A stretch of DNA of 64,000 nucleotides from Ruminococcus bicirculans (ex Wegman et al. 2014) (lineage in GTDB: Bacteria; Bacillota; Clostridia; Oscillospirales; Ruminococcaceae). Below, piece by piece: positions 1 through 64,000 of this stretch (positions are counted from its first letter, which is position 1; each line of letters starts with the position of its first letter). The stretch is from the NCBI RefSeq assembly GCF_000723465.1, contig NZ_HF545616.1, positions 1,364,001 through 1,428,000 of the forward strand, written 5' to 3'. The notes below the pieces were generated by a model. It saw only the letters and a list, made by a program, of their open reading frames with translations. It was not told the DNA's origin and searched no databases. The position numbers and the translations under genes are program-made.

Positions 1-664
1 CATTTGTCATATTGTCAAGCATGATTATCTCAACGCCAAGTGTAAGAGCTTCTTTGAGTTCTTCAAGGTTTCCGACTTCAACTTCTATCTTGACAGTATG
101 CCCCATTTTTTCTCTGAGAGCGTTTACTGCGCCTGTCATGCTGCCATATGCGTCAAGGTGAGTGTCTTTTAGCATTGCGCAATCTGAAAGATTGTATCTG
201 TGGTTTTTTCCACCGCCTACTGTAACTGCATATTTCTGCAAAACTCTAAGACCTGGGAGCGTTTTTCTTGTATCCGCAACAGACGCCTTTGTACCCTTTA
301 CAAGCTCAACGCATCTGTTTGTTGCAGTTGCAACACCTGACATATGCTGAACGATATTCAGTGCCGTTCTTTCGCCTTTGAGCAAGGCTCTTGTTGAGCC
401 TGTTATTTTTGCGATAATGTCGCCTTTCTTGACCTTTTCACCGTCATGGATAAATATCTCACATTTAACATTGCTGTCAAGAAGCTGAAAAACTCTCATT
501 GCAACATCAATTCCACAAAGAACGCCTTCGTCCTTTGAAACATACTTTGCTGTAGAAACTGAATTTTCGTCAACAAGATAATCCGTCGTAACGTCTATAT
601 AGTTGATATCCTCCAGCAGAGCTGTTTTAATGATATCGTCGATCTGAAACTGCATTAATCTCAT
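1..664 (-). CDS. nadC: Nicotinate-nucleotide pyrophosphorylase NadC (3' end beyond window)
   Basis: This enzyme makes nicotinate mononucleotide from quinolinate and PRPP, the third step of de novo NAD synthesis. The frame reads leftward off the window edge, so only the first ~220 residues are visible. They include the family motifs VADTRKTLPGLR and KYAVTVGGGKNHRYNL (phosphoribosyl and quinolinate binding) and VEVGNLEELKEAL near the edge. I chose the ATG at 664 because it overlaps the nadB stop as ATGA and lies 7 bases after a GGAGG; an in-frame ATG at 655 is the alternative. The overlap implies translational coupling with nadB. Identity is secure from the motifs. Confidence 0.93.
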   Translation of the reverse strand, partial: MRLMQFQIDDIIKTALLEDINYIDVTTDYLVDENSVSTAKYVSKDEGVLCGIDVAMRVFQLLDSNVKCEIFIHDGEKVKKGDIIAKITGSTRALLKGERTALNIVQHMSGVATATNRCVELVKGTKASVADTRKTLPGLRVLQKYAVTVGGGKNHRYNLSDCAMLKDTHLDAYGSMTGAVNALREKMGHTVKIEVEVGNLEELKEALTLGVEIIMLDNMTN

Positions 665-2157
665 TTGTTTTCCTCCATTTTTTCTTTGGATTTGAGCTTT
701 TCGATAGCGTCCTTTAATACGATATAAGCGACAGTTGTAAGAGACCTTGCTTCAACATAATCTCTGTCTATTTTGAAATTACCGTCACAAAGGAAATTTT
801 TTAGCTTTGTGACTTCTTCAAGATCAGGCGGCAAAGCCTCCTTATCAGGGATAACGAAATATGCACGCTGCATTATATCTCTTATCTCTGTTCTTATGCC
901 CTGAGGAATGTGCGGGGCTTCATTGTCTATCTTGAAATCGTATGTTTCAAGGTCACCACTGTCAGAGTTTATCTTCTCATTGATGTCAGCCGCAGCACGT
1001 CTTGAAAATACCAAAGCTTCAAGTAGGGAATTGCTTGCAAGTCTGTTATTGCCGTGAACACCTGTATGTGAACATTCGCCGCAGGCATAAAGCCTATCAA
1101 TGTTAGTTCTTGCATATGTATCAACATTTATGCCGCCCATAAGGTAATGATGACAAGGGAAAATAGGTATCATATCCTTGGTCATGTCATAACCTGCTTC
1201 GAGAAGCTTTTCATTTATCATAGGAAATCTGTTTCTGACAAACTCAGGGTCTTTGTGAGTGATATCAAGATAGAATTTGTCAGAGCCTGTTTTCTTGGCT
1301 TCAGCCATGATCGCATGAGAAACAACATCTCTTGGCGCAAGCTCCAGACGATCGTCATAGTTTTGCATAAATCTTTCGCCGTTGCAGTTTTTAAGATAAG
1401 CTCCCTCGCCTCTGACAGATTCAGATATAAGGAAAGTTTCACGAGTGTGCTTGTTGTTAAAGCCTGTTGGGTGGAACTGGATATAGCTGAGGTTTTTTAT
1501 CTCTGCTCCAAGCTCATGAGCAATAGTTATGCCGTCGCCTGTTGCGATAGCGGAGTTTGTAGTGTATTCGTAAACTCTGCCTATTCCACCAGTTGCAAAA
1601 ATGGCGTATCTGCAATTATATGTCGTATATTCGTTGTCATTAGTCAGCACAAGAATGGAAAAACCTGTTTCGGTTTTCTTTGCGTTGCACATAACGGCAT
1701 TTTCGAGTATTTCAACATTATCTAGCTGTTGAACATTTCTTAGTAGAGTTGTTTCGATCTCCAGACCTGTGGTATCGGCATGATGAAAAATCCTGTTCAT
1801 ACCGTGTCCACCTTCGAGAGTGCGGTGATAAGATCCATCAGGACACTTATCAAAGTCAGCACCAAGCTCTATGAGTTTTTCAATGTCAATATAGGCTTCG
1901 TCAACAAGGACCTGAGTGGACTCAGGATCATTTTCAAATCCGCCTGCTACAAATGTATCATGTTTGTGATATTCAGGCGAGTCCTTTGGATTGTCATAAA
2001 CGCCTGCAATTCCACCCTGAGCAAGGGAAGAGTTACACAAGGTCAGCTCTCTTTTGGAAAGCACAAGTACATTTAAATCACGGGAAAGGTTAAGTGCCGC
2101 ATATAGACCTGCCGCACCGCAGCCAGCGATAATAACGTCATAATTTTTGTTGTTCAT
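661..2157 (-). CDS. nadB: L-aspartate oxidase NadB
   Basis: This flavoenzyme oxidises aspartate to iminoaspartate, the first step of de novo NAD synthesis. The 498-residue length is normal for the family. The N-terminus carries the FAD Rossmann motif IIAGCGAAGLYAALNL, followed by SLAQGGIAGVY and the substrate-loop motif EGGHGMNRIFHHADTTG. The helical C-terminal domain ends with the typical EARSLTTVAYIVL segment. The ATG at 2157 follows AAAGAGGTTACAAAT, giving a good ribosome site. nadC follows with a 4-base overlap. nadA, usually in the same operon, is not visible and may lie beyond the left edge. Anaerobes use fumarate as the likely electron acceptor, which is family knowledge. Confidence 0.95.
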   Translation of the reverse strand: MNNKNYDVIIAGCGAAGLYAALNLSRDLNVLVLSKRELTLCNSSLAQGGIAGVYDNPKDSPEYHKHDTFVAGGFENDPESTQVLVDEAYIDIEKLIELGADFDKCPDGSYHRTLEGGHGMNRIFHHADTTGLEIETTLLRNVQQLDNVEILENAVMCNAKKTETGFSILVLTNDNEYTTYNCRYAIFATGGIGRVYEYTTNSAIATGDGITIAHELGAEIKNLSYIQFHPTGFNNKHTRETFLISESVRGEGAYLKNCNGERFMQNYDDRLELAPRDVVSHAIMAEAKKTGSDKFYLDITHKDPEFVRNRFPMINEKLLEAGYDMTKDMIPIFPCHHYLMGGINVDTYARTNIDRLYACGECSHTGVHGNNRLASNSLLEALVFSRRAAADINEKINSDSGDLETYDFKIDNEAPHIPQGIRTEIRDIMQRAYFVIPDKEALPPDLEEVTKLKNFLCDGNFKIDRDYVEARSLTTVAYIVLKDAIEKLKSKEKMEENK

Positions 2158-2245
2158 ATTTGTAACCTCTTTGTATGGCGGAGTGTCGCCAAGTGTTATG
2201 TAAAATCACACCAGATATTGCTCTGAAATAATTTATACTTATTCT

Positions 2246-2274
2246 ATTATACCATATATTTTTTTCTTTTTCAA
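2246..2274 (-). promoter_or_regulatory. Sigma-A promoter for nadB-nadC
   Basis: Read on the minus strand there is a -35 TTGAAA (2269-2274) and a perfect -10 TATAAT (2246-2251) separated by 17 bases, about 90 bases upstream of the nadB ATG. The leader between them contains a small inverted repeat GGCG-N6-CGCC and a direct repeat of ACACT near 2180-2200. A NAD-responsive operator could sit there, but I see no recognisable NiaR box. Confidence 0.8.
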
Positions 2275-2328
2275 CTGTTATTTGAATATATAATACACAT
2301 ACCTTACATTATTTTAAGTGCAACTTAA

Positions 2329-2369
2329 CAAAAAAATGACTGCCTGCTCCCTAAAGGGAACAAGCAGTC
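2329..2369 (-). terminator. Intrinsic terminator of adhE
   Basis: On the minus strand a hairpin with arms GACTGC and GCAGTC plus an inner GGGAACA/TGCTCCC pairing is followed by a run of seven U residues (2330-2336). It lies about 70 bases after the adhE stop codon, which suits termination of the leftward adhE transcript. Confidence 0.85.
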
Positions 2370-2437
2370 GGAGGTTTATTATAGATCAACTAATAATCAA
2401 ATATTAGTCACTCTGCAAATTGCTTTGTCAGCAAAGA

Positions 2438-5056
2438 TTATTTGCCGTAGTAAGCCTTGAGGTACATTTCCTTCAGCTCGCTCATCAGTGGGTATCTTGG
2501 GTTAGCACCTGTGCACTGGTCATCAAATGCGTCCTCAACCATGTTGTCGAGAGTGTCAAGGAAGTGCTTCTCGTCTACGCCGTAATCAGCGATAGTCTTC
2601 TTGATACCAACTCTTTCCTTAAGAGCCTCGATAGCGTCGATGAACTTGTTGAGTGTATCCTCATCGTTCTTACCAACGATACCAAGTGAATGTGCACACT
2701 CGCAGTATCTCTCAAGAGTATGTGGATACTGATACTGTGAGAAAGTACCCATCTTTCTAGGTGTTGGGTCAGCGTTGTATCTCATTACCATTGTGATAAG
2801 GAGAGCGTTAGCAATGCCGTGTGGCAGGTGATGATAAGCACCGAGCTTATGAGCCATTGAGTGGCAAACACCGAGGAATGCGTTAGCGAATGCCATACCA
2901 GCCATTGTAGATGCTGTAGCCATTTCCTCACGAGCCTTAACGTCTGTCTGACCGTTGTCATATGCACCTGGCAGATACTTGAAGATAAGTTTCATAGCTC
3001 TAAGTGCAAGACCGTCAGTGTAATCTGTAGCCATTACAGATGCATAAGCCTCAAGAGCGTGTGTCAGAGCGTCGATACCTGATGCAGAAGTCAGACCTCT
3101 TGGAGCAGACATCATCATATCTGTATCAACGATAGCCATGTTAGGCATGAGCTGGTAGTCAGCCAGAGGATACTTAGTACCTGTCTTTTCATCAGTGATA
3201 ACTGCGAAAGGTGTTACCTCAGAACCTGTACCAGAAGATGTTGGGATAGCAATGAAGTATGCCTTCTCACCCATCTTAGGGAATGTGTAAACTCTCTTAC
3301 GGATATCGATATATCTCATAGCCATATCGAAGAAGTCAGCGTCTGGATGCTCGTAAAGAACCCACATGATCTTACCAGCGTCCATTGCAGAACCACCGCC
3401 GATAGCGATAATTGTGTCAGGCTCGAAAGCTCTCAACTGAGCAACACCCTCAAGTGCACAAGCAAGTGTTGGGTCTGGAGCAACATCGAAGAATGTTTCG
3501 TGGAGAATACCCATTTCATCGAGTTTATCTGTGATAGCCTTTGTATAACCATTCTTATAAAGGAACTGGTCTGTTACGATGAATGCCTTTTTCTTGCCCA
3601 TAACAGTCTTCAACTCGTCAAGAGCAACAGGGAGACAACCCTTCTTGAAGTATACCTTTTCAGGTGCTCTGAACCAAAGCATATTCTCTCTCCTCTCAAC
3701 GACTGTCTTAATGTTCAGCAGGTGCTTAACGCCAACGTTCTCAGAAACTGAGTTGCCGCCCCATGAACCGCAGCCGAGTGTGAGGGAAGGAGCAAAGTCA
3801 AAGTTGTAGAGGTCACCGATACCACCGAGTGAAGAAGGTGTGTTTACGATAAGACGGCAAGTCTTCATTCTTGCAGCGAACTTATTGAGCTTTTCTCTCT
3901 CGTTTATGTTATCTACCCAAAGAACTGAAGTATGACCAAGACCGCCGTTGTTTACGAGAAGTGCCTCTGCGATGTCAAGAGCGTCGTCAAAGTTCTTTGA
4001 CTTGTACATACCAAGGATAGTTGTGAGCTTTTCGTGACCGAAAGCCTCTTCAGGAGCTGTGCTTGTAGCCTCGCCGATGAGTACCTTTGTATCCTCTGGA
4101 ACTTCAAAGCCAGCCATTTTAGCGATAGTTACAGGACGCTGACCAACGATCTTAGCATTAAGAGCACCGTTGATGAGCATTGTCTTTCTTATCTTGTCAG
4201 CCTCTTCATCGTTGAGGAAGTAGCAACCTCTCTTGATGAATTCCTTCTTAACATCGTTGTAAACTGTCTTATCAGCGATAACTGTCTGCTCTGTAGCACA
4301 AATCATACCGTTATCAAATGTCTTAGAATGAATGATAGAGTTTACAGCGTTTACGATATCAGCAGAAGAATCGATGATAGCTGATGCGTTACCGGCGCCA
4401 ACACCGAGAGCTGGTGTACCAGATGAGTAAGCAGCCTTTACCATTCCAGGACCGCCTGTAGCGAGGATTGTGTCAGACTCTCTCATTATCATATTTGTGA
4501 GTTCAAGAGAAGGAACATCGATCCAACCGATGATACCCTTTGGAGCACCTGCTGCAACAGCTGCATCATAAACGATCTTAGCAGCAGCAATAGTTGACTT
4601 CTTTGCTCTTGGGTGTGGTGAGATTATGATACCATTTCTTGTCTTAAGACAGATAAGTGTCTTGAATATAGCAGTAGAAGTTGGGTTTGTTGTTGGGATA
4701 ACAGCAGCGATAAGACCGATAGGCTCGTAAATTCTCATTGTGCCGTAAGCCTTATTTTCCTCAAAAACACCACAAGTCTGAACATTCTTGTACTTATTGT
4801 AGATGTGCTCAGCAGCATAGTTGTTCTTGATAACCTTGTCTTCAACGATACCCATGCCTGTTTCCTCAACAGCCATCTTTGCAAGTGGGATTCTTGCCTT
4901 GTTAGCAGCGATAGCAGCAGCCTTGAAAATCTTATCTACCTGCTCCTGTGTGTAGGTAGCGAAGATTGCCTGCGCAGCTCTTACTTCAGCGATCTTAGCA
5001 GTCAGAGCTTCCTCCGTATCGACGATACCGACTGTTTTAGCTTCACTCTTTGCCAT
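2438..5056 (-). CDS. adhE: Bifunctional acetaldehyde-CoA/alcohol dehydrogenase AdhE
   Basis: AdhE reduces acetyl-CoA to acetaldehyde and then to ethanol, regenerating NAD+ during fermentation. The 872-residue protein has an N-terminal aldehyde dehydrogenase half, with the catalytic cysteine in GMICATEQTV about a quarter of the way in, and a C-terminal iron-dependent alcohol dehydrogenase half. The latter shows GGGSAMDAGK (NAD binding) and the iron-ligand region HSMAHKLGAYHHLPHG. The ATG at 5056 is preferred over an upstream TTG at 5071 because GGAGG sits 8 bases before it and overlaps the TTG. The gene is monocistronic with its own promoter and terminator. A candidate Rex site overlaps the promoter, which fits NADH-controlled expression. 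AdhE is known to form spirosome filaments in relatives. Confidence 0.97.
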   Translation of the reverse strand: MAKSEAKTVGIVDTEEALTAKIAEVRAAQAIFATYTQEQVDKIFKAAAIAANKARIPLAKMAVEETGMGIVEDKVIKNNYAAEHIYNKYKNVQTCGVFEENKAYGTMRIYEPIGLIAAVIPTTNPTSTAIFKTLICLKTRNGIIISPHPRAKKSTIAAAKIVYDAAVAAGAPKGIIGWIDVPSLELTNMIMRESDTILATGGPGMVKAAYSSGTPALGVGAGNASAIIDSSADIVNAVNSIIHSKTFDNGMICATEQTVIADKTVYNDVKKEFIKRGCYFLNDEEADKIRKTMLINGALNAKIVGQRPVTIAKMAGFEVPEDTKVLIGEATSTAPEEAFGHEKLTTILGMYKSKNFDDALDIAEALLVNNGGLGHTSVLWVDNINEREKLNKFAARMKTCRLIVNTPSSLGGIGDLYNFDFAPSLTLGCGSWGGNSVSENVGVKHLLNIKTVVERRENMLWFRAPEKVYFKKGCLPVALDELKTVMGKKKAFIVTDQFLYKNGYTKAITDKLDEMGILHETFFDVAPDPTLACALEGVAQLRAFEPDTIIAIGGGSAMDAGKIMWVLYEHPDADFFDMAMRYIDIRKRVYTFPKMGEKAYFIAIPTSSGTGSEVTPFAVITDEKTGTKYPLADYQLMPNMAIVDTDMMMSAPRGLTSASGIDALTHALEAYASVMATDYTDGLALRAMKLIFKYLPGAYDNGQTDVKAREEMATASTMAGMAFANAFLGVCHSMAHKLGAYHHLPHGIANALLITMVMRYNADPTPRKMGTFSQYQYPHTLERYCECAHSLGIVGKNDEDTLNKFIDAIEALKERVGIKKTIADYGVDEKHFLDTLDNMVEDAFDDQCTGANPRYPLMSELKEMYLKAYYGK

Positions 5057-5129
5057 AAAATAAACCTCCAATAAATTAATTATTGTTTTTTACTCTTGAT
5101 AACCCCCGCTCGGGTTTTATCTTAGTTAT

Positions 5130-5158
5130 ATTATATACGATTGTTATTTTTTTGTCAA
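5130..5158 (-). promoter_or_regulatory. Sigma-A promoter for adhE
   Basis: On the minus strand a perfect -35 TTGACA (5153-5158) and perfect -10 TATAAT (5130-5135) are separated by 17 bases. The start would be about 65-70 bases upstream of the adhE ATG. The leader holds a short GC-rich hairpin, AACCC/GGGTT, at 5101-5116. Confidence 0.88.
5141..5158 (-). promoter_or_regulatory. Candidate Rex operator over the adhE -35
   Basis: The plus strand reads TTGTTATTTTTTTGTCAA. It matches 11 of the 14 defined positions of the published Rex pattern TTGTTAANNNNTTAACAA. It covers the -35 hexamer and most of the spacer, so bound Rex would block polymerase. A nearly identical word occurs in front of rex itself (7857-7874). 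Rex control of adhE is well established in Clostridia, but this site is an inference from sequence. Confidence 0.6.
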
Positions 5159-5384
5159 TCTTATAAAGTTACAGCTTTTTTGATATTTTACGTCACTTTA
5201 TTATGCAATATACATAAATATTGAACATTGTTTTATGATAGATTAACAATTCATGACCGTCAAATTGCACAATAATAATCAGATTGATAAAAATTTATCA
5301 TATATGCTGTCTGGAAAAAGATTAATAAATATAAGACAAAAACTAAACAAAAATAAAACAGTTGTGAAAATAACGAAAAAGTGC

Positions 5385-5412
5385 TTGACATTTAGAAAAT
5401 CTGTAGTATAAT
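5385..5412 (+). promoter_or_regulatory. Promoter for the kinase-fold gene
   Basis: A perfect -35 TTGACA (5385-5390) and perfect -10 TATAAT (5407-5412) are separated by 16 bases. The resulting 5' leader is about 125 bases and has no obvious riboswitch or long hairpin. Confidence 0.8.
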
Positions 5413-5545
5413 ATAGACATAACAGAGATACATAGAAAGCATGGAGATGTAAAGGTAATTTTACACAATAAGGCTGTTGAAAAATCGATGTATACTCTGA
5501 AACTCGACTTAATACCATATTTTAAAATAAAAGGAGATATGACTT

Positions 5546-6304
5546 ATGAAACTTGATAACTTTGTAGCATCCAGCGACATCTATGATGTTTATGAATCTG
5601 ATGGAATGGCAGTCAGGATCTATAAGAAGCCTGAATACAAGGAAAAGTGTCTGTATGCGGCTCTTACACACGCAAGAGTTGAAACAACACTTGGCAATTC
5701 CTTTATAAAGATGCCTGTTCTTCACGAGGTTTCCGTTATTGACGGCAAATGGGCTATTACAATGGACTTTATAAAAGGTAAGACTCTTCAGCAGCTTATG
5801 GACGAAAATCCAGACAAGAAAGACACATATCTTAACCAGTTTATCGACATTCAGTGCGAGATACACGCTCAGTATATGCCACTTCTTTCAAAGCTGAAAG
5901 ATAAGATGGCAAGACAGATCAAGACTCTTGGTCAGATCGATGAGATAAAGAAGTATGAGCTTCTCACAAGACTTGATTCAATGCCAAAGCACATCAAGCT
6001 TTGCCATGGTAACTTTGAGCCAAAGAACGTTATCATTAATGACGAAGGTACTTATGTTATCAATTGGGGTTCTGCTAGACAAGGCAATGCTTCTGCTGAC
6101 GTTGCAAGAACATACCTGCTGTTCTGCCTTAACAATCCTGATCTTGCTGAGGCTTATCTTGATAAGTATTGCGTAAAGAGCGGAACATCTAAGCAGTATG
6201 TACAGGCTTGGTTGCCGATCGTTGCAGCAGCACAGCTCATTAAGGGCAAACCAGAGGAGAAGGATCTGCTCATGAAGTGGATCGACGTTGTAGATTACGA
6301 TTAG
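5546..6304 (+). CDS. Aminoglycoside-phosphotransferase-fold protein, predicted pseudokinase
   Basis: The 252-residue cytosolic protein has the APH/choline-kinase fold layout: an N-terminal lobe with VRIYKKPEYKEK, a hinge ITMDFIKGKTLQQL, a helical region and a catalytic-loop segment. In active members the loop reads HGDxxxxN and the metal site reads I/L-D-W. Here the codons at 6005-6013 and 6062-6067 spell H154-G155-N156 and N173-W174, so both essential aspartates are asparagine. The flanking family motif ASADVARTYLL is intact and the reading frame is full length. It therefore looks like a maintained, catalytically dead paralogue. It is monocistronic with a strong promoter and terminator. The substrate or partner is unknown. 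Confidence 0.8.
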   Translation: MKLDNFVASSDIYDVYESDGMAVRIYKKPEYKEKCLYAALTHARVETTLGNSFIKMPVLHEVSVIDGKWAITMDFIKGKTLQQLMDENPDKKDTYLNQFIDIQCEIHAQYMPLLSKLKDKMARQIKTLGQIDEIKKYELLTRLDSMPKHIKLCHGNFEPKNVIINDEGTYVINWGSARQGNASADVARTYLLFCLNNPDLAEAYLDKYCVKSGTSKQYVQAWLPIVAAAQLIKGKPEEKDLLMKWIDVVDYD

Positions 6305-6366
6305 TCTTTTCGTCAGGTTGTAACAAATTTGTAACCTCTTATTGTGCAAATAGCTAAAAAATGATT

Positions 6367-6404
6367 TATCCCGATTATGAGTTTCGTCATAATCGGGATA
6401 TTTT
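6367..6404 (+). terminator. Strong intrinsic terminator after the kinase-fold gene
   Basis: A perfect 14-bp stem (6367-6380 with 6387-6400, arm TATCCCGATTATGA) with a 6-base loop is followed by ATTTTGTT. It sits about 60 bases after the stop codon at 6304. Confidence 0.85.
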
Positions 6405-6425
6405 GTTACAATTCTTTATAATCCC

Positions 6426-6454
6426 TTTACAGAGTAATTTTCATGTGATATAAT
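6426..6454 (+). promoter_or_regulatory. Promoter for the lipoprotein gene
   Basis: The -35 TTTACA (6426-6431) and perfect -10 TATAAT (6449-6454) are 17 bases apart. They lie just behind the preceding terminator and about 50 bases before the lipoprotein ribosome site. Confidence 0.75.
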
Positions 6455-6515
6455 GTGAAACTGTTGAAATATGACATAATGATTTAGGACTACAGAGGTT
6501 ATTCGGAGGATCAAT

Positions 6516-7106
6516 ATGAAAAAGCTAATGATAGCTGTTGCTATAGTTTGCACTATGTTTGCTTTCCCGGCTTGTGGAAAAAATGCTGATAATAAAACAG
6601 AAAATAATGTTAATCTTACAAATAATGACGTAACGACAGCTCAGACAGAGGTTACTGATGAAGTGCCAGACGAAACTACTTCACTCCCTGACAGAAGCAC
6701 TCTTGAAAAGATACCAGATGAGGCTGTTGATTCGTTTAATCAGGTCGTAGATGTCTGCAAGGAGATATATCCTTTGGCTGAAAAAACAAAAAGGCTTTAT
6801 GGTTATACAGGCACTAAGACTGTGAACAAAAAGAATTGTTACATTTTTGTTATATATGATAAAAATGACGATGTGTTGACAAAGGTGGCAACTGTCGCTG
6901 CCGAGGTCGCATCAGATAAGCTTTACGTTCTTGATGATGAAACAGGAAGTGCTGAAAAAATCAATACCGAGGATGTTAAAACTCAATCTACAGAGTCATG
7001 GGCAGATCAAGTAACTGAGTCTTTTGCTGAATACTATCAGAGCAAAGAGGTTAATGACCATCTTGCTGCAGTTGTTGAAACAGCCGCGGTTAAAACAGTT
7101 CGCTAA
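6516..7106 (+). CDS. Small exported lipoprotein of unknown function
   Basis: The 196-residue protein begins with a lipoprotein signal peptide ending in the lipobox FPAC, so the mature chain would be anchored at Cys20 outside the membrane. A Thr/Asn/Asp-rich linker of about 40 residues follows, then a compact domain with KTVNKKNCYIFVIYDKNDDV and an acidic helical end. I recognise no family. GGAGG lies 6 bases before the ATG. It is monocistronic, with its own promoter and a terminator shared with the convergent rex gene. Confidence 0.8.
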   Translation: MKKLMIAVAIVCTMFAFPACGKNADNKTENNVNLTNNDVTTAQTEVTDEVPDETTSLPDRSTLEKIPDEAVDSFNQVVDVCKEIYPLAEKTKRLYGYTGTKTVNKKNCYIFVIYDKNDDVLTKVATVAAEVASDKLYVLDDETGSAEKINTEDVKTQSTESWADQVTESFAEYYQSKEVNDHLAAVVETAAVKTVR

Positions 7107-7122
7107 TACTTTATATAAAAAA

Positions 7123-7157
7123 TCACACCAGAGAATTTTCTGGTGTGAATTTTTTTT
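7123..7157. terminator. Bidirectional terminator between lipoprotein gene and rex
   Basis: A perfect 10-bp stem (TCACACCAGA at 7123-7132 with its complement at 7139-7148) has A residues on the left and a T run on the right. It can end transcripts from both convergent genes. Confidence 0.85.
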
Positions 7158-7824
7158 ATTCGATCTCTTCGCTGTTGTCAGTGTCAGTGCTTGTGATGAT
7201 ATTTGTTGCATATGTAAGTGTAAGCAGGCTGTCACCTAAATGGACATTTTCCACAACTATGTTTTCATAGTCGATGCTAAGATCATAATGTGAAAAATTC
7301 CAGAACGCTTTCAGACCAAGATTTACAAGCTGGTCTGCAATAGCCTGAGTGTTTGCCTTCGGTATACAAAGCACAGCTACAACAGGGGAGTTTGCTTCGC
7401 AAAAGCTTTCTATATCATTAGTGTGACGAATCGGTATGTTTCCTACCACTTCACCAGTGAGCTTAGGGTTTATATCAAATATGCCAATGAGATTGCAACC
7501 CCTTGTTTCAAAGTTAATATGTGTGGCGATAGCTTTACCAAGGTTTCCTGCACCGATAAGTATGGTCTTGAAATGCTTGTCTACTCCGAGTATCTTGCCT
7601 ATTTCCATTCTAAGCTCGTCAACGTGATAGCCATATCCCTGCTGACCGAATCCTCCAAAGCAGTTAAGGTCTTGTCTTATTTGTGAAGCCGTGAGCTTCA
7701 TTCTCTCTGAAAGCTCCCTTGAAGATATTCTTTCAAGTCCTTCTTTTTGAAGCTCACCTAAAAATCTATAATAACGTGGCAGTCGTTTTATTACTGATGC
7801 GGATATCGAACCGTCTTTAGACAT
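7156..7824 (-). CDS. rex: Redox-sensing transcriptional repressor Rex
   Basis: Rex represses fermentation genes until the NADH/NAD+ ratio rises. The 222-residue protein has an N-terminal winged helix (ISASVIKRLPRYYRFLGEL and SSRELSERMKLTASQIRQDL). The Rossmann NADH domain shows ILIGAGNLGKAIATH, and the C-terminal swapped helix is present. The ATG at 7824 begins the canonical MSKDGSISASVIKRLP start and follows AAAGGAA; longer in-frame starts up to 7965 run through the promoter and are rejected. Its own promoter region carries a Rex-like site, suggesting autoregulation. adhE nearby is a likely target. Confidence 0.95.
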   Translation of the reverse strand: MSKDGSISASVIKRLPRYYRFLGELQKEGLERISSRELSERMKLTASQIRQDLNCFGGFGQQGYGYHVDELRMEIGKILGVDKHFKTILIGAGNLGKAIATHINFETRGCNLIGIFDINPKLTGEVVGNIPIRHTNDIESFCEANSPVVAVLCIPKANTQAIADQLVNLGLKAFWNFSHYDLSIDYENIVVENVHLGDSLLTLTYATNIITSTDTDNSEEIE

Positions 7825-7856
7825 ATATTTACACTTTCCTTTACTAATAAACATGA

Positions 7857-7874
7857 TTGATAAATAAATAACAA
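7857..7874 (-). promoter_or_regulatory. Candidate Rex operator in the rex leader
   Basis: On the minus strand the site reads TTGTTATTTATTTATCAA and matches 12 of 14 defined positions of the Rex consensus. It differs from the adhE site at only two positions. It falls roughly +5 to +22 from the predicted start, a roadblock position consistent with negative autoregulation. Confidence 0.6.
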
Positions 7875-7885
7875 TATCACATAAT

Positions 7886-7914
7886 ATAATAGCACTAATC
7901 TTTTCTTTTGTCAA
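7886..7914 (-). promoter_or_regulatory. Promoter for rex
   Basis: On the minus strand a perfect -35 TTGACA (7909-7914) is 17 bases from a -10 TATTAT (7886-7891). The leader to the rex ATG is about 55 bases. Confidence 0.75.
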
Positions 7915-7929
7915 GGACTTGTAAACTCT

Positions 7930-7953
7930 GGCTATTTCAACTTCCGTGTTGAT
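7930..7953 (+). repeat. 24-bp exact inverted repeat, left copy
   Basis: This 24-mer is the exact reverse complement of 15746-15769. Its centre is an imperfect palindrome: TTCAAC, a 6-base spacer TTCCGT, then GTTGAT. It sits just upstream of the rex -35 and marks the left edge of the accessory cassette. The left flank here is TAAACTCT. On the strand where the right copy reads the same way, the matching flank is AGAGTTTA, its reverse complement. Confidence 0.85.
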
Positions 7954-8067
7954 GTTAACAAACATTTCACAATCAACAAGATTTTACTTCTACAAAACAT
8001 CCCCCTTGAATTTATACATAAATAATGTTATACTTGATACATTATAAAGTATATAGGATGTGATGAA

Positions 8068-8595
8068 ATGCTTGGCGTGTGTATGGCATTGATCGATGAT
8101 GAAAAAGATAAAAAGGCTTTTGAAAAGCTGTATAATAAATACAAAAATAAAGTTCATGCAATATCCTTGAATATATTAAAAAATGAACAACTTGCTGAGG
8201 AATCAACTTCTGACACTTTTTTATCGTTGGCTAAATGTTTTCAAAAAATTAAACATTTAGAATATCACAAATTGGATTATTACATTGTCATAACCAGTAG
8301 GAACATGGCAAAGAATATATCTAAAAAGGAAAAAGAAAATTTAATGACGGTTTCCTACGATGATGATTCTTATTTTGTAAATGAAAATATGTCATGTTAC
8401 GAATTTGAATTTTTGAAAGGTTGCATAAAGAAACTGAAAGTTGACGATCAAGAGATTCTTTATTTAAAGTTTTCGTGTGGACTTGAATATTCTGAAATCT
8501 CAAAAACGCTTGGCATTACATCTGCCACAGCAAGAAAACGTCTGCAGTATGCCAAAAACAGATTGAAGATATTACTTGAAAAGGGTGATTTATAA
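8068..8595 (+). CDS. ECF-type RNA polymerase sigma factor
   Basis: The 175-residue protein has the sigma-70 region 2 helix KAFEKLYNKYKNKVHAISLNIL and a region 4 helix-turn-helix LPEI-like stretch EYSEISKTLGITSATARKRL, with the SPxTAR-type SATARKRLQYAKNRLK end. It would redirect RNA polymerase to stress or cell-surface genes. The ATG at 8068 follows AGGATGTGATGAA; MALIDDE at 8083 is an alternative start. A membrane anti-sigma-like gene follows with one base between stop and start. The pair leads a cassette of exported proteins and an ABC transporter that it probably controls, by inference from position. Confidence 0.85.
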   Translation: MLGVCMALIDDEKDKKAFEKLYNKYKNKVHAISLNILKNEQLAEESTSDTFLSLAKCFQKIKHLEYHKLDYYIVITSRNMAKNISKKEKENLMTVSYDDDSYFVNENMSCYEFEFLKGCIKKLKVDDQEILYLKFSCGLEYSEISKTLGITSATARKRLQYAKNRLKILLEKGDL

Positions 8596-8596
8596 C

Positions 8597-9274
8597 ATGA
8601 ATAATTTTTCATATTTTTCAAAAGCTCTCGATGAAGTCGTAGATGCCAGATTGGATGATTATGTTGAAACTCTTGAAGTAGACAAACGATATGAATTTTC
8701 GGAAAAGTACAATAAAAAAATAAACAAACTTATAAAACACAGAGAAAAGCCGTATTTTACTCTTATATGCACGACCGGCAGACGTGTTGCTTGTTTTGTT
8801 ACAGCATTGTTGATCCTATCATTTTCTTCGCTTAGCGTAAAAGCTGTGAGAGAGGCAGTTTGTAATTTCTTTATGAATATTTTTTCAGACCATACGGAGA
8901 TTATAGCAGACAGTGAAATTGAGAATTCATATCCGCATTCGATTGACGAGGAATATCATATATCTTCACTTCCAAATGGATTTAAACAAGTCGACTATGA
9001 TAAAATGGAAAATTCAATTATAATAACATACTTCAAGGATGATGATTATATCTTTTTTGAACAATACACAAAAGATGCATATCTTAGTAATTATGATAAT
9101 GAACAGTCAACATTTGAATCATATACAGATGAAAACGGACAAGAGTATCTAGTTCATAATACAGATCATGATCATACATTTATATGGGACAATGGTAAAT
9201 ATATTTTTGAAATATGCAGCAACTTAGACAAACGATCTGTGTTGGAATTGTGTGAATCCACAAAAATAAAGTAA
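8597..9274 (+). CDS. Membrane anti-sigma-like protein (DUF4367-type)
   Basis: The 226-residue protein has a charged cytoplasmic N-terminus of about 75 residues, one membrane helix (VACFVTALLILSFSSLSV), and an extracytoplasmic domain. The latter contains the pattern ISSLPNGFKQVDYD and IIITYFKDDDYIFFEQYTK, typical of DUF4367 proteins paired with ECF sigma factors. The ATG at 8597 is the first with a ribosome site (AAAAGGGTGA). Coupling to the sigma gene supports an anti-sigma role. The family name is from memory of the motif. Confidence 0.75.
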   Translation: MNNFSYFSKALDEVVDARLDDYVETLEVDKRYEFSEKYNKKINKLIKHREKPYFTLICTTGRRVACFVTALLILSFSSLSVKAVREAVCNFFMNIFSDHTEIIADSEIENSYPHSIDEEYHISSLPNGFKQVDYDKMENSIIITYFKDDDYIFFEQYTKDAYLSNYDNEQSTFESYTDENGQEYLVHNTDHDHTFIWDNGKYIFEICSNLDKRSVLELCESTKIK

Positions 9275-9318
9275 ATTAATAAAAACATATCACAAACAAA
9301 CAATTTTCATTGTCATAG

Positions 9319-9357
9319 TAGGTGTAGGAGAAAATAAATCTCTTGCACCTATTTTTT
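9319..9357 (+). terminator. Terminator after the sigma/anti-sigma pair
   Basis: A 12-bp stem with one mismatch and one wobble pair (TAGGTGTAGGAG at 9319-9330 with 9340-9351) is followed directly by six T residues. It lies 45 bases after the anti-sigma stop and could also attenuate read-through into the exported-protein genes. Confidence 0.75.
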
Positions 9358-9375
9358 GTGAAAGGAGGAACTTAC

Positions 9376-9805
9376 ATGTAAGCAAAAAGTGATATCTACA
9401 ATTATATCGGTTGTTATTATGCTATGCTTGTCACTTACAGCTTTTGCCGAAACCGAACTGCAAACGCCTTCTGACGATGACATTTCTGTTTGTTATTTAT
9501 ACACAGATAAAATATCAGGTACATTGTCAATCTCCAACAAGGCTGCAACTTGTAAATCCACTGTACGTGGTATTTCAGGTACAACTACTAAAATCGTTAT
9601 AACTCAAACACTTCAGAAGAAAAATGGATCTTCATGGAATAAATACAGTAGTTGGACAAAAACATTCAACAGTTGGTATGCGATTTATTCAAATTCCAAA
9701 GAGTCTTTAAGCAGCGGTACTTATCGTGTAAAGACAGTTGCTAAGGTCTATAATGGCTCTGCCTATGAGACCATAACTATTTACAGCAAAACAGCGTCCT
9801 GCTAA
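9376..9805 (+). CDS. Small exported protein with frameshift at the start codon (DUF6147-like)
   Basis: The open frame from a GTG at 9389 encodes a signal peptide (ISTIISVVIMLCLSLTAFA) and a ~110-residue mature beta-rich domain. That domain contains SGTTTKIVITQTLQKKNGSSW and SSGTYRVKTVAKVYNGSAYE, resembling DUF6147-type secreted proteins of Ruminococcus. The expected start is the ATG at 9376, six or seven bases after AAAGGAGG, but it reads ATG TAA. Removing the single T after ATG would give MKQKVISTIISVVIML, an ideal signal peptide. So the gene carries a 1-base insertion, or starts at the poorly placed GTG 20 bases from the ribosome site. Confidence 0.65.
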
Positions 9806-9831
9806 AATAATAGGCTGTGCACAGAAAGGAC

Positions 9832-9857
9832 AGGTGATTCCAATGCAGTAATAAAAT
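9832..9857 (+). repeat. Conserved 26-nt block upstream of exported-protein gene, copy 1
   Basis: The block has AGGTGATTCCAATGCAG followed by TA and ATAAAAT. It matches 33108-33133 at 23 of 26 positions. Each copy contains a ribosome-site-like AGGTG and a minimal reading frame, here ATG CAG TAA. Each lies about 100-135 bases before one of the two related exported-protein genes. Confidence 0.7.
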
Positions 9858-9887
9858 TTATATAATCCAAAATCAAAAAACAAAACA

Positions 9888-9916
9888 TTGACATTCAAAT
9901 ATTTGGATGTTATAAT
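9888..9916 (+). promoter_or_regulatory. Promoter for exported protein 9934-10368
   Basis: A perfect -35 TTGACA (9888-9893) and perfect -10 TATAAT (9911-9916) are 17 bases apart. The start would lie near 9923, only about 11 bases before the ATG at 9934, and there is no clear Shine-Dalgarno. The transcript would be nearly leaderless. Confidence 0.75.
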
Positions 9917-9933
9917 AAGAAAGAACGTTTAAT

Positions 9934-10368
9934 ATGAAAAAGATCGTTAAGAGAATCGCAGCTATGGGTGCTGCTGTTATGATGATGAGTTCTATGGCTA
10001 TTGGGGCGAGTGCGTATGAAGCCATAAAATACGGCAGAGCAGTTGGTGGTTCTGGCTCAAATGCTTATATTTCATGTTTTGTAACAGGAATAAGAACAAA
10101 TTCAACTGTAGCTGGTCAAGCTTGGACTAGGACATCAAGTAACAATAACAATGTTTACAATCCAAATTGTAAATACAGCGGTTATGTTTATGCAAGTGCC
10201 TCTGTTGGTGGTACTGGTTGTGGATCATCTCATTCTGACACAGGTAAAATTGAGCATTCGTTTGGGTTAAAAGGTTGTACATCTTCAAAGTTAGTAAAAA
10301 CTGTACATATTTATAATGATAAGGTACATGGCAATTACAGCACAACGCTTTCCGTTGATAGTCAATAA
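9934..10368 (+). CDS. Small exported protein, bacteriocin-like layout
   Basis: The 144-residue precursor has a classic signal peptide (KKIVKRIAAMGAAVMMM then GASAY) almost the same as that of 33243-33611. The mature ~115 residues are rich in Gly, Ser, Thr, Asn and Tyr, with five or so cysteines (ISCF, NPNC, TGCG, KGCT) that could form disulphides. There is no lipobox or sorting signal, so it should be released. It is followed by a membrane-anchored propeller-like protein and an ABC exporter. I do not recognise the family; a bacteriocin or structural secreted protein are both possible. Confidence 0.75.
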   Translation: MKKIVKRIAAMGAAVMMMSSMAIGASAYEAIKYGRAVGGSGSNAYISCFVTGIRTNSTVAGQAWTRTSSNNNNVYNPNCKYSGYVYASASVGGTGCGSSHSDTGKIEHSFGLKGCTSSKLVKTVHIYNDKVHGNYSTTLSVDSQ

Positions 10369-10387
10369 TAGAACTTGAGTGTGAATT

Positions 10388-11590
10388 ATGAAAACTAAAA
10401 TTATTATCGCAACAGCCGCAGTTATAATTGCCGCAGTTGCAGTTACACTTTTCATTTCTCTTGGCACAAAATCCGATAAGGCGGTTTCTTTTGAAAAGGG
10501 TCAACAAGAACTTTCTGCTTCTCCCACAAACCTTTTGTGTCCTGAAGCTTCTTCTACTGCATTTGCAAACAATTTTGTGTATTACAAAACCTATGACGGC
10601 ATTGCAGAATATGATATCGAATCCGACAGCCTTGCAATGATAAAGGTCAAGCTTCAAGAGTATTCAAACTTGTCCTGCTATACCATATATGACGGCGTTA
10701 TATACGCTGTAAGGTCAGTGTATAATTCTGCTACGCAAAAAGAAGATTACAGCATTGTCACAGTGGATTACAACAGCGGTGAAGTCACGGAAGTGTATTC
10801 TGCACCAAAGGACAGCATATTAGGCTGTATGTCTATGGACAAAGACGGAGATATCTATTTTGTTGAGGGCAAATACAAAAAGAGCGAGACCGACGAGAAC
10901 GGATTCAGCACAGGCTATTCGCTATATAAATACGCTCTCAAAAACTCTGACAAAAGCGAGATAACAAAAGCCAATACCTATTACATAAGCGACGGCAAGC
11001 TTTATTTTACAAGGCTTTGCCCAAAGACGGATACAGTCCGCCTATTTATAGCTCCACTTTCAGACCCTCAGAACGTCAAGGATACAGGCATTGATGTTGG
11101 CTCTCAGATAAGCGAAAATACGCCGTATATGTATTATCCGACCGACGGAGATGTGTATTACTCTAATGGCGAAAACAAGCTGTATAGGTATAATGAGGAT
11201 AATGAAAAAAGTGACACAGTTTGCACTTTTAAAGACAAATCTTTTGTAAGATATTTTCAGTATTTCAATAACACTATGATAGTGCTTGTTCGTGAGCCAA
11301 ATGATAATGGCAAAATGTATCAGTATGTGCTTTATTATCTTGATAACGATAATAAACCGCAGAAGATAATTGATGATGCTAAGCTCAATGAAAAGTATTT
11401 TTACGGCTATGAGTATATCGACTATATGACGATATTCAATAACTGTGAGGATTATTTCCTGCTTTCGACCTATGATCCCGACGCTGATACAGCCGCTTAT
11501 CTTGTGGATAAAGATTTTAAACTGCACAAGTTTATTTCAAACGGCGAATGGGATTATGATACATATGCAGAGATACAGTCAGAAATGTAA
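10388..11590 (+). CDS. Membrane-anchored beta-propeller-like protein
   Basis: The 400-residue protein has an N-terminal anchor (IIIATAAVIIAAVAVTLFIS) and an extracytoplasmic domain of repeated Tyr/Asp-rich strands such as NFVYYKTYDGIAEYD, GDIYFVEG, DGKLYFTR and GDVYYSNGENKLYRYN. These are typical of DUF5050-type propellers. No lipobox cysteine is present, unlike its counterpart at 33697-34860. It lies 20 bases after the exported-protein gene and just before the ABC permeases, so it may bind the exported product at the membrane. That role is inferred. Confidence 0.7.
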   Translation: MKTKIIIATAAVIIAAVAVTLFISLGTKSDKAVSFEKGQQELSASPTNLLCPEASSTAFANNFVYYKTYDGIAEYDIESDSLAMIKVKLQEYSNLSCYTIYDGVIYAVRSVYNSATQKEDYSIVTVDYNSGEVTEVYSAPKDSILGCMSMDKDGDIYFVEGKYKKSETDENGFSTGYSLYKYALKNSDKSEITKANTYYISDGKLYFTRLCPKTDTVRLFIAPLSDPQNVKDTGIDVGSQISENTPYMYYPTDGDVYYSNGENKLYRYNEDNEKSDTVCTFKDKSFVRYFQYFNNTMIVLVREPNDNGKMYQYVLYYLDNDNKPQKIIDDAKLNEKYFYGYEYIDYMTIFNNCEDYFLLSTYDPDADTAAYLVDKDFKLHKFISNGEWDYDTYAEIQSEM

Positions 11591-11616
11591 GAGCTTGATA
11601 TTTGAGGTGTGACGAT

Positions 11617-12816
11617 TTGAAACTTCTCAGATTTATGATAAGAAAAGATATGGCGAAGTCAGCTTTGATAAGCTTATTGCTGGCTTTGCTTTCCTGCGCC
11701 TTTTTGATATCTGTACTCAGACCCTCTTATGCTTATGGTGAAAAATACATGACCTATCTTAAAGGCGACTCGGAAACTGTAAGCCAAGACGCTCAAAAGC
11801 TTGCTGATGAGCAAAACGCTCTTAACAACGAGATAAACGACTATCAGAATAACCACAACACAGGCGGTGTAAAGCAGGCTGAATTGCCTGTGGAGCTTGA
11901 GGAAAAGATAATAGATTTTTCTCAGAAAAATTCTCAGGCTGGTGTGGGTCTTGACAGTATGTTTTCTCTTATTGAAGGGCAGCTTTACGCTCAGCAAAAC
12001 TCTTTGAAGCTCATATCCGAGCGTGTGAGAGGTTACAGCCGAAATGCAAGACGTGGCGTTACGGATGAGTATTCTTTGAAGCTTTCCGACAAGCTCATCA
12101 GCGATTACAACGCCGTGATAACAGACCTAAAAAAGTCGGACGATATCATTGACACCAGAGCCGCTGACGGCTTTGAAAACTATATGTCATCGGAAATTTT
12201 GATACCGTTCGGCGTTTATTTGCTTCTTTTCAGCATATTTTCATCAGAGATACAAAGCGGCAGGATAAAAAGCTTTGGAATAACCAAAACGGGCGTGAGG
12301 AAATTCTCACTTTTCAAGCTTTGTACCGGCTTTGTTGCTGTAATAATTCTTGTTTTGATAATTTACACTGTGGATATTATAACTCTTTTTATTTACGATA
12401 CAAACGGCATTAAACTTGATATGCCATTGCAATATCTGAGCGGTTTTGAACTAAGTTCGGCGAATATGAGCTTTGGCGGATATCTAGTTGCAGTATTTGC
12501 CGCAAAACTTGTTTATGCGCTTTTCACCGCAAGTATTGTTATGTTTCTTTCAATGCTTTGCAGAAAGACCATACTTGCAGGAGCTGTCTGTCTTGTGCCA
12601 ATATTTGTACCATTATATCTGAAAACCACAAGTTTTTCCAATCCTGCCGTTGACATTTTAACAGGCAATTACACCAATATGCTCAATGACACAGGTTATA
12701 TGAATTTCTGGGGAATACCTGCACGAGAATACGTTGTTTATTTTGCTATCATATTCATCATGACCGCATTTTTTGTCGCAGGGACATATCTCCTTGCTGA
12801 AAGGCAGGTGGGATAA
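11617..12816 (+). CDS. ABC transporter permease (first of two)
   Basis: The protein of about 399 residues has one N-terminal membrane helix (SALISLLLALLSCAFLISVL). A long extracytoplasmic helical region with coiled-coil character (residues ~45-190) follows, and then about five membrane helices, an ABC-2-like layout. A TTG at 11617, seven bases after GAGGTG, is the best start; the ATG at 11635 and TTG at 11602 are alternatives. The stop overlaps the next ATG by one base. The partner permease and ATPase follow, so the three should form one transporter. Confidence 0.75.
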   Translation: MKLLRFMIRKDMAKSALISLLLALLSCAFLISVLRPSYAYGEKYMTYLKGDSETVSQDAQKLADEQNALNNEINDYQNNHNTGGVKQAELPVELEEKIIDFSQKNSQAGVGLDSMFSLIEGQLYAQQNSLKLISERVRGYSRNARRGVTDEYSLKLSDKLISDYNAVITDLKKSDDIIDTRAADGFENYMSSEILIPFGVYLLLFSIFSSEIQSGRIKSFGITKTGVRKFSLFKLCTGFVAVIILVLIIYTVDIITLFIYDTNGIKLDMPLQYLSGFELSSANMSFGGYLVAVFAAKLVYALFTASIVMFLSMLCRKTILAGAVCLVPIFVPLYLKTTSFSNPAVDILTGNYTNMLNDTGYMNFWGIPAREYVVYFAIIFIMTAFFVAGTYLLAERQVG

Positions 12817-13910
12817 TGAAAAGTATGTATAGTTATCAGACTTCACGGCTAATAAAGAAATTCTGGCTGCTTTTTGTCATAGTGATAATTTTTTCAGCTT
12901 CCGCAAAATTCACAGTGTATCGGAGCTTTGTTTCTTCAAATAATCTTACCTATATGAACAAAGAAACGGCGGAGATATACAATGAACTTATAGAAAATTC
13001 CGCAGATAAGACCCTTGAACAGTGTGACGAATACATAACGGAATATGAGATGAGAAGTTACGCAAGCGGTTATAATAATAACATTACAGCCGCCGTGAAC
13101 AAATATAAAACAGAGCTTCGCAGTTGTTTTATGGTCGAAAGCATCAGAAGCTATGCACGCACGGGAAGAGGTCTAACAGACGCTAATATTCCCTCTGACC
13201 TTGTGAAAAACAGCCGACTTTACGCCGCCTTTCCAACACCGCAGGTGATAAATGACGAGCCGTTTTTGAAGTTTCTTGAATTGCAGGCGGTAGATATCAT
13301 GCCTATATTTGTGCTTCTGCTTGTGGGCGTTTTTGTTGCAGATAGTTATGAAAAGAGAATGGATCAGCAGATAAAGATATCTAAAAATTCGTCAGCGTTT
13401 TTTAAGTCACGGGAGATAATTTTATCAGTGGCGATATTTATAATGTTCACACTGAGCTTTTTTGCAGACCTTATTATAAGCGGAACATTACATCAGAGCA
13501 AGTACAGCACCTCATCTTTACAAAGCGTGTGGCAATTTGACCTTGCGCCTTTAATGCTAACTGTTAGAGGCACAATAATATGGCTATATGTCACAAGGCT
13601 TATGTCGCTTTTTATAACCTACGGCATTTTCGTGCTTGTGGCAAAGCAAGTGCGCTCTGTGAAAAAATATGTTATGCTGACCTCTGGGCTGATAGCGGTC
13701 ATGTCCGCCGCCGCACATTATGTGGGAGCACTTTCGCCTTATATGTTTGCGGCTGTCACAAGCGTAAATGGGCAGCTTAACAACCTTGACTATATGAGGG
13801 CTTTTGATTGTTCGGAAGCGGTAGCTGTATTCATATATCTTGCAGCGATTTTGAGCGGACTGACTGCATGGAGATACAGCGGATATTATGAAAAAAGCTT
13901 TGACCGATAA
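12816..13910 (+). CDS. ABC transporter permease (second of two)
   Basis: The 364-residue protein has the same arrangement as its neighbour: an N-terminal helix (FWLLFVIVIIFSASAKF), a large extracytoplasmic loop, then several helices (MPIFVLLLVGVFVADSY, IILSVAIFIMFTLSFFADLI and others). The ATG overlaps the previous stop as TAATG, implying coupled translation. It probably pairs with the upstream permease as a heterodimeric membrane part. No substrate can be assigned from sequence. Confidence 0.75.
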   Translation: MKSMYSYQTSRLIKKFWLLFVIVIIFSASAKFTVYRSFVSSNNLTYMNKETAEIYNELIENSADKTLEQCDEYITEYEMRSYASGYNNNITAAVNKYKTELRSCFMVESIRSYARTGRGLTDANIPSDLVKNSRLYAAFPTPQVINDEPFLKFLELQAVDIMPIFVLLLVGVFVADSYEKRMDQQIKISKNSSAFFKSREIILSVAIFIMFTLSFFADLIISGTLHQSKYSTSSLQSVWQFDLAPLMLTVRGTIIWLYVTRLMSLFITYGIFVLVAKQVRSVKKYVMLTSGLIAVMSAAAHYVGALSPYMFAAVTSVNGQLNNLDYMRAFDCSEAVAVFIYLAAILSGLTAWRYSGYYEKSFDR

Positions 13911-13924
13911 GGAGTGGTGATGAT

Positions 13925-14779
13925 ATGAGCGTTTTAAGAGTAGAAAACTTATCCAAAAGATACGGCAAAAAGCAGGTGCTCAAGGGCATAACCTGCGAAT
14001 TTCATACGGGCATAAACGCTTTGCTTGGACCAAACGGCGCAGGCAAGACCACCATAATGAACTGCATATCGGGCGTGATAAAAAAGTCGGGCGGCAGCGT
14101 GACCCTTGACGGGCAGGACGTTTTTGAAATGGGCGAGAAATATCGTGAAAAGCTGAGCTTTCAGTTTCAGTATCAGCCATTTTATCCAAGCTACACCGCC
14201 CATGAATTTCTCAGATTTTCGGCTCTGTTAAAAGGAATGCCTGAGCCGCTTATTGAGGACGAGATAAGACGTGTGCTGGGGCTTGTGAATCTGTCTGAAA
14301 ATCTTGATGACAAGATAAAGTCATTTTCTGGCGGAATGAAACAGCGCCTTGCCATTGCACAGACTATCCTTAACTCCCCCGAGATACTGATTTTTGACGA
14401 GCCTTCTGCTGGTCTTGACCCATTTGAGCGTGAGCAGTTCAAGCGGATAATGGTGAAGCTCAAAGAAACAAGCATTATAATAATCTCAACACACATCGTT
14501 TCCGACATCGACACTATAACAGACGATCTTATCATCTTGAATAAAGGCTCAGTTATTGCAAATGACAGCCCAGAGGCGCTTTTTGAGCACATAAGGGGTA
14601 TGGTTTGGGATATTCCGAAAGCGGACATCGGTCTGCTGCCTATCGAGAACATTTATTATGAGGATACGAAGTCGAAGACTATCTCAAAGACAAAGCCCAC
14701 CCCTAACGCTGTTATGAGCGAGCCGACTATGAATGATCTTTATTTCTGCGGACAGCTTGACGGGGGAGTGTTTGAGTGA
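13925..14779 (+). CDS. ABC transporter ATP-binding protein
   Basis: The 284-residue ATPase has Walker A GPNGAGKTT, Q-loop QPFYPSY, signature SGGMKQR, Walker B ILIFDEPSAGLD and H-loop STHIVSD, and should be active. The C-terminal ~70 residues form the extra domain common in export-type ATPases of this class. A GGAGTGGTGATG ribosome site precedes the ATG. It closes the operon that runs from the exported protein through the two permeases. Confidence 0.9.
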   Translation: MSVLRVENLSKRYGKKQVLKGITCEFHTGINALLGPNGAGKTTIMNCISGVIKKSGGSVTLDGQDVFEMGEKYREKLSFQFQYQPFYPSYTAHEFLRFSALLKGMPEPLIEDEIRRVLGLVNLSENLDDKIKSFSGGMKQRLAIAQTILNSPEILIFDEPSAGLDPFEREQFKRIMVKLKETSIIIISTHIVSDIDTITDDLIILNKGSVIANDSPEALFEHIRGMVWDIPKADIGLLPIENIYYEDTKSKTISKTKPTPNAVMSEPTMNDLYFCGQLDGGVFE

Positions 14780-14883
14780 GGAGATAATTCAGATAATGAT
14801 GTCAACTCTGAACGATAGTTGCCTCTTATCTTCAGTAATTAGGCTTTGTCCTCTGCGAAAAAATTGTAATGAAAGGATAGAAT

Positions 14884-15412
14884 ATGCTTATAAACCACAA
14901 CCAAAATATGCTTTGTCTTGATGAATTTGATATACTTGAACTGCGTGAAAATGCAGATGAGTGTGATTATCTTTTTGTTGTTTCGCCTAAAATTGAAACA
15001 AAGATATGCACTAAATAATGAACATTATACAGCTCTTAAGATAAGAGGTCACAAACATCTGTGTAAAGACTGTGGAAGTATTTTTGTTGACAGATTCAAT
15101 ACACTTGATCTTTGCTCAAAAATGACTAACAGACTTAGGTGCAAGATCCAGCAATTATCATTAACAAAACCATTTAAGCATATTGCAAGAGACGGGAAAT
15201 GTTATTCATTTGAAATTCTAAGAGGAAAGGTTCTTTATGGTCAAGCCTATAAAACCAAAGCCATTTTTTCTTATAATAAATTTTCGCCGACAATACACTA
15301 TGTAACTGATCCTTCGAACCGCTCGTCATTAAATATGATTCAAAATCTTATGGATTTGTACAAACAGATATCAGGAGCTGATGTTGATAGGTTAAAATTA
15401 GGACTGTTCTGA
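14884..15412 (+). pseudogene. ISL3-family transposase remnant
   Basis: Two frames together resemble the N-terminal part of ISL3 transposases. The frame from ATG 14884 gives MLCLDEFDILELRENADECD and stops at 15018. The frame that overlaps it carries the zinc-finger-like HKHLCKDCGSIFVDRF and a basic helical segment LTKPFKHIARD. The first CxxC pair is lost and the long DDE domain is missing. The last ~70 residues do not look like transposase and may come from other DNA joined by deletion. No terminal repeats were found. Confidence 0.6.
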
Positions 15413-15416
15413 ATAG

Positions 15417-15455
15417 AATAAGCTGCCACAGATTTTTCTGTAGCAGCTTATTTTT
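15417..15455 (+). terminator. Terminator between convergent genes
   Basis: A long stem (AATAAGCTGC at 15417-15426 with its complement, plus inner ACAG/CTGT) is followed by TTTTTGTTTG. It ends the rightward accessory transcript; the opposite side is A-rich enough for some leftward use. Confidence 0.8.
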
Positions 15456-15462
15456 GTTTGTG

Positions 15463-15675
15463 CTATTTCTTCTTGCGAAGATATCCGTCATCATCATATT
15501 TCTTAGCTATATGCTGTGCAGCTTGCCAATCGCCCCATTTGTCTACAGCCTTATCCCAAAGTTTATCTATTTGCTTTGGCGGAACGTATTCCAGATTGCC
15601 ATATATTATTTCCATTTCTCTTTTGGTATAATGTTGCGACCTGACTATATACCAAAAATCATCAAGATCGATCAA
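15463..15675 (-). CDS. Small hypothetical protein, TTG start
   Basis: The 70-residue protein is charged and Trp-rich, with FWYIVRSQHYTKREMEIIYG and DKLWDKAVDKWGDWQAAQHI. The TTG at 15675 is six bases after GAGGGTG and no ATG lies upstream in frame. A TATAAT-like box on the minus strand at about 15712 supports leftward transcription. I do not recognise the family. It lies inside the region bounded by the 24-bp inverted repeats. Confidence 0.6.
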   Translation of the reverse strand: MIDLDDFWYIVRSQHYTKREMEIIYGNLEYVPPKQIDKLWDKAVDKWGDWQAAQHIAKKYDDDGYLRKKK

Positions 15676-15745
15676 GTTTTACACCCTCTTTTTTTATTTA
15701 ATGCAATACTATATTATATCATACTTTCTAAAAAAGTTTACATTT

Positions 15746-15769
15746 ATCAACACGGAAGTTGAAATAGCC
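15746..15769 (-). repeat. 24-bp exact inverted repeat, right copy
   Basis: This copy is the exact reverse complement of 7930-7953. The plus strand begins ATCAACACGGAAGTTGAA and contains the TCAAC-N6-GTTGA palindrome. It sits between the small leftward gene and the terminator of the arylsulfotransferase operon, marking the right edge of the cassette. Confidence 0.85.
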
Positions 15770-15787
15770 TAAACTCTCTGCAGTCTT

Positions 15788-15821
15788 AAAAAAAGCAGCC
15801 TCGTTTTACAGAAGCTGCCTT
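15788..15821 (-). terminator. Terminator of the sulfur-type operon
   Basis: On the minus strand an 8-bp stem with one wobble pair (AAGGCAGC at 15821-15814 with GCTGCTTT) is followed by a T run. It lies just after the arylsulfotransferase-like stop codon. Confidence 0.8.
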
Positions 15822-15834
15822 ATGTATATTAATT

Positions 15835-17325
15835 TTATTCTAGATCTTTTTTCTTTACAGAAGCAACACAGAAGTCGATGCGTTCATCATCATCTTCTTC
15901 ATTTCCTGAACCTGTGAGAGGAACTCCTTTTGTTGGATCGATCCCGTCAACGGCTGTAACAAGCCCTGTACCCTCGCCAATAGAAGCACCTGATACTCTG
16001 AACTTTGTAATGTCGATAGGCTCGATAGAGGTCTCAACAGGCTTTTTAAGCTGTGGTATCCACTCGTATGGTACACGATAAGCTCTGTAGATCATGTTGC
16101 TTTTGAATGTTCCAGCAAAATTCTTGAAATAAGGGTTTACAAATTCCCAAACTATTTCATGGTCAGGTGTGACCTCAAGAAGATGTCCATCTGAACCTTC
16201 CGTAATAAGAGTGTTTCCGTTCGGAAGTCGCTGTGCAGAGCTGATGTATGAGCTATAGAACTTAGAAGCGTCAGTAAAAAGCAGATTTCCTGCTTCAAGG
16301 GGAGTGTACTGCCATGTTATTTCATGTGTAACAGGATTGAATTGAAGTACTCTTGAGTAATCTCTGTGTGCATTGTTCACGCCTGTGAGGGAAGCAGGGT
16401 TAGGTGTGCCGTAGCCACCCTCGCCACCGTTATCGAATACCAACAGGTCGCCCTCTCCAGGAAGTCCCTTTGGTATCATGTGCAGGTGGTGCTGACCAAT
16501 TATCCAGCCAAGCTTCTTTGTGGCTTCGCTTTCGTTGAAGTTAGGACCTACACGCCATACTATCTTACCTGTTGATTTCTCGATAATTCCGAGTATGTTT
16601 GAGTTTCTTGCGTCAAATATGATATTGTCCGGGTGGAAGCGTTTGTCGCCTGCGTCATACCACTTATTTTCGCCAAGTGTAGAGAAGTTGTTTATGTGCA
16701 TCCAATCTCCACCTGCCTCACCGTGAAGACCAGGGTTTCTGAACAATGCGTTCTTTGCGGCCTCGTCAAAGCCAAGCTCATCAAAGTGGTCGCTTGCACG
16801 CCAGCTCCAAATTATATTGCCTTCCCAATCCACTTCGATGATCTTATCGTCGATAAGTCTTTTATCTGAAATATCGTGGTTGTAGAGGTTCTCGTGAGTA
16901 AGGATAAGTGTATTGCCACTGTCTGTCTTTGGCTCACCATTTGGATAATAGTAACCCACAGTGCTGCCTTCACGCTGAAAATCATGGTGCTGTCTAGCCA
17001 TATAGACCGGTTCTTTACCCGGGTCGGCAACAAGTTCAGTTTTGTCGAATTTCCATACGATATGACCGTCCCAGTCTACCTGAACAAGATCAAGTTGATC
17101 CTGATATGCATATTTACCTCCTCTTGCTCCTGTTGTGCCCATTACATATCCGCCTGGGAGTATTTTGTTAGGAAATCCTCCCAGTCCAGCCCAAAGCTTT
17201 ACTTCATTGCCATTCATATCTATGAGCAGAGCACCTTTAGCGGACGGGAAGATCGTATAGCCGCTGTAGGCTTTTTCTTTGTTGTATATTGTAACTCCTG
17301 TTGGATAAATGCTTGGATAACCCAT
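15835..17325 (-). CDS. Arylsulfotransferase (ASST)-like protein
   Basis: ASST-family enzymes move sulfate between phenolic donors and acceptors. The 496-residue protein has repeated propeller-type strands such as LDLVQVDWDGHIVWKFD, IIEVDWEGNIIWSW and VLQFNPVTHEITWQY. It also has conserved histidine motifs ARQHHDF, GQHHLHMI and NNAHRDYSR that may include the catalytic His. It lacks a signal peptide, unlike the periplasmic E. coli enzyme, so it should act inside the cell. It is the last gene of an operon with a sulfonate/taurine-type ABC importer, suggesting the importer supplies sulfate esters or related aromatic sulfur compounds. Substrate is inferred. Confidence 0.8.
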   Translation of the reverse strand: MGYPSIYPTGVTIYNKEKAYSGYTIFPSAKGALLIDMNGNEVKLWAGLGGFPNKILPGGYVMGTTGARGGKYAYQDQLDLVQVDWDGHIVWKFDKTELVADPGKEPVYMARQHHDFQREGSTVGYYYPNGEPKTDSGNTLILTHENLYNHDISDKRLIDDKIIEVDWEGNIIWSWRASDHFDELGFDEAAKNALFRNPGLHGEAGGDWMHINNFSTLGENKWYDAGDKRFHPDNIIFDARNSNILGIIEKSTGKIVWRVGPNFNESEATKKLGWIIGQHHLHMIPKGLPGEGDLLVFDNGGEGGYGTPNPASLTGVNNAHRDYSRVLQFNPVTHEITWQYTPLEAGNLLFTDASKFYSSYISSAQRLPNGNTLITEGSDGHLLEVTPDHEIVWEFVNPYFKNFAGTFKSNMIYRAYRVPYEWIPQLKKPVETSIEPIDITKFRVSGASIGEGTGLVTAVDGIDPTKGVPLTGSGNEEDDDERIDFCVASVKKKDLE

Positions 17326-17342
17326 GTCTGATTCCTCCTTGT

Positions 17343-18395
17343 TTATTTGTCTGCTTTTGTCAGGTCTGCCGTAACGTTATCTGGAAATGCTTTTTTTGCT
17401 GCATCTGGATAATAAAATTCCCTTATGTTGTAACTGTTTGGATATTTACCATTCTCATACGCCCACTTATTTATTTCATCAAGATGAGATGCAGCTTCCT
17501 CAGAAAGTCCCAGTTTAATACTGTACTGTTCCCAGTTTGTTTTGAAATCATCTGGTTCTATTCCATATTTCTTTGATATTTTTTCAGCCGACTCATCTAA
17601 GTTGTCATTTATGTATTTAACGCTTTCATCAAGTGCTTTAAGATAGTTCGTAAGAGTTTCAGTATTGTTCTTTGCAAAGTCGCTTGATGTTATAAGATAA
17701 GCAGATACGTTTATCCCTATATCTTTTGCAGATGCGACCTGAGTCCAGCCCTCTGCTTCATATTTTTTTATAGCTGAGCCTGTAACGATAGCGGCTGATG
17801 CCTCACCGTTATGTGCAACTGCTATTTGAGTTGATATGGAATCTGTGTTGACGTTTTTCTGCTTTGACGGGTCAAGTCCTAAATAAGTCTGAGCCTGCCA
17901 GTTGAAGTATTCTGAAACTGTTCCAATAGAAGTTATCCATCCTTCACTTTCATCTAAAGCATCAAGATCATCTTTGTATTTTGGTGCAACAAAAAGACCA
18001 CCGTTATATGAAACGCTAGAACTTAGATCTGAAAAAATCACAAGATTAGTGTTATCGAGAGTATTTCCAATTCTGTTTACAGCAGCAAAATCTGCAAGCA
18101 GTCCTGTATCTGCTGTGCCTGTTGCAATAGCGTCAACTGTGTTAATGCCGGCAGCGTATTCTGATGTTTCGAGAGATATACCATATTTCTCAAATATTCC
18201 TTGCTCCATACCGATATAGTCGGCATACTGATCTGGCTGACCTGTCATGTTCGCAACTCTCAAAACGCTAAGCTCTTTACCGTCTTTGGTAACCTTCTTT
18301 GCGGTTTTTCCGCTTGATGAACTACCACATGATGCAAGAAGAGTTGCTGTCAATGCTGTCGACGCTATTATTGCGATTATCTTTTTTATGTTCAT
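17343..18395 (-). CDS. Substrate-binding lipoprotein of a sulfonate/taurine-type ABC importer
   Basis: The 350-residue protein has a lipoprotein signal peptide ending ATLLASC and an NMT1/SsuA-like fold. Visible segments include YIGMEQGIFEKYGISLE, GTADTGLLADFAAVNR and SEYFNWQAQTYLGLD. It would capture substrate outside the membrane for the permease at 18421-19197. It lies 25 bases after that permease. The SsuA/TauA class is clear, the ligand is not. Confidence 0.87.
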   Translation of the reverse strand: MNIKKIIAIIASTALTATLLASCGSSSSGKTAKKVTKDGKELSVLRVANMTGQPDQYADYIGMEQGIFEKYGISLETSEYAAGINTVDAIATGTADTGLLADFAAVNRIGNTLDNTNLVIFSDLSSSVSYNGGLFVAPKYKDDLDALDESEGWITSIGTVSEYFNWQAQTYLGLDPSKQKNVNTDSISTQIAVAHNGEASAAIVTGSAIKKYEAEGWTQVASAKDIGINVSAYLITSSDFAKNNTETLTNYLKALDESVKYINDNLDESAEKISKKYGIEPDDFKTNWEQYSIKLGLSEEAASHLDEINKWAYENGKYPNSYNIREFYYPDAAKKAFPDNVTADLTKADK

Positions 18396-18420
18396 TTTTA
18401 AATCTCTCCTGTTAAATTAA

Positions 18421-19197
18421 TTATTTTACGTCAAAGTGTTTAAGTTTTTTCTTGCCAATAAACTGTAGGATCCTGTCAGCAGCAAAGCCAATCACAGCAA
18501 GTGTGACGATTCCTGCAAAAGCCCAGCTTGTTTTGTAATAAAGCTTCGAGCTGTTTATAAGATAACCAAGGCCATCACTGCCGACCAGCATTTCAGCTGC
18601 CACAACACAGATTATAGCTGAGCTAAGTCCTAGTCTTATTCCAGTGTAGATATTAGATACCGCTGATGGTACAACTACTGTGAAAAAAACTCTTGCTTTT
18701 TTTGCCCCCATGCAGGAAGCTGCTTCCACGAGCTGCTTATCAGTTGAAGCCACACCCGCTATAGTGTTTACGAACATAGGGAAGAATGATGCGTAGAAAA
18801 TAAGTGCTACTTTTGATTCTTCGCCTACTCCGAACCACATTAGAAAGAGTGTCGTCAATGCAATAGCAGGCACGAATCTGAAAAAGCTAAGTATAGGTTC
18901 AACGAGCCAGCGTACAGGTCTGAAATTTCCTACAATAAGACCCATAGGAACAGCAAAAATTATTGAAAGTAGCCAGCCTTTTATTACTCTTCCGACGCTT
19001 GCAACAATATCACTCCAAAGAGTTCCGTCTTTGATAAGTTCCTTCATGCTGTCGATCGTTTCCTTTGGGCTTGGAAGAAAATATTCATCATATTTCAAAG
19101 ATCCTATTCCCCAAAGGGCAATTATTGCTACCCATGATATGATGCCACATTTTAGTATCTTCTGTATAGCAGAGGACTTTGTTTTATTATTTTCCAT
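18421..19197 (-). CDS. ABC importer permease, SsuC/TauC type
   Basis: The 258-residue membrane protein has about six helices and the BPD-type permease EAA loop region EAASCMGAKKARVFFTVVVPSAV that contacts the ATPase. The length and the final segment RILQFIGKKKLKHF are typical of sulfonate, taurine or nitrate permeases. An AGGAGGACATTAAAG site precedes the ATG. It sits between the ATPase and binding-protein genes of the operon. Confidence 0.88.
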   Translation of the reverse strand: MENNKTKSSAIQKILKCGIISWVAIIALWGIGSLKYDEYFLPSPKETIDSMKELIKDGTLWSDIVASVGRVIKGWLLSIIFAVPMGLIVGNFRPVRWLVEPILSFFRFVPAIALTTLFLMWFGVGEESKVALIFYASFFPMFVNTIAGVASTDKQLVEAASCMGAKKARVFFTVVVPSAVSNIYTGIRLGLSSAIICVVAAEMLVGSDGLGYLINSSKLYYKTSWAFAGIVTLAVIGFAADRILQFIGKKKLKHFDVK

Positions 19198-19214
19198 CTT
19201 TAATGTCCTCCTTA

Positions 19215-20282
19215 TTAAATATAGTACAGCTCTGAGTCATCAAGAGCTTTGTTTACGAGAATATTTGTAGTGTTTTCATCAATAGTGTAAAGCTTCTTGA
19301 TAAGTACTTTTACCTTATCGCCTTTTTTTAAGCGGGAAGCATTAAGTGGATATCTTCCCGTTATTGAGATATTGTCGATCAGAGCTCTTACTTCAAAAGA
19401 GTTACCTCTGAATGATACATCTTCTACAACTGCGTCTTCCATAGAGCTTTCAAATGGGTGGTATTCACTGTCTTCAAATTTATTTATTTCAATAAATTCC
19501 GGTCGGATTATAGCTGAGGCATTATTTTCTGTAACTTCAAAACCCTTTAGTTTGCTGTAATCCTCGATAATAGCGGACTGACCGATAAACTGAGCAACAA
19601 AAGGAGTTTTAGGTTCAAGGTATATCTCAACTGGATTGCTTATCTGCTCAACTCTGCCTTTGTTTGTGATAACAATTTCGTCTGCGACCTCTATTGCTTC
19701 GTCCTGATCGTGTGTAACGAAAATGCTAGTTATGCCTATTTTATCAATTGTATCACGAAGCCATGTTCTCAGTTCTTTTCTTACCTTTGCGTCGATAGCT
19801 GCAAAAGGTTCGTCAAGTAGAAGGAGTTCAGGCTGAGGTGCTAGTGCTCTTGCAAGAGCGATACGCTGCCTTTGACCTCCGCTAAGCTGGTCAGGATAAC
19901 GCTTGCCAACGTCAGGCAAGCCAACAAGTTCAAGAAGCTCAGCCACACGTTGTTTGATAAACTTCTTATCTTTTTTCTGAACCTTCAAACCATAAGCTAT
20001 ATTATCGTAAACTGTCATAAAAGGGAAGAGCGCATAGCTTTGAAAAACAAATCCGATACCTCTTTCATTTGATGGAAGTTTGTTGACATTTTTACCATCT
20101 ATAATAATATCGCCGCTATCCTGTTTTTCCAAACCTGCAAGCATACGCAGGATAGTTGTTTTACCGCTGCCGCTCGGTCCGAGCAGACCGATAAGCTTTC
20201 CCTTTTCAATACCAAAACTTACGTTATCCGAAGCTTTAAAATCGCCAAAGCTTTTATTAATGTTTTTTAATTCTATATACAT
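19215..20282 (-). CDS. ABC importer ATP-binding protein, SsuB/CysA type
   Basis: The 355-residue ATPase has Walker A GPSGSGKTT, signature LSGGQRQR, Walker B LLLLDEPFAAID and H-loop VTHDQDEA. A C-terminal ~120-residue TOBE-like regulatory domain makes it longer than plain SsuB and closer to CysA or PotA in size. The ATG at 20282 is chosen over an upstream TTG at 20297, which overlaps the ribosome site. It is the first gene of the operon. Confidence 0.9.
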   Translation of the reverse strand: MYIELKNINKSFGDFKASDNVSFGIEKGKLIGLLGPSGSGKTTILRMLAGLEKQDSGDIIIDGKNVNKLPSNERGIGFVFQSYALFPFMTVYDNIAYGLKVQKKDKKFIKQRVAELLELVGLPDVGKRYPDQLSGGQRQRIALARALAPQPELLLLDEPFAAIDAKVRKELRTWLRDTIDKIGITSIFVTHDQDEAIEVADEIVITNKGRVEQISNPVEIYLEPKTPFVAQFIGQSAIIEDYSKLKGFEVTENNASAIIRPEFIEINKFEDSEYHPFESSMEDAVVEDVSFRGNSFEVRALIDNISITGRYPLNASRLKKGDKVKVLIKKLYTIDENTTNILVNKALDDSELYYI

Positions 20283-20385
20283 AGCTGACAACTCCAATTA
20301 AGATATATTGCTGTGATAGTTCCAGTGTCAACATCGCTGCATTCGCTTATTAATCTTTGACAATTTAAGCTCCTCACTTTCAATT

Positions 20386-20402
20386 CATATCAAGTCGATA
20401 TG
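20386..20402 (-). promoter_or_regulatory. Palindromic candidate operator in the sulfur-operon leader
   Basis: CATATC-N5-GATATG forms a 6+6 perfect inverted repeat placed about +8 to +24 from the predicted start. Such a location suits repression by a dimeric regulator. I cannot name the regulator. Confidence 0.45.
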
Positions 20403-20416
20403 ATTAGTATGCTTTT

Positions 20417-20444
20417 ATTATACATGATTTTATGGAAATGTCAA
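20417..20444 (-). promoter_or_regulatory. Promoter of the sulfur-type operon
   Basis: On the minus strand a perfect -35 TTGACA (20439-20444) and perfect -10 TATAAT (20417-20422) are 16 bases apart. The leader to the ATPase ATG is about 130 bases. I see no SAM or T-box riboswitch in it. Confidence 0.8.
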
Positions 20445-20567
20445 TAGTTATGAGTGATTTTTGTGAAATCATACATATATGATAGGAATACTTTATTATT
20501 GTTGTACATTTTATTCATAACTAACATATGTGAGAAATATGATATACAGAAATGTTTGATAATACTC

Positions 20568-20596
20568 TTGACAAAGTGCGTAAATAGTGATATAAT
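20568..20596 (+). promoter_or_regulatory. Promoter for the thioredoxin-like gene
   Basis: A perfect -35 TTGACA (20568-20573) and perfect -10 TATAAT (20591-20596) are 17 bases apart, about 60 bases before the thioredoxin ATG. Confidence 0.85.
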
Positions 20597-20655
20597 CACT
20601 ATATTCATAGTAAAACTATATGAATAATATAATATATATTGGAGGAAATAAAAAA

Positions 20656-20967
20656 ATGCTTACAGAACTGACAAACCAGAATTACAACGAGCTGATATCA
20701 GCAGACAAACCGCTTGTTATAGAATTTTACTCACCTACCTGTGTTCACTGTAAAAGAACAGAGGCAGGGCTTAACGAAGCTGCAGAAGAGCTTGGAGAAA
20801 CCGCTATCATAGCTAAGTGTGATATCACCTCTCAGCCAGATCTTGCGAAGAGATATGACGTTACAGCACTGCCAACACTCCTTTTTATAAAGAACGGTGA
20901 TATCAAAAACAAGCTTGAGGGTTTTACACACAAGCTGATAATTCTTGACAATATTAAGAGATTATAA
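20656..20967 (+). CDS. Thioredoxin-like protein with CVHC active site
   Basis: The 103-residue protein keeps the thioredoxin fold: LVIEFYSPTCVHCKRTEAGL, the AKCDITSQPDLAKRYDV strand and the cis-proline motif ALPTLLFI. The usual WCGPC is TCVHC here, which should change the redox potential and partner choice. The ATG at 20656 follows TTGGAGGAAATAAAAAA; an earlier in-frame ATG at 20620 lacks a ribosome site. It is divergent from the sulfur operon and has its own promoter and terminator. Confidence 0.85.
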   Translation: MLTELTNQNYNELISADKPLVIEFYSPTCVHCKRTEAGLNEAAEELGETAIIAKCDITSQPDLAKRYDVTALPTLLFIKNGDIKNKLEGFTHKLIILDNIKRL

Positions 20968-20976
20968 AAAATCAGT

Positions 20977-21008
20977 CCGATGTTTTGAGCATCGGGCATT
21001 TTTTTGAG
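20977..21008 (+). terminator. Terminator after the thioredoxin-like gene
   Basis: CCGATG (20977-20982) pairs with CATCGG (20990-20995), followed by GCATTTTTTTG. It is 10 bases after the stop codon. Confidence 0.75.
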
Positions 21009-21064
21009 CAAAAGGTCTTGACAAAGTAGGGAGTTTATGATAAAATAATAATGTTGTTTTGTAT

Positions 21065-21148
21065 GCGGGTGTGGCGGAATTGGCAGACGCGATAGATTTA
21101 GGTTCTATTGGCAACACCGTGCAGGTTCAAGTCCTGTCACCCGCACCA
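21065..21148 (+). tRNA. tRNA-Leu (anticodon UAG)
   Basis: The acceptor arms GCGGGTG and CACCCGC pair, the anticodon stem is ATAGA/TCTAT with loop TTTAGGT (anticodon TAG), and the T-arm is CAGG-TTCAAGT-CCTG. There is a long variable arm as in class II tRNA-Leu. CCA is encoded. It stands at the left edge of the composite island. Confidence 0.95.
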
Positions 21149-21180
21149 TATTGGTGAGACTAAATGGATGCTCACCCTTA

Positions 21181-21206
21181 AAAGCCCGTATTTACGGGCT
21201 TTTTTC
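21181..21206 (+). terminator. Terminator after tRNA-Leu
   Basis: A perfect 9-bp stem (AAAGCCCGT at 21181-21189 with 21194-21202) has a 4-base loop and a T run. Confidence 0.85.
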
Positions 21207-21273
21207 ATGCTTTTCAGCTGAAAAATTCAAGGTAAAAACCATGGATGCTTTTTCATGATTTTCACCGACCGGA

Positions 21274-21287
21274 AGGGTTCGAACCCT
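21274..21287. other. T-arm-like 14-bp palindrome between tRNA-Leu and the island
   Basis: AGGGTTCGAACCCT is a perfect palindrome identical in form to a tRNA T-arm, but no tRNA can be folded around it on either strand. It may be a leftover of an attachment site or of a deleted tRNA gene. Between it and the first island gene there is no other coding sequence. Confidence 0.4.
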
Positions 21288-21310
21288 CGACAAATGAATA
21301 TTGTCAAATA

Positions 21311-21359
21311 AAACGGCAAGCTTTGAGCAGATTTCGCTCCCGGCTTGCCGTTTTTTTAT
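21311..21359 (+). terminator. Terminator-like hairpin at the left edge of the island
   Basis: An 11-bp perfect stem (AAACGGCAAGC at 21311-21321 with 21343-21353) with a 21-base loop is followed by seven T residues. It separates the tRNA region from the island genes. Confidence 0.7.
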
Positions 21360-21512
21360 AAAAAAACATTCACAAAGTTTAGAAGGCTGTTTTGTCAAAT
21401 ATCACGAAATGCGATAAACGACAAAGCGGCCTTTTTTTGTTTCAAAGGAGGCTCGATAACAAAAATACTATAAAAAGGGAATCTAAAACGACTGGAGGTG
21501 ATCAAGTAAAAA

Positions 21513-21563
21513 ATGAACAGCAGTCAGACCGAGGACATGACCAAAGACCCGATATGGGAATGA
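21513..21563 (+). CDS. Possible 16-residue leader peptide
   Basis: The frame MNSSQTEDMTKDPIWE follows GGAGGTGATCA, an extended match to the 16S anti-Shine-Dalgarno. The gap to the ATG is longer than ideal. The stop is 17 bases before the DUF4314 gene ATG, so it could be a leader peptide or the trimmed end of a deleted gene. Evidence for a real product is limited to the ribosome site. Confidence 0.3.
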   Translation: MNSSQTEDMTKDPIWE

Positions 21564-21579
21564 CGATGTGAGGTGTTAT

Positions 21580-21906
21580 ATGATTTACAACGAAAAGAAG
21601 GTAGAAATGCTCAGGCAGAGATATCCCGAAGGAACTCGGATATGCCTTGACAGTATGGATAACGATCCCCGTCCGATTCCACCAGGTACTAAAGGCATAG
21701 TTCAATTTGTGGACGATGCAGGAACTCTGCATTGTAAATTTGACAACGGAAGAATGCTCGGTGTTATCCCCGATGTGGATCAGTTCCATAAAATTGATCA
21801 GGAACAAGCTCAGAATGATACGCAAACAGAGGAAAATATTGAGTGCGAGGAAATTACAGAAACGGAAGATCTTGAAGAAAACGAAGAAATGAATATGTCA
21901 ATGTAA
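21580..21906 (+). CDS. DUF4314 domain protein (conjugative-element accessory)
   Basis: The 108-residue protein has the DUF4314 pattern: RYPEGTRICLDSMDNDPRPI, PPGTKGIVQFVDDAGTLHC and DNGRMLGVIPDVDQFHKI, an SH3-like beta domain. A 30-residue acidic tail follows. The ATG at 21580 follows GAGGTGTTAT. Such genes are common in clostridial integrative conjugative elements, usually beside methyltransferase genes as here. The function is unknown. Confidence 0.8.
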   Translation: MIYNEKKVEMLRQRYPEGTRICLDSMDNDPRPIPPGTKGIVQFVDDAGTLHCKFDNGRMLGVIPDVDQFHKIDQEQAQNDTQTEENIECEEITETEDLEENEEMNMSM

Positions 21907-21968
21907 CGGTTAAGTTTTGAAAAGACTTAGCCGTTTTTTTATTGCAAAAAGGAAAGGATCAGTGATAA

Positions 21969-23240
21969 ATGATAAAATATTTCGATATCTTTGCAGGCAT
22001 CGGCGGATTCCGCTCAGGACTTGAAAAAGCAGGAGGCTTTGAGTGCGTCGGGTACTGCGAGATTGACCGATATGCTAAAAAAGCATACGAAACAATGTAC
22101 GATACGGAAGGCGAGGTGTATTACGATGACGCAAGAAAAATCAACCCAAACGAGTTACCCGATTTCGACCTTATATGCGGAGGCTTCCCTTGCCAAAGCT
22201 TTTCAATCGCTGGAAAAAGGGGCGGATTTGACGACGCAAGAGGAACTCTGTTCTTTGAAATTGCCAGAATCGCTGCCGTTAAAAAACCTAAATATCTGCT
22301 GCTTGAGAACGTACCCGGATTGTTATCGCATGACTCAGGCAGGACGTTTGCGACCATCCTTGGTTCGCTGGACGAATTGGGGTACGATGTCGCATGGCAG
22401 GTGCTTAACAGCGCAAATTTTCATGTCGCCCAATCCCGAAAGAGAGTGTTCATTATCGGATTTCTTAGAGAAAAATGCGCCGGAAAAGTATTGTCTTTCA
22501 CGGACGCAAATCCAAAAACTCTTGTACAACGCATACCCGGACGAGAGGGCTGCAGAGTGTACTCAGCCGACGGACTGAGCATAACGCTTACGGGAACGGC
22601 AGGAGGCTTCGGAGGAAAGACAGGACTTTACGAGATCATAGGACTTCCGATCAAGGTCAAAACCAAGTCGGGCTATCAGTTAGCATTGCCCGGCGACAGT
22701 ATTGATCTCGCCTACCCTAACATTAATTCAAGACGAGGACGTGTAGGTCACGATGTAGCACACACGCTGACAACAAGCTGTAATCAGGGATATTACGCTA
22801 TGTGTATCGATATGAATCCCGAACCGAAAGTTACAGAGCTTGCGAGGTGCATAACGTCAAGGCAGGACAGCGGTATAGGTCACCATAAAGGAGAAAAGTC
22901 GGGGGTGATCGTGATTAGCGATCCGATTGCGGTGCTTACTCCCGAAAAGGAGAAAGTTCGTCAGCAAGGGCGAAGATTTAAACTTCCAAACGAGCCGATG
23001 TTTACGATAACTGTCACCGATAAACACGGGGTGATCTACTGCGGATATATCCGCAGGCTCATGCCTTTGGAATGCTGGCGTTTGCAGGGGTTTACAGACG
23101 AGCAGTTCAACAAGGTGGCGGCAACGGGAATGTCAGACGCACAGCTTTACAAGCAGGCAGGAAATGCCGTGACTACGAATGTTATCGAGGCTCTTGCAAG
23201 GTTTATTTTAGAAATTGACAAGGAGAATGCAAATGAATAA
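21969..23240 (+). CDS. DNA (cytosine-5-)-methyltransferase
   Basis: The 423-residue enzyme has the C5 methylase motifs in order: motif I FDIFAGIGGFRSGLEKAG, catalytic motif IV GGFPCQSFSIAG, motif VI LLENVPGLLSHD, motif VIII QSRKRVFIIGF and motifs IX-X GNAVTTNVIEALARF. The region between VIII and IX is the target-recognition domain. No restriction endonuclease is adjacent, so it is likely an orphan methylase protecting the mobile element. AAAGGATCAGTGATAA precedes the ATG. Confidence 0.93.
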   Translation: MIKYFDIFAGIGGFRSGLEKAGGFECVGYCEIDRYAKKAYETMYDTEGEVYYDDARKINPNELPDFDLICGGFPCQSFSIAGKRGGFDDARGTLFFEIARIAAVKKPKYLLLENVPGLLSHDSGRTFATILGSLDELGYDVAWQVLNSANFHVAQSRKRVFIIGFLREKCAGKVLSFTDANPKTLVQRIPGREGCRVYSADGLSITLTGTAGGFGGKTGLYEIIGLPIKVKTKSGYQLALPGDSIDLAYPNINSRRGRVGHDVAHTLTTSCNQGYYAMCIDMNPEPKVTELARCITSRQDSGIGHHKGEKSGVIVISDPIAVLTPEKEKVRQQGRRFKLPNEPMFTITVTDKHGVIYCGYIRRLMPLECWRLQGFTDEQFNKVAATGMSDAQLYKQAGNAVTTNVIEALARFILEIDKENANE

Positions 23241-24009
23241 TATGATAAAGATATTTGAAAGTAAAGAATTTGGAAAAGTGAGAACTGTGGTACGAAACGG
23301 AGAAACTTGGTGGATATTAAAAGATATCTGCCGAGTGCTTGAAATGAAAGCAAACAGTGCCGGAGAGGTCGTCAAAAGACTTGATAAAGATGAGTACGAT
23401 TCAATCGGACTCACCGATTCGCTCGGAAGAAAACAGAAAGCATATGTCGTAAGCGAATCAGGTTTGTATTCAATTCTTGTAAGGTCTGATAAACCTAAAG
23501 CAAAGCCTTTTCGTAAATGGATCACGACCGAAGTACTCCCAACTATCCGTCGCACAGGCGGTTACGTCGGCAACGAAGAAATGTTCATAGAAAACTATCT
23601 CCCGTTCCTTGACGAACCGTATCAGAATCTTTTCCGCTTGCAGATGATGGCGATAAATCAGCTGAACGAGCGTATCCGCCACGATCAGCCGCTGGTGGAG
23701 TTTGCGAATCAGGTGTCAAACACCAATAATCTTATCGACATGAACGTTATGGCAAAGCTTGCAAGAGCCGAAAATATCCCTGTCGGCAGGAACAAGCTTT
23801 ACGGCTGGCTGAAAAGAAAGGGAGTTCTTATGGCGAATAATCTCCCCTATCAGACTTTTATCGATCGCGGATATTTTTCCGTAAAGGAGTCGGTGTTTGA
23901 AACTGCGACTATGACCAAGACCTATCAGCAGACGTTTGTGACAGGAAAAGGGCAAAGATTTGTGATCACTCTGCTGAAGAAATATTATGGGAAGGAGGTT
24001 TTGCAATAA
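23233..24009 (+). CDS. Phage-type antirepressor (BRO-N family)
   Basis: The 258-residue protein begins with a BRO-N domain: KVRTVVRNGETWWILKDICR and SESGLYSILVRSDKPKAKPF, ending RKWITTEVLPTIRRTGGYVG. The C-terminal half resembles the KilAC/ANT domain (NLIDMNVMAKLARAENIPVG and KLYGWLKRKGVLM). Such proteins counter repressors in phages and conjugative elements. The ATG at 23233 overlaps the methylase stop by 8 bases and follows AAGGAG. Confidence 0.85.
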   Translation: MNNMIKIFESKEFGKVRTVVRNGETWWILKDICRVLEMKANSAGEVVKRLDKDEYDSIGLTDSLGRKQKAYVVSESGLYSILVRSDKPKAKPFRKWITTEVLPTIRRTGGYVGNEEMFIENYLPFLDEPYQNLFRLQMMAINQLNERIRHDQPLVEFANQVSNTNNLIDMNVMAKLARAENIPVGRNKLYGWLKRKGVLMANNLPYQTFIDRGYFSVKESVFETATMTKTYQQTFVTGKGQRFVITLLKKYYGKEVLQ

Positions 24010-24410
24010 TGGAGATAATAAGCGTTACTTTACACGATCTGAGAAAAATGAATAACAGCGAGGCTCTTATCCTGCAAGGCTGCGGCGGCGACCTTAAAGA
24101 ATGGGTTGACGGCATAAACGATATGCTGACGGAAAGCGGAATATTGCAGAACGAAAGTCGATTTGAAAAAGCATATACTTTTAAAAATGAAAATCTGACT
24201 TGTCTGCTGTTTCCGTTTGATGACGTTCAGCTTGATATCGGTAAGCTTGCAATGTGGAGATTGCATACACACGAGCAGTTCGGAGGTACATGGCTTTCCG
24301 ATTATGTTCCGAACAGACTTGGCGGTTTTGTTTCGGAAAAAGAACAAAAACAGAATGAAGATTGCAGTCCTATGGAAGAAACCGAAGATTTAGGAATGGA
24401 GATGATGTAA
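24009..24410 (+). CDS. Hypothetical mobile-element protein
   Basis: The 133-residue acidic protein starts at an ATG overlapping the antirepressor stop by one base and contains CGGDLKEWVDGINDMLTESG and FGGTWLSDYVPNRLGGF. I do not recognise a named family. Its place between antirepressor and DUF3789 genes is typical of accessory modules in clostridial conjugative elements, where similar small proteins recur. Confidence 0.65.
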   Translation: MEIISVTLHDLRKMNNSEALILQGCGGDLKEWVDGINDMLTESGILQNESRFEKAYTFKNENLTCLLFPFDDVQLDIGKLAMWRLHTHEQFGGTWLSDYVPNRLGGFVSEKEQKQNEDCSPMEETEDLGMEMM

Positions 24411-24550
24411 TGGTGTATTTATTCACAGGAATGATAATCGGAGGGATTATCGGACTGACGGTCGGCAGCCTTGCTGCGGCTTTTAAGGCAGCTGAAAAAG
24501 AGATCGCACGTCTGGACAAGGAGGTAAGTGATGCACACAAACAGAATTAA
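24410..24550 (+). CDS. DUF3789-like small membrane protein
   Basis: The 46-residue protein is one membrane helix (LFTGMIIGGIIGLTVGSLAA) followed by a charged helix (FKAAEKEIARLDKEVSD). It matches the DUF3789 pattern of tiny conjugative-element membrane proteins. The ATG overlaps the previous stop as TAATG. Confidence 0.7.
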   Translation: MVYLFTGMIIGGIIGLTVGSLAAAFKAAEKEIARLDKEVSDAHKQN

Positions 24551-24728
24551 AGCTAAAGTTGACTTCAAGTTCTGCCTCGGCAGTATTCCAGCAATGCTGA
24601 GAGCCACAAAGCCCGTACTTTCGGAAAGGCAGTACAAGGAGCTGTGTAACGAGGTCAATAAAGCCAACGGCTACCTTGAACAGAAACGCATCATATTCAG
24701 CTATGTTGACCCGATAATCAAGGGTTGA
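24531..24728 (+). CDS. Hypothetical small mobile-element protein
   Basis: The 65-residue basic protein overlaps the DUF3789-like gene by 20 bases and follows GGAGGTAAGTG. It contains FCLGSIPAMLRATKPVLSE and AYLEQ-like NGYLEQKRIIFSYVDPII. The family is not recognised. Overlaps on the left side indicate coupled translation. Confidence 0.55.
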   Translation: MHTNRIKAKVDFKFCLGSIPAMLRATKPVLSERQYKELCNEVNKANGYLEQKRIIFSYVDPIIKG

Positions 24729-24822
24729 AAATACAACAAATGAAAATCAGCGGGCAGGCAGTATAGTTCATATCAAATTTGAACGTAAATTGCGCCGTCC
24801 GCGCTAGGACAAGGTTGTTTTG

Positions 24823-24887
24823 CCAACAGCAGATAAAAATCTGGTGCTTGCAAAGCGACTTTTCTGCTGTTGGTATAAACAGCAGAA
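24823..24887 (+). promoter_or_regulatory. Two mutually exclusive hairpins before the adenine methylase gene
   Basis: Arm A (24823-24833, CCAACAGCAGA) pairs perfectly over 11 bp with arm B (24863-24873). Arm B (24862-24871) can instead pair over 10 bp with arm C (24878-24887, AACAGCAGAA). The second hairpin abuts the AAAGGA ribosome site of the gene at 24897. This is the layout of an attenuator or translation switch, inferred from pairing only. Confidence 0.5.
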
Positions 24888-24896
24888 AGGAAAAAA

Positions 24897-25748
24897 ATGA
24901 ACAGTTTTATGTCATGGGTAGGCGGAAAGAAAGCGTTGCGTGACGCCGTGCTTGCTCGCTTTCCTCCATATTATGAACGGTATATCGAGGTTTTCGGGGG
25001 CGCAGGCTGGGTGCTTTTTCGCAAACCGCCCGGTATGGATTTTGAGGTGTACAACGATTTTAACGGAAACCTTGCAAACCTGTACCGCTGTGTAAGAGAT
25101 AAACCGAATAAGCTGAAGTACAAGCTTCGTTATGTCCTCGATTCTCGTGAAGATTTCGACTGGATTGCTAGTCTTCACAAGCGAGGTCTGTTCAGCAGAT
25201 TTCGTGATGTTGACAGGGCGGCGAAGTTTTATCAGCTTATTAGATACAGCTACGCAAGTGGACTTGACAGCTTTGCAAGTCAGCCGCATTCTATTTGGTC
25301 GGATTTCCCGATGATAGACTTGGCGGCAAGAAGATTGCAGAAGGTAGTAGTTGAAAACAAGGATTTTGAAAAGCTGATAAGGCAGTACGATCGCCCCGTC
25401 AGCTTTTTTTACTGCGATCCGCCGTATTTTGCAACCGAAAACTACTACAAGGACGTGGGTTTTAAAACCAAGGATCATATTAGGCTCAGAGATTCGCTAA
25501 TGGATATCAAGGGTAAATTCCTTGTTTCCTACAATGACTGTCCCGAAATCCGTGAGCTGTGGGACAAACCGAATATTCACATTGAGGAAATTTCAAGAAT
25601 AAACAACCTTGCACAAAGATACGATGGAGGTTCGCAGTATGCGGAGCTTTTAATTTCAAATTACGATACAAGCGAGAGATTACGGGCGGTTCGCCAACTT
25701 TCGCTGTTTGACGATGAAACAGACAATTTTGGAGGTATAATTTTATGA
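24897..25748 (+). CDS. DNA adenine methylase (Dam / D12 class)
   Basis: The 283-residue enzyme methylates adenine N6. It has the D12-class N-terminal AdoMet motif FMSWVGGKKALRDAVLARFP, followed by YIEVFGGAGWVLFRK, and the catalytic motif FFYCDPPYFATE. Recognition specificity cannot be read from the sequence. No cognate endonuclease is adjacent. The stop overlaps the next ATG as ATGA. A hairpin pair lies just before the ribosome site. Confidence 0.92.
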   Translation: MNSFMSWVGGKKALRDAVLARFPPYYERYIEVFGGAGWVLFRKPPGMDFEVYNDFNGNLANLYRCVRDKPNKLKYKLRYVLDSREDFDWIASLHKRGLFSRFRDVDRAAKFYQLIRYSYASGLDSFASQPHSIWSDFPMIDLAARRLQKVVVENKDFEKLIRQYDRPVSFFYCDPPYFATENYYKDVGFKTKDHIRLRDSLMDIKGKFLVSYNDCPEIRELWDKPNIHIEEISRINNLAQRYDGGSQYAELLISNYDTSERLRAVRQLSLFDDETDNFGGIIL

Positions 25749-26017
25749 AAAAAATAATTTTTGCACAAGTAATGGCAGACAACGGAAAAAGCGTATTTTC
25801 GGGGCTTTTTGATGAAAACGGCGATCCCGTAAGCGTAGAAACGGAGTGCGATGATAGCGGAGTGACGCTTACGATATGGCGAAATGCTCCCGAAAGAGAA
25901 CGCCGTGACTGCGGTATCTCAGAGGAAGAGATTGAGAGGACTTGCGCTATGCATGATGACTGCAGTGATTGTCCGCTGTGGGATTATTGCAATGAAGATG
26001 AGGAGGTTGTATCATGA
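25745..26017 (+). CDS. Hypothetical cysteine-containing mobile-element protein
   Basis: The 90-residue acidic protein has a C-terminal cysteine cluster CAMHDDCSDCPLWDYC, preceded by a lone Cys (RRDCGI), that may bind a metal ion. It overlaps the methylase stop and the next start by 4 bases each, so the three genes are translationally coupled. I do not recognise a family. Confidence 0.65.
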   Translation: MKKIIFAQVMADNGKSVFSGLFDENGDPVSVETECDDSGVTLTIWRNAPERERRDCGISEEEIERTCAMHDDCSDCPLWDYCNEDEEVVS

Positions 26018-27417
26018 GTTATCTTTATAGACATTCTTTTGAAAACGCTGAACAAAGCGGAGAGATCGAGGCATACCGTGAAAGTCAAAAAGAAAATATC
26101 CGATGTAAAAATGCGATAGAAAAAGCTATTGCGGATAATTTTGACGGCTATTATTTAAGCGATACAGCGGTCAGGACAGCGCTTGCCGATTTCGGTTATG
26201 ACCGCACAATGTGGGTGCTGGCGGTAAGTATTCTGAATAAGAATGATGACGGACGTTTCTCACATGAAAATAAGGAGTGGGCAAGGTCTGTTATCCCCCC
26301 ATATATTTCCCAAAAAGAAATGCGGGAATATTGCGTTGATTCTCATCCTGCCGTGCTTAACGGCTTTATCGATGAGGTCAGAAAGGAATATAGCAAGCTC
26401 GGACTTGTGGGAGAAAAGCAGTGCGTTCACTCCGATAAGCCGCAGGACTACGAAAGAAAGCTGTTGATCCTTAAGCCGGAAATTCTTAATGAGCAGTTCA
26501 AGAGCCCCATAAATCAGTATTTCTACGCAACGGGAGGTTTTGGCTGCGATCCCGAAAAATCGGGCAGAAAGGTGTTCGGGCAGTTTCTTGCGGACGGCGA
26601 GAAGGCGCATTTTTACCGTGAGGATTTCTGCGGAGTTGCGGACTATGATCAGATTCCAAAATGGGCAGTTGAACGGCTTGCGCAGATAGAAGCTCCGCAG
26701 ATGAAAATACGCATATTTCAGATCGATCACGACAAGGACAGTAACAAGCTTGCTTTTATGAATTATGATTACGCACAGGCACACGGCGGCGTGGATTCGT
26801 CCATATACCGTCAGATCTACGGCGGTACGGTAAACTGCAAAAGCCTTGAAAGCGTTTTTGCCCTCTGCAATTCGGACAAAACACCTCCCGGATATTACGG
26901 CGAGTCGATGTCCGTTTCTAATGTTATAGAGGTCTGTGAGGGCAAAAATAAAGGTTTTTACTTCTGCAACAGCGTTGGATTTAAGCCTATTGACTTTGAT
27001 ATTACTCGGACAGACCATAATGATATGATGAAAATTCTTGTAGTGGAGAACGGCAAAACACCATATAAAGCGGAAATTCGGCACGATATCCATGCTATGC
27101 AGTCTGTGGTCGAAGGCTGTATCGAGCCGATATATTTCGAACCAAAGCAGGACGCTCTTGTCTGGTGCAACGACGAGTTTCTGCTGAATAATTCCGAACC
27201 AAACAGAATGGTTGGAGATTGTCTCGTTCACGGTACTTTTTATGTGTCGGGAAACTGCAAAAACGAATACGGCGAATGGGACAGCTGTTCGCTTACCGAC
27301 GAGCAGATCGAGAAATATTCTGAAATATTTGAAACTCCCGTTATTGTATTTGAGCAAGCGGAAGAACTGACCGAGGATTTTGAGGAAACGGAAGAACCTG
27401 AAATTACGATGTCATAA
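26014..27417 (+). CDS. Large DUF3849/DUF3846-type mobile-element protein
   Basis: The 467-residue cytosolic protein joins several domains common in clostridial conjugative elements. An N-terminal DUF3849-like part contains YYLSDTAVRTALADFGYDR. A middle YodL-like part contains RIFQIDHDKDSNKLAFMNYD and SNVIEVCEGKNKGFYF. A C-terminal DUF3846-like part runs through MMKILVVENGKTPYKAEIRH. The last ~25 residues are strongly acidic. Family names are assigned from memory of the motifs. The role is unknown; anti-defence or regulatory functions are possible for this polyvalent-protein class. Confidence 0.7.
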   Translation: MSYLYRHSFENAEQSGEIEAYRESQKENIRCKNAIEKAIADNFDGYYLSDTAVRTALADFGYDRTMWVLAVSILNKNDDGRFSHENKEWARSVIPPYISQKEMREYCVDSHPAVLNGFIDEVRKEYSKLGLVGEKQCVHSDKPQDYERKLLILKPEILNEQFKSPINQYFYATGGFGCDPEKSGRKVFGQFLADGEKAHFYREDFCGVADYDQIPKWAVERLAQIEAPQMKIRIFQIDHDKDSNKLAFMNYDYAQAHGGVDSSIYRQIYGGTVNCKSLESVFALCNSDKTPPGYYGESMSVSNVIEVCEGKNKGFYFCNSVGFKPIDFDITRTDHNDMMKILVVENGKTPYKAEIRHDIHAMQSVVEGCIEPIYFEPKQDALVWCNDEFLLNNSEPNRMVGDCLVHGTFYVSGNCKNEYGEWDSCSLTDEQIEKYSEIFETPVIVFEQAEELTEDFEETEEPEITMS

Positions 27418-27433
27418 ACGAAAGGATCAGGTG

Positions 27434-27745
27434 ATGCAAATGAAAATTACAGCAACAATCAACAGATTTGTTGACAAACAGGATTCATCGGTAAAAGCGT
27501 ATGCCAGCGTGACAATAGACGGAATGTTTGCAGTTCACGGACTGAGAGTAATGGAAACCGAGAAAGGCAGATTTGTAAATATGCCCTCAACTTCATACAC
27601 AGACCGTGACGGCAACAAACAGTATTCGGACATTTTTCACGCAGTCACAAAATCGGCGAGAAATGCGCTTAATCAGGCTGTTCTGAATGCTTACGATGTC
27701 AAACTTCAGCAGATACAGGCAACTATAATGTACCCTAGAAACTGA
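27434..27745 (+). CDS. spoVG: SpoVG-family protein, C-terminus altered by IS insertion
   Basis: SpoVG is a small nucleic-acid-binding regulator. The frame has the family core TATINRFVDKQDSSVKAYAS and VHGLRVMETEKGRFVNMPS, with DIFHAVTKSARNALNQAVL. The IS3-family element begins at 27728, so the last five codons (MYPRN) come from the insertion and the original C-terminus is lost. A second in-frame ATG at 27440 is a possible start. Element-borne SpoVG copies are frequent in clostridial integrative elements. Confidence 0.85.
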   Translation: MQMKITATINRFVDKQDSSVKAYASVTIDGMFAVHGLRVMETEKGRFVNMPSTSYTDRDGNKQYSDIFHAVTKSARNALNQAVLNAYDVKLQQIQATIMYPRN

Positions 27746-27809
27746 ACACAAAATTGCCAAAACATCGTGACAGTGGTATAATAAAAGAAAGAAACAGGAG
27801 GACACGATA

Positions 27810-28148
27810 ATGGCGAAGAGGAACACATACACACCGGAGTACAAGGCAAAAATCGTAATAGAAATACTGGAGGGAGAGCAGACGATCAGCGAGATAGCAA
27901 GTCGTGAAGGAATCAACGTCAATCAGCTGAAAAATTGGAAAAAGGAATTTCTTGAGAATGCATCCCGTGCCTTTAATGGTTCAAAATCAGAAAAGGAAGC
28001 AAAAAGAGCAGCTGAGAACTCAAAAAAGCGGGAAGAAAAGCTTATGCAGAAAATCGGTCACCTGACAGTTCAGGTGGACTGGCTCAAAAAAAAATCTGAA
28101 GAAGTGCTCGGACCTGACTGGAAGGAAAAGTCTGGTTATGAAGAATGA
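27810..28148 (+). CDS. IS3-family transposase OrfA
   Basis: The 112-residue protein has the helix-turn-helix pattern YTPEYKAKIVIEILEGEQTI then SEIASREGINVNQLKNWKKE, and a C-terminal leucine-zipper-like helix. It recognises the element ends. It overlaps orfB by 11 bases. An A-run at 28082-28090 could also allow slippage, but orfB has its own ATG. Confidence 0.92.
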   Translation: MAKRNTYTPEYKAKIVIEILEGEQTISEIASREGINVNQLKNWKKEFLENASRAFNGSKSEKEAKRAAENSKKREEKLMQKIGHLTVQVDWLKKKSEEVLGPDWKEKSGYEE

Positions 28149-28971
28149 TAGGCTGAACATTAAGGAACAGTGTGAACTGCTTGAAATCAACCGCACTTCG
28201 ATGTACTATCAGCCTGTTGAACCGGCAGAAAAAGCCTTGGAGCGTGAGGAATACATCAAATCACGTATTGACTACTGGCACACAAAATTCTGCTACATTG
28301 GTCATCGGAAAATCAAAGAAAAGCTTGTACAGGAAGACGGGATTGCAATCGGCAGAAAGCTTGTCAGACGTTATATGGCGGAAATGAATATCTGTCCGGT
28401 TTATCCGAAATCCAATCTTTCAAAGCCCGGAAAGAACAGTTTAAAATTTCCGTATCTGCTGAAAAATCTAAAAATTGACCGACCAAATCAGGTATGGTCA
28501 ATTGACATCACCTATATCAAAATGGGGCGTAGCCATATGTATCTGACAGCGATTATTGATTGGTACAGCCGTTTTATCGTGGGCTATGAATTGTCTGATA
28601 CGCTGGATACTGCACCGGTTTTAGCAGCAGTCACAAATGCCATGGAACAATACGGCAATCCTGAAATTATCAATTCTGATCAGGGCAGCCAGTTTACAAG
28701 CAATGACTATATTGAATTTCTGAAAGCGAAGAATATCCGCCAGAGTATGGACGGAAAAGCTAGATGGGTGGATAATGTGGTAATTGAACGCTGGTTTCGC
28801 AGCTTGAAAACGGAGTTGATTTATATCAATGAATACAGCAATCCCAGAGAGCTGCGCCAGCAGATTGGTAGTTACATCAAGGATTACAACAACGAAAGAC
28901 CCCATCAGGCGCTTGGCTACAAGTTGCCTGTGCAGGTTTACCAAGCCAAGTCTGTATGCAATGCTGCATAA
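28138..28971 (+). CDS. IS3-family transposase OrfB (DDE integrase core)
   Basis: The 277-residue protein has the DDE residues in WSIDITYI, NSDQGSQFTS and VVIERWFRSLKTE, and the N-terminal HTH_21 region with GHRKIKEKL. All catalytic residues are present and the frame is open, so the element may still be active. The frame lies in a different phase from orfA, and its ATG lies inside the end of orfA. Confidence 0.93.
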   Translation: MKNDRLNIKEQCELLEINRTSMYYQPVEPAEKALEREEYIKSRIDYWHTKFCYIGHRKIKEKLVQEDGIAIGRKLVRRYMAEMNICPVYPKSNLSKPGKNSLKFPYLLKNLKIDRPNQVWSIDITYIKMGRSHMYLTAIIDWYSRFIVGYELSDTLDTAPVLAAVTNAMEQYGNPEIINSDQGSQFTSNDYIEFLKAKNIRQSMDGKARWVDNVVIERWFRSLKTELIYINEYSNPRELRQQIGSYIKDYNNERPHQALGYKLPVQVYQAKSVCNAA

Positions 28972-29056
28972 ATTTTGCTTACGTTTTTTGGATGGCTATA
29001 CAAAGTTTTCGCTGTCACGATAATTTTTTTCATTTGTGTCTTGACAAGGGGGACAT

Positions 29057-29319
29057 TATATTTGTTTGCAGACCAATTTGGTGGTTCTCCGGATTTGGAT
29101 AACCTGGTTTCGCAGAGAAGTGATTTAAATAGAGCTGTAAAAAATACAGATAATTATCGCAGTATGGAAAGGGAGTGGTCAAATGCATTAAAAAATGGAC
29201 AAAACGTTACTGATGTAGATATTAAGTTATCATATAAAAACGGTTCATCTCGTCCTTCTTCTTTTAACGTATCCTACAAAATTGACGGTGAACTGTTTAG
29301 ACGAATATTTAAACAATAG
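29057..29319 (+). pseudogene. Nuclease-toxin C-terminal fragment (DNA/RNA non-specific endonuclease type)
   Basis: The frame continuing out of the IS reads LFADQFGGSPDLDNLVSQ, DNYRSMEREWSNALKNGQNV and SFNVSYKIDGELFRR. This is the end of the YeeF/LXG-type nuclease domain, where active toxins have a DRGHLIADQFGG motif. The catalytic H is missing here because the upstream sequence is the IS end. Everything N-terminal of this (LXG or other delivery domain) is gone. A YezG-like immunity gene follows at 29343. Confidence 0.75.
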
Positions 29320-29342
29320 AAATAATTTAAAGGAGAATTGAT

Positions 29343-29777
29343 ATGTTACAAGGATTTGAAGATGCTTTTACAGATGCGCAGGCAAGAACGATATCGCTAG
29401 CTTTAGAGTTATTAGAAAATAACAAGAAAGAAGCTGATATGATATATATTTATATTTATCAAAGTGATACGCAGATTTTTTTTAACGCATTTTTTGCTAA
29501 AGATAAGAAAATCTACCTTTTAAACAATTGGTTCGATGACGATCAAATCAATGATTTTTTTGACTGCGGTGTGGAAGATGTTGACAATATTGTTGAAGTA
29601 TGTGATACTTACGATGGTAAATGCCCATATGAGTTTAAATTAAGTTACAATGTTAAGACTAAGTCTTTTGATGCGAAATACAACTATGATGATATTGCAA
29701 TGGAGAATGATGTTGACTTAGTAGATATTTATAAAGAATGGCAGAAAGAATGTGAGTCCGAAATCTCTTGTAATTGA
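29343..29777 (+). CDS. YezG/DUF600-like immunity protein (first copy)
   Basis: The 144-residue acidic protein has the pattern FEDAFTDAQARTISLALELL at the start and YEFKLSYNVKTKSFDAKYNY near the end, as in YezG-type antitoxins that neutralise YeeF-type nucleases. AAGGAGAATTGAT precedes the ATG. It follows the nuclease-toxin fragment directly, which supports the assignment. It is about half identical to the second copy at 29854. Confidence 0.75.
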   Translation: MLQGFEDAFTDAQARTISLALELLENNKKEADMIYIYIYQSDTQIFFNAFFAKDKKIYLLNNWFDDDQINDFFDCGVEDVDNIVEVCDTYDGKCPYEFKLSYNVKTKSFDAKYNYDDIAMENDVDLVDIYKEWQKECESEISCN

Positions 29778-29782
29778 GACTG

Positions 29783-29836
29783 TTAGCATTTGATGTTTCA
29801 TACAAAATAGATGGCAAATTTATTAATCCCCATTAA
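29783..29836 (+). pseudogene. Residual toxin tail (17 codons)
   Basis: The frame reads LAFDVSYKIDGKFINPH and stop. It matches the last residues of the preceding toxin fragment (SFNVSYKIDGELF) and sits directly before the second YezG-like gene. It is what remains of a second toxin end and marks a duplicated toxin-immunity cassette. Confidence 0.7.
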
Positions 29837-29853
29837 AAAATAGGAGGTTAACC

Positions 29854-30285
29854 ATGTTAAAAGGATTTGAAGACGCATTTGTTGATGCACAAGCTAATGT
29901 TATTTCGCTTTGCCTTGAATTACTTAAGAATTCTGAAAAGAGTGCAGACGTTATATATGTATACATATTACAAAATGATAACGAAGAGTATATTGACGCA
30001 TTTTTTGAGAAAGATGGCAAGTTGTTCACAACCAATGATTGGTGTTCAGATGCTCAAATTAAGGAATTCTTTCATTGTGGAATAGAAGATATAGAAAGCA
30101 TTGTTGAGCTTTGTGATACCTATGATGCAAAGTGTCCACACGAATTCAAATTAGTATACAATGTTAACTCTAAGTCATTTGACTCAAATTACAATTATGA
30201 AAATGTAACTGATGTTTATGATAAGGATGTAATTGAGTTAGTCGAAGAATGGTTTAATGAATGCAAAAAAAATATAAGTCATTGA
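29854..30285 (+). CDS. YezG/DUF600-like immunity protein (second copy)
   Basis: The 143-residue protein shares with the first copy FEDAF, IVELCDTYDAKCPHEFKL and YNVNSKSFDSNYNY. TAGGAGGTTAACC gives an excellent ribosome site. It remains intact although its toxin has been reduced to 17 codons, the typical fate of orphan immunity genes kept for protection against relatives. Confidence 0.75.
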   Translation: MLKGFEDAFVDAQANVISLCLELLKNSEKSADVIYVYILQNDNEEYIDAFFEKDGKLFTTNDWCSDAQIKEFFHCGIEDIESIVELCDTYDAKCPHEFKLVYNVNSKSFDSNYNYENVTDVYDKDVIELVEEWFNECKKNISH

Positions 30286-30367
30286 TAAATTTTAAAAGAT
30301 AAAATTATGGTTGAAGTCAATGAGCAATTAGCTGAAGTTATATCCAACTCACAAATAGCCTTTTTAA

Positions 30368-30934
30368 ACGGCAAGCTGCAGGAAGCATTCAGTCTATACT
30401 CAACACTTATACGTTCAAGGTAGAGGCTTTATCAATGCAGGAAGTCTTCTTGTTGGTGATAAGCTTATCAGTGTGAATGGTGAAGACTTAGTAATTGTGA
30501 AATTCTTCATTGAAGAAACTGCTGAATCTGTTTCCGTGTATAATTTTCAGGTTGAGGATTATCATACTTACTTTGTTGGTGAGTGTGCGGTTTGGGTACA
30601 TAATGCGGAGTGCATCGTACGCAAGAATGGTGAGATTGAGATTACAGATTGGGAAGGTTATCCAAAAGGTGGACCAAAGCCAGATGGAAAACTTAAACTT
30701 CTTGAAGGAGAAGAATATACAAAAGCAAGAAAATCTGCTAATAGTGAAAATGCTCAGATTCATAGACAAAATCCTGAATTAAAAGGAAAACAAATTCATG
30801 AAGTACATCCTGTTAAATTTAGTGGTAGCCCAACGAACCATTCTAATAAAATTGCGCTTACGCAGTCTGAACATGCAAAATACACCAAGTTTTGGAAGCG
30901 AATACAAGCTCAAGCAAAAAATCAAATGAAATGA
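30368..30934 (+). pseudogene. HINT-linked HNH-type toxin fragment
   Basis: The open frame lacks a start and has lost its N-terminal delivery part. It begins in the HINT (pretoxin splicing) domain with QHLYVQGRGFINAGSLLVGD, continues to VYNFQVEDYHTYFVGECAVW then VHNAEC, and ends in a nuclease-like domain. That domain carries IHEVHPVKFSGSPTNHSNKI and EHAKYTKFWKRIQ, where the His residues resemble HNH-type catalytic groups. A stop at 30365 closes the frame upstream. The toxin module looks intact; the secretion part does not. Confidence 0.75.
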
Positions 30935-30944
30935 GGAAAGAAGA

Positions 30945-32135
30945 ATGAATATAGCGGAAAAATATATGACGGATATGGAATTGAATGAACCAAGCAATCC
31001 ATTAGAAATAAATAAAACTGAAGATAAATTAAAAATTAAATTTCCGGAACAGTATAAAAAGTTTTTGCTATCTCATAACGGGGCTGAGGGTTCTATAGGC
31101 GAAAATTCGTATCTCGTTATATGGTCAATTGAAGATACGCTTAATTTTGTTTCATCAGTAAATTCAATGTCAATAAAAGAAATAGTTACGGAATCCGGAT
31201 TTGCTCGTTTTACGGTATTGATTTTTGCACAGGCATTATTCTTTATTTCAGTAAAGTTGATGCTGAAATTATTGGCAACGACTTCTGAGAACTTTAATGC
31301 AGTTGAGTGGATCGCTATTATATTAATACTTGCAATATCCATTATTATGATGTTCTTACTTCATTTGATAGCTATTGATTCAACGCAGAGACTCTATATA
31401 AACTTATTGATTTTAACGATAGTTGCAGTTAACATTATAATCTTTTATATGATTGATTCTATTTCTGTGAAAAATAATCAGAAAAAAGAACTGGAACTTT
31501 TAAAGGTCCAAGAGCAATACGGTCACCAATATATAGAGAATGCAAGTCAGCAATATGATTCGATAAGAAAGATTAGACATGATTTGAAAGATCAGTTGTC
31601 CGCTGTATATACAATGATAGCTCAGGGACACGCAGATGAATCAATGAAGTACATAGAGAAATATGTTAACGTTATATCAATCAGTGAAAGCTTTGTAAAT
31701 ACAGACAATTATATTGTAAATGCTATTATAAATTCTAAGTTTGCAGTCGCAGCGACAGAAGGAATCAGAACAAATTGCAGCTGCATTAAGAGCTTTGATG
31801 GTATAGATGATATTGATATGCTTCATATTTTAAGCAATACGCTTGACAATGCTATAACGGCTAGTGAAAAAATAACTGACGAGTCAGAAAGGTTCATTAA
31901 CCTTGACATCAGTAAAACAATGGACATATATAGAATAGTAGTCAGAAATGCAATAAATGAGTCTGTTTTAAAAAGAAATCCGAGCCTTAAAACAACAAAA
32001 TTAAATGTTCATAAGCATGGGTGGGGAATTAAAATAATACGAGAGATTGCAGAAAAATATCAGGGAAGATGTGAATTTTACGAATCGGATAAAGTGTTCA
32101 CATGTTTGATAACGTTAAAATCAACTTTACTGTAA
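30945..32135 (+). CDS. SMI1/KNR4 immunity fragment fused to truncated AgrC-like histidine kinase
   Basis: The 396-residue frame joins two unrelated parts. Residues 1-~60 match the start of SMI1/KNR4 immunity proteins (NPLEINKTEDKLKIKFPEQY, FLLSHNGAEGSIGENSYLV). From about residue 75 it is an AgrC-type kinase with only three membrane helices. It keeps the H-box IRHDLKDQ (His212), the N-box LSNTLDNAITASEKI and the GHL-type HGWGIKIIREIAEKYQGRC. Normal AgrC has six or seven helices, so the peptide-sensing half is reduced. The junction has no stop or frameshift. It lies 10 bases after the toxin fragment and before agrBD. No AgrA gene is visible. Confidence 0.75.
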   Translation: MNIAEKYMTDMELNEPSNPLEINKTEDKLKIKFPEQYKKFLLSHNGAEGSIGENSYLVIWSIEDTLNFVSSVNSMSIKEIVTESGFARFTVLIFAQALFFISVKLMLKLLATTSENFNAVEWIAIILILAISIIMMFLLHLIAIDSTQRLYINLLILTIVAVNIIIFYMIDSISVKNNQKKELELLKVQEQYGHQYIENASQQYDSIRKIRHDLKDQLSAVYTMIAQGHADESMKYIEKYVNVISISESFVNTDNYIVNAIINSKFAVAATEGIRTNCSCIKSFDGIDDIDMLHILSNTLDNAITASEKITDESERFINLDISKTMDIYRIVVRNAINESVLKRNPSLKTTKLNVHKHGWGIKIIREIAEKYQGRCEFYESDKVFTCLITLKSTLL

Positions 32136-32263
32136 AACGTTAAAATCTCTTTGTATTGGCAAATTTAAGTCATAGCAAATTGAGAGAAACAAATTAAATT
32201 TATAACGAAAAAGGGAGCTGTTACGCCGGTTTTTATATGGTGGACAGTTCTCTTTTTGTATTT

Positions 32264-32298
32264 CACGACAAAAACTTACACGTCACGCCAAATTGCTT
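32264..32298 (+). promoter_or_regulatory. Direct repeats before agrBD (candidate LytTR/AgrA-type boxes)
   Basis: CACGACAAAAACTT (32264-32277) and CACGCCAAATTGCTT (32284-32298) start 20 bases apart, roughly two helical turns, and end at the TTGACT -35. Two-box direct repeats spaced this way are how AgrA/LytTR regulators bind. The exact consensus for this lineage is unknown to me, so this is a candidate only. Confidence 0.4.
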
Positions 32299-32324
32299 GA
32301 CTTGATTGTAAATAACTTGTATAT
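32296..32324 (+). promoter_or_regulatory. Promoter for agrB-agrD
   Basis: The -35 TTGACT lies near 32297-32302 and a -10 TATATT near 32320-32325, with 17 bases between. The start would be about 20-25 bases before the agrB ATG. Confidence 0.6.
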
Positions 32325-32353
32325 TATAGTAAATAAAAGACTTGGTGGAAGTA

Positions 32354-32929
32354 ATGAAGAGATTAGTATCGATAATTTTGAATTTTATGATCAAGAATAA
32401 TGTAATTTCTAAGGATACAGAAGAAATAGAATTTTACAGATACGGAATAGAAATTACATTATCATCATTAATTAATATAGCCTTAATATCTATCATAGGT
32501 ATAGTAACAAATTATACTTTTGAGAGCACAATGTTTTTGGCAGTGTTCATTATAATGAGATCATTTACTGGGGGATATCATGCAAATACATATATTAAAT
32601 GTAATTTAGTGATCTCAATATCTTTTGTTATATTGTTGTTGATATTTAAAATAATAAGACATATTTCTTTAAAGTCAATTATACTAATTGCTATTTTTCA
32701 AGTAGTAACCATTGTTTTATTGGCACCGATTGAGAACAAGAATAAACCGATAGAAAATAGAACTGTCTATAAAATTATTTCTACCGTTTTATCAGTAGTG
32801 CTATCTGCAATAAGCATCGTATTAATTATAAAAGGTGTAGACCTAGGGCTAATAATTCTGCTGACTTTAGCCTTAGTTTCAATATTTATAATATACGCAA
32901 GATTTATGAAAAGGGGGGATTTCTTATGA
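32354..32929 (+). CDS. agrB: AgrB-type autoinducer processing endopeptidase
   Basis: AgrB is a membrane cysteine protease that trims the AgrD precursor and closes its thiolactone ring. The 191-residue protein has about six helices and the catalytic motif GGYHANTYIKC, giving His76 and Cys83, almost the same positions as His77 and Cys84 in Staphylococcus aureus AgrB. The ATG at 32354 follows GGTGGAAGTA; a TTG at 32342 overlaps the ribosome site. The stop overlaps the agrD start as ATGA. Confidence 0.93.
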   Translation: MKRLVSIILNFMIKNNVISKDTEEIEFYRYGIEITLSSLINIALISIIGIVTNYTFESTMFLAVFIIMRSFTGGYHANTYIKCNLVISISFVILLLIFKIIRHISLKSIILIAIFQVVTIVLLAPIENKNKPIENRTVYKIISTVLSVVLSAISIVLIIKGVDLGLIILLTLALVSIFIIYARFMKRGDFL

Positions 32930-33060
32930 AAATTAAAGTTGCTGTAGCAAAATCAGTCAAGGCGCTTGTTGGACATATGGCAAAGGCAGCCTGTGGTTCT
33001 GCATCACATTGGGGGGCATATCAACCTAAAGAACCTAAATTTAAGAAAGAAAAGAAGTAA
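32926..33060 (+). CDS. agrD: AgrD-type cyclic autoinducer peptide precursor
   Basis: The 44-residue precursor has an N-terminal amphipathic helix (KVAVAKSVKALVGHMAKA), a core starting at Cys23 (ACGSASHWGAY) and the conserved tail QPKEPK followed by a Lys-rich end. This matches the clostridial cyclic-lactone autoinducer pattern. By analogy with AgrD processing the ring would join Cys23 to a residue just before the QPK tail. If cleavage falls after Tyr32 the ring spans ten residues, larger than the usual five. It is translationally coupled to agrB. Confidence 0.88.
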   Translation: MKIKVAVAKSVKALVGHMAKAACGSASHWGAYQPKEPKFKKEKK

Positions 33061-33107
33061 TAGATAACCACAGAATCGTTTAATAATCGGTTTAATTAGG
33101 AGGGGTA

Positions 33108-33133
33108 AGGTGTTTCCAATGCAGAGATAAAAT
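33108..33133 (+). repeat. Conserved 26-nt block upstream of exported-protein gene, copy 2
   Basis: The block AGGTGTTTCCAATGCAG then AG and ATAAAAT matches 9832-9857 at 23 of 26 positions. The minimal frame here is ATG CAG AGA TAA, preceded by AGGAGGGG. It lies 110 bases before the exported-protein ATG. Confidence 0.7.
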
Positions 33134-33242
33134 ACACAAAAATGTACAATAACATTTGTGCGAACATACAAAGTTTAAAATGATTTGCAACAAAGTAGAT
33201 CGTTTGTGATACTAATATATTAAGACAATGGAGGTATTTAAA

Positions 33243-33611
33243 ATGACAAAAATGGTTAAGAAGATAGTAGCTATGGGTGCTGCCGTAATGATGATGGCTT
33301 CGATTTCGGCTATGGGTGCGAGCGCATATACTGATCTCGAAAAAAACGGAGCGTATTGCACTGCTTACAAGAGTTCCTCAAGCAGCGTCTATGCTTCAAC
33401 ATCAACAAAGGACGGATCGAAAAAAACGGTAGGAGTTAACATCGTGCTTTACTATACAAAGAGCGGAAATACACTTAACACAGGTAGCGGCAACAGCTAT
33501 ACAAGAGGCGTTAGCACAACCTGCTCCACACCTTCCGGCGGAACGTTTAAAAGTGCGACAATAACACATAAATTAAACAACGCTACTGTATATACAGGTT
33601 ACTTGGTATAA
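33243..33611 (+). CDS. Small exported protein, counterpart of 9934-10368
   Basis: The 122-residue precursor has the signal peptide KMVKKIVAMGAAVMMMASI ending GASAY, nearly the same as that of 9934-10368. The mature ~92 residues are Ser/Thr/Tyr-rich and contain two cysteines (GAYCTAY and TTCSTP). They end with ATITHKLNNATVYTGYLV, which resembles the tail of lactococcin-972-type peptides only loosely. The ATG at 33243 follows GGAGGTATTTAAA. It lies directly behind agrBD and before a lipoprotein and an ABC transporter. Function is not established. Confidence 0.72.
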   Translation: MTKMVKKIVAMGAAVMMMASISAMGASAYTDLEKNGAYCTAYKSSSSSVYASTSTKDGSKKTVGVNIVLYYTKSGNTLNTGSGNSYTRGVSTTCSTPSGGTFKSATITHKLNNATVYTGYLV

Positions 33612-33626
33612 CGGATAATTCTAAAA

Positions 33627-33672
33627 AATAATGCCGCACTGACATATAGTGATATTTCCGTGCGGTATTATT
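33627..33672 (+). terminator. Long hairpin between exported protein and lipoprotein genes
   Basis: A 13-bp stem with one wobble pair (AATAATGCCGCAC at 33627-33639 with 33660-33672) has a 20-base loop and a weak U-rich trailer. It may be a leaky terminator that lowers expression of the downstream transporter genes relative to the exported protein. Confidence 0.55.
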
Positions 33673-33696
33673 CTATAGAATATGGAGATAACCGAA

Positions 33697-34860
33697 ATGA
33701 AAATTAAAGCATTGATCGTAATGACCATGACCGCCGCTGCCCTGCTTCTGCCATCATGCGGAAAACAGCCGGATAAGACCTCGGACGCAAATGTAAACGA
33801 ACCCGTCGAATTCGGGGCGAATATAACCGTTTCCGACAGCTACGCTTTCAGGGAAAACGACGGCAGACTTTACCTCTGGGATTTGAAAACCAACAGCTAT
33901 GAGATTTTCTGCACACAGCCCGATTGTAAGCATCAGACCGCTGCAGAAAACGCCGATACAAAATGCTCGGCTGTCGCTCCAAAAGAGGGGTACTTTTATA
34001 ACTATGCTTTTCTTTATAACGATACGCTATACTCGATATGCACGGGCGAGCTGAACGAGTTTCTTATTTATACCGCCGATACCGACGGCATGAACAGAAA
34101 GCTTGCGTTTACCGCGGAACTGTCGCTTTGCACCATGGTTAATCCTGTGCTTGACGGCGGCAGACTGTTCTTTGTCGGCTCGGAATTTGAAATGAACGAT
34201 ACCGACAGTGTTGGATTGCGGGAGAATTATTCGCTCTGTTCGGTTGACCTTTCCGATTTTTCTTTTGAAAAATATATGGACATCGGCACTGCAAACGAAA
34301 CCGTGATCGGTAAGAAGAGTCTTTTGCTGTACAAAAACAAGATATATTTCCAGCACAGCGAATATTCCGAAAACAGCGTTCATTCCGCTGTCGAATGCTA
34401 TGATATCGACGGCTCGGAGAGGATGACGGTACTTGAAATGGAAGATTCCGTCAACGTCTGGCAGTGCAACGGCGGTAAAATGCTTTATGTCGTTTCCGAC
34501 GATGACGATTCCCATTCGCAGGTCTGCTCCTATGATCTCGACGGCGGTGGGACAGAGGTTTTGTTTAAACGGGACGGCTATGTCAGCGATGTCTGCATGA
34601 TCGGAAACAGGGTGTTTTATATGTACAGTACTGCGGACGGCAAAAGCGAGATACGCAGTGCAGGAGTGTTCGATACGTCGGACGGAAAAGACCTTACGAC
34701 CGAATTTGACGGCGATGTTTACGTATCGGTTCTGGGACACACGTCAAACGGGCATTTGATACACTATCAGGACTCCGAACGCGACAGCTTCGGACTGCTC
34801 TCCGACGAGGACTTTTGGAGTCTGAAATTTGAAAATGCCGATTTTAAATTTGAGCAGTAA
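33697..34860 (+). CDS. Beta-propeller-like lipoprotein
   Basis: The 387-residue protein has a lipobox LLPSC|G and repeated strands such as GRLYLWDLKTNSYEIFCTQP, GGRLFFVGSEFEMND and NKIYFQHSEYSE. It is the counterpart of the TM-anchored protein at 10388-11590, sharing layout and the Tyr/Asp-rich propeller style. The ATG at 33697 follows GGAGATAACCGAA; the ATG at 33682 lies within the ribosome site. GC content is visibly higher from here to 39539 than in the toxin region, suggesting a different origin. Confidence 0.72.
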   Translation: MKIKALIVMTMTAAALLLPSCGKQPDKTSDANVNEPVEFGANITVSDSYAFRENDGRLYLWDLKTNSYEIFCTQPDCKHQTAAENADTKCSAVAPKEGYFYNYAFLYNDTLYSICTGELNEFLIYTADTDGMNRKLAFTAELSLCTMVNPVLDGGRLFFVGSEFEMNDTDSVGLRENYSLCSVDLSDFSFEKYMDIGTANETVIGKKSLLLYKNKIYFQHSEYSENSVHSAVECYDIDGSERMTVLEMEDSVNVWQCNGGKMLYVVSDDDDSHSQVCSYDLDGGGTEVLFKRDGYVSDVCMIGNRVFYMYSTADGKSEIRSAGVFDTSDGKDLTTEFDGDVYVSVLGHTSNGHLIHYQDSERDSFGLLSDEDFWSLKFENADFKFEQ

Positions 34861-34874
34861 GAGGGGAATGAGCA

Positions 34875-36443
34875 ATGGGTAAGAAAGAATATTTAGCCTG
34901 CCTGATCTCGCTGGTCATGCTCGGTCTAACAGCGTGCTCCGATAATGCAAACAAGACCGGCTCGGAAGTAAGCTCAGGTACTTCATCAGCCGAAGAAAAG
35001 GATTACGGTTACGGCTTTGACAAGTTCGGATTTTCGCGTTTTGACGTTGAAACGGCAGAATCCCTCACTTATGAAAATAAAACAAAGATCGTATATCTTA
35101 CAAACTACGATACGACCTTTACAACTACTGACGACGACCCGAGAATATACGATGAAATTTACATTGAAAACACTGTGAACGAGTATCTGGATAAAAACGG
35201 ATATGACTTTTACGTTGATTTTGTAATGAACGGCGAGTTTGATTTCAAAACGGGCGAGCTGTACCCAAACATGGACGTTTACGAAAGTATGCTCAAAAAT
35301 AACGAGCAGGTCGATATAGTCAACACGGGGCTGGGCATGAGCGCGCTGGGCGGTTACGGAGATACCTTTAATCTGTTTGTAGAAAGGGGTTATCTAGAAC
35401 CTTTGAACGATTATTTTCAGACCGACAGCGGAAAAGCGTTTTACGACGGGTTCGACGGCATAGTCTGGAAGCAGACGACCTGTGCCGACGGTATGATATA
35501 CGGAAAAACCACCGACTATACGCTTGCTCAGCCGCTGGTATTGTTGCTTAACGGCGATGTTTGCAACGAATACGGGGTAAATACAGACGATATCCAAAGC
35601 CTAGAAGATCTCGAGCCGTATCTGCAAAGCCTTGCGGACGAGGGGAAACGTGGTCTGCTGCTCGACAGCACCTGCGAACTGTATTATGAGATGGCGGGAT
35701 TTTGCAGATACAAGGGCGTGTATATCAACGCCGAAACGGGACTGGCGGAAAATATTTTCGAGAATGAAAAAGCCTTGAAATATCTCAAGACCGTATATGA
35801 ATATTCGCAAAATGGATATATATCAAACAACGTCGATATTGCGAACGACGCTTATATTTGCAGCCTGTCGCCGGCAATGCCGCTTTATTATGATTCGTCG
35901 AAAATCGTTTCAAGCGGATATTTGCAGCAGGAGGAACTGAACGGAGTCGTGGGGATATCGTCCTCTAGCAAGAACAAGGAAACGGCGTTTGAACTGCTCG
36001 CTCTGCTGAACACGGACGAAGAGCTTGCGAACATAATTTACAACGGCGCAGAGGGACGAAATTATGCGGTCAAGGACGGCGAAAAGTACCCGAACAAGAA
36101 CGCTCTGCCGTTTTACGACGTCGCCGCGACAATGACTAATTCCATTATCGCCGAAAGCAATTCGCAGGACAATCAAAGCAAGCGGGAGGATATTGCGATA
36201 TGCTGGGAGCATTCCGAGGTATCTCCGTTTTACGGTTTGGAGGTATCCGACGATCTTGCCGAAAAATTGGAGAAAACGGCGGCGGTCTATGACGATTTTT
36301 ACGGTCTGTTCTACGGCGATTACGGCGAATATCAAAGCCTTGACGAAGCCTTGTTCGCAGCAAATGAACAGCTGAAAGCCGCAGGAATAGACGAGGTTTT
36401 AAACGAGCTGAACGAGCAGCATGGAAAATTTGATAAAGAATAA
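34875..36443 (+). CDS. Extracellular solute-binding-like lipoprotein
   Basis: The 522-residue protein has a lipobox LTAC|S. A type-2 periplasmic-binding fold follows, with YEYSQNGYISNNVDIANDAY, NGVVGISSSSKNKETAFELL and an end AANEQLKAAGIDEVLNEL that is typical of DUF3502-type binding proteins. In this setting, beside an export-type ABC transporter rather than a sugar permease, it may capture a peptide or signal. GGGGAATGAGCA precedes the ATG. Confidence 0.75.
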   Translation: MGKKEYLACLISLVMLGLTACSDNANKTGSEVSSGTSSAEEKDYGYGFDKFGFSRFDVETAESLTYENKTKIVYLTNYDTTFTTTDDDPRIYDEIYIENTVNEYLDKNGYDFYVDFVMNGEFDFKTGELYPNMDVYESMLKNNEQVDIVNTGLGMSALGGYGDTFNLFVERGYLEPLNDYFQTDSGKAFYDGFDGIVWKQTTCADGMIYGKTTDYTLAQPLVLLLNGDVCNEYGVNTDDIQSLEDLEPYLQSLADEGKRGLLLDSTCELYYEMAGFCRYKGVYINAETGLAENIFENEKALKYLKTVYEYSQNGYISNNVDIANDAYICSLSPAMPLYYDSSKIVSSGYLQQEELNGVVGISSSSKNKETAFELLALLNTDEELANIIYNGAEGRNYAVKDGEKYPNKNALPFYDVAATMTNSIIAESNSQDNQSKREDIAICWEHSEVSPFYGLEVSDDLAEKLEKTAAVYDDFYGLFYGDYGEYQSLDEALFAANEQLKAAGIDEVLNELNEQHGKFDKE

Positions 36444-36459
36444 AACCGGAGAAAACAAC

Positions 36460-37332
36460 ATGACTCTCACCCTAACAAACCTCACCAAACAATACGGCAG
36501 CTTCACTGCCCTTCAAAACTTCAATTATGAGTTCACCGCAGGGGTGTACGGTCTGCTTGGACCGAACGGTGCAGGCAAATCCACCCTTATGAATATCATC
36601 ACCGACAATCTGAAACCAACTTCCGGCTCGGTGAAATTTGACGGCGTTGAAACAAGCACAATGGACGCCGACTTCCGCAAAATTCTCGGCTTTATGCCCC
36701 AACAACAAGGGATTTATCCAAACTTTACGCTGGAGCGTTTTCTCTACTATATGGCTGCCCTCAAAGGCATGAAAAAAGCTGACGCAAAGCCGCAGATAGA
36801 AAAGCTAATCAACCTTGTCAACTTGCAGGACAGCCGAAACAAACGCCTCGGCGGCTTTTCGGGCGGTATGAAACAGCGTGCCCTCATCGCACAGGCTATG
36901 CTCGGCGAACCGAAAGTCATTATCCTCGACGAGCCTACCGCAGGTCTTGACCCGAAGGAGCGTATCCGTATAAGAAATCTGGTGGCACAAATAGCTTTCG
37001 ACAAGATAGTCATAATCGCAACCCACGTTGTTTCGGATATCGAGTTTATCGCAAAAGAAGTCCTGCTGATGAAAAGGGGCGAGATAATCGACAGCGGTGC
37101 GCCTCATATCCTCTGCGAAAAGATCGACGGCAAAGTGTTCGAGATAACCGCCGACGAGAGTATGCTGGACGAAATTTCCGCAAAATACAAGGTGGGAAAT
37201 ATCTCAAAGGACGAGAAAAATATCTACGTCCGTGTTATCAGCGAACAGCCGCCAACTTACGAATGCAAAACCTGCAAGCCCGACCTTGAGGACCTCTACC
37301 TCTATTATTTCGACCAGGGGGCGAGCCGATGA
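36460..37332 (+). CDS. ABC transporter ATP-binding protein
   Basis: The 290-residue ATPase has Walker A GPNGAGKST, signature FSGGMKQR, Walker B VIILDEPTAGLD and H-loop ATHVVSD. The ATG at 36460 follows GGAGAAAACAAC; the frame is open back to 36421 inside the preceding gene. It is related to the ATPase at 13925-14779. The stop overlaps the permease ATG as ATGA. Confidence 0.9.
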   Translation: MTLTLTNLTKQYGSFTALQNFNYEFTAGVYGLLGPNGAGKSTLMNIITDNLKPTSGSVKFDGVETSTMDADFRKILGFMPQQQGIYPNFTLERFLYYMAALKGMKKADAKPQIEKLINLVNLQDSRNKRLGGFSGGMKQRALIAQAMLGEPKVIILDEPTAGLDPKERIRIRNLVAQIAFDKIVIIATHVVSDIEFIAKEVLLMKRGEIIDSGAPHILCEKIDGKVFEITADESMLDEISAKYKVGNISKDEKNIYVRVISEQPPTYECKTCKPDLEDLYLYYFDQGASR

Positions 37333-39539
37333 TCTTCATAAACGAACTGATAAAAGCGTTCTGCAAGCGCACAACTATTGCAATTTTCGCCGTTCTGCTG
37401 ATTCTCAACGGCGTTTTGCTGTATATAAACGAGACAAAACAGACGCTTGAGTACACCCCAGAGCAGTACAAAGCCGCTTATCAGACCATTGAGGGGCTTG
37501 ACACTCACACTGCTTTTGAGCGGATTTTGCAGAAAAAGACGGAGCTTGAGTTGATACAAAGGCTGTCATTTGGAGAGGATATTTCGCAGGAAAACTGCAA
37601 TGCTGAGGAACTTTTGAAAAGCTATAAAAACAAGGACTATCTTGAATTTACAAACGATATCTACCCCGAAATAGAGCTGACCGACCGCCTTTTTGAGGAG
37701 ATATCAGCCTGCGAAAATTATGACAGCTATCTTGAAAATATCGACAGCACCGCACGGAAAATGACGGGTATTTCGCTGTTTGCTGACCCTGACAGTTTCA
37801 GCTACAAAAATATCGCACGAACGCCTGCGGACTTCGCCCACCTCAAAGGCTCTAAGCTCACCGCCGCACCCTCAAAGGGCGTTTCAATGGCAACAGGTTT
37901 CATCGCCACCGACCTTATCGCAATGCTGATGATAATGACCGTGGTGGTGACGATAGTCACCCGTGAAAAAGAGCTTGACCAGATAACCCTCGCGCGCACG
38001 ACTTTCAAGGGCAGAATGCCGCTCGGTATCGCAAAGCTTTTCACCTGTTTTGCGGCGGCGATGGCAGCTGAGATCTTGCTTTACGCCGTGAACTTCGCAG
38101 TTTCATATTTTACATACGGCTTCGGCAATCTGTCAAGGCAGATACAGTCGGTATACGAACTTAACGGCAGTAATTTGAAAATATCCGTACTGCAATACTT
38201 TGCACTTTTCCTAGCGGCGAAACTTGCAGTTTACTGCGTATTTGCAACGATCATCTACCTTGTGACGGTGGTATCGAACACCGCTGTAAAGGTATACGGC
38301 GCGCTGATGATAACCATAGCGGCGGAAGCTGTGCTGTACTATACCATACCGAGCACCAGCTATCTTTGTCCGCTAAAATACATTAATATTCTTGCATACG
38401 CCAACACAAAAGACCTCTTCGCGAGCTATCTGAACCTCAATATTTTTGGAAAACCTGTGAACTATATGGCTGTGTTTGTCGGCTCGGCGATAGTATTGCT
38501 GCTCATATTGTCCATACTCTCCGTGCTGATTTTTTCAAAGCAAAGGGTTATTAAAAGCCGTACAAGAAAATTCAGCCTTGCAAAGTTCAGTATTTTCAAA
38601 GGCAGGACAACAAATCTCTTTTTGCAAGAGTGCTACAAGGTCTTTATCGGCGGCAAGGCTCTGCTGATTTTGATAGCATTTGCTGTCATCACCGCAGTTT
38701 CATATTCTCCTATCAGCGAGAGCTTTTCATCAGCGGACGAGGTTTATTACAAGCAGTATATGTTGAAATTTGAGGGCGAGTACACCGCCGAAAAGCAGAA
38801 AATGATAGACGCTGAGGCGCAGAAATTTGCCGACGCGCAGATGAAAATGTCGGAGGAAATGGCAAATTCAGATGGTGACGGTGTTTTCATAATGATGAAG
38901 TATCAGGATATACTTGCTCCGCAGTACGCCTTTGACGAGGTGAAACAGCACGCCGAATATTTGCAGACAACAGAGGATGGGCAGTTCGTTTATGACAGCG
39001 GCTACAAGCTGCTGACAGGCGGCGAAACCGCAGGAAACAAGGACTTAACGCTGGGTCTGACGGCAATGACAATGGTGATACTTTGCCTTACCTATGTCTA
39101 TGCCGCCGAGTATCAGACAGGTGCGAACGTTCTGCTGAAAACCTCCGCAAGAGGCAGAGAGGACACATTTCTCTGCAAGTTCGGCATAGGCGTTGTCATT
39201 GTGACGATGATTTTCGCACTGACCTATGCGCCGTACTTTTACAACGTGCTGAACGCATACGGCACAAGAGGGATAAATGCCCCAGCCTGCTCGATAGAAT
39301 CACTTTCAACTTTTGATATTTCTATCAAAGAATATCTCATTCTTATAAGCCTTGGGCGGTATCTCGCTTTGCTCTGCGCAATGCTCATCATCTATTTTCT
39401 GTCGGCAAAGCTCAAGAGTGTTATCTCGACATTCCTTGCAGCGACGGCGGTGCTTATTTTGCCGATATTGCTGGCTCTGCTGGGGATAGGCGTGTTTGAG
39501 TATGTCTTGCTGGATCCTATTTTGGTGGGGAATTTGTAA
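37329..39539 (+). CDS. Large two-part ABC permease
   Basis: The 736-residue protein looks like two permeases in one chain. Each half has an N-terminal helix, a long extracytoplasmic region and a helix cluster: TTIAIFAVLLILNGVLLYIN and ALLILIAFAVITAVSYSP start the halves. In the first cassette two separate genes (11617 and 12816) do this job. The size is near that of bacteriocin-associated integral membrane proteins, a loose analogy only. It ends the operon. Confidence 0.78.
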   Translation: MIFINELIKAFCKRTTIAIFAVLLILNGVLLYINETKQTLEYTPEQYKAAYQTIEGLDTHTAFERILQKKTELELIQRLSFGEDISQENCNAEELLKSYKNKDYLEFTNDIYPEIELTDRLFEEISACENYDSYLENIDSTARKMTGISLFADPDSFSYKNIARTPADFAHLKGSKLTAAPSKGVSMATGFIATDLIAMLMIMTVVVTIVTREKELDQITLARTTFKGRMPLGIAKLFTCFAAAMAAEILLYAVNFAVSYFTYGFGNLSRQIQSVYELNGSNLKISVLQYFALFLAAKLAVYCVFATIIYLVTVVSNTAVKVYGALMITIAAEAVLYYTIPSTSYLCPLKYINILAYANTKDLFASYLNLNIFGKPVNYMAVFVGSAIVLLLILSILSVLIFSKQRVIKSRTRKFSLAKFSIFKGRTTNLFLQECYKVFIGGKALLILIAFAVITAVSYSPISESFSSADEVYYKQYMLKFEGEYTAEKQKMIDAEAQKFADAQMKMSEEMANSDGDGVFIMMKYQDILAPQYAFDEVKQHAEYLQTTEDGQFVYDSGYKLLTGGETAGNKDLTLGLTAMTMVILCLTYVYAAEYQTGANVLLKTSARGREDTFLCKFGIGVVIVTMIFALTYAPYFYNVLNAYGTRGINAPACSIESLSTFDISIKEYLILISLGRYLALLCAMLIIYFLSAKLKSVISTFLAATAVLILPILLALLGIGVFEYVLLDPILVGNL

Positions 39540-39771
39540 AGGGTAATATCTTGATAAAAATATTTATTAATTTAAAACCACGCATCCAATACAAGCTTTA
39601 TCTAAAATGACAATACTTGTATAATTCAAAGTGATAAAGACCTGCAAATAAAAGTCAAGCCCCAATTAAGTGAATTTACAAACAATTCACAAAGATAAAA
39701 AGTGCATGACTAAAAGACCGCATCAAAATCTTTTTTTTGAAGCAGTCTGATTAAAAAATATTTGTTTAGAA
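39540..39771. other. Intergenic region without gene
   Basis: About 230 bases separate the ABC permease from the IS110 remnant. The stretch is AT-rich, has no open frame with a ribosome site and no clear terminator. It probably consists of decayed mobile-element DNA. Confidence 0.6.
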
Positions 39772-40549
39772 ATCAGTTCAGAGCCTGCATGACCCGAGCA
39801 TAGTAAATGCGCAGGAACTTGTGCACAGCGTTTCAAGAGTGGAATTAAGCATCACAGCCGCTTCTGTAATAATCTTAATGACGGAATCCGTCATAGGTAA
39901 TACGCTTATCTGTGTTTTGCAATATGAGTGGATATCAGCAGCTTTTTTATCACTATAGTTGTAATTGTTCTTTCTGCACCAGCTTTGATACTTTACCTTA
40001 AAAGCTGATAAGGAAAGCTTTGAAATAGAATGAATATGAGGAAACTTCAGCACGAAATCGACCTATTTTTCGTGTCCGTCAGACTCTCAGCGAGGTGAAG
40101 TGAATAATGTGTTGGCATTTGGAAAGCAGGAATCAAGCAGGCTGATAAGATTGTTTTTCTGCATAACAAGAATTTTATTATATTGAACATACTGCCTGTT
40201 AAGGATCTTAAGCGTTTTGCGAATATCATTGGCAGGTATGTACTCACGAAGGTCAAGCCATTTATCGATAGCAAACGAGGCTATTTTTAGAGAATCTTTC
40301 TTATCGGTCTTGACCTTTCTAACACGATTTGTGCCATAGTCATCGATCAACAAAGGATTGACTACGGATACAAATATAACCTGGTTGTGGAGTGCATTGG
40401 CGATCGGTTCATAATATGCACCTGTGTATTCCATAACAACCTTTGTTTCACCTGAAAGTGATTTGATGAGCTGCACAAGCTTATAGAGATCACTTTCTGT
40501 GTGAGATACATCAAATGGTTCAGCTATGACAATTCCAAATCCATTATAT
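39772..40549 (-). pseudogene. IS110-family transposase remnant
   Basis: Reading leftward, one frame gives the DEDD N-terminal motifs VIAEPFDVSHTESDLYKLV, VVMEYTGAYYEPIANALHN and VVNPLLIDDYGTNRVRKVKT. It is then broken in the same frame by a TGA and a TAG (40054-40090 region), the TAG replacing a conserved Trp in SDGHEK-W. A second part follows (LSAFKVKYQSWCRKNNYNYS) and, in another frame, the C-terminal end KFLRIYYARVMQAL. Most of the C-terminal catalytic domain is deleted, so it is inactive. Confidence 0.85.
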
Positions 40550-40624
40550 ATCGTAATATTATTACAACGTTTTAATCATATTTTTAAACTATTGACGACT
40601 ATTAAATGGAATTGTTTCCTCTGT

Positions 40625-40658
40625 AAAAAAACAGACCCTTATTTTAAACAGGGGTCTG
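40625..40658 (-). terminator. Terminator of the sortase operon
   Basis: On the minus strand CAGACCC and GGGTCTG pair over 7 bp and a run of seven T residues follows. It lies 7 bases after the stop of the last gene. Confidence 0.85.
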
Positions 40659-40664
40659 ATAAAT

Positions 40665-41567
40665 TTAGCATTTTTCTTTCTTTTTGAACTTTGTCAGATT
40701 GATTATCAACGCAAAAAGTGCCATAAAAAGAACTGCCACTATGAGAGTAACTGTCGATAATTTAATAAGGCTGTCAGTTAAGCCATACATGGATCTTGTG
40801 AGTGCATTATACACAGTGTCATTATGTATCGCAAGTCCGTCATAATATTTTGTACCCTTTAGGATAGCACACGGAACAAGAATGAGCATTGAGGAACAGA
40901 AAAGTGAAGTGCCTACCCAATAAAGCAAACCGCCTATATGCTTTCTGTTTACTGCTGCCATAACGCCTATAAATATAACAGCCGTTGCAATAAGAGCTAT
41001 CCTTATTTTTCTCGCAAGCACAAGCAGATCTTTAAGCTTTGTGGAAATGCCATTAGGTTTATTTATATGGCTCAAAAGCATAACGTCAAGGTCGGATTCA
41101 ATTGCCTGTTCCACATTTTTTATTGTCTTCTGCTTTATGTCTTCAAGTTCCTGAGTATATTCAACGCCTTCTTTTTTAGCCCATTTTGTATAATCGTCTG
41201 AGATATTCTTTTCAAGAAGCGTAAAGTCTGCCTTAAACTCAGGAAGTTCGCTCTTTTCGCCAAGAATATAACTGAAAGTATCTTCAACATAGCTATAAAT
41301 AGCGTTTGATACATCAGTTTTGTTAATCGACTTCTTCAGGGTATCAGCTTCAACACCAGTGTAGGCATATTGTTGTTCAGAATATGTCTGTATCTCCTGG
41401 AAAGCCGTGTCCTCAATTTTTATCTTGTGCATACTGTTCGTATAGGTTGTCGGTTCAAAGAAAATATTATCTGCCGCAAACAGAAGTGACAGCGCAAGGA
41501 ATATAAATGCCAAAAACAGCGAGATTATCAGATTAGGCAGGTAGTTGTATAGTTTTTTGTTTTTCAC
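40665..41567 (-). CDS. Multi-helix membrane protein of the sortase cluster
   Basis: The 300-residue protein has an N-terminal helix (LIISLFLAFIFLALSLLFA), a ~150-residue extracytoplasmic helical region and three C-terminal helices. It ends in KFKKKEKC. No named family is recognised. It is the third gene of an operon with a sortase and one sortase substrate, so it may help export or anchor that substrate. Confidence 0.75.
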   Translation of the reverse strand: MKNKKLYNYLPNLIISLFLAFIFLALSLLFAADNIFFEPTTYTNSMHKIKIEDTAFQEIQTYSEQQYAYTGVEADTLKKSINKTDVSNAIYSYVEDTFSYILGEKSELPEFKADFTLLEKNISDDYTKWAKKEGVEYTQELEDIKQKTIKNVEQAIESDLDVMLLSHINKPNGISTKLKDLLVLARKIRIALIATAVIFIGVMAAVNRKHIGGLLYWVGTSLFCSSMLILVPCAILKGTKYYDGLAIHNDTVYNALTRSMYGLTDSLIKLSTVTLIVAVLFMALFALIINLTKFKKKEKC

Positions 41568-41580
41568 AGATCTTTCCCTC

Positions 41581-42336
41581 CTAATTCTTATATTCTTTGC
41601 TTACGACTTTGCAGATAACATATAGCCTCTGATCTGAAAGACCCATATATCCATTGTTCCAGCAAGTGTAGAGTATCAGATCATCTACAGGTGGATCTGC
41701 GGTCACGTCATAATACAAAAGGGAAGTATCTGTATCTGGAAGTACCTTAGTTTCTGTGACCTCATAAGTAAATTTGCCATAATCTGTTTTTAGTATCACT
41801 TGATCACCCACTAGAATATTAGGTAAATATCTGAAATAAGTGTGGTTATGTGCCGCAAGGACAACTCTGCCTGTAGCACCTATATATGCAGAATAGTTAG
41901 ATTGCACAACCCCTTTTGCTAGGAGATCATCAGAGTCTCCCCAGTAAACAGGCTCTTTGTCAATGCCTGCCTTATCATTCTTTACGGTCAGCTCGGCATA
42001 TTTGTCGCCGTAATACGGATAGATTATCTCATGCTGTTCCGTCTTATTTTCAGAATCTGGCACTGTGACTTTTGTTAATCCCTTCATAGGCAGTACGTCT
42101 GCATTTCTGTATTTATTATCCTCTGATGGGTTTTTCAAATGAGCGTTCTCATTGAACGCTATTGCTGCATATCCTTGCAGCTCTATGAATTTTTTATAAC
42201 TTACCAGCGTCATGATAGACAAACAAAGAGCCAAAACTAAAAGAGGCGTCAAGACCATTACAGCCACTGACGTCCTCTTATTTTTTTTCAGTTTGTCTGC
42301 GTCAGACGAGGAAGCTTTATCTTCTTTCCTGACCAT
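41581..42336 (-). CDS. Sortase
   Basis: Sortases cut a C-terminal sorting motif and join surface proteins to the cell wall. The 251-residue protein has one N-terminal helix (VAVMVLTPLLVLALCLSIM) and the catalytic set His (LAAHNHTYF), Cys (LYTCWNNG) and Arg (DQRLYVIC) in the usual order. It is the second gene of the operon, 3 bases after the surface-protein stop. The class (C or D) is uncertain. Confidence 0.9.
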   Translation of the reverse strand: MVRKEDKASSSDADKLKKNKRTSVAVMVLTPLLVLALCLSIMTLVSYKKFIELQGYAAIAFNENAHLKNPSEDNKYRNADVLPMKGLTKVTVPDSENKTEQHEIIYPYYGDKYAELTVKNDKAGIDKEPVYWGDSDDLLAKGVVQSNYSAYIGATGRVVLAAHNHTYFRYLPNILVGDQVILKTDYGKFTYEVTETKVLPDTDTSLLYYDVTADPPVDDLILYTCWNNGYMGLSDQRLYVICKVVSKEYKN

Positions 42337-42339
42337 ATC

Positions 42340-42942
42340 TTAGCACTCTTTGTTCTTCTTAACAGCTACTGTAATACCAAATGCACTAAGAGCAAGTGTA
42401 AGAACCGCAGCAACCTGAACAGCTGTCATGCTGTTTGCACCAGTATTAAGTGAACCGTTACCTGTGTTTGTTCCAATGTTTGTATTGCCATCTGAATCAA
42501 CAACCTGAACGTTCCAATCCTTGCTTGTAAGCTCGTCTACCTTGATAGTAACACCAAAGTGTTTACCTGTAGCTACGCAAGCATCAGCAATAGCCTTTCT
42601 GCTATCCTCGCCCATTTCCTTAAACACCTGTCTAAGCTGATCGTTTGTTAGTGAAGCAAGATCTGTTCCTGCACCAAAAAGCTTGTCAGCAACAGGCTGA
42701 ACATATTTAGCACCACAATCTGAGAGAGCCTTTACCATGTAATCATAGTCAGCAGAGCTGAACTTTGAAGCGTGGGAATCAAGGTAGTTCTTAAGCTCTG
42801 ATACATGGTTAGAAGGAACACCTGCTGATTTAGCTGCAGAAACAACATCGGCAGAAGAAGCTGCTGATGCGCTTACAACCATTGTTGAAGCAATGATGAA
42901 CGCAGTAACAGAAGCCGAAATTGACTTAAATATCTTTTTCAT
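42340..42942 (-). CDS. Cell-surface protein with non-canonical sorting signal
   Basis: The 200-residue precursor has a signal peptide (KKIFKSISASVTAFIIAST then VSASA), a helical mature domain of about 130 residues, and a C-terminal sorting region. That region has a candidate motif NTGANS in a Gly/Asn-rich linker, a hydrophobic helix (MTAVQVAAVLTLALSAFGIT) and a positive tail KKNKEC. The expected LPxTG is absent. The next gene is the likely dedicated sortase. The ATG at 42942 follows GATAGGTGTT. Confidence 0.8.
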   Translation of the reverse strand: MKKIFKSISASVTAFIIASTMVVSASAASSADVVSAAKSAGVPSNHVSELKNYLDSHASKFSSADYDYMVKALSDCGAKYVQPVADKLFGAGTDLASLTNDQLRQVFKEMGEDSRKAIADACVATGKHFGVTIKVDELTSKDWNVQVVDSDGNTNIGTNTGNGSLNTGANSMTAVQVAAVLTLALSAFGITVAVKKNKEC

Positions 42943-42980
42943 AACACCTATCACCTTTCGTAATAATTTCGTATAACAAT

Positions 42981-43009
42981 ATTATACACTATTAAAATTC
43001 GATTGTCAA
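42981..43009 (-). promoter_or_regulatory. Promoter of the sortase operon
   Basis: On the minus strand a perfect -35 TTGACA (43004-43009) and perfect -10 TATAAT (42981-42986) are 17 bases apart. Confidence 0.85.
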
Positions 43010-43254
43010 TATTTTTATTGGTATTTTTTTCAGAAAAAAGCAAATGTTTTTACGATAATTTGAAATAGTTATGTATAAGTGCGTATATGCGCTGTTTCAT
43101 ATAATTGTATATTACTGGAAAATACAAAAGATTTTCAGCATTCTCAAATAAAAGACTTATAACATTACTGTATTGGTGCTTTTATGATTTTTGTCAAAGC
43201 TGATCTCAAAGCATTTAGATATAATTTCTACATTATTTATTATAATTATACGCC

Positions 43255-43284
43255 TTGACACGATATCATGCCATGGTGTATAAT
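43255..43284 (+). promoter_or_regulatory. Promoter for the GH3 gene
   Basis: A perfect -35 TTGACA (43255-43260) and perfect -10 TATAAT (43279-43284) are 18 bases apart. The region between it and the sortase promoter (43010-43254) is AT-rich and shows no gene. Confidence 0.8.
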
Positions 43285-43326
43285 TCTTGTGTATGATATA
43301 ATTGATATAATGTGCAAGGAGGATAT

Positions 43327-45402
43327 ATGAAAAATTATCTCAATGAAAGCCTTTCGGCTCAGGAAAGAGCTGAAGCACTTGTAAATGAAATGACCGTAGA
43401 GGAGGCGGCTTCACAGCTTAGATATGACGCTCCTGCTGTTGAGCGGCTCGGCATTCCTGCCTATAACTGGTGGAATGAGGGTATCCATGGGCTTGCACGA
43501 AGCGGTGTTGCCACCATGTTTCCACAGGCAATAGGTCTTGCGGCTATGTTTGACACCGACCTTGTGTTCAAAGTGGCAGATATAACCTCTACAGAAGCTC
43601 GTGCCAAGTATAATGAGTATTCAAAGCGTGATGACAGGGATATATACAAAGGTCTTACCCTTTGGGCACCTAATATAAATATATTCAGAGATCCACGCTG
43701 GGGCAGAGGTCATGAGACTTACGGTGAAGACCCTTATCTTACCGCAGAGTGCGGCAAGGCATATGTAAAAGGCTTGCAGGGCAGTGGCAAGGTACTGAAA
43801 ACTGCCGCTTGTGCAAAGCATTTTGCAGTACATAGCGGACCTGAGGCTGTTCGCCATGAATTTAATGCAGAGGTTAATTGGAAAGACCTTGAAGAGACCT
43901 ATCTTTACGCCTTTGAGGAGCTTGTGAAAAAAGCAAAGGTCGAGGGTGTAATGGGTGCTTATAATCGTGTGAATGGCGAGCCGTCATGTGCTAGTGAGTT
44001 TCTAATGGGCAAGCTCGACAAATGGGGTTTTGATGGCTATTTTGTTTCTGATTGCTGGGCAATAAGGGATTTCCACGAACACCATTTGGTGACGTCTTCT
44101 CCTGTAGAGTCGGCCGCAATGGCACTTAAAGCAGGTTGTAATGTGAACTGCGGTTGTACGTATGTACACCTGCTTTCTGCTCTTGACAAGGGGCTTGTGA
44201 CAGAAGATGAAATCCGGGCTTCCTGTGTTGCTCTTATGAGAACTCGCATAAGACTTGGCATGTTTGACAAGTCAACGGAATATGACAACATACCATACAG
44301 CGTTGTTTCTTGTCCTGAGCATAAAGCTGTATCCTACCAGTGTGCAGTGAAGTCCATGGTGTTGCTCAAAAACAAGGGTATTCTTCCGCTTGACAAAAAA
44401 TCAATATCAACTATCGCTGTAATAGGTCCAAATGCGGACAGCAGAGCGGCTCTCGAGGGCAATTATAACGGCACAGCCGACAGGTATGTTACTTTCCTTG
44501 AGGGTATCGAGGACGCATTTGATGGCAGGGTGCTTTATGCTGAAGGCTGTCACTTGTATAAGGACAGAGTATCGGGTCTTGCACAGGCAGGAGATAGATA
44601 CGCCGAAGCTGAGGCGGCAGCGGCAAATTCTGATGTTGTGATACTTTGCGTTGGTCTTGACGCCACTATCGAGGGCGAGGAGGGCGACACAGGTAATGAG
44701 TTTTCATCAGGTGACAAGAACGATCTAAGACTTCCTGAAAGTCAGCGTGAGCTTATAAAGCGTGTCGCAAAGATCGGCAAGCCTATGATAGTGGTATGTG
44801 CGGCAGGAAGCTCAATAAATATCGAGCATGATTGTGACGCTCTTATTCACGCATGGTATCCAGGTTCAGAGGGCGGCAAGGCTATTGCGGATATTATTTT
44901 TGGTAAAGTGTCGCCATCAGGAAAACTGCCTGTTACATTCTATAATAGCGCCGACAAGCTGCCTTGCTTTACTGATTATGCTATGTCTGATAGAACATAT
45001 AGGTACACGAGAGATAACATTCTTTATCCATTCGGCTATGGTCTTACTTATGGAGATGTTGTTGTTACATCGCTTAGTTATGACGATGGCAAAGTCAATG
45101 TAGAGGTAGAAAATAATGGTGCCGATACATGTGATGTTATCGAACTTTATATTAAATCACATTGTGACAATGCTCCGGCTTATCCTGTGCTGTGCGGCTT
45201 CAAGAGGATTTTTGTTAAAAAAGGTGAAAAGCTTGATGTTGAAATCGAAGTACCTGACAAAGCTTTCACAACAGTGTCAGATATCGGAGAGAGAAAACAG
45301 TTTGCAAAGGAATTCACCCTCTATGTTGGTACGCATCAGCCTGATGAACTTAGTTGTCAGCTTAGTGGTACAAACTGTATGAGTATCGAGATAGAACGAT
45401 AA
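43327..45402 (+). CDS. Glycoside hydrolase family 3 beta-glycosidase
   Basis: GH3 enzymes release sugars from the non-reducing ends of plant oligosaccharides. The 691-residue protein has the N-terminal barrel motifs RDPRWGRGHETYGEDPYLT and AKHFAVHSGPE, with the nucleophile Asp in FDGYFVSDCWAIRD. A central alpha/beta sandwich begins IAVIGPNADSRAALEGNYNG, and the C-terminal fibronectin-type domain carries FPFGYGLTYG-like YPFGYGLTYGDV. The pattern is close to xylosidases and glucosidases; the exact sugar is uncertain. There is no signal peptide, so it is cytosolic. The ATG at 43327 follows AAGGAGGATAT. Confidence 0.92.
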   Translation: MKNYLNESLSAQERAEALVNEMTVEEAASQLRYDAPAVERLGIPAYNWWNEGIHGLARSGVATMFPQAIGLAAMFDTDLVFKVADITSTEARAKYNEYSKRDDRDIYKGLTLWAPNINIFRDPRWGRGHETYGEDPYLTAECGKAYVKGLQGSGKVLKTAACAKHFAVHSGPEAVRHEFNAEVNWKDLEETYLYAFEELVKKAKVEGVMGAYNRVNGEPSCASEFLMGKLDKWGFDGYFVSDCWAIRDFHEHHLVTSSPVESAAMALKAGCNVNCGCTYVHLLSALDKGLVTEDEIRASCVALMRTRIRLGMFDKSTEYDNIPYSVVSCPEHKAVSYQCAVKSMVLLKNKGILPLDKKSISTIAVIGPNADSRAALEGNYNGTADRYVTFLEGIEDAFDGRVLYAEGCHLYKDRVSGLAQAGDRYAEAEAAAANSDVVILCVGLDATIEGEEGDTGNEFSSGDKNDLRLPESQRELIKRVAKIGKPMIVVCAAGSSINIEHDCDALIHAWYPGSEGGKAIADIIFGKVSPSGKLPVTFYNSADKLPCFTDYAMSDRTYRYTRDNILYPFGYGLTYGDVVVTSLSYDDGKVNVEVENNGADTCDVIELYIKSHCDNAPAYPVLCGFKRIFVKKGEKLDVEIEVPDKAFTTVSDIGERKQFAKEFTLYVGTHQPDELSCQLSGTNCMSIEIER

Positions 45403-46047
45403 TGAAAAGAGATCTTACAAACGGCAGTATCATAAGCTTGCTTCTTGCTTTTTCAAGCCCGATGATACTGTGAAATCTGCTTCAGCAGGTGTATAACATT
45501 GCCGATACATTTATTGTTGGCAGATTTCTTGGCTAAAACGCCATTGCGGCTGTGGGCAGCACATACACCCTCACGACTTTTCTTTATTCGATCATAATAT
45601 GTCTGTGCATGGCTGTGGCTCGCTTGTTTCTTATTGTTTCGGTGAAAGAAATGAACGCCGCCTGAAAGGCTGTTTGAACATATCATTTCTGATGATAGGC
45701 TCTGTTACTTTGGTGACAGAGCCTATCACATTGTGCTTTTCCAATGAGATTTTGAAACTTTTGCTTACTCCAATGAAAATAACGTTGTTGACATCTGATT
45801 ATGTTAGAATTATCCTGTCAGGTGTGGGACTTTGCTTTTACACTCTTGCCAAAGAACCTCTTTTGCGACTATCCTTCAAGAAAAAATCTTGGAAGGATTG
45901 CAGCTTTGTGAAGTGGTGCGAATGTCGACCGCTGCCTCAGTTCAGCAATCTGTCATGAATTTCGGCATACTTATGATACAAGGACTGGTAAATAGTTTTG
46001 GAACGACTGTAATGGTGGCTTTTACAGTAGCCGTTCATAATTGTTAA
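45402..46047 (+). pseudogene. Broken MATE-family efflux pump gene
   Basis: The start overlaps the GH3 stop as TAATG and reads MKRDLTNGSIISLLLAF and SSPMIL, then TGA where Gly is expected. It continues NLLQQVYNIADTFIVGRFLG and then TAA where Lys or Glu is expected, followed by NAIAAVGSTYTLTTFLYS. Later parts lie in other frames (YCFGERNERRLKGCLNISFL; SVMNFGILMIQGLVNSFGTT). About half of the usual 450 residues is missing. It is decayed. Confidence 0.85.
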
Positions 46048-46167
46048 ATTAAGCTGTCAGCTTATATGATTATCCAACAAATACTTGGCTGATTTAGTTT
46101 ATCTTATTGTATGTTATAACAAAAAACCATTTTTTTGTTGAAATACAAAAAAACGTATCGTTTAAAG

Positions 46168-46196
46168 TTGACTTTTTGAATAGAATGTGATAAAAT
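46168..46196 (+). promoter_or_regulatory. Promoter of the polysaccharide-regulation operon
   Basis: The -35 TTGACT (46168-46173) and -10 TAAAAT (46191-46196) are 17 bases apart, about 65 bases before the first gene. A short AACAAAAAA/TTTTTTTGTT hairpin at 46117-46140 may end upstream transcripts. Confidence 0.65.
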
Positions 46197-46261
46197 TATT
46201 ATTGTACGGTTTATTTTTTGGGAAAATAACGAAAATATCAACAATAGGGTGAATAATTCAA

Positions 46262-47755
46262 ATGAAAAAAAATTACACTATCAAGGATCTTCTGGTACTT
46301 CTTCTCGGAAAGGTTTGGTATATCGTTGCCGCTTCAATAGTGTGTGCGATACTGGCCCTTTTTGTATCAAAATTTGTTATGAGTAAGCAGTATCAGTCAC
46401 ACGTTTCAATGTATGTTAAAAGTGCTGATAATCAATCAACGGGTCAGGATAAGACTAATGTTGACTTACAGGATATTAACGCTTCAAAGTCATTGGTACA
46501 GACCTACATTGTTATACTTACTGATGACCCGGTAATGAACGAGGTAAGCGATAAACTTCTTGAGATGTATACTCCTGAACAGCTTGCTCCTTATTTTACT
46601 GTAACAAGCGGCAGGGTTTCAAATGACGACCTGAGAAATGCTTATAGCATGATCGCTGTAAATCAGACAGAGGTACTTCAGATAACTGCCACAACAACCA
46701 ATGCAAAGCTTTCTTCTGACCTTTGTAACATCATGGCTGACGTCGCTCCAAGCTTTCTTATAAGAGTTATCGGTGCAGGCTCAGTTGAAAAGATAGGTGA
46801 TGCTGAGGTTTACAATACACCTGTTTCTCCTAACACCACTAAAAATGTTGCCCTTGGCTTTGTTGGTGGCTTGATGGTGGCTGTTCTAGTGATACTTGTT
46901 ATTGACTTCTTTGACAACACTGTAAAGAATTCTGATGAGCTTGGCGACATTTATCAGAAGCCTATCGTTGGTGAGATAATGAATATTGGCGGAAAGACTT
47001 CTAAAAAGGATGAAGGTTCTTCTGCTGACAGAAAAAAACAGCTTCTGTTCAATAATAAGGATATACCGTTTAATATTGTAGAGAACTACAAAACAATGCG
47101 TACAAACCTTATGTTTACACTTTCTACAACACGAAATAAGATAGTTGTCGTTTCTAGCCCTAATCCAAGTGAGGGTAAGTCTGTAACAGTTGCAAACCTT
47201 GCAGCTTCAATGGCTGAAACAGAAAATAAGGTTCTTCTTATTGACGCTGATATGAGAAGACCTGTTCAGCACAGAAACTTCAAGTTAAAAAATAATGTTG
47301 GACTTTCAACAATACTGAGTGGTGAAAGCACATTTGATAAGTGTGTGCATGAAACCAAGAATGGCAATTTTGCTGTTCTTACATCAGGCGTTTTGCCTCC
47401 AAACCCGTCAGAGCTTCTTGCTTCTGAGAAAATGCGTGAATTGCTTGAATATGTTCAGCATAAGTATGATTATGTTATTGTCGACGGAACCCCGCTGCTT
47501 CCTGTAACTGACGTAATGAGCCTTGCAGACGAGGTCGCAGGCGTTCTTCTTGTGGCGAGATATGGAAGAACTACATATCAGGAGATAGAGGAGTCTATGA
47601 AGAAGCTTGAGATAGGCGATTGCAATCTGCTTGGTTTCGTTCTTAATGATATTTCCGCAAAGAACGGTTCTCATTACGGATACAAGTATAGCTACAAGTA
47701 TAAATATGACTACAGCTATAAATACGGTGGGAAGGATGCTTCTGCCGAAAGTTAA
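46262..47755 (+). CDS. Wzz-type chain-length regulator fused to a BY-tyrosine kinase
   Basis: This single chain combines CpsC and CpsD roles in capsule or exopolysaccharide assembly. Residues ~1-220 form the Wzz domain with two helices (VWYIVAASIVCAILALFVS and VALGFVGGLMVAVLVILVI). The cytosolic kinase has Walker A SSPNPSEGKSVTVANLAAS, Walker A' VLLIDADMRRP and Walker B YVIVDGTPLLPVTD. The C-terminus carries the autophosphorylation tail YGYKYSYKYKYDYSYKYGG with many tyrosines. The phosphatase CpsB follows directly, as expected for a kinase-phosphatase pair. Confidence 0.92.
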   Translation: MKKNYTIKDLLVLLLGKVWYIVAASIVCAILALFVSKFVMSKQYQSHVSMYVKSADNQSTGQDKTNVDLQDINASKSLVQTYIVILTDDPVMNEVSDKLLEMYTPEQLAPYFTVTSGRVSNDDLRNAYSMIAVNQTEVLQITATTTNAKLSSDLCNIMADVAPSFLIRVIGAGSVEKIGDAEVYNTPVSPNTTKNVALGFVGGLMVAVLVILVIDFFDNTVKNSDELGDIYQKPIVGEIMNIGGKTSKKDEGSSADRKKQLLFNNKDIPFNIVENYKTMRTNLMFTLSTTRNKIVVVSSPNPSEGKSVTVANLAASMAETENKVLLIDADMRRPVQHRNFKLKNNVGLSTILSGESTFDKCVHETKNGNFAVLTSGVLPPNPSELLASEKMRELLEYVQHKYDYVIVDGTPLLPVTDVMSLADEVAGVLLVARYGRTTYQEIEESMKKLEIGDCNLLGFVLNDISAKNGSHYGYKYSYKYKYDYSYKYGGKDASAES

Positions 47756-47774
47756 ATGACATGGAGATGTTAGA

Positions 47775-48479
47775 TTGACTACCGATTATCACAGCCACAT
47801 ACTGCCGAATATTGATGACGGCTCTGACAGCATCAAAACATCACTTAAAATGATAAAAATGATGAAACAGCAGGGCATAGGTATAATTGTGGCAACACCG
47901 CATTTTTATATGCACAGGGAAGTTTCTTTAGACAGTTATCTTGTCAAACGGCAAAATGCTTATGAGAAGCTCATGGCATCTGACCCTGCCGTGAAGGATA
48001 TACATATTGGTGCTGAGGTGGCTATAGAAAAAGGCATCAGCGTATTAGGAGAACTTGAAAAGCTGTGTATCAGCGGAACAAGACTTATTCTTCTTGAACC
48101 ACCATTCACTCAGTATAACAGTTGGATAGTCGAGGAGATAGACGAGATAGCAAATTCTCGAAGGCTTATTCCGATAATCGCCCATGTACATAGATATATG
48201 GGCGTTTATTCAAAGTCAGATCTGAAAAGTCTGATGTCTGTGGATGCAGTTTTTCAGATAAATGCAGAAGCTTTTGAGCATTTTTCCACAAGACGTTTTG
48301 TTAATAAGCTTATTTCAAGTGGCAGAGATTTTGTCTTTGGAAGCGATGCTCATGATCTTGATGATAGAAAACCTAATTTTGATCTTATAGCTAAAAGATC
48401 TGGAAGTGAAAATATAAGACGTTCTGATAAAGTACTCATGTCTGCTATGGCTGACGAAGAAAGAATGTTTGCTTTTTAA
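47775..48479 (+). CDS. CpsB-type tyrosine phosphatase (PHP fold)
   Basis: The 234-residue metal-dependent enzyme removes phosphate from the BY-kinase tail. The metal-binding motifs are TDYHSHILPNIDDGS at the start, VATPHFY, IIAHVHRY and FGSDAHD. It starts with TTG at 47775, five bases after GGAGATG. It lies 19 bases after the kinase stop. Confidence 0.9.
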   Translation: MTTDYHSHILPNIDDGSDSIKTSLKMIKMMKQQGIGIIVATPHFYMHREVSLDSYLVKRQNAYEKLMASDPAVKDIHIGAEVAIEKGISVLGELEKLCISGTRLILLEPPFTQYNSWIVEEIDEIANSRRLIPIIAHVHRYMGVYSKSDLKSLMSVDAVFQINAEAFEHFSTRRFVNKLISSGRDFVFGSDAHDLDDRKPNFDLIAKRSGSENIRRSDKVLMSAMADEERMFAF

Positions 48480-48589
48480 GTATAGAAAAAATATTGATGA
48501 TATTATAAATAGCCTGCACTGTGCCATTGAGGGGTGGCCATGGTGTGATCTTATTCATTGCTTTAATTGAGCGGAGGTATGTTTTATTT

Positions 48590-50698
48590 ATGGAGAAAAC
48601 AAGTGAAAACACAGTTCAGGTGTGGAAAAACAAAAAGATAAAACATTGGATGCTTATTGCATTCTTTCTGTGTTTCTATGATATTGTTGCCGTAAATCTA
48701 TCCTACATTTTCGGACTTTTCATCAGATTTGACCTTACTTTTTCTGCAATACCAAAGGAGTATATGCTTGCCTATGTAAAGTTTGCTCCAATATATACAG
48801 CTTTCTGTGTTGTGGTGTTTTTTGTGTTCAAGCTTTATAATAGTTTGTGGAGATTTGCTAGCATTGGCGAACTGTCAAGGATATTTTTGGCCTCGATAGT
48901 TACTACCATATTCCAGGCTGTGGGTATAACATTACTCTTCATGAGAATGCCTGTGGCTTACTATATAGTAGGAGCGGGAACTCAGTTCGTGCTTATAACA
49001 GCAGTGCGTTTTGCCTATAGATATGTTACCCTTTTAAGAGCAAAACAGGTAACAAATCAGGTGGCAGTGCATAATGCAATGGTCATTGGTGCAGGTGCTT
49101 CGGGTCAGATGATCCTTAAAGAGCTTACGATGTCAGAACGTGCAAATGCAAGACCACTCTGCATAATCGATGATAACCCAAATAAGTGGGGAAGAAATAT
49201 CGGAGGAGTTCCTATCGTCGGTGGCCGTGATTGCATTATGGAAAGCGTCAAAAAGTATAATATTGATCAGATCCTTTTTGCAATTCCAACTGCATCACCT
49301 GAGAACAAAAGGGATATCCTTAATATTTGTAAGGAAACAGGCTGTGAGATGAAACAGCTTCCGGGCGTTTATCAGATAACAAATGGTGAGGTGCTTCTCA
49401 GCAAGATGAAGCCTGTTGCGGTCGAGGATCTGCTTGGAAGAGAGCCTATCAGAGTAAACATGGACGAGATATTCCAGCACCTTAAGGGTAAGACCATATT
49501 GGTAACAGGTGGCGGTGGCTCTATCGGAAGCGAGCTTTGCCGACAGATAGCAGGTCATGAGCCTAAACAGCTTATCATATTTGACATTTATGAAAACAAT
49601 GCTTATGAAATAGAGCAGGAGCTAAAACGTAAATATGGCAGTAAACTCAATCTTGTGACGCTTATCGGCTCTGTTCGTGACAGCAGACGTATCAATGACG
49701 TTTTTGAAAAATACAAGCCTGATATCGTTTATCACGCTGCAGCACATAAGCACGTTCCGCTTATGGAAACAAGCCCTAATGAAGCTATCAAAAACAATGT
49801 TGTTGGTACATACAAGACAGCCTATGTAGCTTTGAAGCATGGCACAAAGAGGTTTGTGCTTATAAGCACCGATAAGGCTGTAAACCCTACTAATATTATG
49901 GGTGCAAGTAAAAGACTCTGCGAAATGGTCATCCAGAGCATGGACGCTATCAGCAAGGCAGGCAGAACTGATCTTCTACCTATGCTCCATGCACACGTTG
50001 ATGAAATGACAGACGGTATGCTTGAGAACGATCCGATAGACGAGATAGCTGTTGATAATATAGAGAGCAGTGAAGCGGTTAAGATCGAAAGCGTTGGCAA
50101 TAAGGACAGAAATGGCACACAGTTTGTTGCAGTTCGTTTTGGAAACGTTCTTGGAAGCAACGGCTCTGTAATCCCACTGTTCAAAAAGCAGATAGAAGCA
50201 GGCGGTCCTGTTACAGTTACTCACCCTGATATCATAAGATATTTCATGACTATACCTGAGGCTGTGAGCCTTGTTCTTCAGGCAGGCACATACGCATGGG
50301 GCGGCGAGATATTTGTCCTTGATATGGGTGCGCCTGTGAAGATAGACACACTTGCGAGAAATCTTATCAGACTTTCAGGATATAAGCCTGATGTAGATAT
50401 CAAGATAGTTTACTCAGGTCTGCGTCCTGGCGAGAAGCTTTTTGAGGAGAAGCTTATGGCAGAGGAGGGCATGATGAAAACGGATAATGAGCTTATCCAT
50501 ATCGGAAAGCCTATACCGTTTGACACAGAAACGTTCCTTGGTCAGCTTGGGGAGCTTGCTCGTGCAAGCTATAACAATGACGAAAATATCGTTGAAATGG
50601 TCGAAAAGATCGTTCCAACATTCAATCCTGTAGGTGATAAACCAACAGGTAATGAAAAATATGGCAGAAACGATGTTGCAGTTTCTGCGGCAAAATAA
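48590..50698 (+). CDS. PglF/CapD-type sugar-nucleotide 4,6-dehydratase
   Basis: The ~702-residue protein has four N-terminal membrane helices, a first Rossmann region (NAMVIGAGASGQMILKEL) and the catalytic short-chain dehydrogenase domain. That domain shows TILVTGGGGSIGSELCRQI and ISTDKAVNPTNIMGASKR, the Lys-containing form that replaces the usual Tyr in this family. It makes the UDP-4-keto-sugar used for capsule or glycan synthesis. Compared with the family there is an insertion of about 45 acidic residues between CEMVIQSM and TQFVAVRFGNVLGSNGS. The ATG at 48590 follows GCGGAGGTATG. Confidence 0.88.
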   Translation: MEKTSENTVQVWKNKKIKHWMLIAFFLCFYDIVAVNLSYIFGLFIRFDLTFSAIPKEYMLAYVKFAPIYTAFCVVVFFVFKLYNSLWRFASIGELSRIFLASIVTTIFQAVGITLLFMRMPVAYYIVGAGTQFVLITAVRFAYRYVTLLRAKQVTNQVAVHNAMVIGAGASGQMILKELTMSERANARPLCIIDDNPNKWGRNIGGVPIVGGRDCIMESVKKYNIDQILFAIPTASPENKRDILNICKETGCEMKQLPGVYQITNGEVLLSKMKPVAVEDLLGREPIRVNMDEIFQHLKGKTILVTGGGGSIGSELCRQIAGHEPKQLIIFDIYENNAYEIEQELKRKYGSKLNLVTLIGSVRDSRRINDVFEKYKPDIVYHAAAHKHVPLMETSPNEAIKNNVVGTYKTAYVALKHGTKRFVLISTDKAVNPTNIMGASKRLCEMVIQSMDAISKAGRTDLLPMLHAHVDEMTDGMLENDPIDEIAVDNIESSEAVKIESVGNKDRNGTQFVAVRFGNVLGSNGSVIPLFKKQIEAGGPVTVTHPDIIRYFMTIPEAVSLVLQAGTYAWGGEIFVLDMGAPVKIDTLARNLIRLSGYKPDVDIKIVYSGLRPGEKLFEEKLMAEEGMMKTDNELIHIGKPIPFDTETFLGQLGELARASYNNDENIVEMVEKIVPTFNPVGDKPTGNEKYGRNDVAVSAAK

Positions 50699-50714
50699 TA
50701 AAAGATCCATATTT

Positions 50715-50747
50715 CAGCACTGCGGGGATTTCTGCGGTGCTGTTTTT
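50715..50747 (+). terminator. Terminator of the polysaccharide-regulation operon
   Basis: A 9-bp stem (CAGCACTGC at 50715-50723 with 50734-50742, one G-U pair) is followed by five T residues, 17 bases after the stop codon. Confidence 0.85.
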
Positions 50748-50781
50748 ATCCCTAAAATTTCACACTTTTTCTTGATGCTAC

Positions 50782-50810
50782 TTGAAAAAAGGCAGTTTAT
50801 GTGGTATAAT
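50782..50810 (+). promoter_or_regulatory. Promoter for recJ and downstream genes
   Basis: The -35 TTGAAA (50782-50787) and perfect -10 TATAAT (50805-50810) are 17 bases apart, about 35 bases before the recJ ATG. Confidence 0.8.
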
Positions 50811-50849
50811 GAATAATGAATGTAAATTTGCGTAAAGGACTATTTCTAT

Positions 50850-52889
50850 ATGAAAAAATGGAGAATAAACAGACCTGACCCTGTGAAAACTGCAGAGTTT
50901 ATGAACAAGTGTGACTTGAAAAGCCTTACCCTAGACGTCATGACTTCAAGGGGTTTCACTGACTTTGACAGCCTTGCTGATTTTTTTAAAGGCGAAGAAC
51001 TTAGTGATCCTTTTCTTATAAAAGATATGGCTATAGCCGCCGAGGTGATAAACAAGGCGGTTGATCAGTATGACCTTATTTGTATTTACGGTGACTATGA
51101 CTGCGATGGAGTTACGTCCACCACTATACTTTACAATTATCTTGAAAGCATGGGCGCAAACGTTATGTACTATATTCCTGAGCGTGAGGCTGGATATGGC
51201 ATGAACATGGAAGCTATTGAAATGCTTGCAGAAAAGGGTGTTAAGCTTATCGTCACTGTGGATAACGGCATTTCCGCGGTTGAGGAAGCTGAACGTATTG
51301 CAGAGCTTGATATGGAACTTGTTATCACAGATCACCACCAACCGCCTGAGAAGCTTCCGAGGGCAAGGGCTATTGTTAATCCGCATCGTGCAGATTGTCC
51401 TTCGTCATACAAAGACCTTGCAGGAGTTGGTGTAGCTTTCAAGCTTTGTGCTGCACTTGACGGTGGCAGTTACGACACTGTTATGGAACAGTATGCCGAC
51501 ATTTGTGCTATCGGTACAGTTGCGGACGTTGTGCCACTCACAGGGGAAAACAGAACTATTGTTAAGCGTGGTCTTGAATATCTTGCAAACACCGAAATAT
51601 TGGGACTAAACTATCTTATAGATAAAGCAAAGCTTGATAGAAATGCTCTTGACTCAACAGGCATTGCTTTTAGGATTGCCCCTGTTATAAACGCTTCGGG
51701 CAGATTTGGCTCACCACTTACAGCGGTAAAAACACTTCTAAGCGAAGACCCAGAGGACGCTGAAAATTATGTTGACACTCTTTTAAATCTTAACGCCCAG
51801 CGCAAGCAGACGGAAACAGAGATAATGACAGAAATAGTAAACCATATAAACGCTCACCCTGAAACTCTTGACCATAGAGTGCTTGTGCTTTCAGGCAAGG
51901 GCTGGCACCACGGAGTTATTGGCATTGTTTCTTCACGCATTTTGGAATTTTACGGAAAGCCAAATGTTATAATCTCCATTGATGATGATGGAAACGCACG
52001 AGGCTCTGCGAGAAGCGTAAAGGGCTTCAATATATTCAAGTGTTTTCAGCATTGCGGAGAGCTGCTTGATAAATTTGGTGGACATGAGTGTGCAGGAGGT
52101 CTGTCACTGAAGGCTGAGAACATCGAAAAATTCACTCATATGGTGTATGAATACAGCGATCCTATGGAGAAATTCCCTAGCGTTGAGCTTATAGCGGATA
52201 AGCTTCTTATGCCGCAGGATATCAACCTTGATAATGTAAAGGGTCTTGCCGCAATGGAGCCTTTTGGTGCAGAGAACCCTGCTCCAGTTTTTGCAATGCT
52301 TGGAGTAAGAGTAGATAAGATAATACCGCTGTCACAGGGCAAGCATACAAAGATCGAGTTTTCATACGGAAGTTATAGAGGACAGGCTCTTATTTTCTCC
52401 CTTGCACCTGAAAAAGCTTGTTTCGCAGTTGGCGATAAGCTTGATATGCTCGTGGAGCTTGGAATAAATGTGTTCAATAACCGTGAGTCCATATCCATAA
52501 GAGTTATCGACCATAGATTGAGTGGAGTAAAGCAGGAAAGATATTTTGCGGCAAAGGATTGTTATGAAAAGCTCATGCGCGGGGAACAGCTTCCTGCAAG
52601 TTTTATAAGAAAAATAATCCCGACAAGGCAGGAGCTTATCGGAGTATATAAATACATAAGTGCAGTTAAGAATATTACGTTGGATAATCTTTTCATGAAA
52701 ATATCAGGCGACAGCATGAATTATTGCAAACTGCATATTTGCGTTGATATTTTCCGTGATAAGGGTCTTATCGAGTTTAGACCCGCAACTATGAAAATAA
52801 GCTACGTTGTGCCGAAACAAAAGGTAAATCTTGAGGACTCTGAAACTCTTGTTAAGCTGAATGAAATGCTTGGAAAGGCAGGTAACTAA
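50850..52889 (+). CDS. recJ: Single-stranded-DNA-specific exonuclease RecJ
   Basis: RecJ degrades single-stranded DNA 5' to 3' in recombination and repair. The 679-residue protein has the DHH-family metal motifs YGDYDCDGVTSTTILY, VDNGISAVEEAE and ITDHHQPPE, then the DHHA1 domain HHGVIGIVSSRILEFYGKP and GGHECAGGLSL. A C-terminal OB-like domain follows. It is monocistronic to recJ-relA coupling: the relA start lies 1 base after the stop. ATTTCTAT precedes the ATG, a weak ribosome site. Confidence 0.94.
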   Translation: MKKWRINRPDPVKTAEFMNKCDLKSLTLDVMTSRGFTDFDSLADFFKGEELSDPFLIKDMAIAAEVINKAVDQYDLICIYGDYDCDGVTSTTILYNYLESMGANVMYYIPEREAGYGMNMEAIEMLAEKGVKLIVTVDNGISAVEEAERIAELDMELVITDHHQPPEKLPRARAIVNPHRADCPSSYKDLAGVGVAFKLCAALDGGSYDTVMEQYADICAIGTVADVVPLTGENRTIVKRGLEYLANTEILGLNYLIDKAKLDRNALDSTGIAFRIAPVINASGRFGSPLTAVKTLLSEDPEDAENYVDTLLNLNAQRKQTETEIMTEIVNHINAHPETLDHRVLVLSGKGWHHGVIGIVSSRILEFYGKPNVIISIDDDGNARGSARSVKGFNIFKCFQHCGELLDKFGGHECAGGLSLKAENIEKFTHMVYEYSDPMEKFPSVELIADKLLMPQDINLDNVKGLAAMEPFGAENPAPVFAMLGVRVDKIIPLSQGKHTKIEFSYGSYRGQALIFSLAPEKACFAVGDKLDMLVELGINVFNNRESISIRVIDHRLSGVKQERYFAAKDCYEKLMRGEQLPASFIRKIIPTRQELIGVYKYISAVKNITLDNLFMKISGDSMNYCKLHICVDIFRDKGLIEFRPATMKISYVVPKQKVNLEDSETLVKLNEMLGKAGN

Positions 52890-52890
52890 A

Positions 52891-55281
52891 ATGTCAGATA
52901 AAGAGAATATTTTGCTTGATCCTGCTGAAATGGATAAGATAGAAAAAATGCCTGAGATAAAAACTGTCAGTGAAGAAGATCTTCCTGCCGAATCCGAGGT
53001 TAAAGAGCAGTTTGAAGAAAAGCCTGCTCCTACGGCTTCGCCTGACTATACCGACGCTGTGCCTGAAGCTTCAAAACCTGAGCATATAGGTGAGAGGTCG
53101 GTGTGTTCCATTGATGCACTTATTCAGAAAATACTTGATGGCGAGAGGCAGTACGATCTGTCAAAAATCGTTTCCGCCTATGAACTTGCTGAAAAGTATC
53201 ATCAAAATCAGAAAAGAGAGTCTGGCGAGCCGTATATAACCCACCCGCTGTCTGTTGCATATATTCTTTTGGAGCTTGGCATGGATACTGATACTATTTG
53301 TGCAGCACTTCTTCATGACGTTGTGGAGGACACTCCATGCACTCTTGAAGAATTACAGAAGAATTTTGGCTCAGACGTTGCAATGCTTGTAAATGGCGTT
53401 ACAAAGCTGAAAAAGGTAGAAACTTTCACCAAAGACGAGCAGAAAGCCGAGAATATCAGAAAAATTCTTCTTGCAATGAGCGAGGATATTCGTGTTATTA
53501 TCATAAAGCTTGCAGATAGACTTCACAATATGCGTACTCTTAATTATTGCAAAGATTCAAAACGCAGAACTATCGCCCATGAAACAATGAACATCTATGC
53601 ACCGATAGCTCACCGCCTTGGAATACGCTCAATTAAAGATGAGTTTGAAGATCTTGCTTTTTACTATCTTGATCCTTATGCTTATGCCGAGATAGACGAG
53701 CAAATGCAGCTCAGAAAGGGCAGCCGTGAACAGCTTGTTGAAAACATCAAGCACAAGATACATGACAGGCTTGAAAAGGATTTTGACCCTGTTCCCCTTA
53801 TCGAGGGTCGAGTTAAAAGCAATTATGGTATTTATAAAAAAGTGTATCGTGACGGCAAGGAGATAGACCAGATATATGATCGCTATGCCGTAAGAATTAT
53901 CGTCAATACAGTTACCGAGTGCTATAACGTACTTGGCATAATCCACGATATGTTCAGACCTATCCCAAACAGATTTAAGGATTATATTTCCACGCCTAAG
54001 GCTAATATGTATCAATCTCTTCACACAACTGTTATCGGCAGAGAGGGAATACCTTTCGAGGTTCAGATAAGAACATGGGAAATGCACAGAACGGCTGAAT
54101 ATGGTATCGCCGCCCATTGGAAATATAAAGAGGGCGTAAGGGGTAGCTCAAAGGACGATCAGCGCCTTGCATGGATAAGACAGATAATCGAGTCACAGCA
54201 GGAGTCAAACGACGTTGAGGAAATAGTAAGGGCTATCAAAAATGACCTTGCCCCTGAGGACGTCTTTGCTTTCACTCCAAAGGGCGATATGATAACACTG
54301 CCTGTCGGATCAACTGTTATCGACTTTGCTTATGCTATCCACACACAGGTGGGTCATAAGATGTGCGGCGCAAAGGTAGACAAGAAAATGGTGTCTTATG
54401 ATTATCAGATAAAAACAGGCGAGATAATCGAGATACTTACTACCAACGTTGAAGGTCATGGTCCAAGCCGTTCATGGCTTAATATCTGCAAGACCAATGA
54501 AGCCAAATCCAAGATACGTTCATGGTTCAAAAAGGAAAGACGAGAGGAAAATATCTTTGAGGGCAGAAATGCTCTTGAAAGAGAGTTCCGCAGAAATAAT
54601 ATAAGAGTGCCTGAGGAAGAACTTGAGGACTTTCTCAAAATGGATATGCACAGACACAGTTGTGATACTCTTGATGATTTCTTTGCAGCCATAGGTTACG
54701 GTGGTGTTCAGCTTTCAAAGGTGATGCAAAGGCTGAAATCTGAGTATAATAAGAAATATGGTGAAAAGGCTCAGCCTGATACTTCTGACCTTGAAAATAA
54801 GATAAAGACTTCCAAAAATTCCACTGGTGTTATCGTTGACGGCATCGACAACTGCGCTATTAAGTTTGCACAGTGCTGTAATCCGCTTCCAGGTGACGAA
54901 ATAGTCGGCTTTATTACGAGAGGTCACGGCATATCCGTGCATAAAAAGGATTGCGTGAACTATCTTTCGCAGAAAGATGATCCTGAAAATGCCGCTCGTT
55001 GGATAAATGTTAAGTGGGAAAGTTCTGAAAAGCATACGGGCTATTTCAAGTGTACTTTGGATATCGTTGCGGTTGACAGAATAGGTCTGCTGGCAGACGT
55101 TTCGTCAGCGCTTGCAATGATCAATATTTTTATCTATGAGTCAACCTCAAGGGAACTGAAAAACGGCAATGCAATGCTTTCCGTAACTGTCAGCATTGCA
55201 GGAATGGAACAGCTCAACAATGTTATAAACAAGCTTCAGAAAATAAAGAACGTTATTTCTGTTGAAAGAAGCGGTAAATAA
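52891..55281 (+). CDS. relA: Bifunctional (p)ppGpp synthetase/hydrolase (RelA/SpoT)
   Basis: This enzyme makes and breaks the stringent-response alarmone. The 796-residue protein has an unusual acidic, low-complexity first ~75 residues. Then come the HD hydrolase domain (HPLSVAYILLELGMDTDTIC and LHDVVEDTPC), the synthetase domain (RVKSNYGIYKKVYRDGKEID, DRYAVRIIVNT), TGS (FAFTPKGDMITLPVGSTVID) and the zinc-finger/ACT end (CCNPLPGDEIVGFITRGHG, VDRIGLLADVSSAL). Hydrolase motifs are intact, so it should be bifunctional. The ATG at 52891 follows AGGTAACTAAA. Confidence 0.94.
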   Translation: MSDKENILLDPAEMDKIEKMPEIKTVSEEDLPAESEVKEQFEEKPAPTASPDYTDAVPEASKPEHIGERSVCSIDALIQKILDGERQYDLSKIVSAYELAEKYHQNQKRESGEPYITHPLSVAYILLELGMDTDTICAALLHDVVEDTPCTLEELQKNFGSDVAMLVNGVTKLKKVETFTKDEQKAENIRKILLAMSEDIRVIIIKLADRLHNMRTLNYCKDSKRRTIAHETMNIYAPIAHRLGIRSIKDEFEDLAFYYLDPYAYAEIDEQMQLRKGSREQLVENIKHKIHDRLEKDFDPVPLIEGRVKSNYGIYKKVYRDGKEIDQIYDRYAVRIIVNTVTECYNVLGIIHDMFRPIPNRFKDYISTPKANMYQSLHTTVIGREGIPFEVQIRTWEMHRTAEYGIAAHWKYKEGVRGSSKDDQRLAWIRQIIESQQESNDVEEIVRAIKNDLAPEDVFAFTPKGDMITLPVGSTVIDFAYAIHTQVGHKMCGAKVDKKMVSYDYQIKTGEIIEILTTNVEGHGPSRSWLNICKTNEAKSKIRSWFKKERREENIFEGRNALEREFRRNNIRVPEEELEDFLKMDMHRHSCDTLDDFFAAIGYGGVQLSKVMQRLKSEYNKKYGEKAQPDTSDLENKIKTSKNSTGVIVDGIDNCAIKFAQCCNPLPGDEIVGFITRGHGISVHKKDCVNYLSQKDDPENAARWINVKWESSEKHTGYFKCTLDIVAVDRIGLLADVSSALAMINIFIYESTSRELKNGNAMLSVTVSIAGMEQLNNVINKLQKIKNVISVERSGK

Positions 55282-55294
55282 GAAAGGACAGATA

Positions 55295-55939
55295 ATGAAA
55301 ATATATAGGCTCAAACCATTGAGTGTTTGTGAAACGAACAGTTATATTGTTGCAAGCGAAGAAAATAACTGCGTTCTTATTGATGCACCTGCCGACCCTG
55401 ATTATATTCTCGGTGAGATAGAGAGTCACGGTCTTACGCTTAAAAAGATCTTTCTTACCCACGGTCATTTTGACCATATCGGTGCTGTGGCTGACCTTGT
55501 AGACAGGACAGGCTGCGAGGTGTATATCCACATTATGGATAAGCCTAAGCTTACAGATGACGCAGGAATGCTTGCTAATCTTTTCAGAATAAGAGGACAC
55601 AGAAATTACACAGGCAAGGTCAATGTGTTTACAGAGGACGATATACTAAAGCTTGACGAGCTTGAATTTGACGTGTTGGAAACGCCGGGACATACAAGCG
55701 GTTCTGTTTGTTTCATATGCGGCATGAATATGTTTTCGGGAGATACCCTATTTTCAAGAAGTGTTGGCAGAACTGATATGCCTGATGGAAGCAGCACAGC
55801 CCTTATGAAGTCGCTTATGAAAATAGCTGACCTTGGTGGAAATCTCACTGTTTACCCAGGTCACATGAATGTCACGACACTTGACGCTGAGAGAAAGTAT
55901 AACCCATATCTCAGGCAGGCTGCGGAGGCTTTGAAATGA
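55295..55939 (+). CDS. Metallo-beta-lactamase-fold hydrolase (glyoxalase II-like)
   Basis: The 214-residue protein has the MBL motif LTHGHFDHIGA, the third metal region TPGHTSGSVCF and FSGDTLF, and a final Asp/His set (YPGHMNVTTLD). These match the small YcbL-like thioester hydrolases. Its in vivo substrate is unknown. AAAGGACAGATA precedes the ATG. The stop overlaps the hemZ start as ATGA. Confidence 0.88.
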   Translation: MKIYRLKPLSVCETNSYIVASEENNCVLIDAPADPDYILGEIESHGLTLKKIFLTHGHFDHIGAVADLVDRTGCEVYIHIMDKPKLTDDAGMLANLFRIRGHRNYTGKVNVFTEDDILKLDELEFDVLETPGHTSGSVCFICGMNMFSGDTLFSRSVGRTDMPDGSSTALMKSLMKIADLGGNLTVYPGHMNVTTLDAERKYNPYLRQAAEALK

Positions 55940-57393
55940 CTCTGATATTCAGCGGCAACGATTATAAATATGAGCTTGAGGGAGTAATGAAGCTCTTTAT
56001 CCCTGCAACGCTCTTTACCCACGTTTTTTCTGACAGCATAGATACAGAGGACGATTATGTGTTCGCTCAGAAAAAGGATAACGCTGACAATGTTTGTTTG
56101 AGCGTTAAGGTGAGATATGACGGCAAGACTTGCGAAAAAGAGGAGTTTGTGCATTTTGAAAGCGACATGGAACTTTCGCTGTCAAGACTTCTTTTTAAGG
56201 CAATGAGCGAGATAACAGGCATTGTGCCGAAATGGGGCGTTATAACGGGAATAAGACCTGTGAAGCGTGTGAATGATATGCTCAGTGACGGCTTGAACAA
56301 GGCGGAGATATTTAAAGCCATGGAGAGCAGATATCTTTGTAGCGAAGAAAAGTGCGATATTGCATACAAAACTGCTATAACCCAGAAGCCTGTCCTCGAT
56401 GAGCTTGAAAAGGACAGCTTTAGTCTTTATGTGTCAGTGCCGTTTTGTCCCACAAGATGCTCCTACTGTTCTTTCGTTTCGCAATCTATCGAGGGCTGTA
56501 TGAAGCTTATCCCTGAGTATGTGAACAAGTTGTGTGAGGAGATAGTTTATACTGCGAAGATAACGAAAAAGCTTGGTTTAAAGCTTGACACCGTATATTT
56601 TGGCGGCGGCACTCCTACCACGCTCACTGCTGCTCAGCTTGACAGAGTTATGAAGGTCATTGCAAACAGCTTTGATATGTCAACTGTCCGTGAATACACT
56701 GTTGAAGCGGGAAGACCTGACACCATAACTGAAGAAAAGTTGAAGGTGCTTAAAGCAAACGGCTGTGGCAGAGTATCTATAAATCCACAGACTTTGAATG
56801 ACAGCGTTCTTGAGGCTATTGGCAGAAAGCACACAACTGCACAGTTTTTTGACAGCTTTGACCTTGCAAGAAAAGTTGGTTTTGACTCTATAAATACTGA
56901 TATAATCGCAGGTCTGCCAACAGACACAGTGGAGAGCTTTGAGAATACCATTGATAAGCTTATCGAGCTTGCTCCTGAGAATATCACTGTACACACACTT
57001 TCCATAAAGCGTGCGGCTAGGCTAAATCACAGCGGTGACAGGGAAGTGTTGAAAAATCCAGCCGATAAAATGGTAGAGTATGCCACAAAAAGACTTCTTG
57101 AAAGCGGCTATCTGCCTTATTATCTCTACAGACAGAAGAATATGCTTGAAAATCTTGAAAATATAGGCTGGACAAAGCGGGGTCACGAGAGTTTGTATAA
57201 TATCTATATAATGGAAGAGGTTCAAACCATACTTGCAATGGGTGCAGGTGGCTCGACAAAGCTTGTTGACAAAGAGGGCGGACGTTTGGAGCGTGTGTTC
57301 AATTACAAATTTCCGCTGGAATACAATAAGCATTTTGAGCTTATGCTTAAGCGAAAAAATGAGATAGAGGAATTTTATGCTAAAGAAAAATGA
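55936..57393 (+). CDS. hemZ: HemZ-type radical SAM protein (coproporphyrinogen dehydrogenase-like)
   Basis: The 485-residue protein has a ~165-residue N-terminal domain specific to the HemZ group, the radical SAM cluster motif PFCPTRCSYCSF, and VYFGGGTPTTLTAAQLDRVM and RVSINPQTLNDSVLEAIGR. The C-terminal HemN-like domain follows. HemZ proteins are annotated as oxygen-independent coproporphyrinogen oxidases, but in organisms without haem they may act otherwise, for example as haem chaperones. It lies between MBL and rlmD genes with overlaps of 4 and 17 bases. Confidence 0.9.
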   Translation: MTLIFSGNDYKYELEGVMKLFIPATLFTHVFSDSIDTEDDYVFAQKKDNADNVCLSVKVRYDGKTCEKEEFVHFESDMELSLSRLLFKAMSEITGIVPKWGVITGIRPVKRVNDMLSDGLNKAEIFKAMESRYLCSEEKCDIAYKTAITQKPVLDELEKDSFSLYVSVPFCPTRCSYCSFVSQSIEGCMKLIPEYVNKLCEEIVYTAKITKKLGLKLDTVYFGGGTPTTLTAAQLDRVMKVIANSFDMSTVREYTVEAGRPDTITEEKLKVLKANGCGRVSINPQTLNDSVLEAIGRKHTTAQFFDSFDLARKVGFDSINTDIIAGLPTDTVESFENTIDKLIELAPENITVHTLSIKRAARLNHSGDREVLKNPADKMVEYATKRLLESGYLPYYLYRQKNMLENLENIGWTKRGHESLYNIYIMEEVQTILAMGAGGSTKLVDKEGGRLERVFNYKFPLEYNKHFELMLKRKNEIEEFYAKEK

Positions 57394-59047
57394 GATTATC
57401 AGGCTTGAAATAAGCGGTATGACAAATGAGGGCAACGGAGTAGGAAAGCACGAGGGCATTGCTGTTTTCGTGCCTTTTACTGTTATTGGCGACGTTATTG
57501 AATGCAGGATAGTCAAGGTCTGCAAAACGTATTGCTATGGCATTACCGAAAATATTGTAAGTGGTTCGGTTGAAAGAACGAAGAACGATTGCCCTGTGTA
57601 TTCAAGGTGTGGCGGTTGTTGTTTTCGTCACATGAGCTATGAGGAAGAATGCCGTGTAAAAGAGCAGTTCATAAAGGATTCATTTGAGCGTATTGGTAAG
57701 CTTTATCCTGAATATGACAGCTTTGAGGGTTGTAAACAGCTTGTTGGCTATCGCAATAAGGCGCAGTACCCTGTAGCAGAGCAGGACGGCAGGGCAGTTT
57801 GCGGATTCTATTCAAGGCGTTCTCATCATGTATGCGATTACACTGATTGTGCGTTACAGCCTGCTATATTTAAAGCTGTCGCTGATGACATAATGGCATA
57901 TGTGAACAAGCGTAAGATAAAGGCATACAACGAGGAAACGGGAAGCGGTCTGCTCAGGCATATTTATCTCAGGCGTGGCGAACACTCAGGTGAGATAATG
58001 GTCTGTCTTGTTATTACCGACCTTAAAAAGCGTGGCGTATTTGATGTGCTTGTGGGTGAGCTTTGCAAAAAATATGCTGATATAAAGAGTATAGTTTTCA
58101 ATGAGAATAACCGAAAGACCAACTGTATACTCGGACAGAAGCTTGTTACTGCGTATGGAAGCAACACGATACACGATACCATGTGTGGAAATGATATAGA
58201 GATATCACCGCTGTCATTTTATCAGGTAAATACAATTCAGGCGGAGCGGCTTTATGAAAATGCCGCAGATTATGCTCAGCTGACAGGAAAGGAAACTCTT
58301 CTTGATCTTTACTGCGGTGCAGGAACGATCGGTTTGTCAATGAGCAAAAAGGTGAAAAAGCTCATAGGTGTTGAGATAATAGAGTCTGCGATAGACAATG
58401 CAAAACGAAATGCCGCAGCAAACAATGTCACAAATGCGGAATTTATATGTGGTGACGCAGGAAAGATAGCAGAGATACTTTACAGCCGTGGCGAACGACC
58501 AGATGTGATAATAGCTGACCCTGCAAGAAAGGGCTGCACTAGGGACGCACTGGAGTACATGGCAAAAATGTCCCCTGACAGGATAGTTATGATATCCTGC
58601 AATCACGCTACTGCTGCTAGGGACTGTGCTGTGCTGGAAGAGTTGGGGTATAAGACGGTCAAGGTCAAGGGCGTGGATCTGTTTGGGAGAACGGGGCATG
58701 TGGAGACGGTTGTACTGCTTTCCCACAAAAAGCCAGACGGACATATCAACGTAAAAGTTGAGTTTGGCGAAGGTGAGGGAAAAGTTCCGCTTGATAATAT
58801 CGCTAAAAGAGCCGAAGAGTACAAGCCCAAGGAACGAGTGACCTACAAAATGATAAAGGAGTACATAGAAGCTAAATACGGCTTCAAAGTACATACCGCA
58901 TATATCGCAGAGGTAAAGAGAGATTTAGGATTGCCGATGTATGATGCTCCTAATGCGGTAGAAGAATTGAAACAGCCGAGGAAGCATCCGACAGCGGAGA
59001 AAGTGGAAGCGATAAAGGATGCGTTGAAGCATTTTGAAGTGATTTAA
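57377..59047 (+). CDS. rlmD: 23S rRNA (uracil-C5)-methyltransferase RlmD with extended C-terminus
   Basis: RlmD methylates U1939-type sites of 23S rRNA. The 556-residue protein has an N-terminal TRAM domain (EISGMTNEGNGVGKHEGIAVF), the iron-sulfur cysteines (CPVYSRCGGCCF), AdoMet motif LLDLYCGAGTIGLSMSKKV, and the catalytic region ISCNHATAARD ending VDLFGRTGHVETVVLL. After that comes a ~115-residue extension (YIEAKYGFKVHTAYIAEVKR, then AEKVEAIKDALKHFEVI) not needed by the family. Similar tails occur on rlmD genes that host conjugative elements, and an element starts just downstream. It overlaps hemZ by 17 bases. Confidence 0.9.
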   Translation: MLKKNEIIRLEISGMTNEGNGVGKHEGIAVFVPFTVIGDVIECRIVKVCKTYCYGITENIVSGSVERTKNDCPVYSRCGGCCFRHMSYEEECRVKEQFIKDSFERIGKLYPEYDSFEGCKQLVGYRNKAQYPVAEQDGRAVCGFYSRRSHHVCDYTDCALQPAIFKAVADDIMAYVNKRKIKAYNEETGSGLLRHIYLRRGEHSGEIMVCLVITDLKKRGVFDVLVGELCKKYADIKSIVFNENNRKTNCILGQKLVTAYGSNTIHDTMCGNDIEISPLSFYQVNTIQAERLYENAADYAQLTGKETLLDLYCGAGTIGLSMSKKVKKLIGVEIIESAIDNAKRNAAANNVTNAEFICGDAGKIAEILYSRGERPDVIIADPARKGCTRDALEYMAKMSPDRIVMISCNHATAARDCAVLEELGYKTVKVKGVDLFGRTGHVETVVLLSHKKPDGHINVKVEFGEGEGKVPLDNIAKRAEEYKPKERVTYKMIKEYIEAKYGFKVHTAYIAEVKRDLGLPMYDAPNAVEELKQPRKHPTAEKVEAIKDALKHFEVI

Positions 59048-59056
59048 TGAGGATAG

Positions 59057-59090
59057 GCGTATCATTAGAAATAGTGGTACGCTTATTTTT
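59057..59090 (+). terminator. Terminator after rlmD
   Basis: GCGTATCA (59057-59064) pairs with TGGTACGC (59075-59082), with one wobble pair, followed by TTATTTTTG. Confidence 0.75.
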
Positions 59091-59105
59091 GTACCTTTTG
59101 CAGAT

Positions 59106-59134
59106 TTGTCCTTTCCCCTGCTTTCCAATATAAT
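59106..59134 (+). promoter_or_regulatory. Promoter at the left end of the second mobile element
   Basis: The -35 TTGTCC (59106-59111) and perfect -10 TATAAT (59129-59134) are 17 bases apart, 27 bases before the small gene ATG. Confidence 0.65.
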
Positions 59135-59160
59135 GAAGCTAAAGAAGTGGAGGTGTGCTT

Positions 59161-59340
59161 ATGAGAGAGAAATTTAATCATCTGTATTTGGATAGCCACG
59201 AAAGAAAACTTTTGATACATAGCCTTGTAGAGTTAAAAAATCAACTTATTCAGCAAGGCAGATATACGGATTGTATTGACGAGCTTATTTTTAAGGTCAT
59301 AAATGCACCGACCAAGAGAATGAAAATTGAATATGTCTAA
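59161..59340 (+). CDS. Small conserved conjugative-element protein
   Basis: The 59-residue protein reads REKFNHLYLDSHERKLLIHS and VELKNQLIQQGRYTDCIDEL. It matches a tiny protein seen near one end of many Tn916-like and related clostridial elements. The function is unknown. GGAGGTGTGCTT precedes the ATG at 59161. It is the first gene of the element behind rlmD. Confidence 0.75.
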   Translation: MREKFNHLYLDSHERKLLIHSLVELKNQLIQQGRYTDCIDELIFKVINAPTKRMKIEYV

Positions 59341-59351
59341 GGCAGATTACA

Positions 59352-59394
59352 AAGCCGCTTATTCTTATTGATTTTAAGAGTAGGCGGCTTTTTT
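59352..59394 (+). terminator. Terminator after the small element gene
   Basis: AAGCCGC (59352-59358) pairs with GCGGCTT (59384-59390), extended by TA and TCTT/AAGA, then TTTT. Confidence 0.8.
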
Positions 59395-59413
59395 GCGTTC
59401 TCTGGTACTGTTT

Positions 59414-59448
59414 ACATAGCCACCTTGACAAAGTGGCTAAATCTATGT
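59414..59448 (+). promoter_or_regulatory. Leader hairpin before parA
   Basis: ACATAGCCAC (59414-59423) pairs with GTGGCT (59433-59438) and CTATGT (59443-59448) with a 4-base bulge. The hairpin ends just before the AAAGGAGG ribosome site of parA, so it may control translation. Confidence 0.45.
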
Positions 59449-59465
59449 GAAAGGAGGACGCATCT

Positions 59466-60293
59466 ATGTCAAATTGCAAAGTAATTGCTCTGACTAACCA
59501 GAAAGGTGGTGTCGGAAAAACAACCACAGCGGTCAATCTGGGTGTAAGTCTGGTGCAGCAGGGTAAAAAAGTCCTGCTGATTGATGCCGATGCACAGGCA
59601 AATCTCACGATGGCTCTGGGTTATAACAGACCAGACGATATTCCCATAACGCTCTCTACTGTGATGCAGAACATCATAGACGATAAAACGCTTGATGCTT
59701 CACAGGGTATTATCCATTACAGAGAGGGCGTTGACCTGCTTCCGTCAAACATTGAGCTGTCGGGCTTTGAGGTAAGGCTAATCAATGCAATGAGCCGTGA
59801 GCGTGTGCTGAAAATCTATGTCAATGAGGTTAAAAAGAATTACGATTATGTGCTTATTGATTGTATGCCGAGCTTAGGCATGATAACCATCAATGCTCTG
59901 GCGGCGGCTGACAGCGTGATTATCCCGACACAGCCCCACTATCTCTCGGCTAAAGGTCTGGAGCTTTTGCTTCGCTCCGTATCAATGGTCAAGCGGCAAA
60001 TCAACCCAAAGCTGCGGATAGACGGTATCTTAATGACTATGGTAATGCCCCGTACCAACATTTCTAAGGAAATTACGGCAACGGTCAAAAGTGCATACGG
60101 TAAGAAAATCAAGGTATTTGATACCGAGATACCTCATTCTATCCGTGCGGTGGAAGCTACCGCAGAAGGCAAAAGTATTTTTGCTTACGACAAAAGCGGC
60201 AAGGTTGCCGCAGCCTATGAGCAGTTAGGAAAGGAGGTGGCAGAGATTGGCGAGAAGCAGAGAAACCAAAATCGAGCTGACCGCATACGATGA
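59466..60293 (+). CDS. parA: ParA/Soj-type partition ATPase
   Basis: The 275-residue protein has the deviant Walker A KGGVGKTTTAVNLG, the Walker A' region KVLLIDADAQANLTMAL and the Walker B-like YVLIDCMPSLGM. It would help stabilise or segregate the element after excision, with ParB as partner. The ATG at 59466 follows GGAGGACGCATCT. It overlaps parB by 47 bases. Confidence 0.93.
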   Translation: MSNCKVIALTNQKGGVGKTTTAVNLGVSLVQQGKKVLLIDADAQANLTMALGYNRPDDIPITLSTVMQNIIDDKTLDASQGIIHYREGVDLLPSNIELSGFEVRLINAMSRERVLKIYVNEVKKNYDYVLIDCMPSLGMITINALAAADSVIIPTQPHYLSAKGLELLLRSVSMVKRQINPKLRIDGILMTMVMPRTNISKEITATVKSAYGKKIKVFDTEIPHSIRAVEATAEGKSIFAYDKSGKVAAAYEQLGKEVAEIGEKQRNQNRADRIR

Positions 60294-61194
60294 CCTTTTT
60301 CAGACGGACGAAAGCCGTGAGGAAGCAAAGCTAAGCAAGATACGGGATATTCCCATATCGGAGATTGACGAGTTTCCAGACCACCCGTTCAAGGTTTTGA
60401 TGGACGAAGATATGGAACAACTTGTTGAGAGTATCAAGCGAAACGGTGTAATGACCCCTGCGACAGTTCGCTTAAAAGAGGACGGACGGTATGAGCTTAT
60501 CAGTGGTCACAGGCGAAAAAAGGCTTGTGAACTTGCAGGACTTGAAACGCTGAAATGCGAGGTCAAAGAGCTTACCCGTGATGAAGCCATTATTGTTATG
60601 GTGGAAAGTAATCTCCAACGCTCTGTTATTTTGCCGAGTGAGAAAGCGTTTGCGTATAAAATGCGGTTGGAAGCTATGAAACGACAGGCAGGCAGACCCC
60701 CAAAAGAAAATGCGTCGCCATTGGCGACTAATTTATCAAAAGGGCGTTCTGATGAGGAATTAGGAGAACTTGTTGGAGAAAGCAAAGACCAGATACGCCG
60801 CTATATCCGTCTAACGGAGCTTGTTCCCGAAATCCTGCAAATGGTAGATGAAAGGCAGATTGCTTTTCGTCCTGCGGTTGAGGTTTCTTATCTGACCGAG
60901 GAACAGCAATACACCCTGCTTGAAGCAATGGAGTACAACGATGCTACCCCGTCATTGGCACAGGCTATCAAAATGAAGAAGTATAACCAAGATGGCAAGC
61001 TCACTTCCGAGGTTATCCAGTCCATTATGGAGGAAGAAAAGCCCAATCAGAAGGAAAAACCTGCTTTCCGTGACGAGAGGATAACCAAGCTCATTCCAAA
61101 GACTGTTCCCAGAGGGCAGGAAACGGATTTTGTTGTCAAGGCGTTGGAGTTTTATAACCGACACTTGCAGCGGAACAAGGCTCACGAGAGATAG
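60247..61194 (+). CDS. parB: ParB-type partition protein
   Basis: The 315-residue protein has the ParB nuclease-like/CTPase region (FKVLMDEDMEQLVESIKRNG, ELISGHRRKKACELAGLETL), then a helix-turn-helix KGRSDEELGELVGESKDQIR and a C-terminal dimerisation part. It starts with TTG at 60247, six bases after AGGAGGTGG. It binds centromere-like sites, which I could not locate here. Confidence 0.92.
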   Translation: MARSRETKIELTAYDDLFQTDESREEAKLSKIRDIPISEIDEFPDHPFKVLMDEDMEQLVESIKRNGVMTPATVRLKEDGRYELISGHRRKKACELAGLETLKCEVKELTRDEAIIVMVESNLQRSVILPSEKAFAYKMRLEAMKRQAGRPPKENASPLATNLSKGRSDEELGELVGESKDQIRRYIRLTELVPEILQMVDERQIAFRPAVEVSYLTEEQQYTLLEAMEYNDATPSLAQAIKMKKYNQDGKLTSEVIQSIMEEEKPNQKEKPAFRDERITKLIPKTVPRGQETDFVVKALEFYNRHLQRNKAHER

Positions 61195-61311
61195 CCACAC
61201 ACCGAGGGCGAGGTCTGCCCATTTGAGTGGATAGCCATCATTTTGGATTCCCCCTCTCCACACCTCACCCCCTAACTACTGCCAGTAACTATCCGAGAAA
61301 AGAAATACTTT
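61195..61311. other. Short intergenic region after parB
   Basis: About 117 bases lie before the terminator, with no gene. The sequence CACACCGAGGGCGAGG lies at its left side. No centromere-like repeat is visible. Confidence 0.5.
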
Positions 61312-61339
61312 AAGCTGTCCATAACGGGCAGCTTTTTTC
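61312..61339 (+). terminator. Terminator between parB and the adhesin gene
   Basis: AAGCTGTCC (61312-61320) pairs with GGGCAGCTT (61326-61334) with one wobble pair, then TTTTT. Confidence 0.75.
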
Positions 61340-61383
61340 GGTCAGTAAGGCAAAATATTCAATCCAAATTACAGGAGGTAACT

Positions 61384-64000
61384 ATGAAAATCCCTAAATT
61401 GTTCAAAAAGGCTGCGGCTTTTGTAATGGCTGCGGTCACGGCATTATCCATAATGCCTGCGACGGCGTTTGCTGCGGGTGACATCGGGACGATTTACTTT
61501 TCCCACACCTATGACAGCAACGGTAATGCGATGAGGTACAATTCCAGTGCGAATATCGGCGGCTATACCGCAGGCGGAACGGGAAATTATAAGTACCGTA
61601 TGTTTGTGGACGGTGAGAATGCGTTTTGTATTCAGCCGGGAGTACCGCTGAAAACAGGAAACACCTTGAAAAAGGCTTCCTCTGATACTTGGAACGCCCT
61701 TTCAGCCAACCAGAAAAAGGCGGTTGGGCTTGCCCTGCTCTATGGGTATCAGGGCAACCGAAATAATCTGTCAGGAAGTGATGATGAAAAATGGCTTGCC
61801 ACGCAGACCCTCGTATGGGAGTTTGTCACAGGTTGCCGTGAAGCCACAGGTTCATATAACCAGACAAGCACCACCGTTTACAGCCTGCACTTCGGTTCAA
61901 ATTATGCCAACAGCGGAGCAAGGGCAGTGTATGACCAGATTGTTGCGATGCTGCGTGAGCATAACACCATTCCGAGCTTTATGTCGGGTGGTAAGAATGA
62001 CATCACAAAGGAGCTTGCCTACAAGGACGGAAAGTACAGCATCACATTGAATGACAGCAACGGCGTGCTTTCTGATTACAGCTTTTTAAGCTCTGACAGT
62101 AATGTGAGTGTATCGAAGTCTGGAAATAAGCTGACAATCAGCTCCACTGTAGCTATCAGCGGTTCTGTCCGCATTACGGCAAAGAGGAACAATGTGCCGA
62201 CTGTCAGCAGCAGTGCAAAGCTCATTGCCTATGGCGACCCGAACTTGCAGGATTTGGTAACAGGTGTGGAGAATGCTGATACCGTGTCTGCATATATCAA
62301 TATCGAAACGCCGACAGGCACGATTGCCCTCAAAAAGACTTCTGAGGACGGAGTTGTGGAGGGCATCTCTTTTACAATCAAAGGTGATAACTTCAATAAA
62401 ACAGTTAAGACAGGAAAGGACGGCTCTGTCTCCGTGGAGGGATTATTCCCTGGCACTTATACGGTCACAGAACAGTCTATTGACCGTTATGAGCCGCAGA
62501 AAACCCAGACCGTCACACTTATCGGAGGAAAAACCTCTACTGTGACCTTCAGCAATACTTTGAAGCGTGGCAGTCTGGAAATCGTCAAGACTTCCGAGGA
62601 CAATCTGGTGGAGGGAATGAAATTCCACCTTTATGGCACATCTTTAAGCGGCTTGCCTGTTGACGAGTATGCCGTGACTGATAAAAACGGACTGGCTAAG
62701 TTTGAAAATGTCCTTATCAGTGGCGATACCCCGTATGTGGTTGAGGAAGTGGATACCGCAGTCCGCTATGTCGTTCCTGCTTCCCAGACAGCTCCGATTG
62801 AATGGAACAAGGTCACAAAACGCAGCTTCGACAATGTGTTGAAGAAATTCCAAGTGACTGTGACAAAGACCGATGCAGAAACAGGTTCTCCGCAGGGCAA
62901 TGCTTCCCTTGCAGGTGCGGTTTACGGCATCTATAAAGGTGAGGAACTGATTGACACCTACACGACTGATGAAAACGGTCAGTTTACGACCAAGTATTAT
63001 ATCTGTGATAATGATTGGACTGTCCGTGAAATCAGCCCGTCCGAGGGGTATCTTCTGGATACCGCAATCCACAAGGTAGGTGCAGAACCAGAGCTATACA
63101 CGGTAGAGCTGAACAGTACCGCAAACGATGTGAATGAACAGGTCATCAAAGGCAATATCGCACTCATCAAGCATACGGATAACGGGGAAACCCAGATTGA
63201 AACACCCGAAGAAGGTGCGGTATTTGAAGTGTTCCTCAAATCCGCAGGCAGCTATGAAAATGCAAAGGAAACCGAGCGTGATGTGCTGACATGTGACGAG
63301 AACGGTTTTGCCCAGACAAAGGATATGCCGTATGGCATTTATACCGTCCGCCAGACCTCTGGTTGGGAGGGGCGTGAACTGATGAAAGACTTTGATGTGT
63401 TTATCAGCAAGGACGGTCAGACCTACCGCTACCTTATCAACAACGCTAACTTTGAGAGCTATATCAAAATCGTAAAGAAAGATGCAGAAACAGGCAATAC
63501 AATCCCGTATGCAGGTGCAGGCTTCCAGATTTACGACCCGAATGGAAATCTTGTGACTATGACTTTCACTTATCCCGAAGTGACGACCATTGACACCTTC
63601 TATACTACGGCAGACGGCGACCTTATCACACCGCAGACATTGGAATACGGCAAAGGCTATTCCCTTGTGGAAGTACAAGCCCAGTATGGGTATGTCTTAA
63701 ATTCCGAGCCTGTTTATTTTGATGTGGTGCAGGAAAATTCCGAGGAAGAAAGCGGCATTACCGTTATTGAGGTAGTACGTTCCAATATGGCACAGAAAGG
63801 CACAATTACCGTAGAAAAGTCTGGCGAGGTATTCAGCTCCGTTGCAGGCGATAAGGGATTGTATCAGCCGATTTTCTCTGTCAGCGGTCTTGAGGGTGCA
63901 GTCTATGAAATTACCGCAGCCGAGGATATTGTCACTCTGGACGGGACGGTCAGAGCAAACAAGGGCGAGGTTGTAGATACCGTTACGACAGGAAAAGACG
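61384..64000 (+). CDS. Thioester-domain, SpaA/Cna-B-type surface adhesin (3' end beyond window)
   Basis: The open frame runs at least 872 codons and leaves the window. A signal peptide (KIPKLFKKAAAFVMAAVTAL, ending AFAAG) leads into an N-terminal thioester domain with Cys82 in FCIQPG and Gln141 in ATQTLVWEF. These two residues should form a Cys-Gln thioester that can bind host or plant surface groups. Repeated SpaA/Cna-B domains follow with isopeptide-type Lys (ALKKTS, EIVKTSED, VTVTKTDAETG, IKIVKKDAETG). The C-terminal sorting signal is not visible. It is carried by the mobile element behind rlmD. AGGAGGTAACT precedes the ATG. Confidence 0.9.
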   Translation, partial: MKIPKLFKKAAAFVMAAVTALSIMPATAFAAGDIGTIYFSHTYDSNGNAMRYNSSANIGGYTAGGTGNYKYRMFVDGENAFCIQPGVPLKTGNTLKKASSDTWNALSANQKKAVGLALLYGYQGNRNNLSGSDDEKWLATQTLVWEFVTGCREATGSYNQTSTTVYSLHFGSNYANSGARAVYDQIVAMLREHNTIPSFMSGGKNDITKELAYKDGKYSITLNDSNGVLSDYSFLSSDSNVSVSKSGNKLTISSTVAISGSVRITAKRNNVPTVSSSAKLIAYGDPNLQDLVTGVENADTVSAYINIETPTGTIALKKTSEDGVVEGISFTIKGDNFNKTVKTGKDGSVSVEGLFPGTYTVTEQSIDRYEPQKTQTVTLIGGKTSTVTFSNTLKRGSLEIVKTSEDNLVEGMKFHLYGTSLSGLPVDEYAVTDKNGLAKFENVLISGDTPYVVEEVDTAVRYVVPASQTAPIEWNKVTKRSFDNVLKKFQVTVTKTDAETGSPQGNASLAGAVYGIYKGEELIDTYTTDENGQFTTKYYICDNDWTVREISPSEGYLLDTAIHKVGAEPELYTVELNSTANDVNEQVIKGNIALIKHTDNGETQIETPEEGAVFEVFLKSAGSYENAKETERDVLTCDENGFAQTKDMPYGIYTVRQTSGWEGRELMKDFDVFISKDGQTYRYLINNANFESYIKIVKKDAETGNTIPYAGAGFQIYDPNGNLVTMTFTYPEVTTIDTFYTTADGDLITPQTLEYGKGYSLVEVQAQYGYVLNSEPVYFDVVQENSEEESGITVIEVVRSNMAQKGTITVEKSGEVFSSVAGDKGLYQPIFSVSGLEGAVYEITAAEDIVTLDGTVRANKGEVVDTVTTGKD

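What the first reader, a model, noticed from the sequence alone, without database searches (positions are those of the whole stretch)
8068..39539. Two parallel cassettes: exported small protein, propeller protein, ABC transporter
Cassette 1 (9934-14779) and cassette 2 (33243-39539) each begin with a small exported protein with nearly the same signal peptide. An extracytoplasmic propeller-like protein follows, then an export-type ABC transporter (two permeases in 1, one double-length permease in 2). Cassette 1 sits behind an ECF sigma/anti-sigma pair, cassette 2 behind agrBD. This suggests a family of secreted-effector or bacteriocin-like systems placed under different sensory control.
Basis: partly seen in the sequence, partly recalled or inferred. 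Interest (0 to 1): 0.75.

Follow-up and report, generated by a model that had tools for sequence, protein, structure and literature searches.

The report
Swappable secreted toxin-like gene cassettes
A gut Ruminococcus-type genome carries at least six gene sets that each make a small secreted protein beside its own membrane genes, with nearly the same export tag but unrelated bodies, which looks like an interchangeable arsenal of bacteriocins with self-protection.

Summary
The two cassettes are real and belong to a larger family. The genome holds six genes with nearly the same signal peptide and unrelated mature proteins (two in the window); each has an ABC ATPase 2.2-4.5 kb downstream on the same strand. 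Counting relatives too, 20 of 22 examined genes are followed directly by a lipoprotein or polytopic membrane protein (base rate 66 of 222). Cassettes 1 and 4 are 97.7% identical over 1,936 bp, and the identity stops at codon 28, the likely signal-peptidase site; a pair in genome G143 stops there too. Cassette 1 lies inside a 7,840-bp element with 24-bp inverted repeats, an 8-bp target duplication and an ISL3 transposase remnant. SP2 models as a beta-sandwich (pLDDT 95.6), its downstream lipoprotein as a beta-propeller. Best reading: Sec-exported bacteriocins with dedicated envelope immunity, working like mediterrocin/lactococcin 972 but matching none of their family models. Killing, immunity and regulation are inferred. 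ECF control is unproven (SP1 has its own perfect sigma-70 promoter match), and cassette 2's AgrC is truncated, with no AgrA seen beside it.

The parts
7922..7929 (.). 8-bp target-site duplication TAAACTCT, left copy
   Evidence: repeated exactly at 15770-15777
7930..7953 (+). left terminal inverted repeat of the ISL3-like element
   Evidence: 24 of 24 bases match the right end; 7 such ends in the genome, 0 for the reversed control pattern
8068..8595 (+). ECF-type sigma factor P0001; likely true start at the second ATG, 8083
   Evidence: Sigma70_r4_2 E 4.1e-9; region 2 just under its cut-off (22.4 of 24 bits); identity with cassette 4 begins at 8082
8597..9274 (+). anti-sigma-like membrane protein P0002 (DUF4367, one TM)
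   Evidence: DUF4367 E 5.3e-10; start at 8597 read
9317..9353 (+). terminator-like hairpin between anti-sigma and sp0
   Evidence: 15-pair stem with T tail; 5 such sites found in the region, 4.4 expected by chance
9389..9805 (+). sp0, small exported protein P0003 of the ECF module
   Evidence: homologues beside sigma/anti-sigma in L089 and L091, L041 and L042, L133, L147
9888..9916 (+). sigma-70 promoter match TTGACA-17-TATAAT with TG, in front of SP1
   Evidence: the only 12-of-12 match among 40 promoter-like sites in the region (25.9 expected by chance)
9934..10368 (+). SP1, small exported protein P0004 (bacteriocin-like)
10388..11590 (+). membrane-anchored propeller-like protein P0005
11602..12816 (+). 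ABC permease P0006
   Evidence: 6 TM; no credible Pfam family
12816..13910 (+). ABC permease P0007
   Evidence: 5 TM; homologues in 5 of 197 family genomes including its own
13925..14779 (+). ABC ATPase P0008
   Evidence: ABC_tran E 8e-28; 38% identical to P0012
14999..15412 (+). ISL3 transposase remnant
   Evidence: matches residues 62-117 and 338-399 of an ISL3 transposase of 399 aa; the part between is not matched
15746..15769 (-). right terminal inverted repeat of the ISL3-like element
15770..15777 (.). 8-bp target-site duplication TAAACTCT, right copy
30945..32135 (+). chimeric histidine kinase: SUKH-like N-terminus joined to AgrC from its residue 107
32342..32929 (+). AgrB
   Evidence: AgrB E 4.5e-34; 41% identical to AgrB of cassette 3
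32926..33060 (+). AgrD-like pre-peptide (ends CGSASHWGAYQPKEPKFKKEKK)
   Evidence: read; similar peptide at the same place in cassette 3
33243..33611 (+). SP2, small exported protein P0009 (bacteriocin-like, beta-sandwich)
33682..34860 (+). beta-propeller lipoprotein P0010
   Evidence: only DUF3502, E 4e-4, under its cut-off; the label rests on sequence style
36421..37332 (+). ABC ATPase P0012
   Evidence: ABC_tran E 2.7e-31
37329..39539 (+). double-length ABC permease P0013
   Evidence: 10 TM; homologues in 53 of 197 family genomes including its own

Best explanation
Each cassette is a Sec-exported, bacteriocin-like protein with its own self-protection set. The small protein (SP) is made with a near-constant signal peptide, exported by Sec and cut, and its variable body acts outside on neighbouring bacteria, most likely at the cell envelope. 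The gene or genes directly downstream (propeller lipoprotein, other lipoproteins, ABC permease and ATPase) protect the producer: the lipoprotein would bind or screen the toxin and the ABC would remove it or repair the target. New toxin-immunity blocks are joined to an existing promoter-plus-signal-peptide module by recombination that ends at the signal-peptidase site. Some cassettes travel inside non-autonomous ISL3-like elements. Shown by sequence: shared signal peptide, unrelated bodies, recurrent neighbourhood, sharp identity boundary, element ends. Inferred: killing, target, immunity, regulation, and that recombination made the boundary.
For: Six SP genes in the genome, all with an ABC ATPase 2.2-4.5 kb downstream on the same strand. 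Outside it, 7 of 16 SP genes examined have an ABC ATPase within 7 kb downstream (two of them share one). With the six own genes, 20 of 22 have a lipoprotein or polytopic protein as next gene, against 66 of 222 neighbours in the same kind of loci (binomial P about 3e-9). G143 has three SP-lipoprotein pairs in tandem (the first SP cut by the contig start), and G071 has two SPs with six lipoproteins, like orphan immunity genes. Identity boundary at the signal-peptidase site: cassettes 1 and 4, 97.7% over 1,936 bp ending at codon 28; G143 pair, 96.3% over 326 bp ending in codon 28; mature parts at chance level in both. SP2 is a confident 94-residue beta-sandwich. Experimental analogue: mediterrocin, a Sec-exported 89-residue bacteriocin of a gut Lachnospiraceae, predicted by its authors to fold like lactococcin 972, whose cluster has an ABC-domain protein and a putative immunity protein (PMC12345188).
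Against: No activity data. None of the six SPs matches a bacteriocin family in Pfam or NCBIfam, nor do the relatives scanned. Foldseek found no PDB match at E <= 0.001 for SP2, and no lactococcin 972 entry is among the 50 rows shown. In the wider permease family 23 of 35 named loci showed no clear small exported protein (several are contig ends), so the propeller-ABC set also exists without one. 9 of the 16 SPs outside the genome have no ABC ATPase within 7 kb (two of these lie within 2 kb of the end of the stretch fetched). In deeper relatives the exported slot seems to hold other folds (beta-trefoil-like by eye; RicinB_lectin_2 only E 0.13), which would also fit lectins or adhesins.
Confidence: 0.6

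Rival explanations
1. The SPs are defensive decoys or sensors: exported proteins that bind incoming antimicrobials or envelope fragments, while the propeller/solute-binding lipoproteins and ABC form a resistance pump of the BceAB/BcrAB kind, under stress (ECF) or density (Agr) control.
For: ECF plus anti-sigma genes beside three of six cassettes (1, 4, 6); lipoprotein plus ABC is also the make-up of resistance transporters (recalled); the permeases have long stretches between the first two TM helices.
Against: One pump would not need six unrelated exported bodies joined to one signal peptide; SP-lipoprotein pairs occur with no ABC ATPase nearby.
Confidence: 0.17
2. The SPs are surface lectins or adhesins (host glycan, plant fibre or cell-cell contact), and the neighbouring lipoproteins and ABC genes handle their ligands.
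For: Beta-sandwich and possibly beta-trefoil folds; Ruminococcus species live on fibre (recalled); a 547-aa exported protein stands beside an end of the same kind of element.
Against: By eye no sorting signal, dockerin or repeat in the SPs (sequences); the ABC sets differ between cassettes more than one uptake route would need.
Confidence: 0.13
3. The SPs are protein signals of a signalling system in which propeller and solute-binding lipoproteins are receptors.
For: agrB and agrD-like genes directly in front of cassettes 2 and 3; sp0 recurs beside the sigma/anti-sigma pair.
Against: Signals need conserved bodies, while the bodies are the variable part; Agr already supplies a peptide signal.
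Confidence: 0.1

Closest known systems
Mediterrocin (Mediterraneibacter gnavus), annotated as lactococcin 972 family
   Same: Sec-exported small protein (89 residues, AlphaFold model like lactococcin 972 by its authors) in a gut Clostridia member; cluster with an ABC-domain protein and a membrane protein taken as immunity (PMC12345188: outline, abstract, passages and section 9 seen)
   Different: SPs match no Lactococcin_972 model; permeases match no DUF1430 model; here propeller and other lipoproteins and ECF or Agr genes are added, and one signal peptide serves many unrelated bodies
Lactococcin 972 / streptococcin B three-gene loci
   Same: structural gene followed by presumed immunity and transport genes, thought to use Sec, beta-sandwich (PMC11796350, passages seen)
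   Different: no sequence match; several lipoproteins; no shared fold shown
Polymorphic toxin systems
   Same: variable toxin part, neighbouring protection gene, diversification by recombination with stand-alone cassettes (PMC3482391, start of abstract seen in search listings only; the constant trafficking part and orphan immunity genes are recalled)
   Different: the constant part is just a Sec signal peptide, so the mature product is wholly variable; the proteins are small and free
LanFEG-type lantibiotic protection transporters with LanI lipoproteins (recalled)
   Same: ATPase plus permeases plus lipoprotein beside a bacteriocin gene; TIGR03740 is among the best hits of P0008
   Different: score far under the cut-off (155.9 of 309.75 bits); by eye no lanthipeptide enzymes among the ORFs of the two cassettes

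Membership tests
Lactococcin 972 family | match to the family models (PF09683; TIGR01653 is recalled) | tested here: not met
   no such hit for any of the six SPs or for the relatives scanned, in Pfam or NCBIfam
Lactococcin 972 family | Sec signal peptide and small beta-sandwich mature protein | tested here: met
   SP2 only: signal peptide by sequence, model of 94 residues with eight strands, pLDDT 95.6; the other SPs were not modelled
Lactococcin 972 family | partner genes: DUF1430 permease and TIGR03608 ATPase | tested here: not met
   P0013 and P0007 have no Pfam hit and P0006 only a spurious one; P0008 scores 110.4 of 254.85 bits for TIGR03608; P0012 was not scanned in NCBIfam
Lactococcin 972 family | antibacterial activity, lipid II binding | not testable with these tools
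   needs protein
Polymorphic toxin systems | constant N-terminal part with variable C-terminal part joined by recombination | tested here: met
   identity boundary at the signal-peptidase site in two genomes; recombination itself is inferred
Polymorphic toxin systems | adjacent immunity gene, toxic C-terminal domain | not testable with these tools
   next gene is a lipoprotein or polytopic protein in 20 of 22; function not shown
ISL3-family element (cassette 1 carrier) | terminal inverted repeats and 8-bp target duplication (family values recalled) | tested here: met
   24 of 24 bp repeats; exact 8-bp duplication around cassettes 1 and 5, none around the third element
ISL3-family element (cassette 1 carrier) | intact DDE_Tnp_ISL3 transposase | tested here: not met
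   only a remnant matching residues 62-117 and 338-399 of a relative that is ISL3 by Pfam
Agr quorum-sensing system (cassette 2) | AgrB | tested here: met
   PF04647 E 4.5e-34
Agr quorum-sensing system (cassette 2) | full AgrC and an AgrA | tested here: not met
   kinase matches the AgrC-like protein of cassette 3 only from its residue 107 on; no response regulator gene seen beside it; cassette 3 has an AgrA-like regulator (E 7e-11, under cut-off) and an AgrC-like kinase (E 6e-5, under cut-off)
ECF sigma / anti-sigma pair | sigma region 4 and a membrane anti-sigma | tested here: met
   Sigma70_r4_2 E 4.1e-9, DUF4367 E 5.3e-10 with one TM; region 2 below its cut-off
Beta-propeller lipoprotein | propeller fold | tested here: met
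   P0010 model and Foldseek; P0005 by profile comparison only

The most novel reading that the evidence does not exclude
A human-gut type commensal keeps a polymorphic arsenal of free, Sec-exported toxins in which the signal peptide plays the part of the constant trafficking domain: toxin-plus-immunity blocks are exchanged at the signal-peptidase cleavage site, so every mature toxin is entirely new while promoter and export tag are kept, and ISL3-derived elements spread finished cassettes. The immunity set with a beta-propeller lipoprotein would be a new kind of bacteriocin immunity.
Probability: 0.45. Interest if true: 0.82.

Novelty: new variant of a known kind. Interest (0 to 1): 0.63.

Why it matters
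If true, it gives a concrete, testable set of new bacteriocin candidates (six in one genome, more in relatives) that the family models scanned here do not recognise, and a simple rule for how they diversify. Relatives of the cassette-2 permease occur in 53 of 197 genomes searched in the family, its own included, so the question of how gut Clostridia compete would gain a broad class of candidates. The propeller proteins P0005 and P0010 matched no named family in the Pfam, NCBIfam and PADLOC scans beyond chance hits; a pairing with a secreted toxin would give them a role.

Tried and rejected
Rejected: the ABC transporter as exporter of the small protein (Sec-type signal peptides on all six; by eye no double-glycine leaders). 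Rejected: membership in the lactococcin 972 family (models not matched). Rejected as a strong claim: ECF control of SP1 (own promoter match, hairpin between). Considered and dropped: plasmid or phage carriage (no hit of P0013 in plasmids; none of P0009 in phages; other pairings not run); anti-phage defence (PADLOC gave only generic ATPase-type hits to the two ATPases). SP1 and SP3-SP6 were not modelled: no homologues beyond the signal peptide were in hand for SP1, and there were only two structure jobs; the second went to the propeller. The structural aligner library was not available. The inverted-repeat pattern gave three single 3-mismatch hits in 196 other family genomes, taken as chance and not fetched. 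PDB sequence searches: one chance hit for the first SP alignment (E 2.6); for the propeller alignment the best was TolB, E 0.011. The gene caller and the signal-peptide, lipoprotein and TM calls in my scripts are crude (first start codon, hydropathy, simple lipobox rule), and counts depend on them. Of the 17 signal-peptide matches at E <= 1e-5 outside the genome, 16 were examined; one (G178, a 639-aa frame) was not fetched. For two of the 16 my caller listed no ORF over the match, so distances run from the match. One 391-aa neighbour is counted as a lipoprotein by its lipobox read by eye; the script missed it. The 66-of-222 base rate comes from loci already rich in such genes. The chance estimate uses 47 ATPase matches on the first contig; the six weakest of the 64 matches, and those on the second contig, were left out. 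In the 12-of-35 count I dropped by eye rows that were sp0, ATPase pieces or unlikely (L158, and the last row of L171).

Literature: ten searches ran, in CC-licensed PubMed Central papers only, and several listed only a part of the papers found (for example 10 of 253). No title or abstract start that was listed describes this system; that is no proof of absence. PMC12345188: outline, abstract, passages, section 9. PMC11796350 and PMC13289728: passages. All others: search listing only.
Full report
WHAT IS THERE. The window lies in a 2.97-Mb genome of two contigs, the first of 2.24 Mb. That layout fits Ruminococcus bicirculans, but this is recalled and was not tested. Among named records, 15 loci encode the cassette-2 permease at 53-72% identity, and 13 of these 15 are titled Ruminococcus. 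Cassette 2 runs: a chimeric Agr kinase, agrB, an agrD-like peptide, SP2, a propeller lipoprotein, a second 522-aa lipoprotein (missed), an ATPase, a double-length permease.

THE FAMILY IN THIS GENOME. A profile of seven SPs (SP1 and SP2 among them) found six good matches in the genome, E 1.2e-8 or better, then five of E 0.003 or worse. The six are the two in the window and four elsewhere. All six have nearly the same signal peptide; the mature parts show no significant similarity to each other. All six are followed by an ABC transporter on the same strand, with the ATPase at 2,199 to 4,452 bp; the chance for a random place is 0.039, so about 4e-9 for six. The transporters differ: cassettes 1 and 2 as above; cassette 3 has two FtsX/MacB-like permeases and a LolD-like ATPase (labels by sequence style) behind agrA-, agrC-, agrB- and agrD-like genes; cassettes 4 and 5 have lipoproteins, two permeases and a BcrA-like ATPase (87% identical over 600 bp of the ATPase genes); cassette 6 has two permeases and an ATPase. 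Cassettes 1, 4 and 6 have the sigma/anti-sigma/sp0 module; cassette 5 has no regulator gene beside it.

THE FAMILY ELSEWHERE. The permease P0013 has relatives in 53 of 197 genomes of the family, its own included; P0007 in 5 of 197. The signal-peptide profile matched 34 of 197 genomes at E <= 0.001; many of the weak matches lie in long frames. I examined 16 of the 17 matches outside the genome at E <= 1e-5: 7 of 16 have an ABC ATPase within 7 kb downstream (two share one), 9 of 16 do not; in 15 of 16 the next gene is a lipoprotein or a polytopic protein. With the six own genes it is 20 of 22; the two exceptions (cassette 1 here, and one in G113) are followed by proteins with a single membrane anchor. 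The base rate in the same kind of loci is 66 of 222, which gives a binomial P of about 3e-9. In G143 three SP-lipoprotein pairs lie in tandem, and in G071 two SPs stand with six lipoproteins, like orphan immunity genes. Among 35 named loci with the permease, 32 have the ATPase next to it or one ORF away (two of the other three are contig ends), 26 have a propeller-family lipoprotein by profile and 12 show a plausible small exported protein; 23 do not, though several loci are cut by contig ends.

THE IDENTITY BOUNDARY. Window 8082-10017 is 97.7% identical to cassette 4 over 1,936 bp. It starts one base before the second ATG of the sigma gene and stops at the last base of codon 28 of SP1, at the likely signal-peptidase site (cut after ASA, codon 27); beyond it the two are at chance level. 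Cassette 5 shares 104 bp with cassette 1, ending one codon earlier. In G143 two SP genes share 326 bp at 96.3%, ending in codon 28, with the mature parts at chance. In G113 the shared block (84%, 851 bp) covers sp0, the spacer and about the first 16 codons of the signal peptide. A boundary at or inside the signal peptide thus recurs in three genomes. The natural reading is recombination that puts a new toxin-plus-immunity block behind an existing promoter and signal peptide; no event was observed.

THE MOBILE ELEMENT. Cassette 1 lies inside 7930-15769: 24-bp perfect terminal inverted repeats, the 8-bp direct repeat TAAACTCT on both sides, and a transposase remnant at 14999-15412. The remnant matches two separate parts of a 399-aa transposase from genome G174 that is ISL3 by Pfam (DDE_Tnp_ISL3 E 2e-60). 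Cassette 5 lies in a like element (5,665 bp, TTTTAAAT on both sides). A third (4,491 bp, no matching flanks) holds a seventh cassette whose SP lacks the hydrophobic core of the signal peptide; a fourth right end stands beside a 547-aa exported protein. Seven such ends exist in the genome and none for the reversed control pattern. These ends belong to the elements just named, none with an intact ISL3 transposase among its listed ORFs. In 196 other family genomes there are three single 3-mismatch hits, not followed. Cassettes 2, 3, 4 and 6 do not show these ends.

STRUCTURES. SP2 without its signal peptide models at mean pLDDT 95.6 as eight strands, a beta-sandwich, with no PDB match at E <= 0.001 and no lactococcin 972 entry among the 50 rows shown. 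The P0010 lipoprotein models at 90.8 and hits propeller proteins. The 26 aligned members of its family share an invariant C-x4-C-x-H-x10-C stretch, unexplained.

HOW IT MOST LIKELY WORKS. SP is exported by Sec, cut, and acts on competitors; the lipoproteins and ABC protect the producer. The nearest tested system is mediterrocin (PMC12345188): an 89-residue Sec-exported bacteriocin of Mediterraneibacter gnavus whose cluster has an ABC-domain protein and a putative immunity protein. It works like that, but is not a member by the family models (six SPs scanned). Regulation is open: SP1 has a perfect sigma-70 promoter match with TG extension (9888-9916) downstream of a terminator-like hairpin (such hairpins are about as frequent as chance in the region), and the Agr kinase of cassette 2 is a chimera with no agrA seen beside it.

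VERDICT. Mechanism confidence 0.6; killing and immunity are inferred and need protein and strains.

Noticed in passing
window 30473-32135: A Pretoxin-HINT fragment (PT-HINT E 1.1e-6) is followed by a SUKH-type immunity domain fused in frame to an AgrC from its residue 107 on: a polymorphic-toxin remnant joined to the Agr kinase.
   Followed up: partly
window 33757-34857; alignment A5: The 26 aligned propeller lipoproteins have invariant C52, C57, H59, C70 (C-x4-C-x-H-x10-C), perhaps a metal site or disulfides; by eye this stretch is not in P0005.
   Followed up: no
window 27724-29060; L088 11904-13240; L173 4478-5814: A 1,337-bp stretch with two transposase-like ORFs, 100% identical in three places of the genome: between the two cassettes in the window, just after cassette 3, and in L173.
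   Followed up: partly
L174 4829-9319: Third ISL3-like element carries a seventh cassette whose SP gene lacks the hydrophobic core of its signal peptide.
   Followed up: partly
L173 7224-9440: A 547-aa exported protein stands beside a right end of the same inverted repeat; no left end found, so the element may carry other cargo.
   Followed up: no
window 9375-9400: The start region of sp0 differs from its 95% identical copy in cassette 4: the upstream ATG is followed by a stop, so a GTG start at 9389 is assumed.
   Followed up: no
window 9840-9848 and 33116-33124: CCAATGMAG lies about 90-130 bp before the start of SP1, SP2, SP4, SP5 and SP6; on the + strand of window 7001-40000 it occurs only at these two places. 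Possible shared regulator site.
   Followed up: partly
L074 (G132), L050, L055, L059, L060, L066: In deeper relatives the exported slot beside the same ABC type seems to hold other folds: beta-trefoil-like proteins and a possible cysteine-peptidase-like protein (by eye; Pfam weak or none for those scanned).
   Followed up: partly
window 15835-20967: Just outside the element: a 496-aa arylsulfotransferase-like ORF (recalled resemblance), an ABC importer set and a thioredoxin-like ORF.
   Followed up: no
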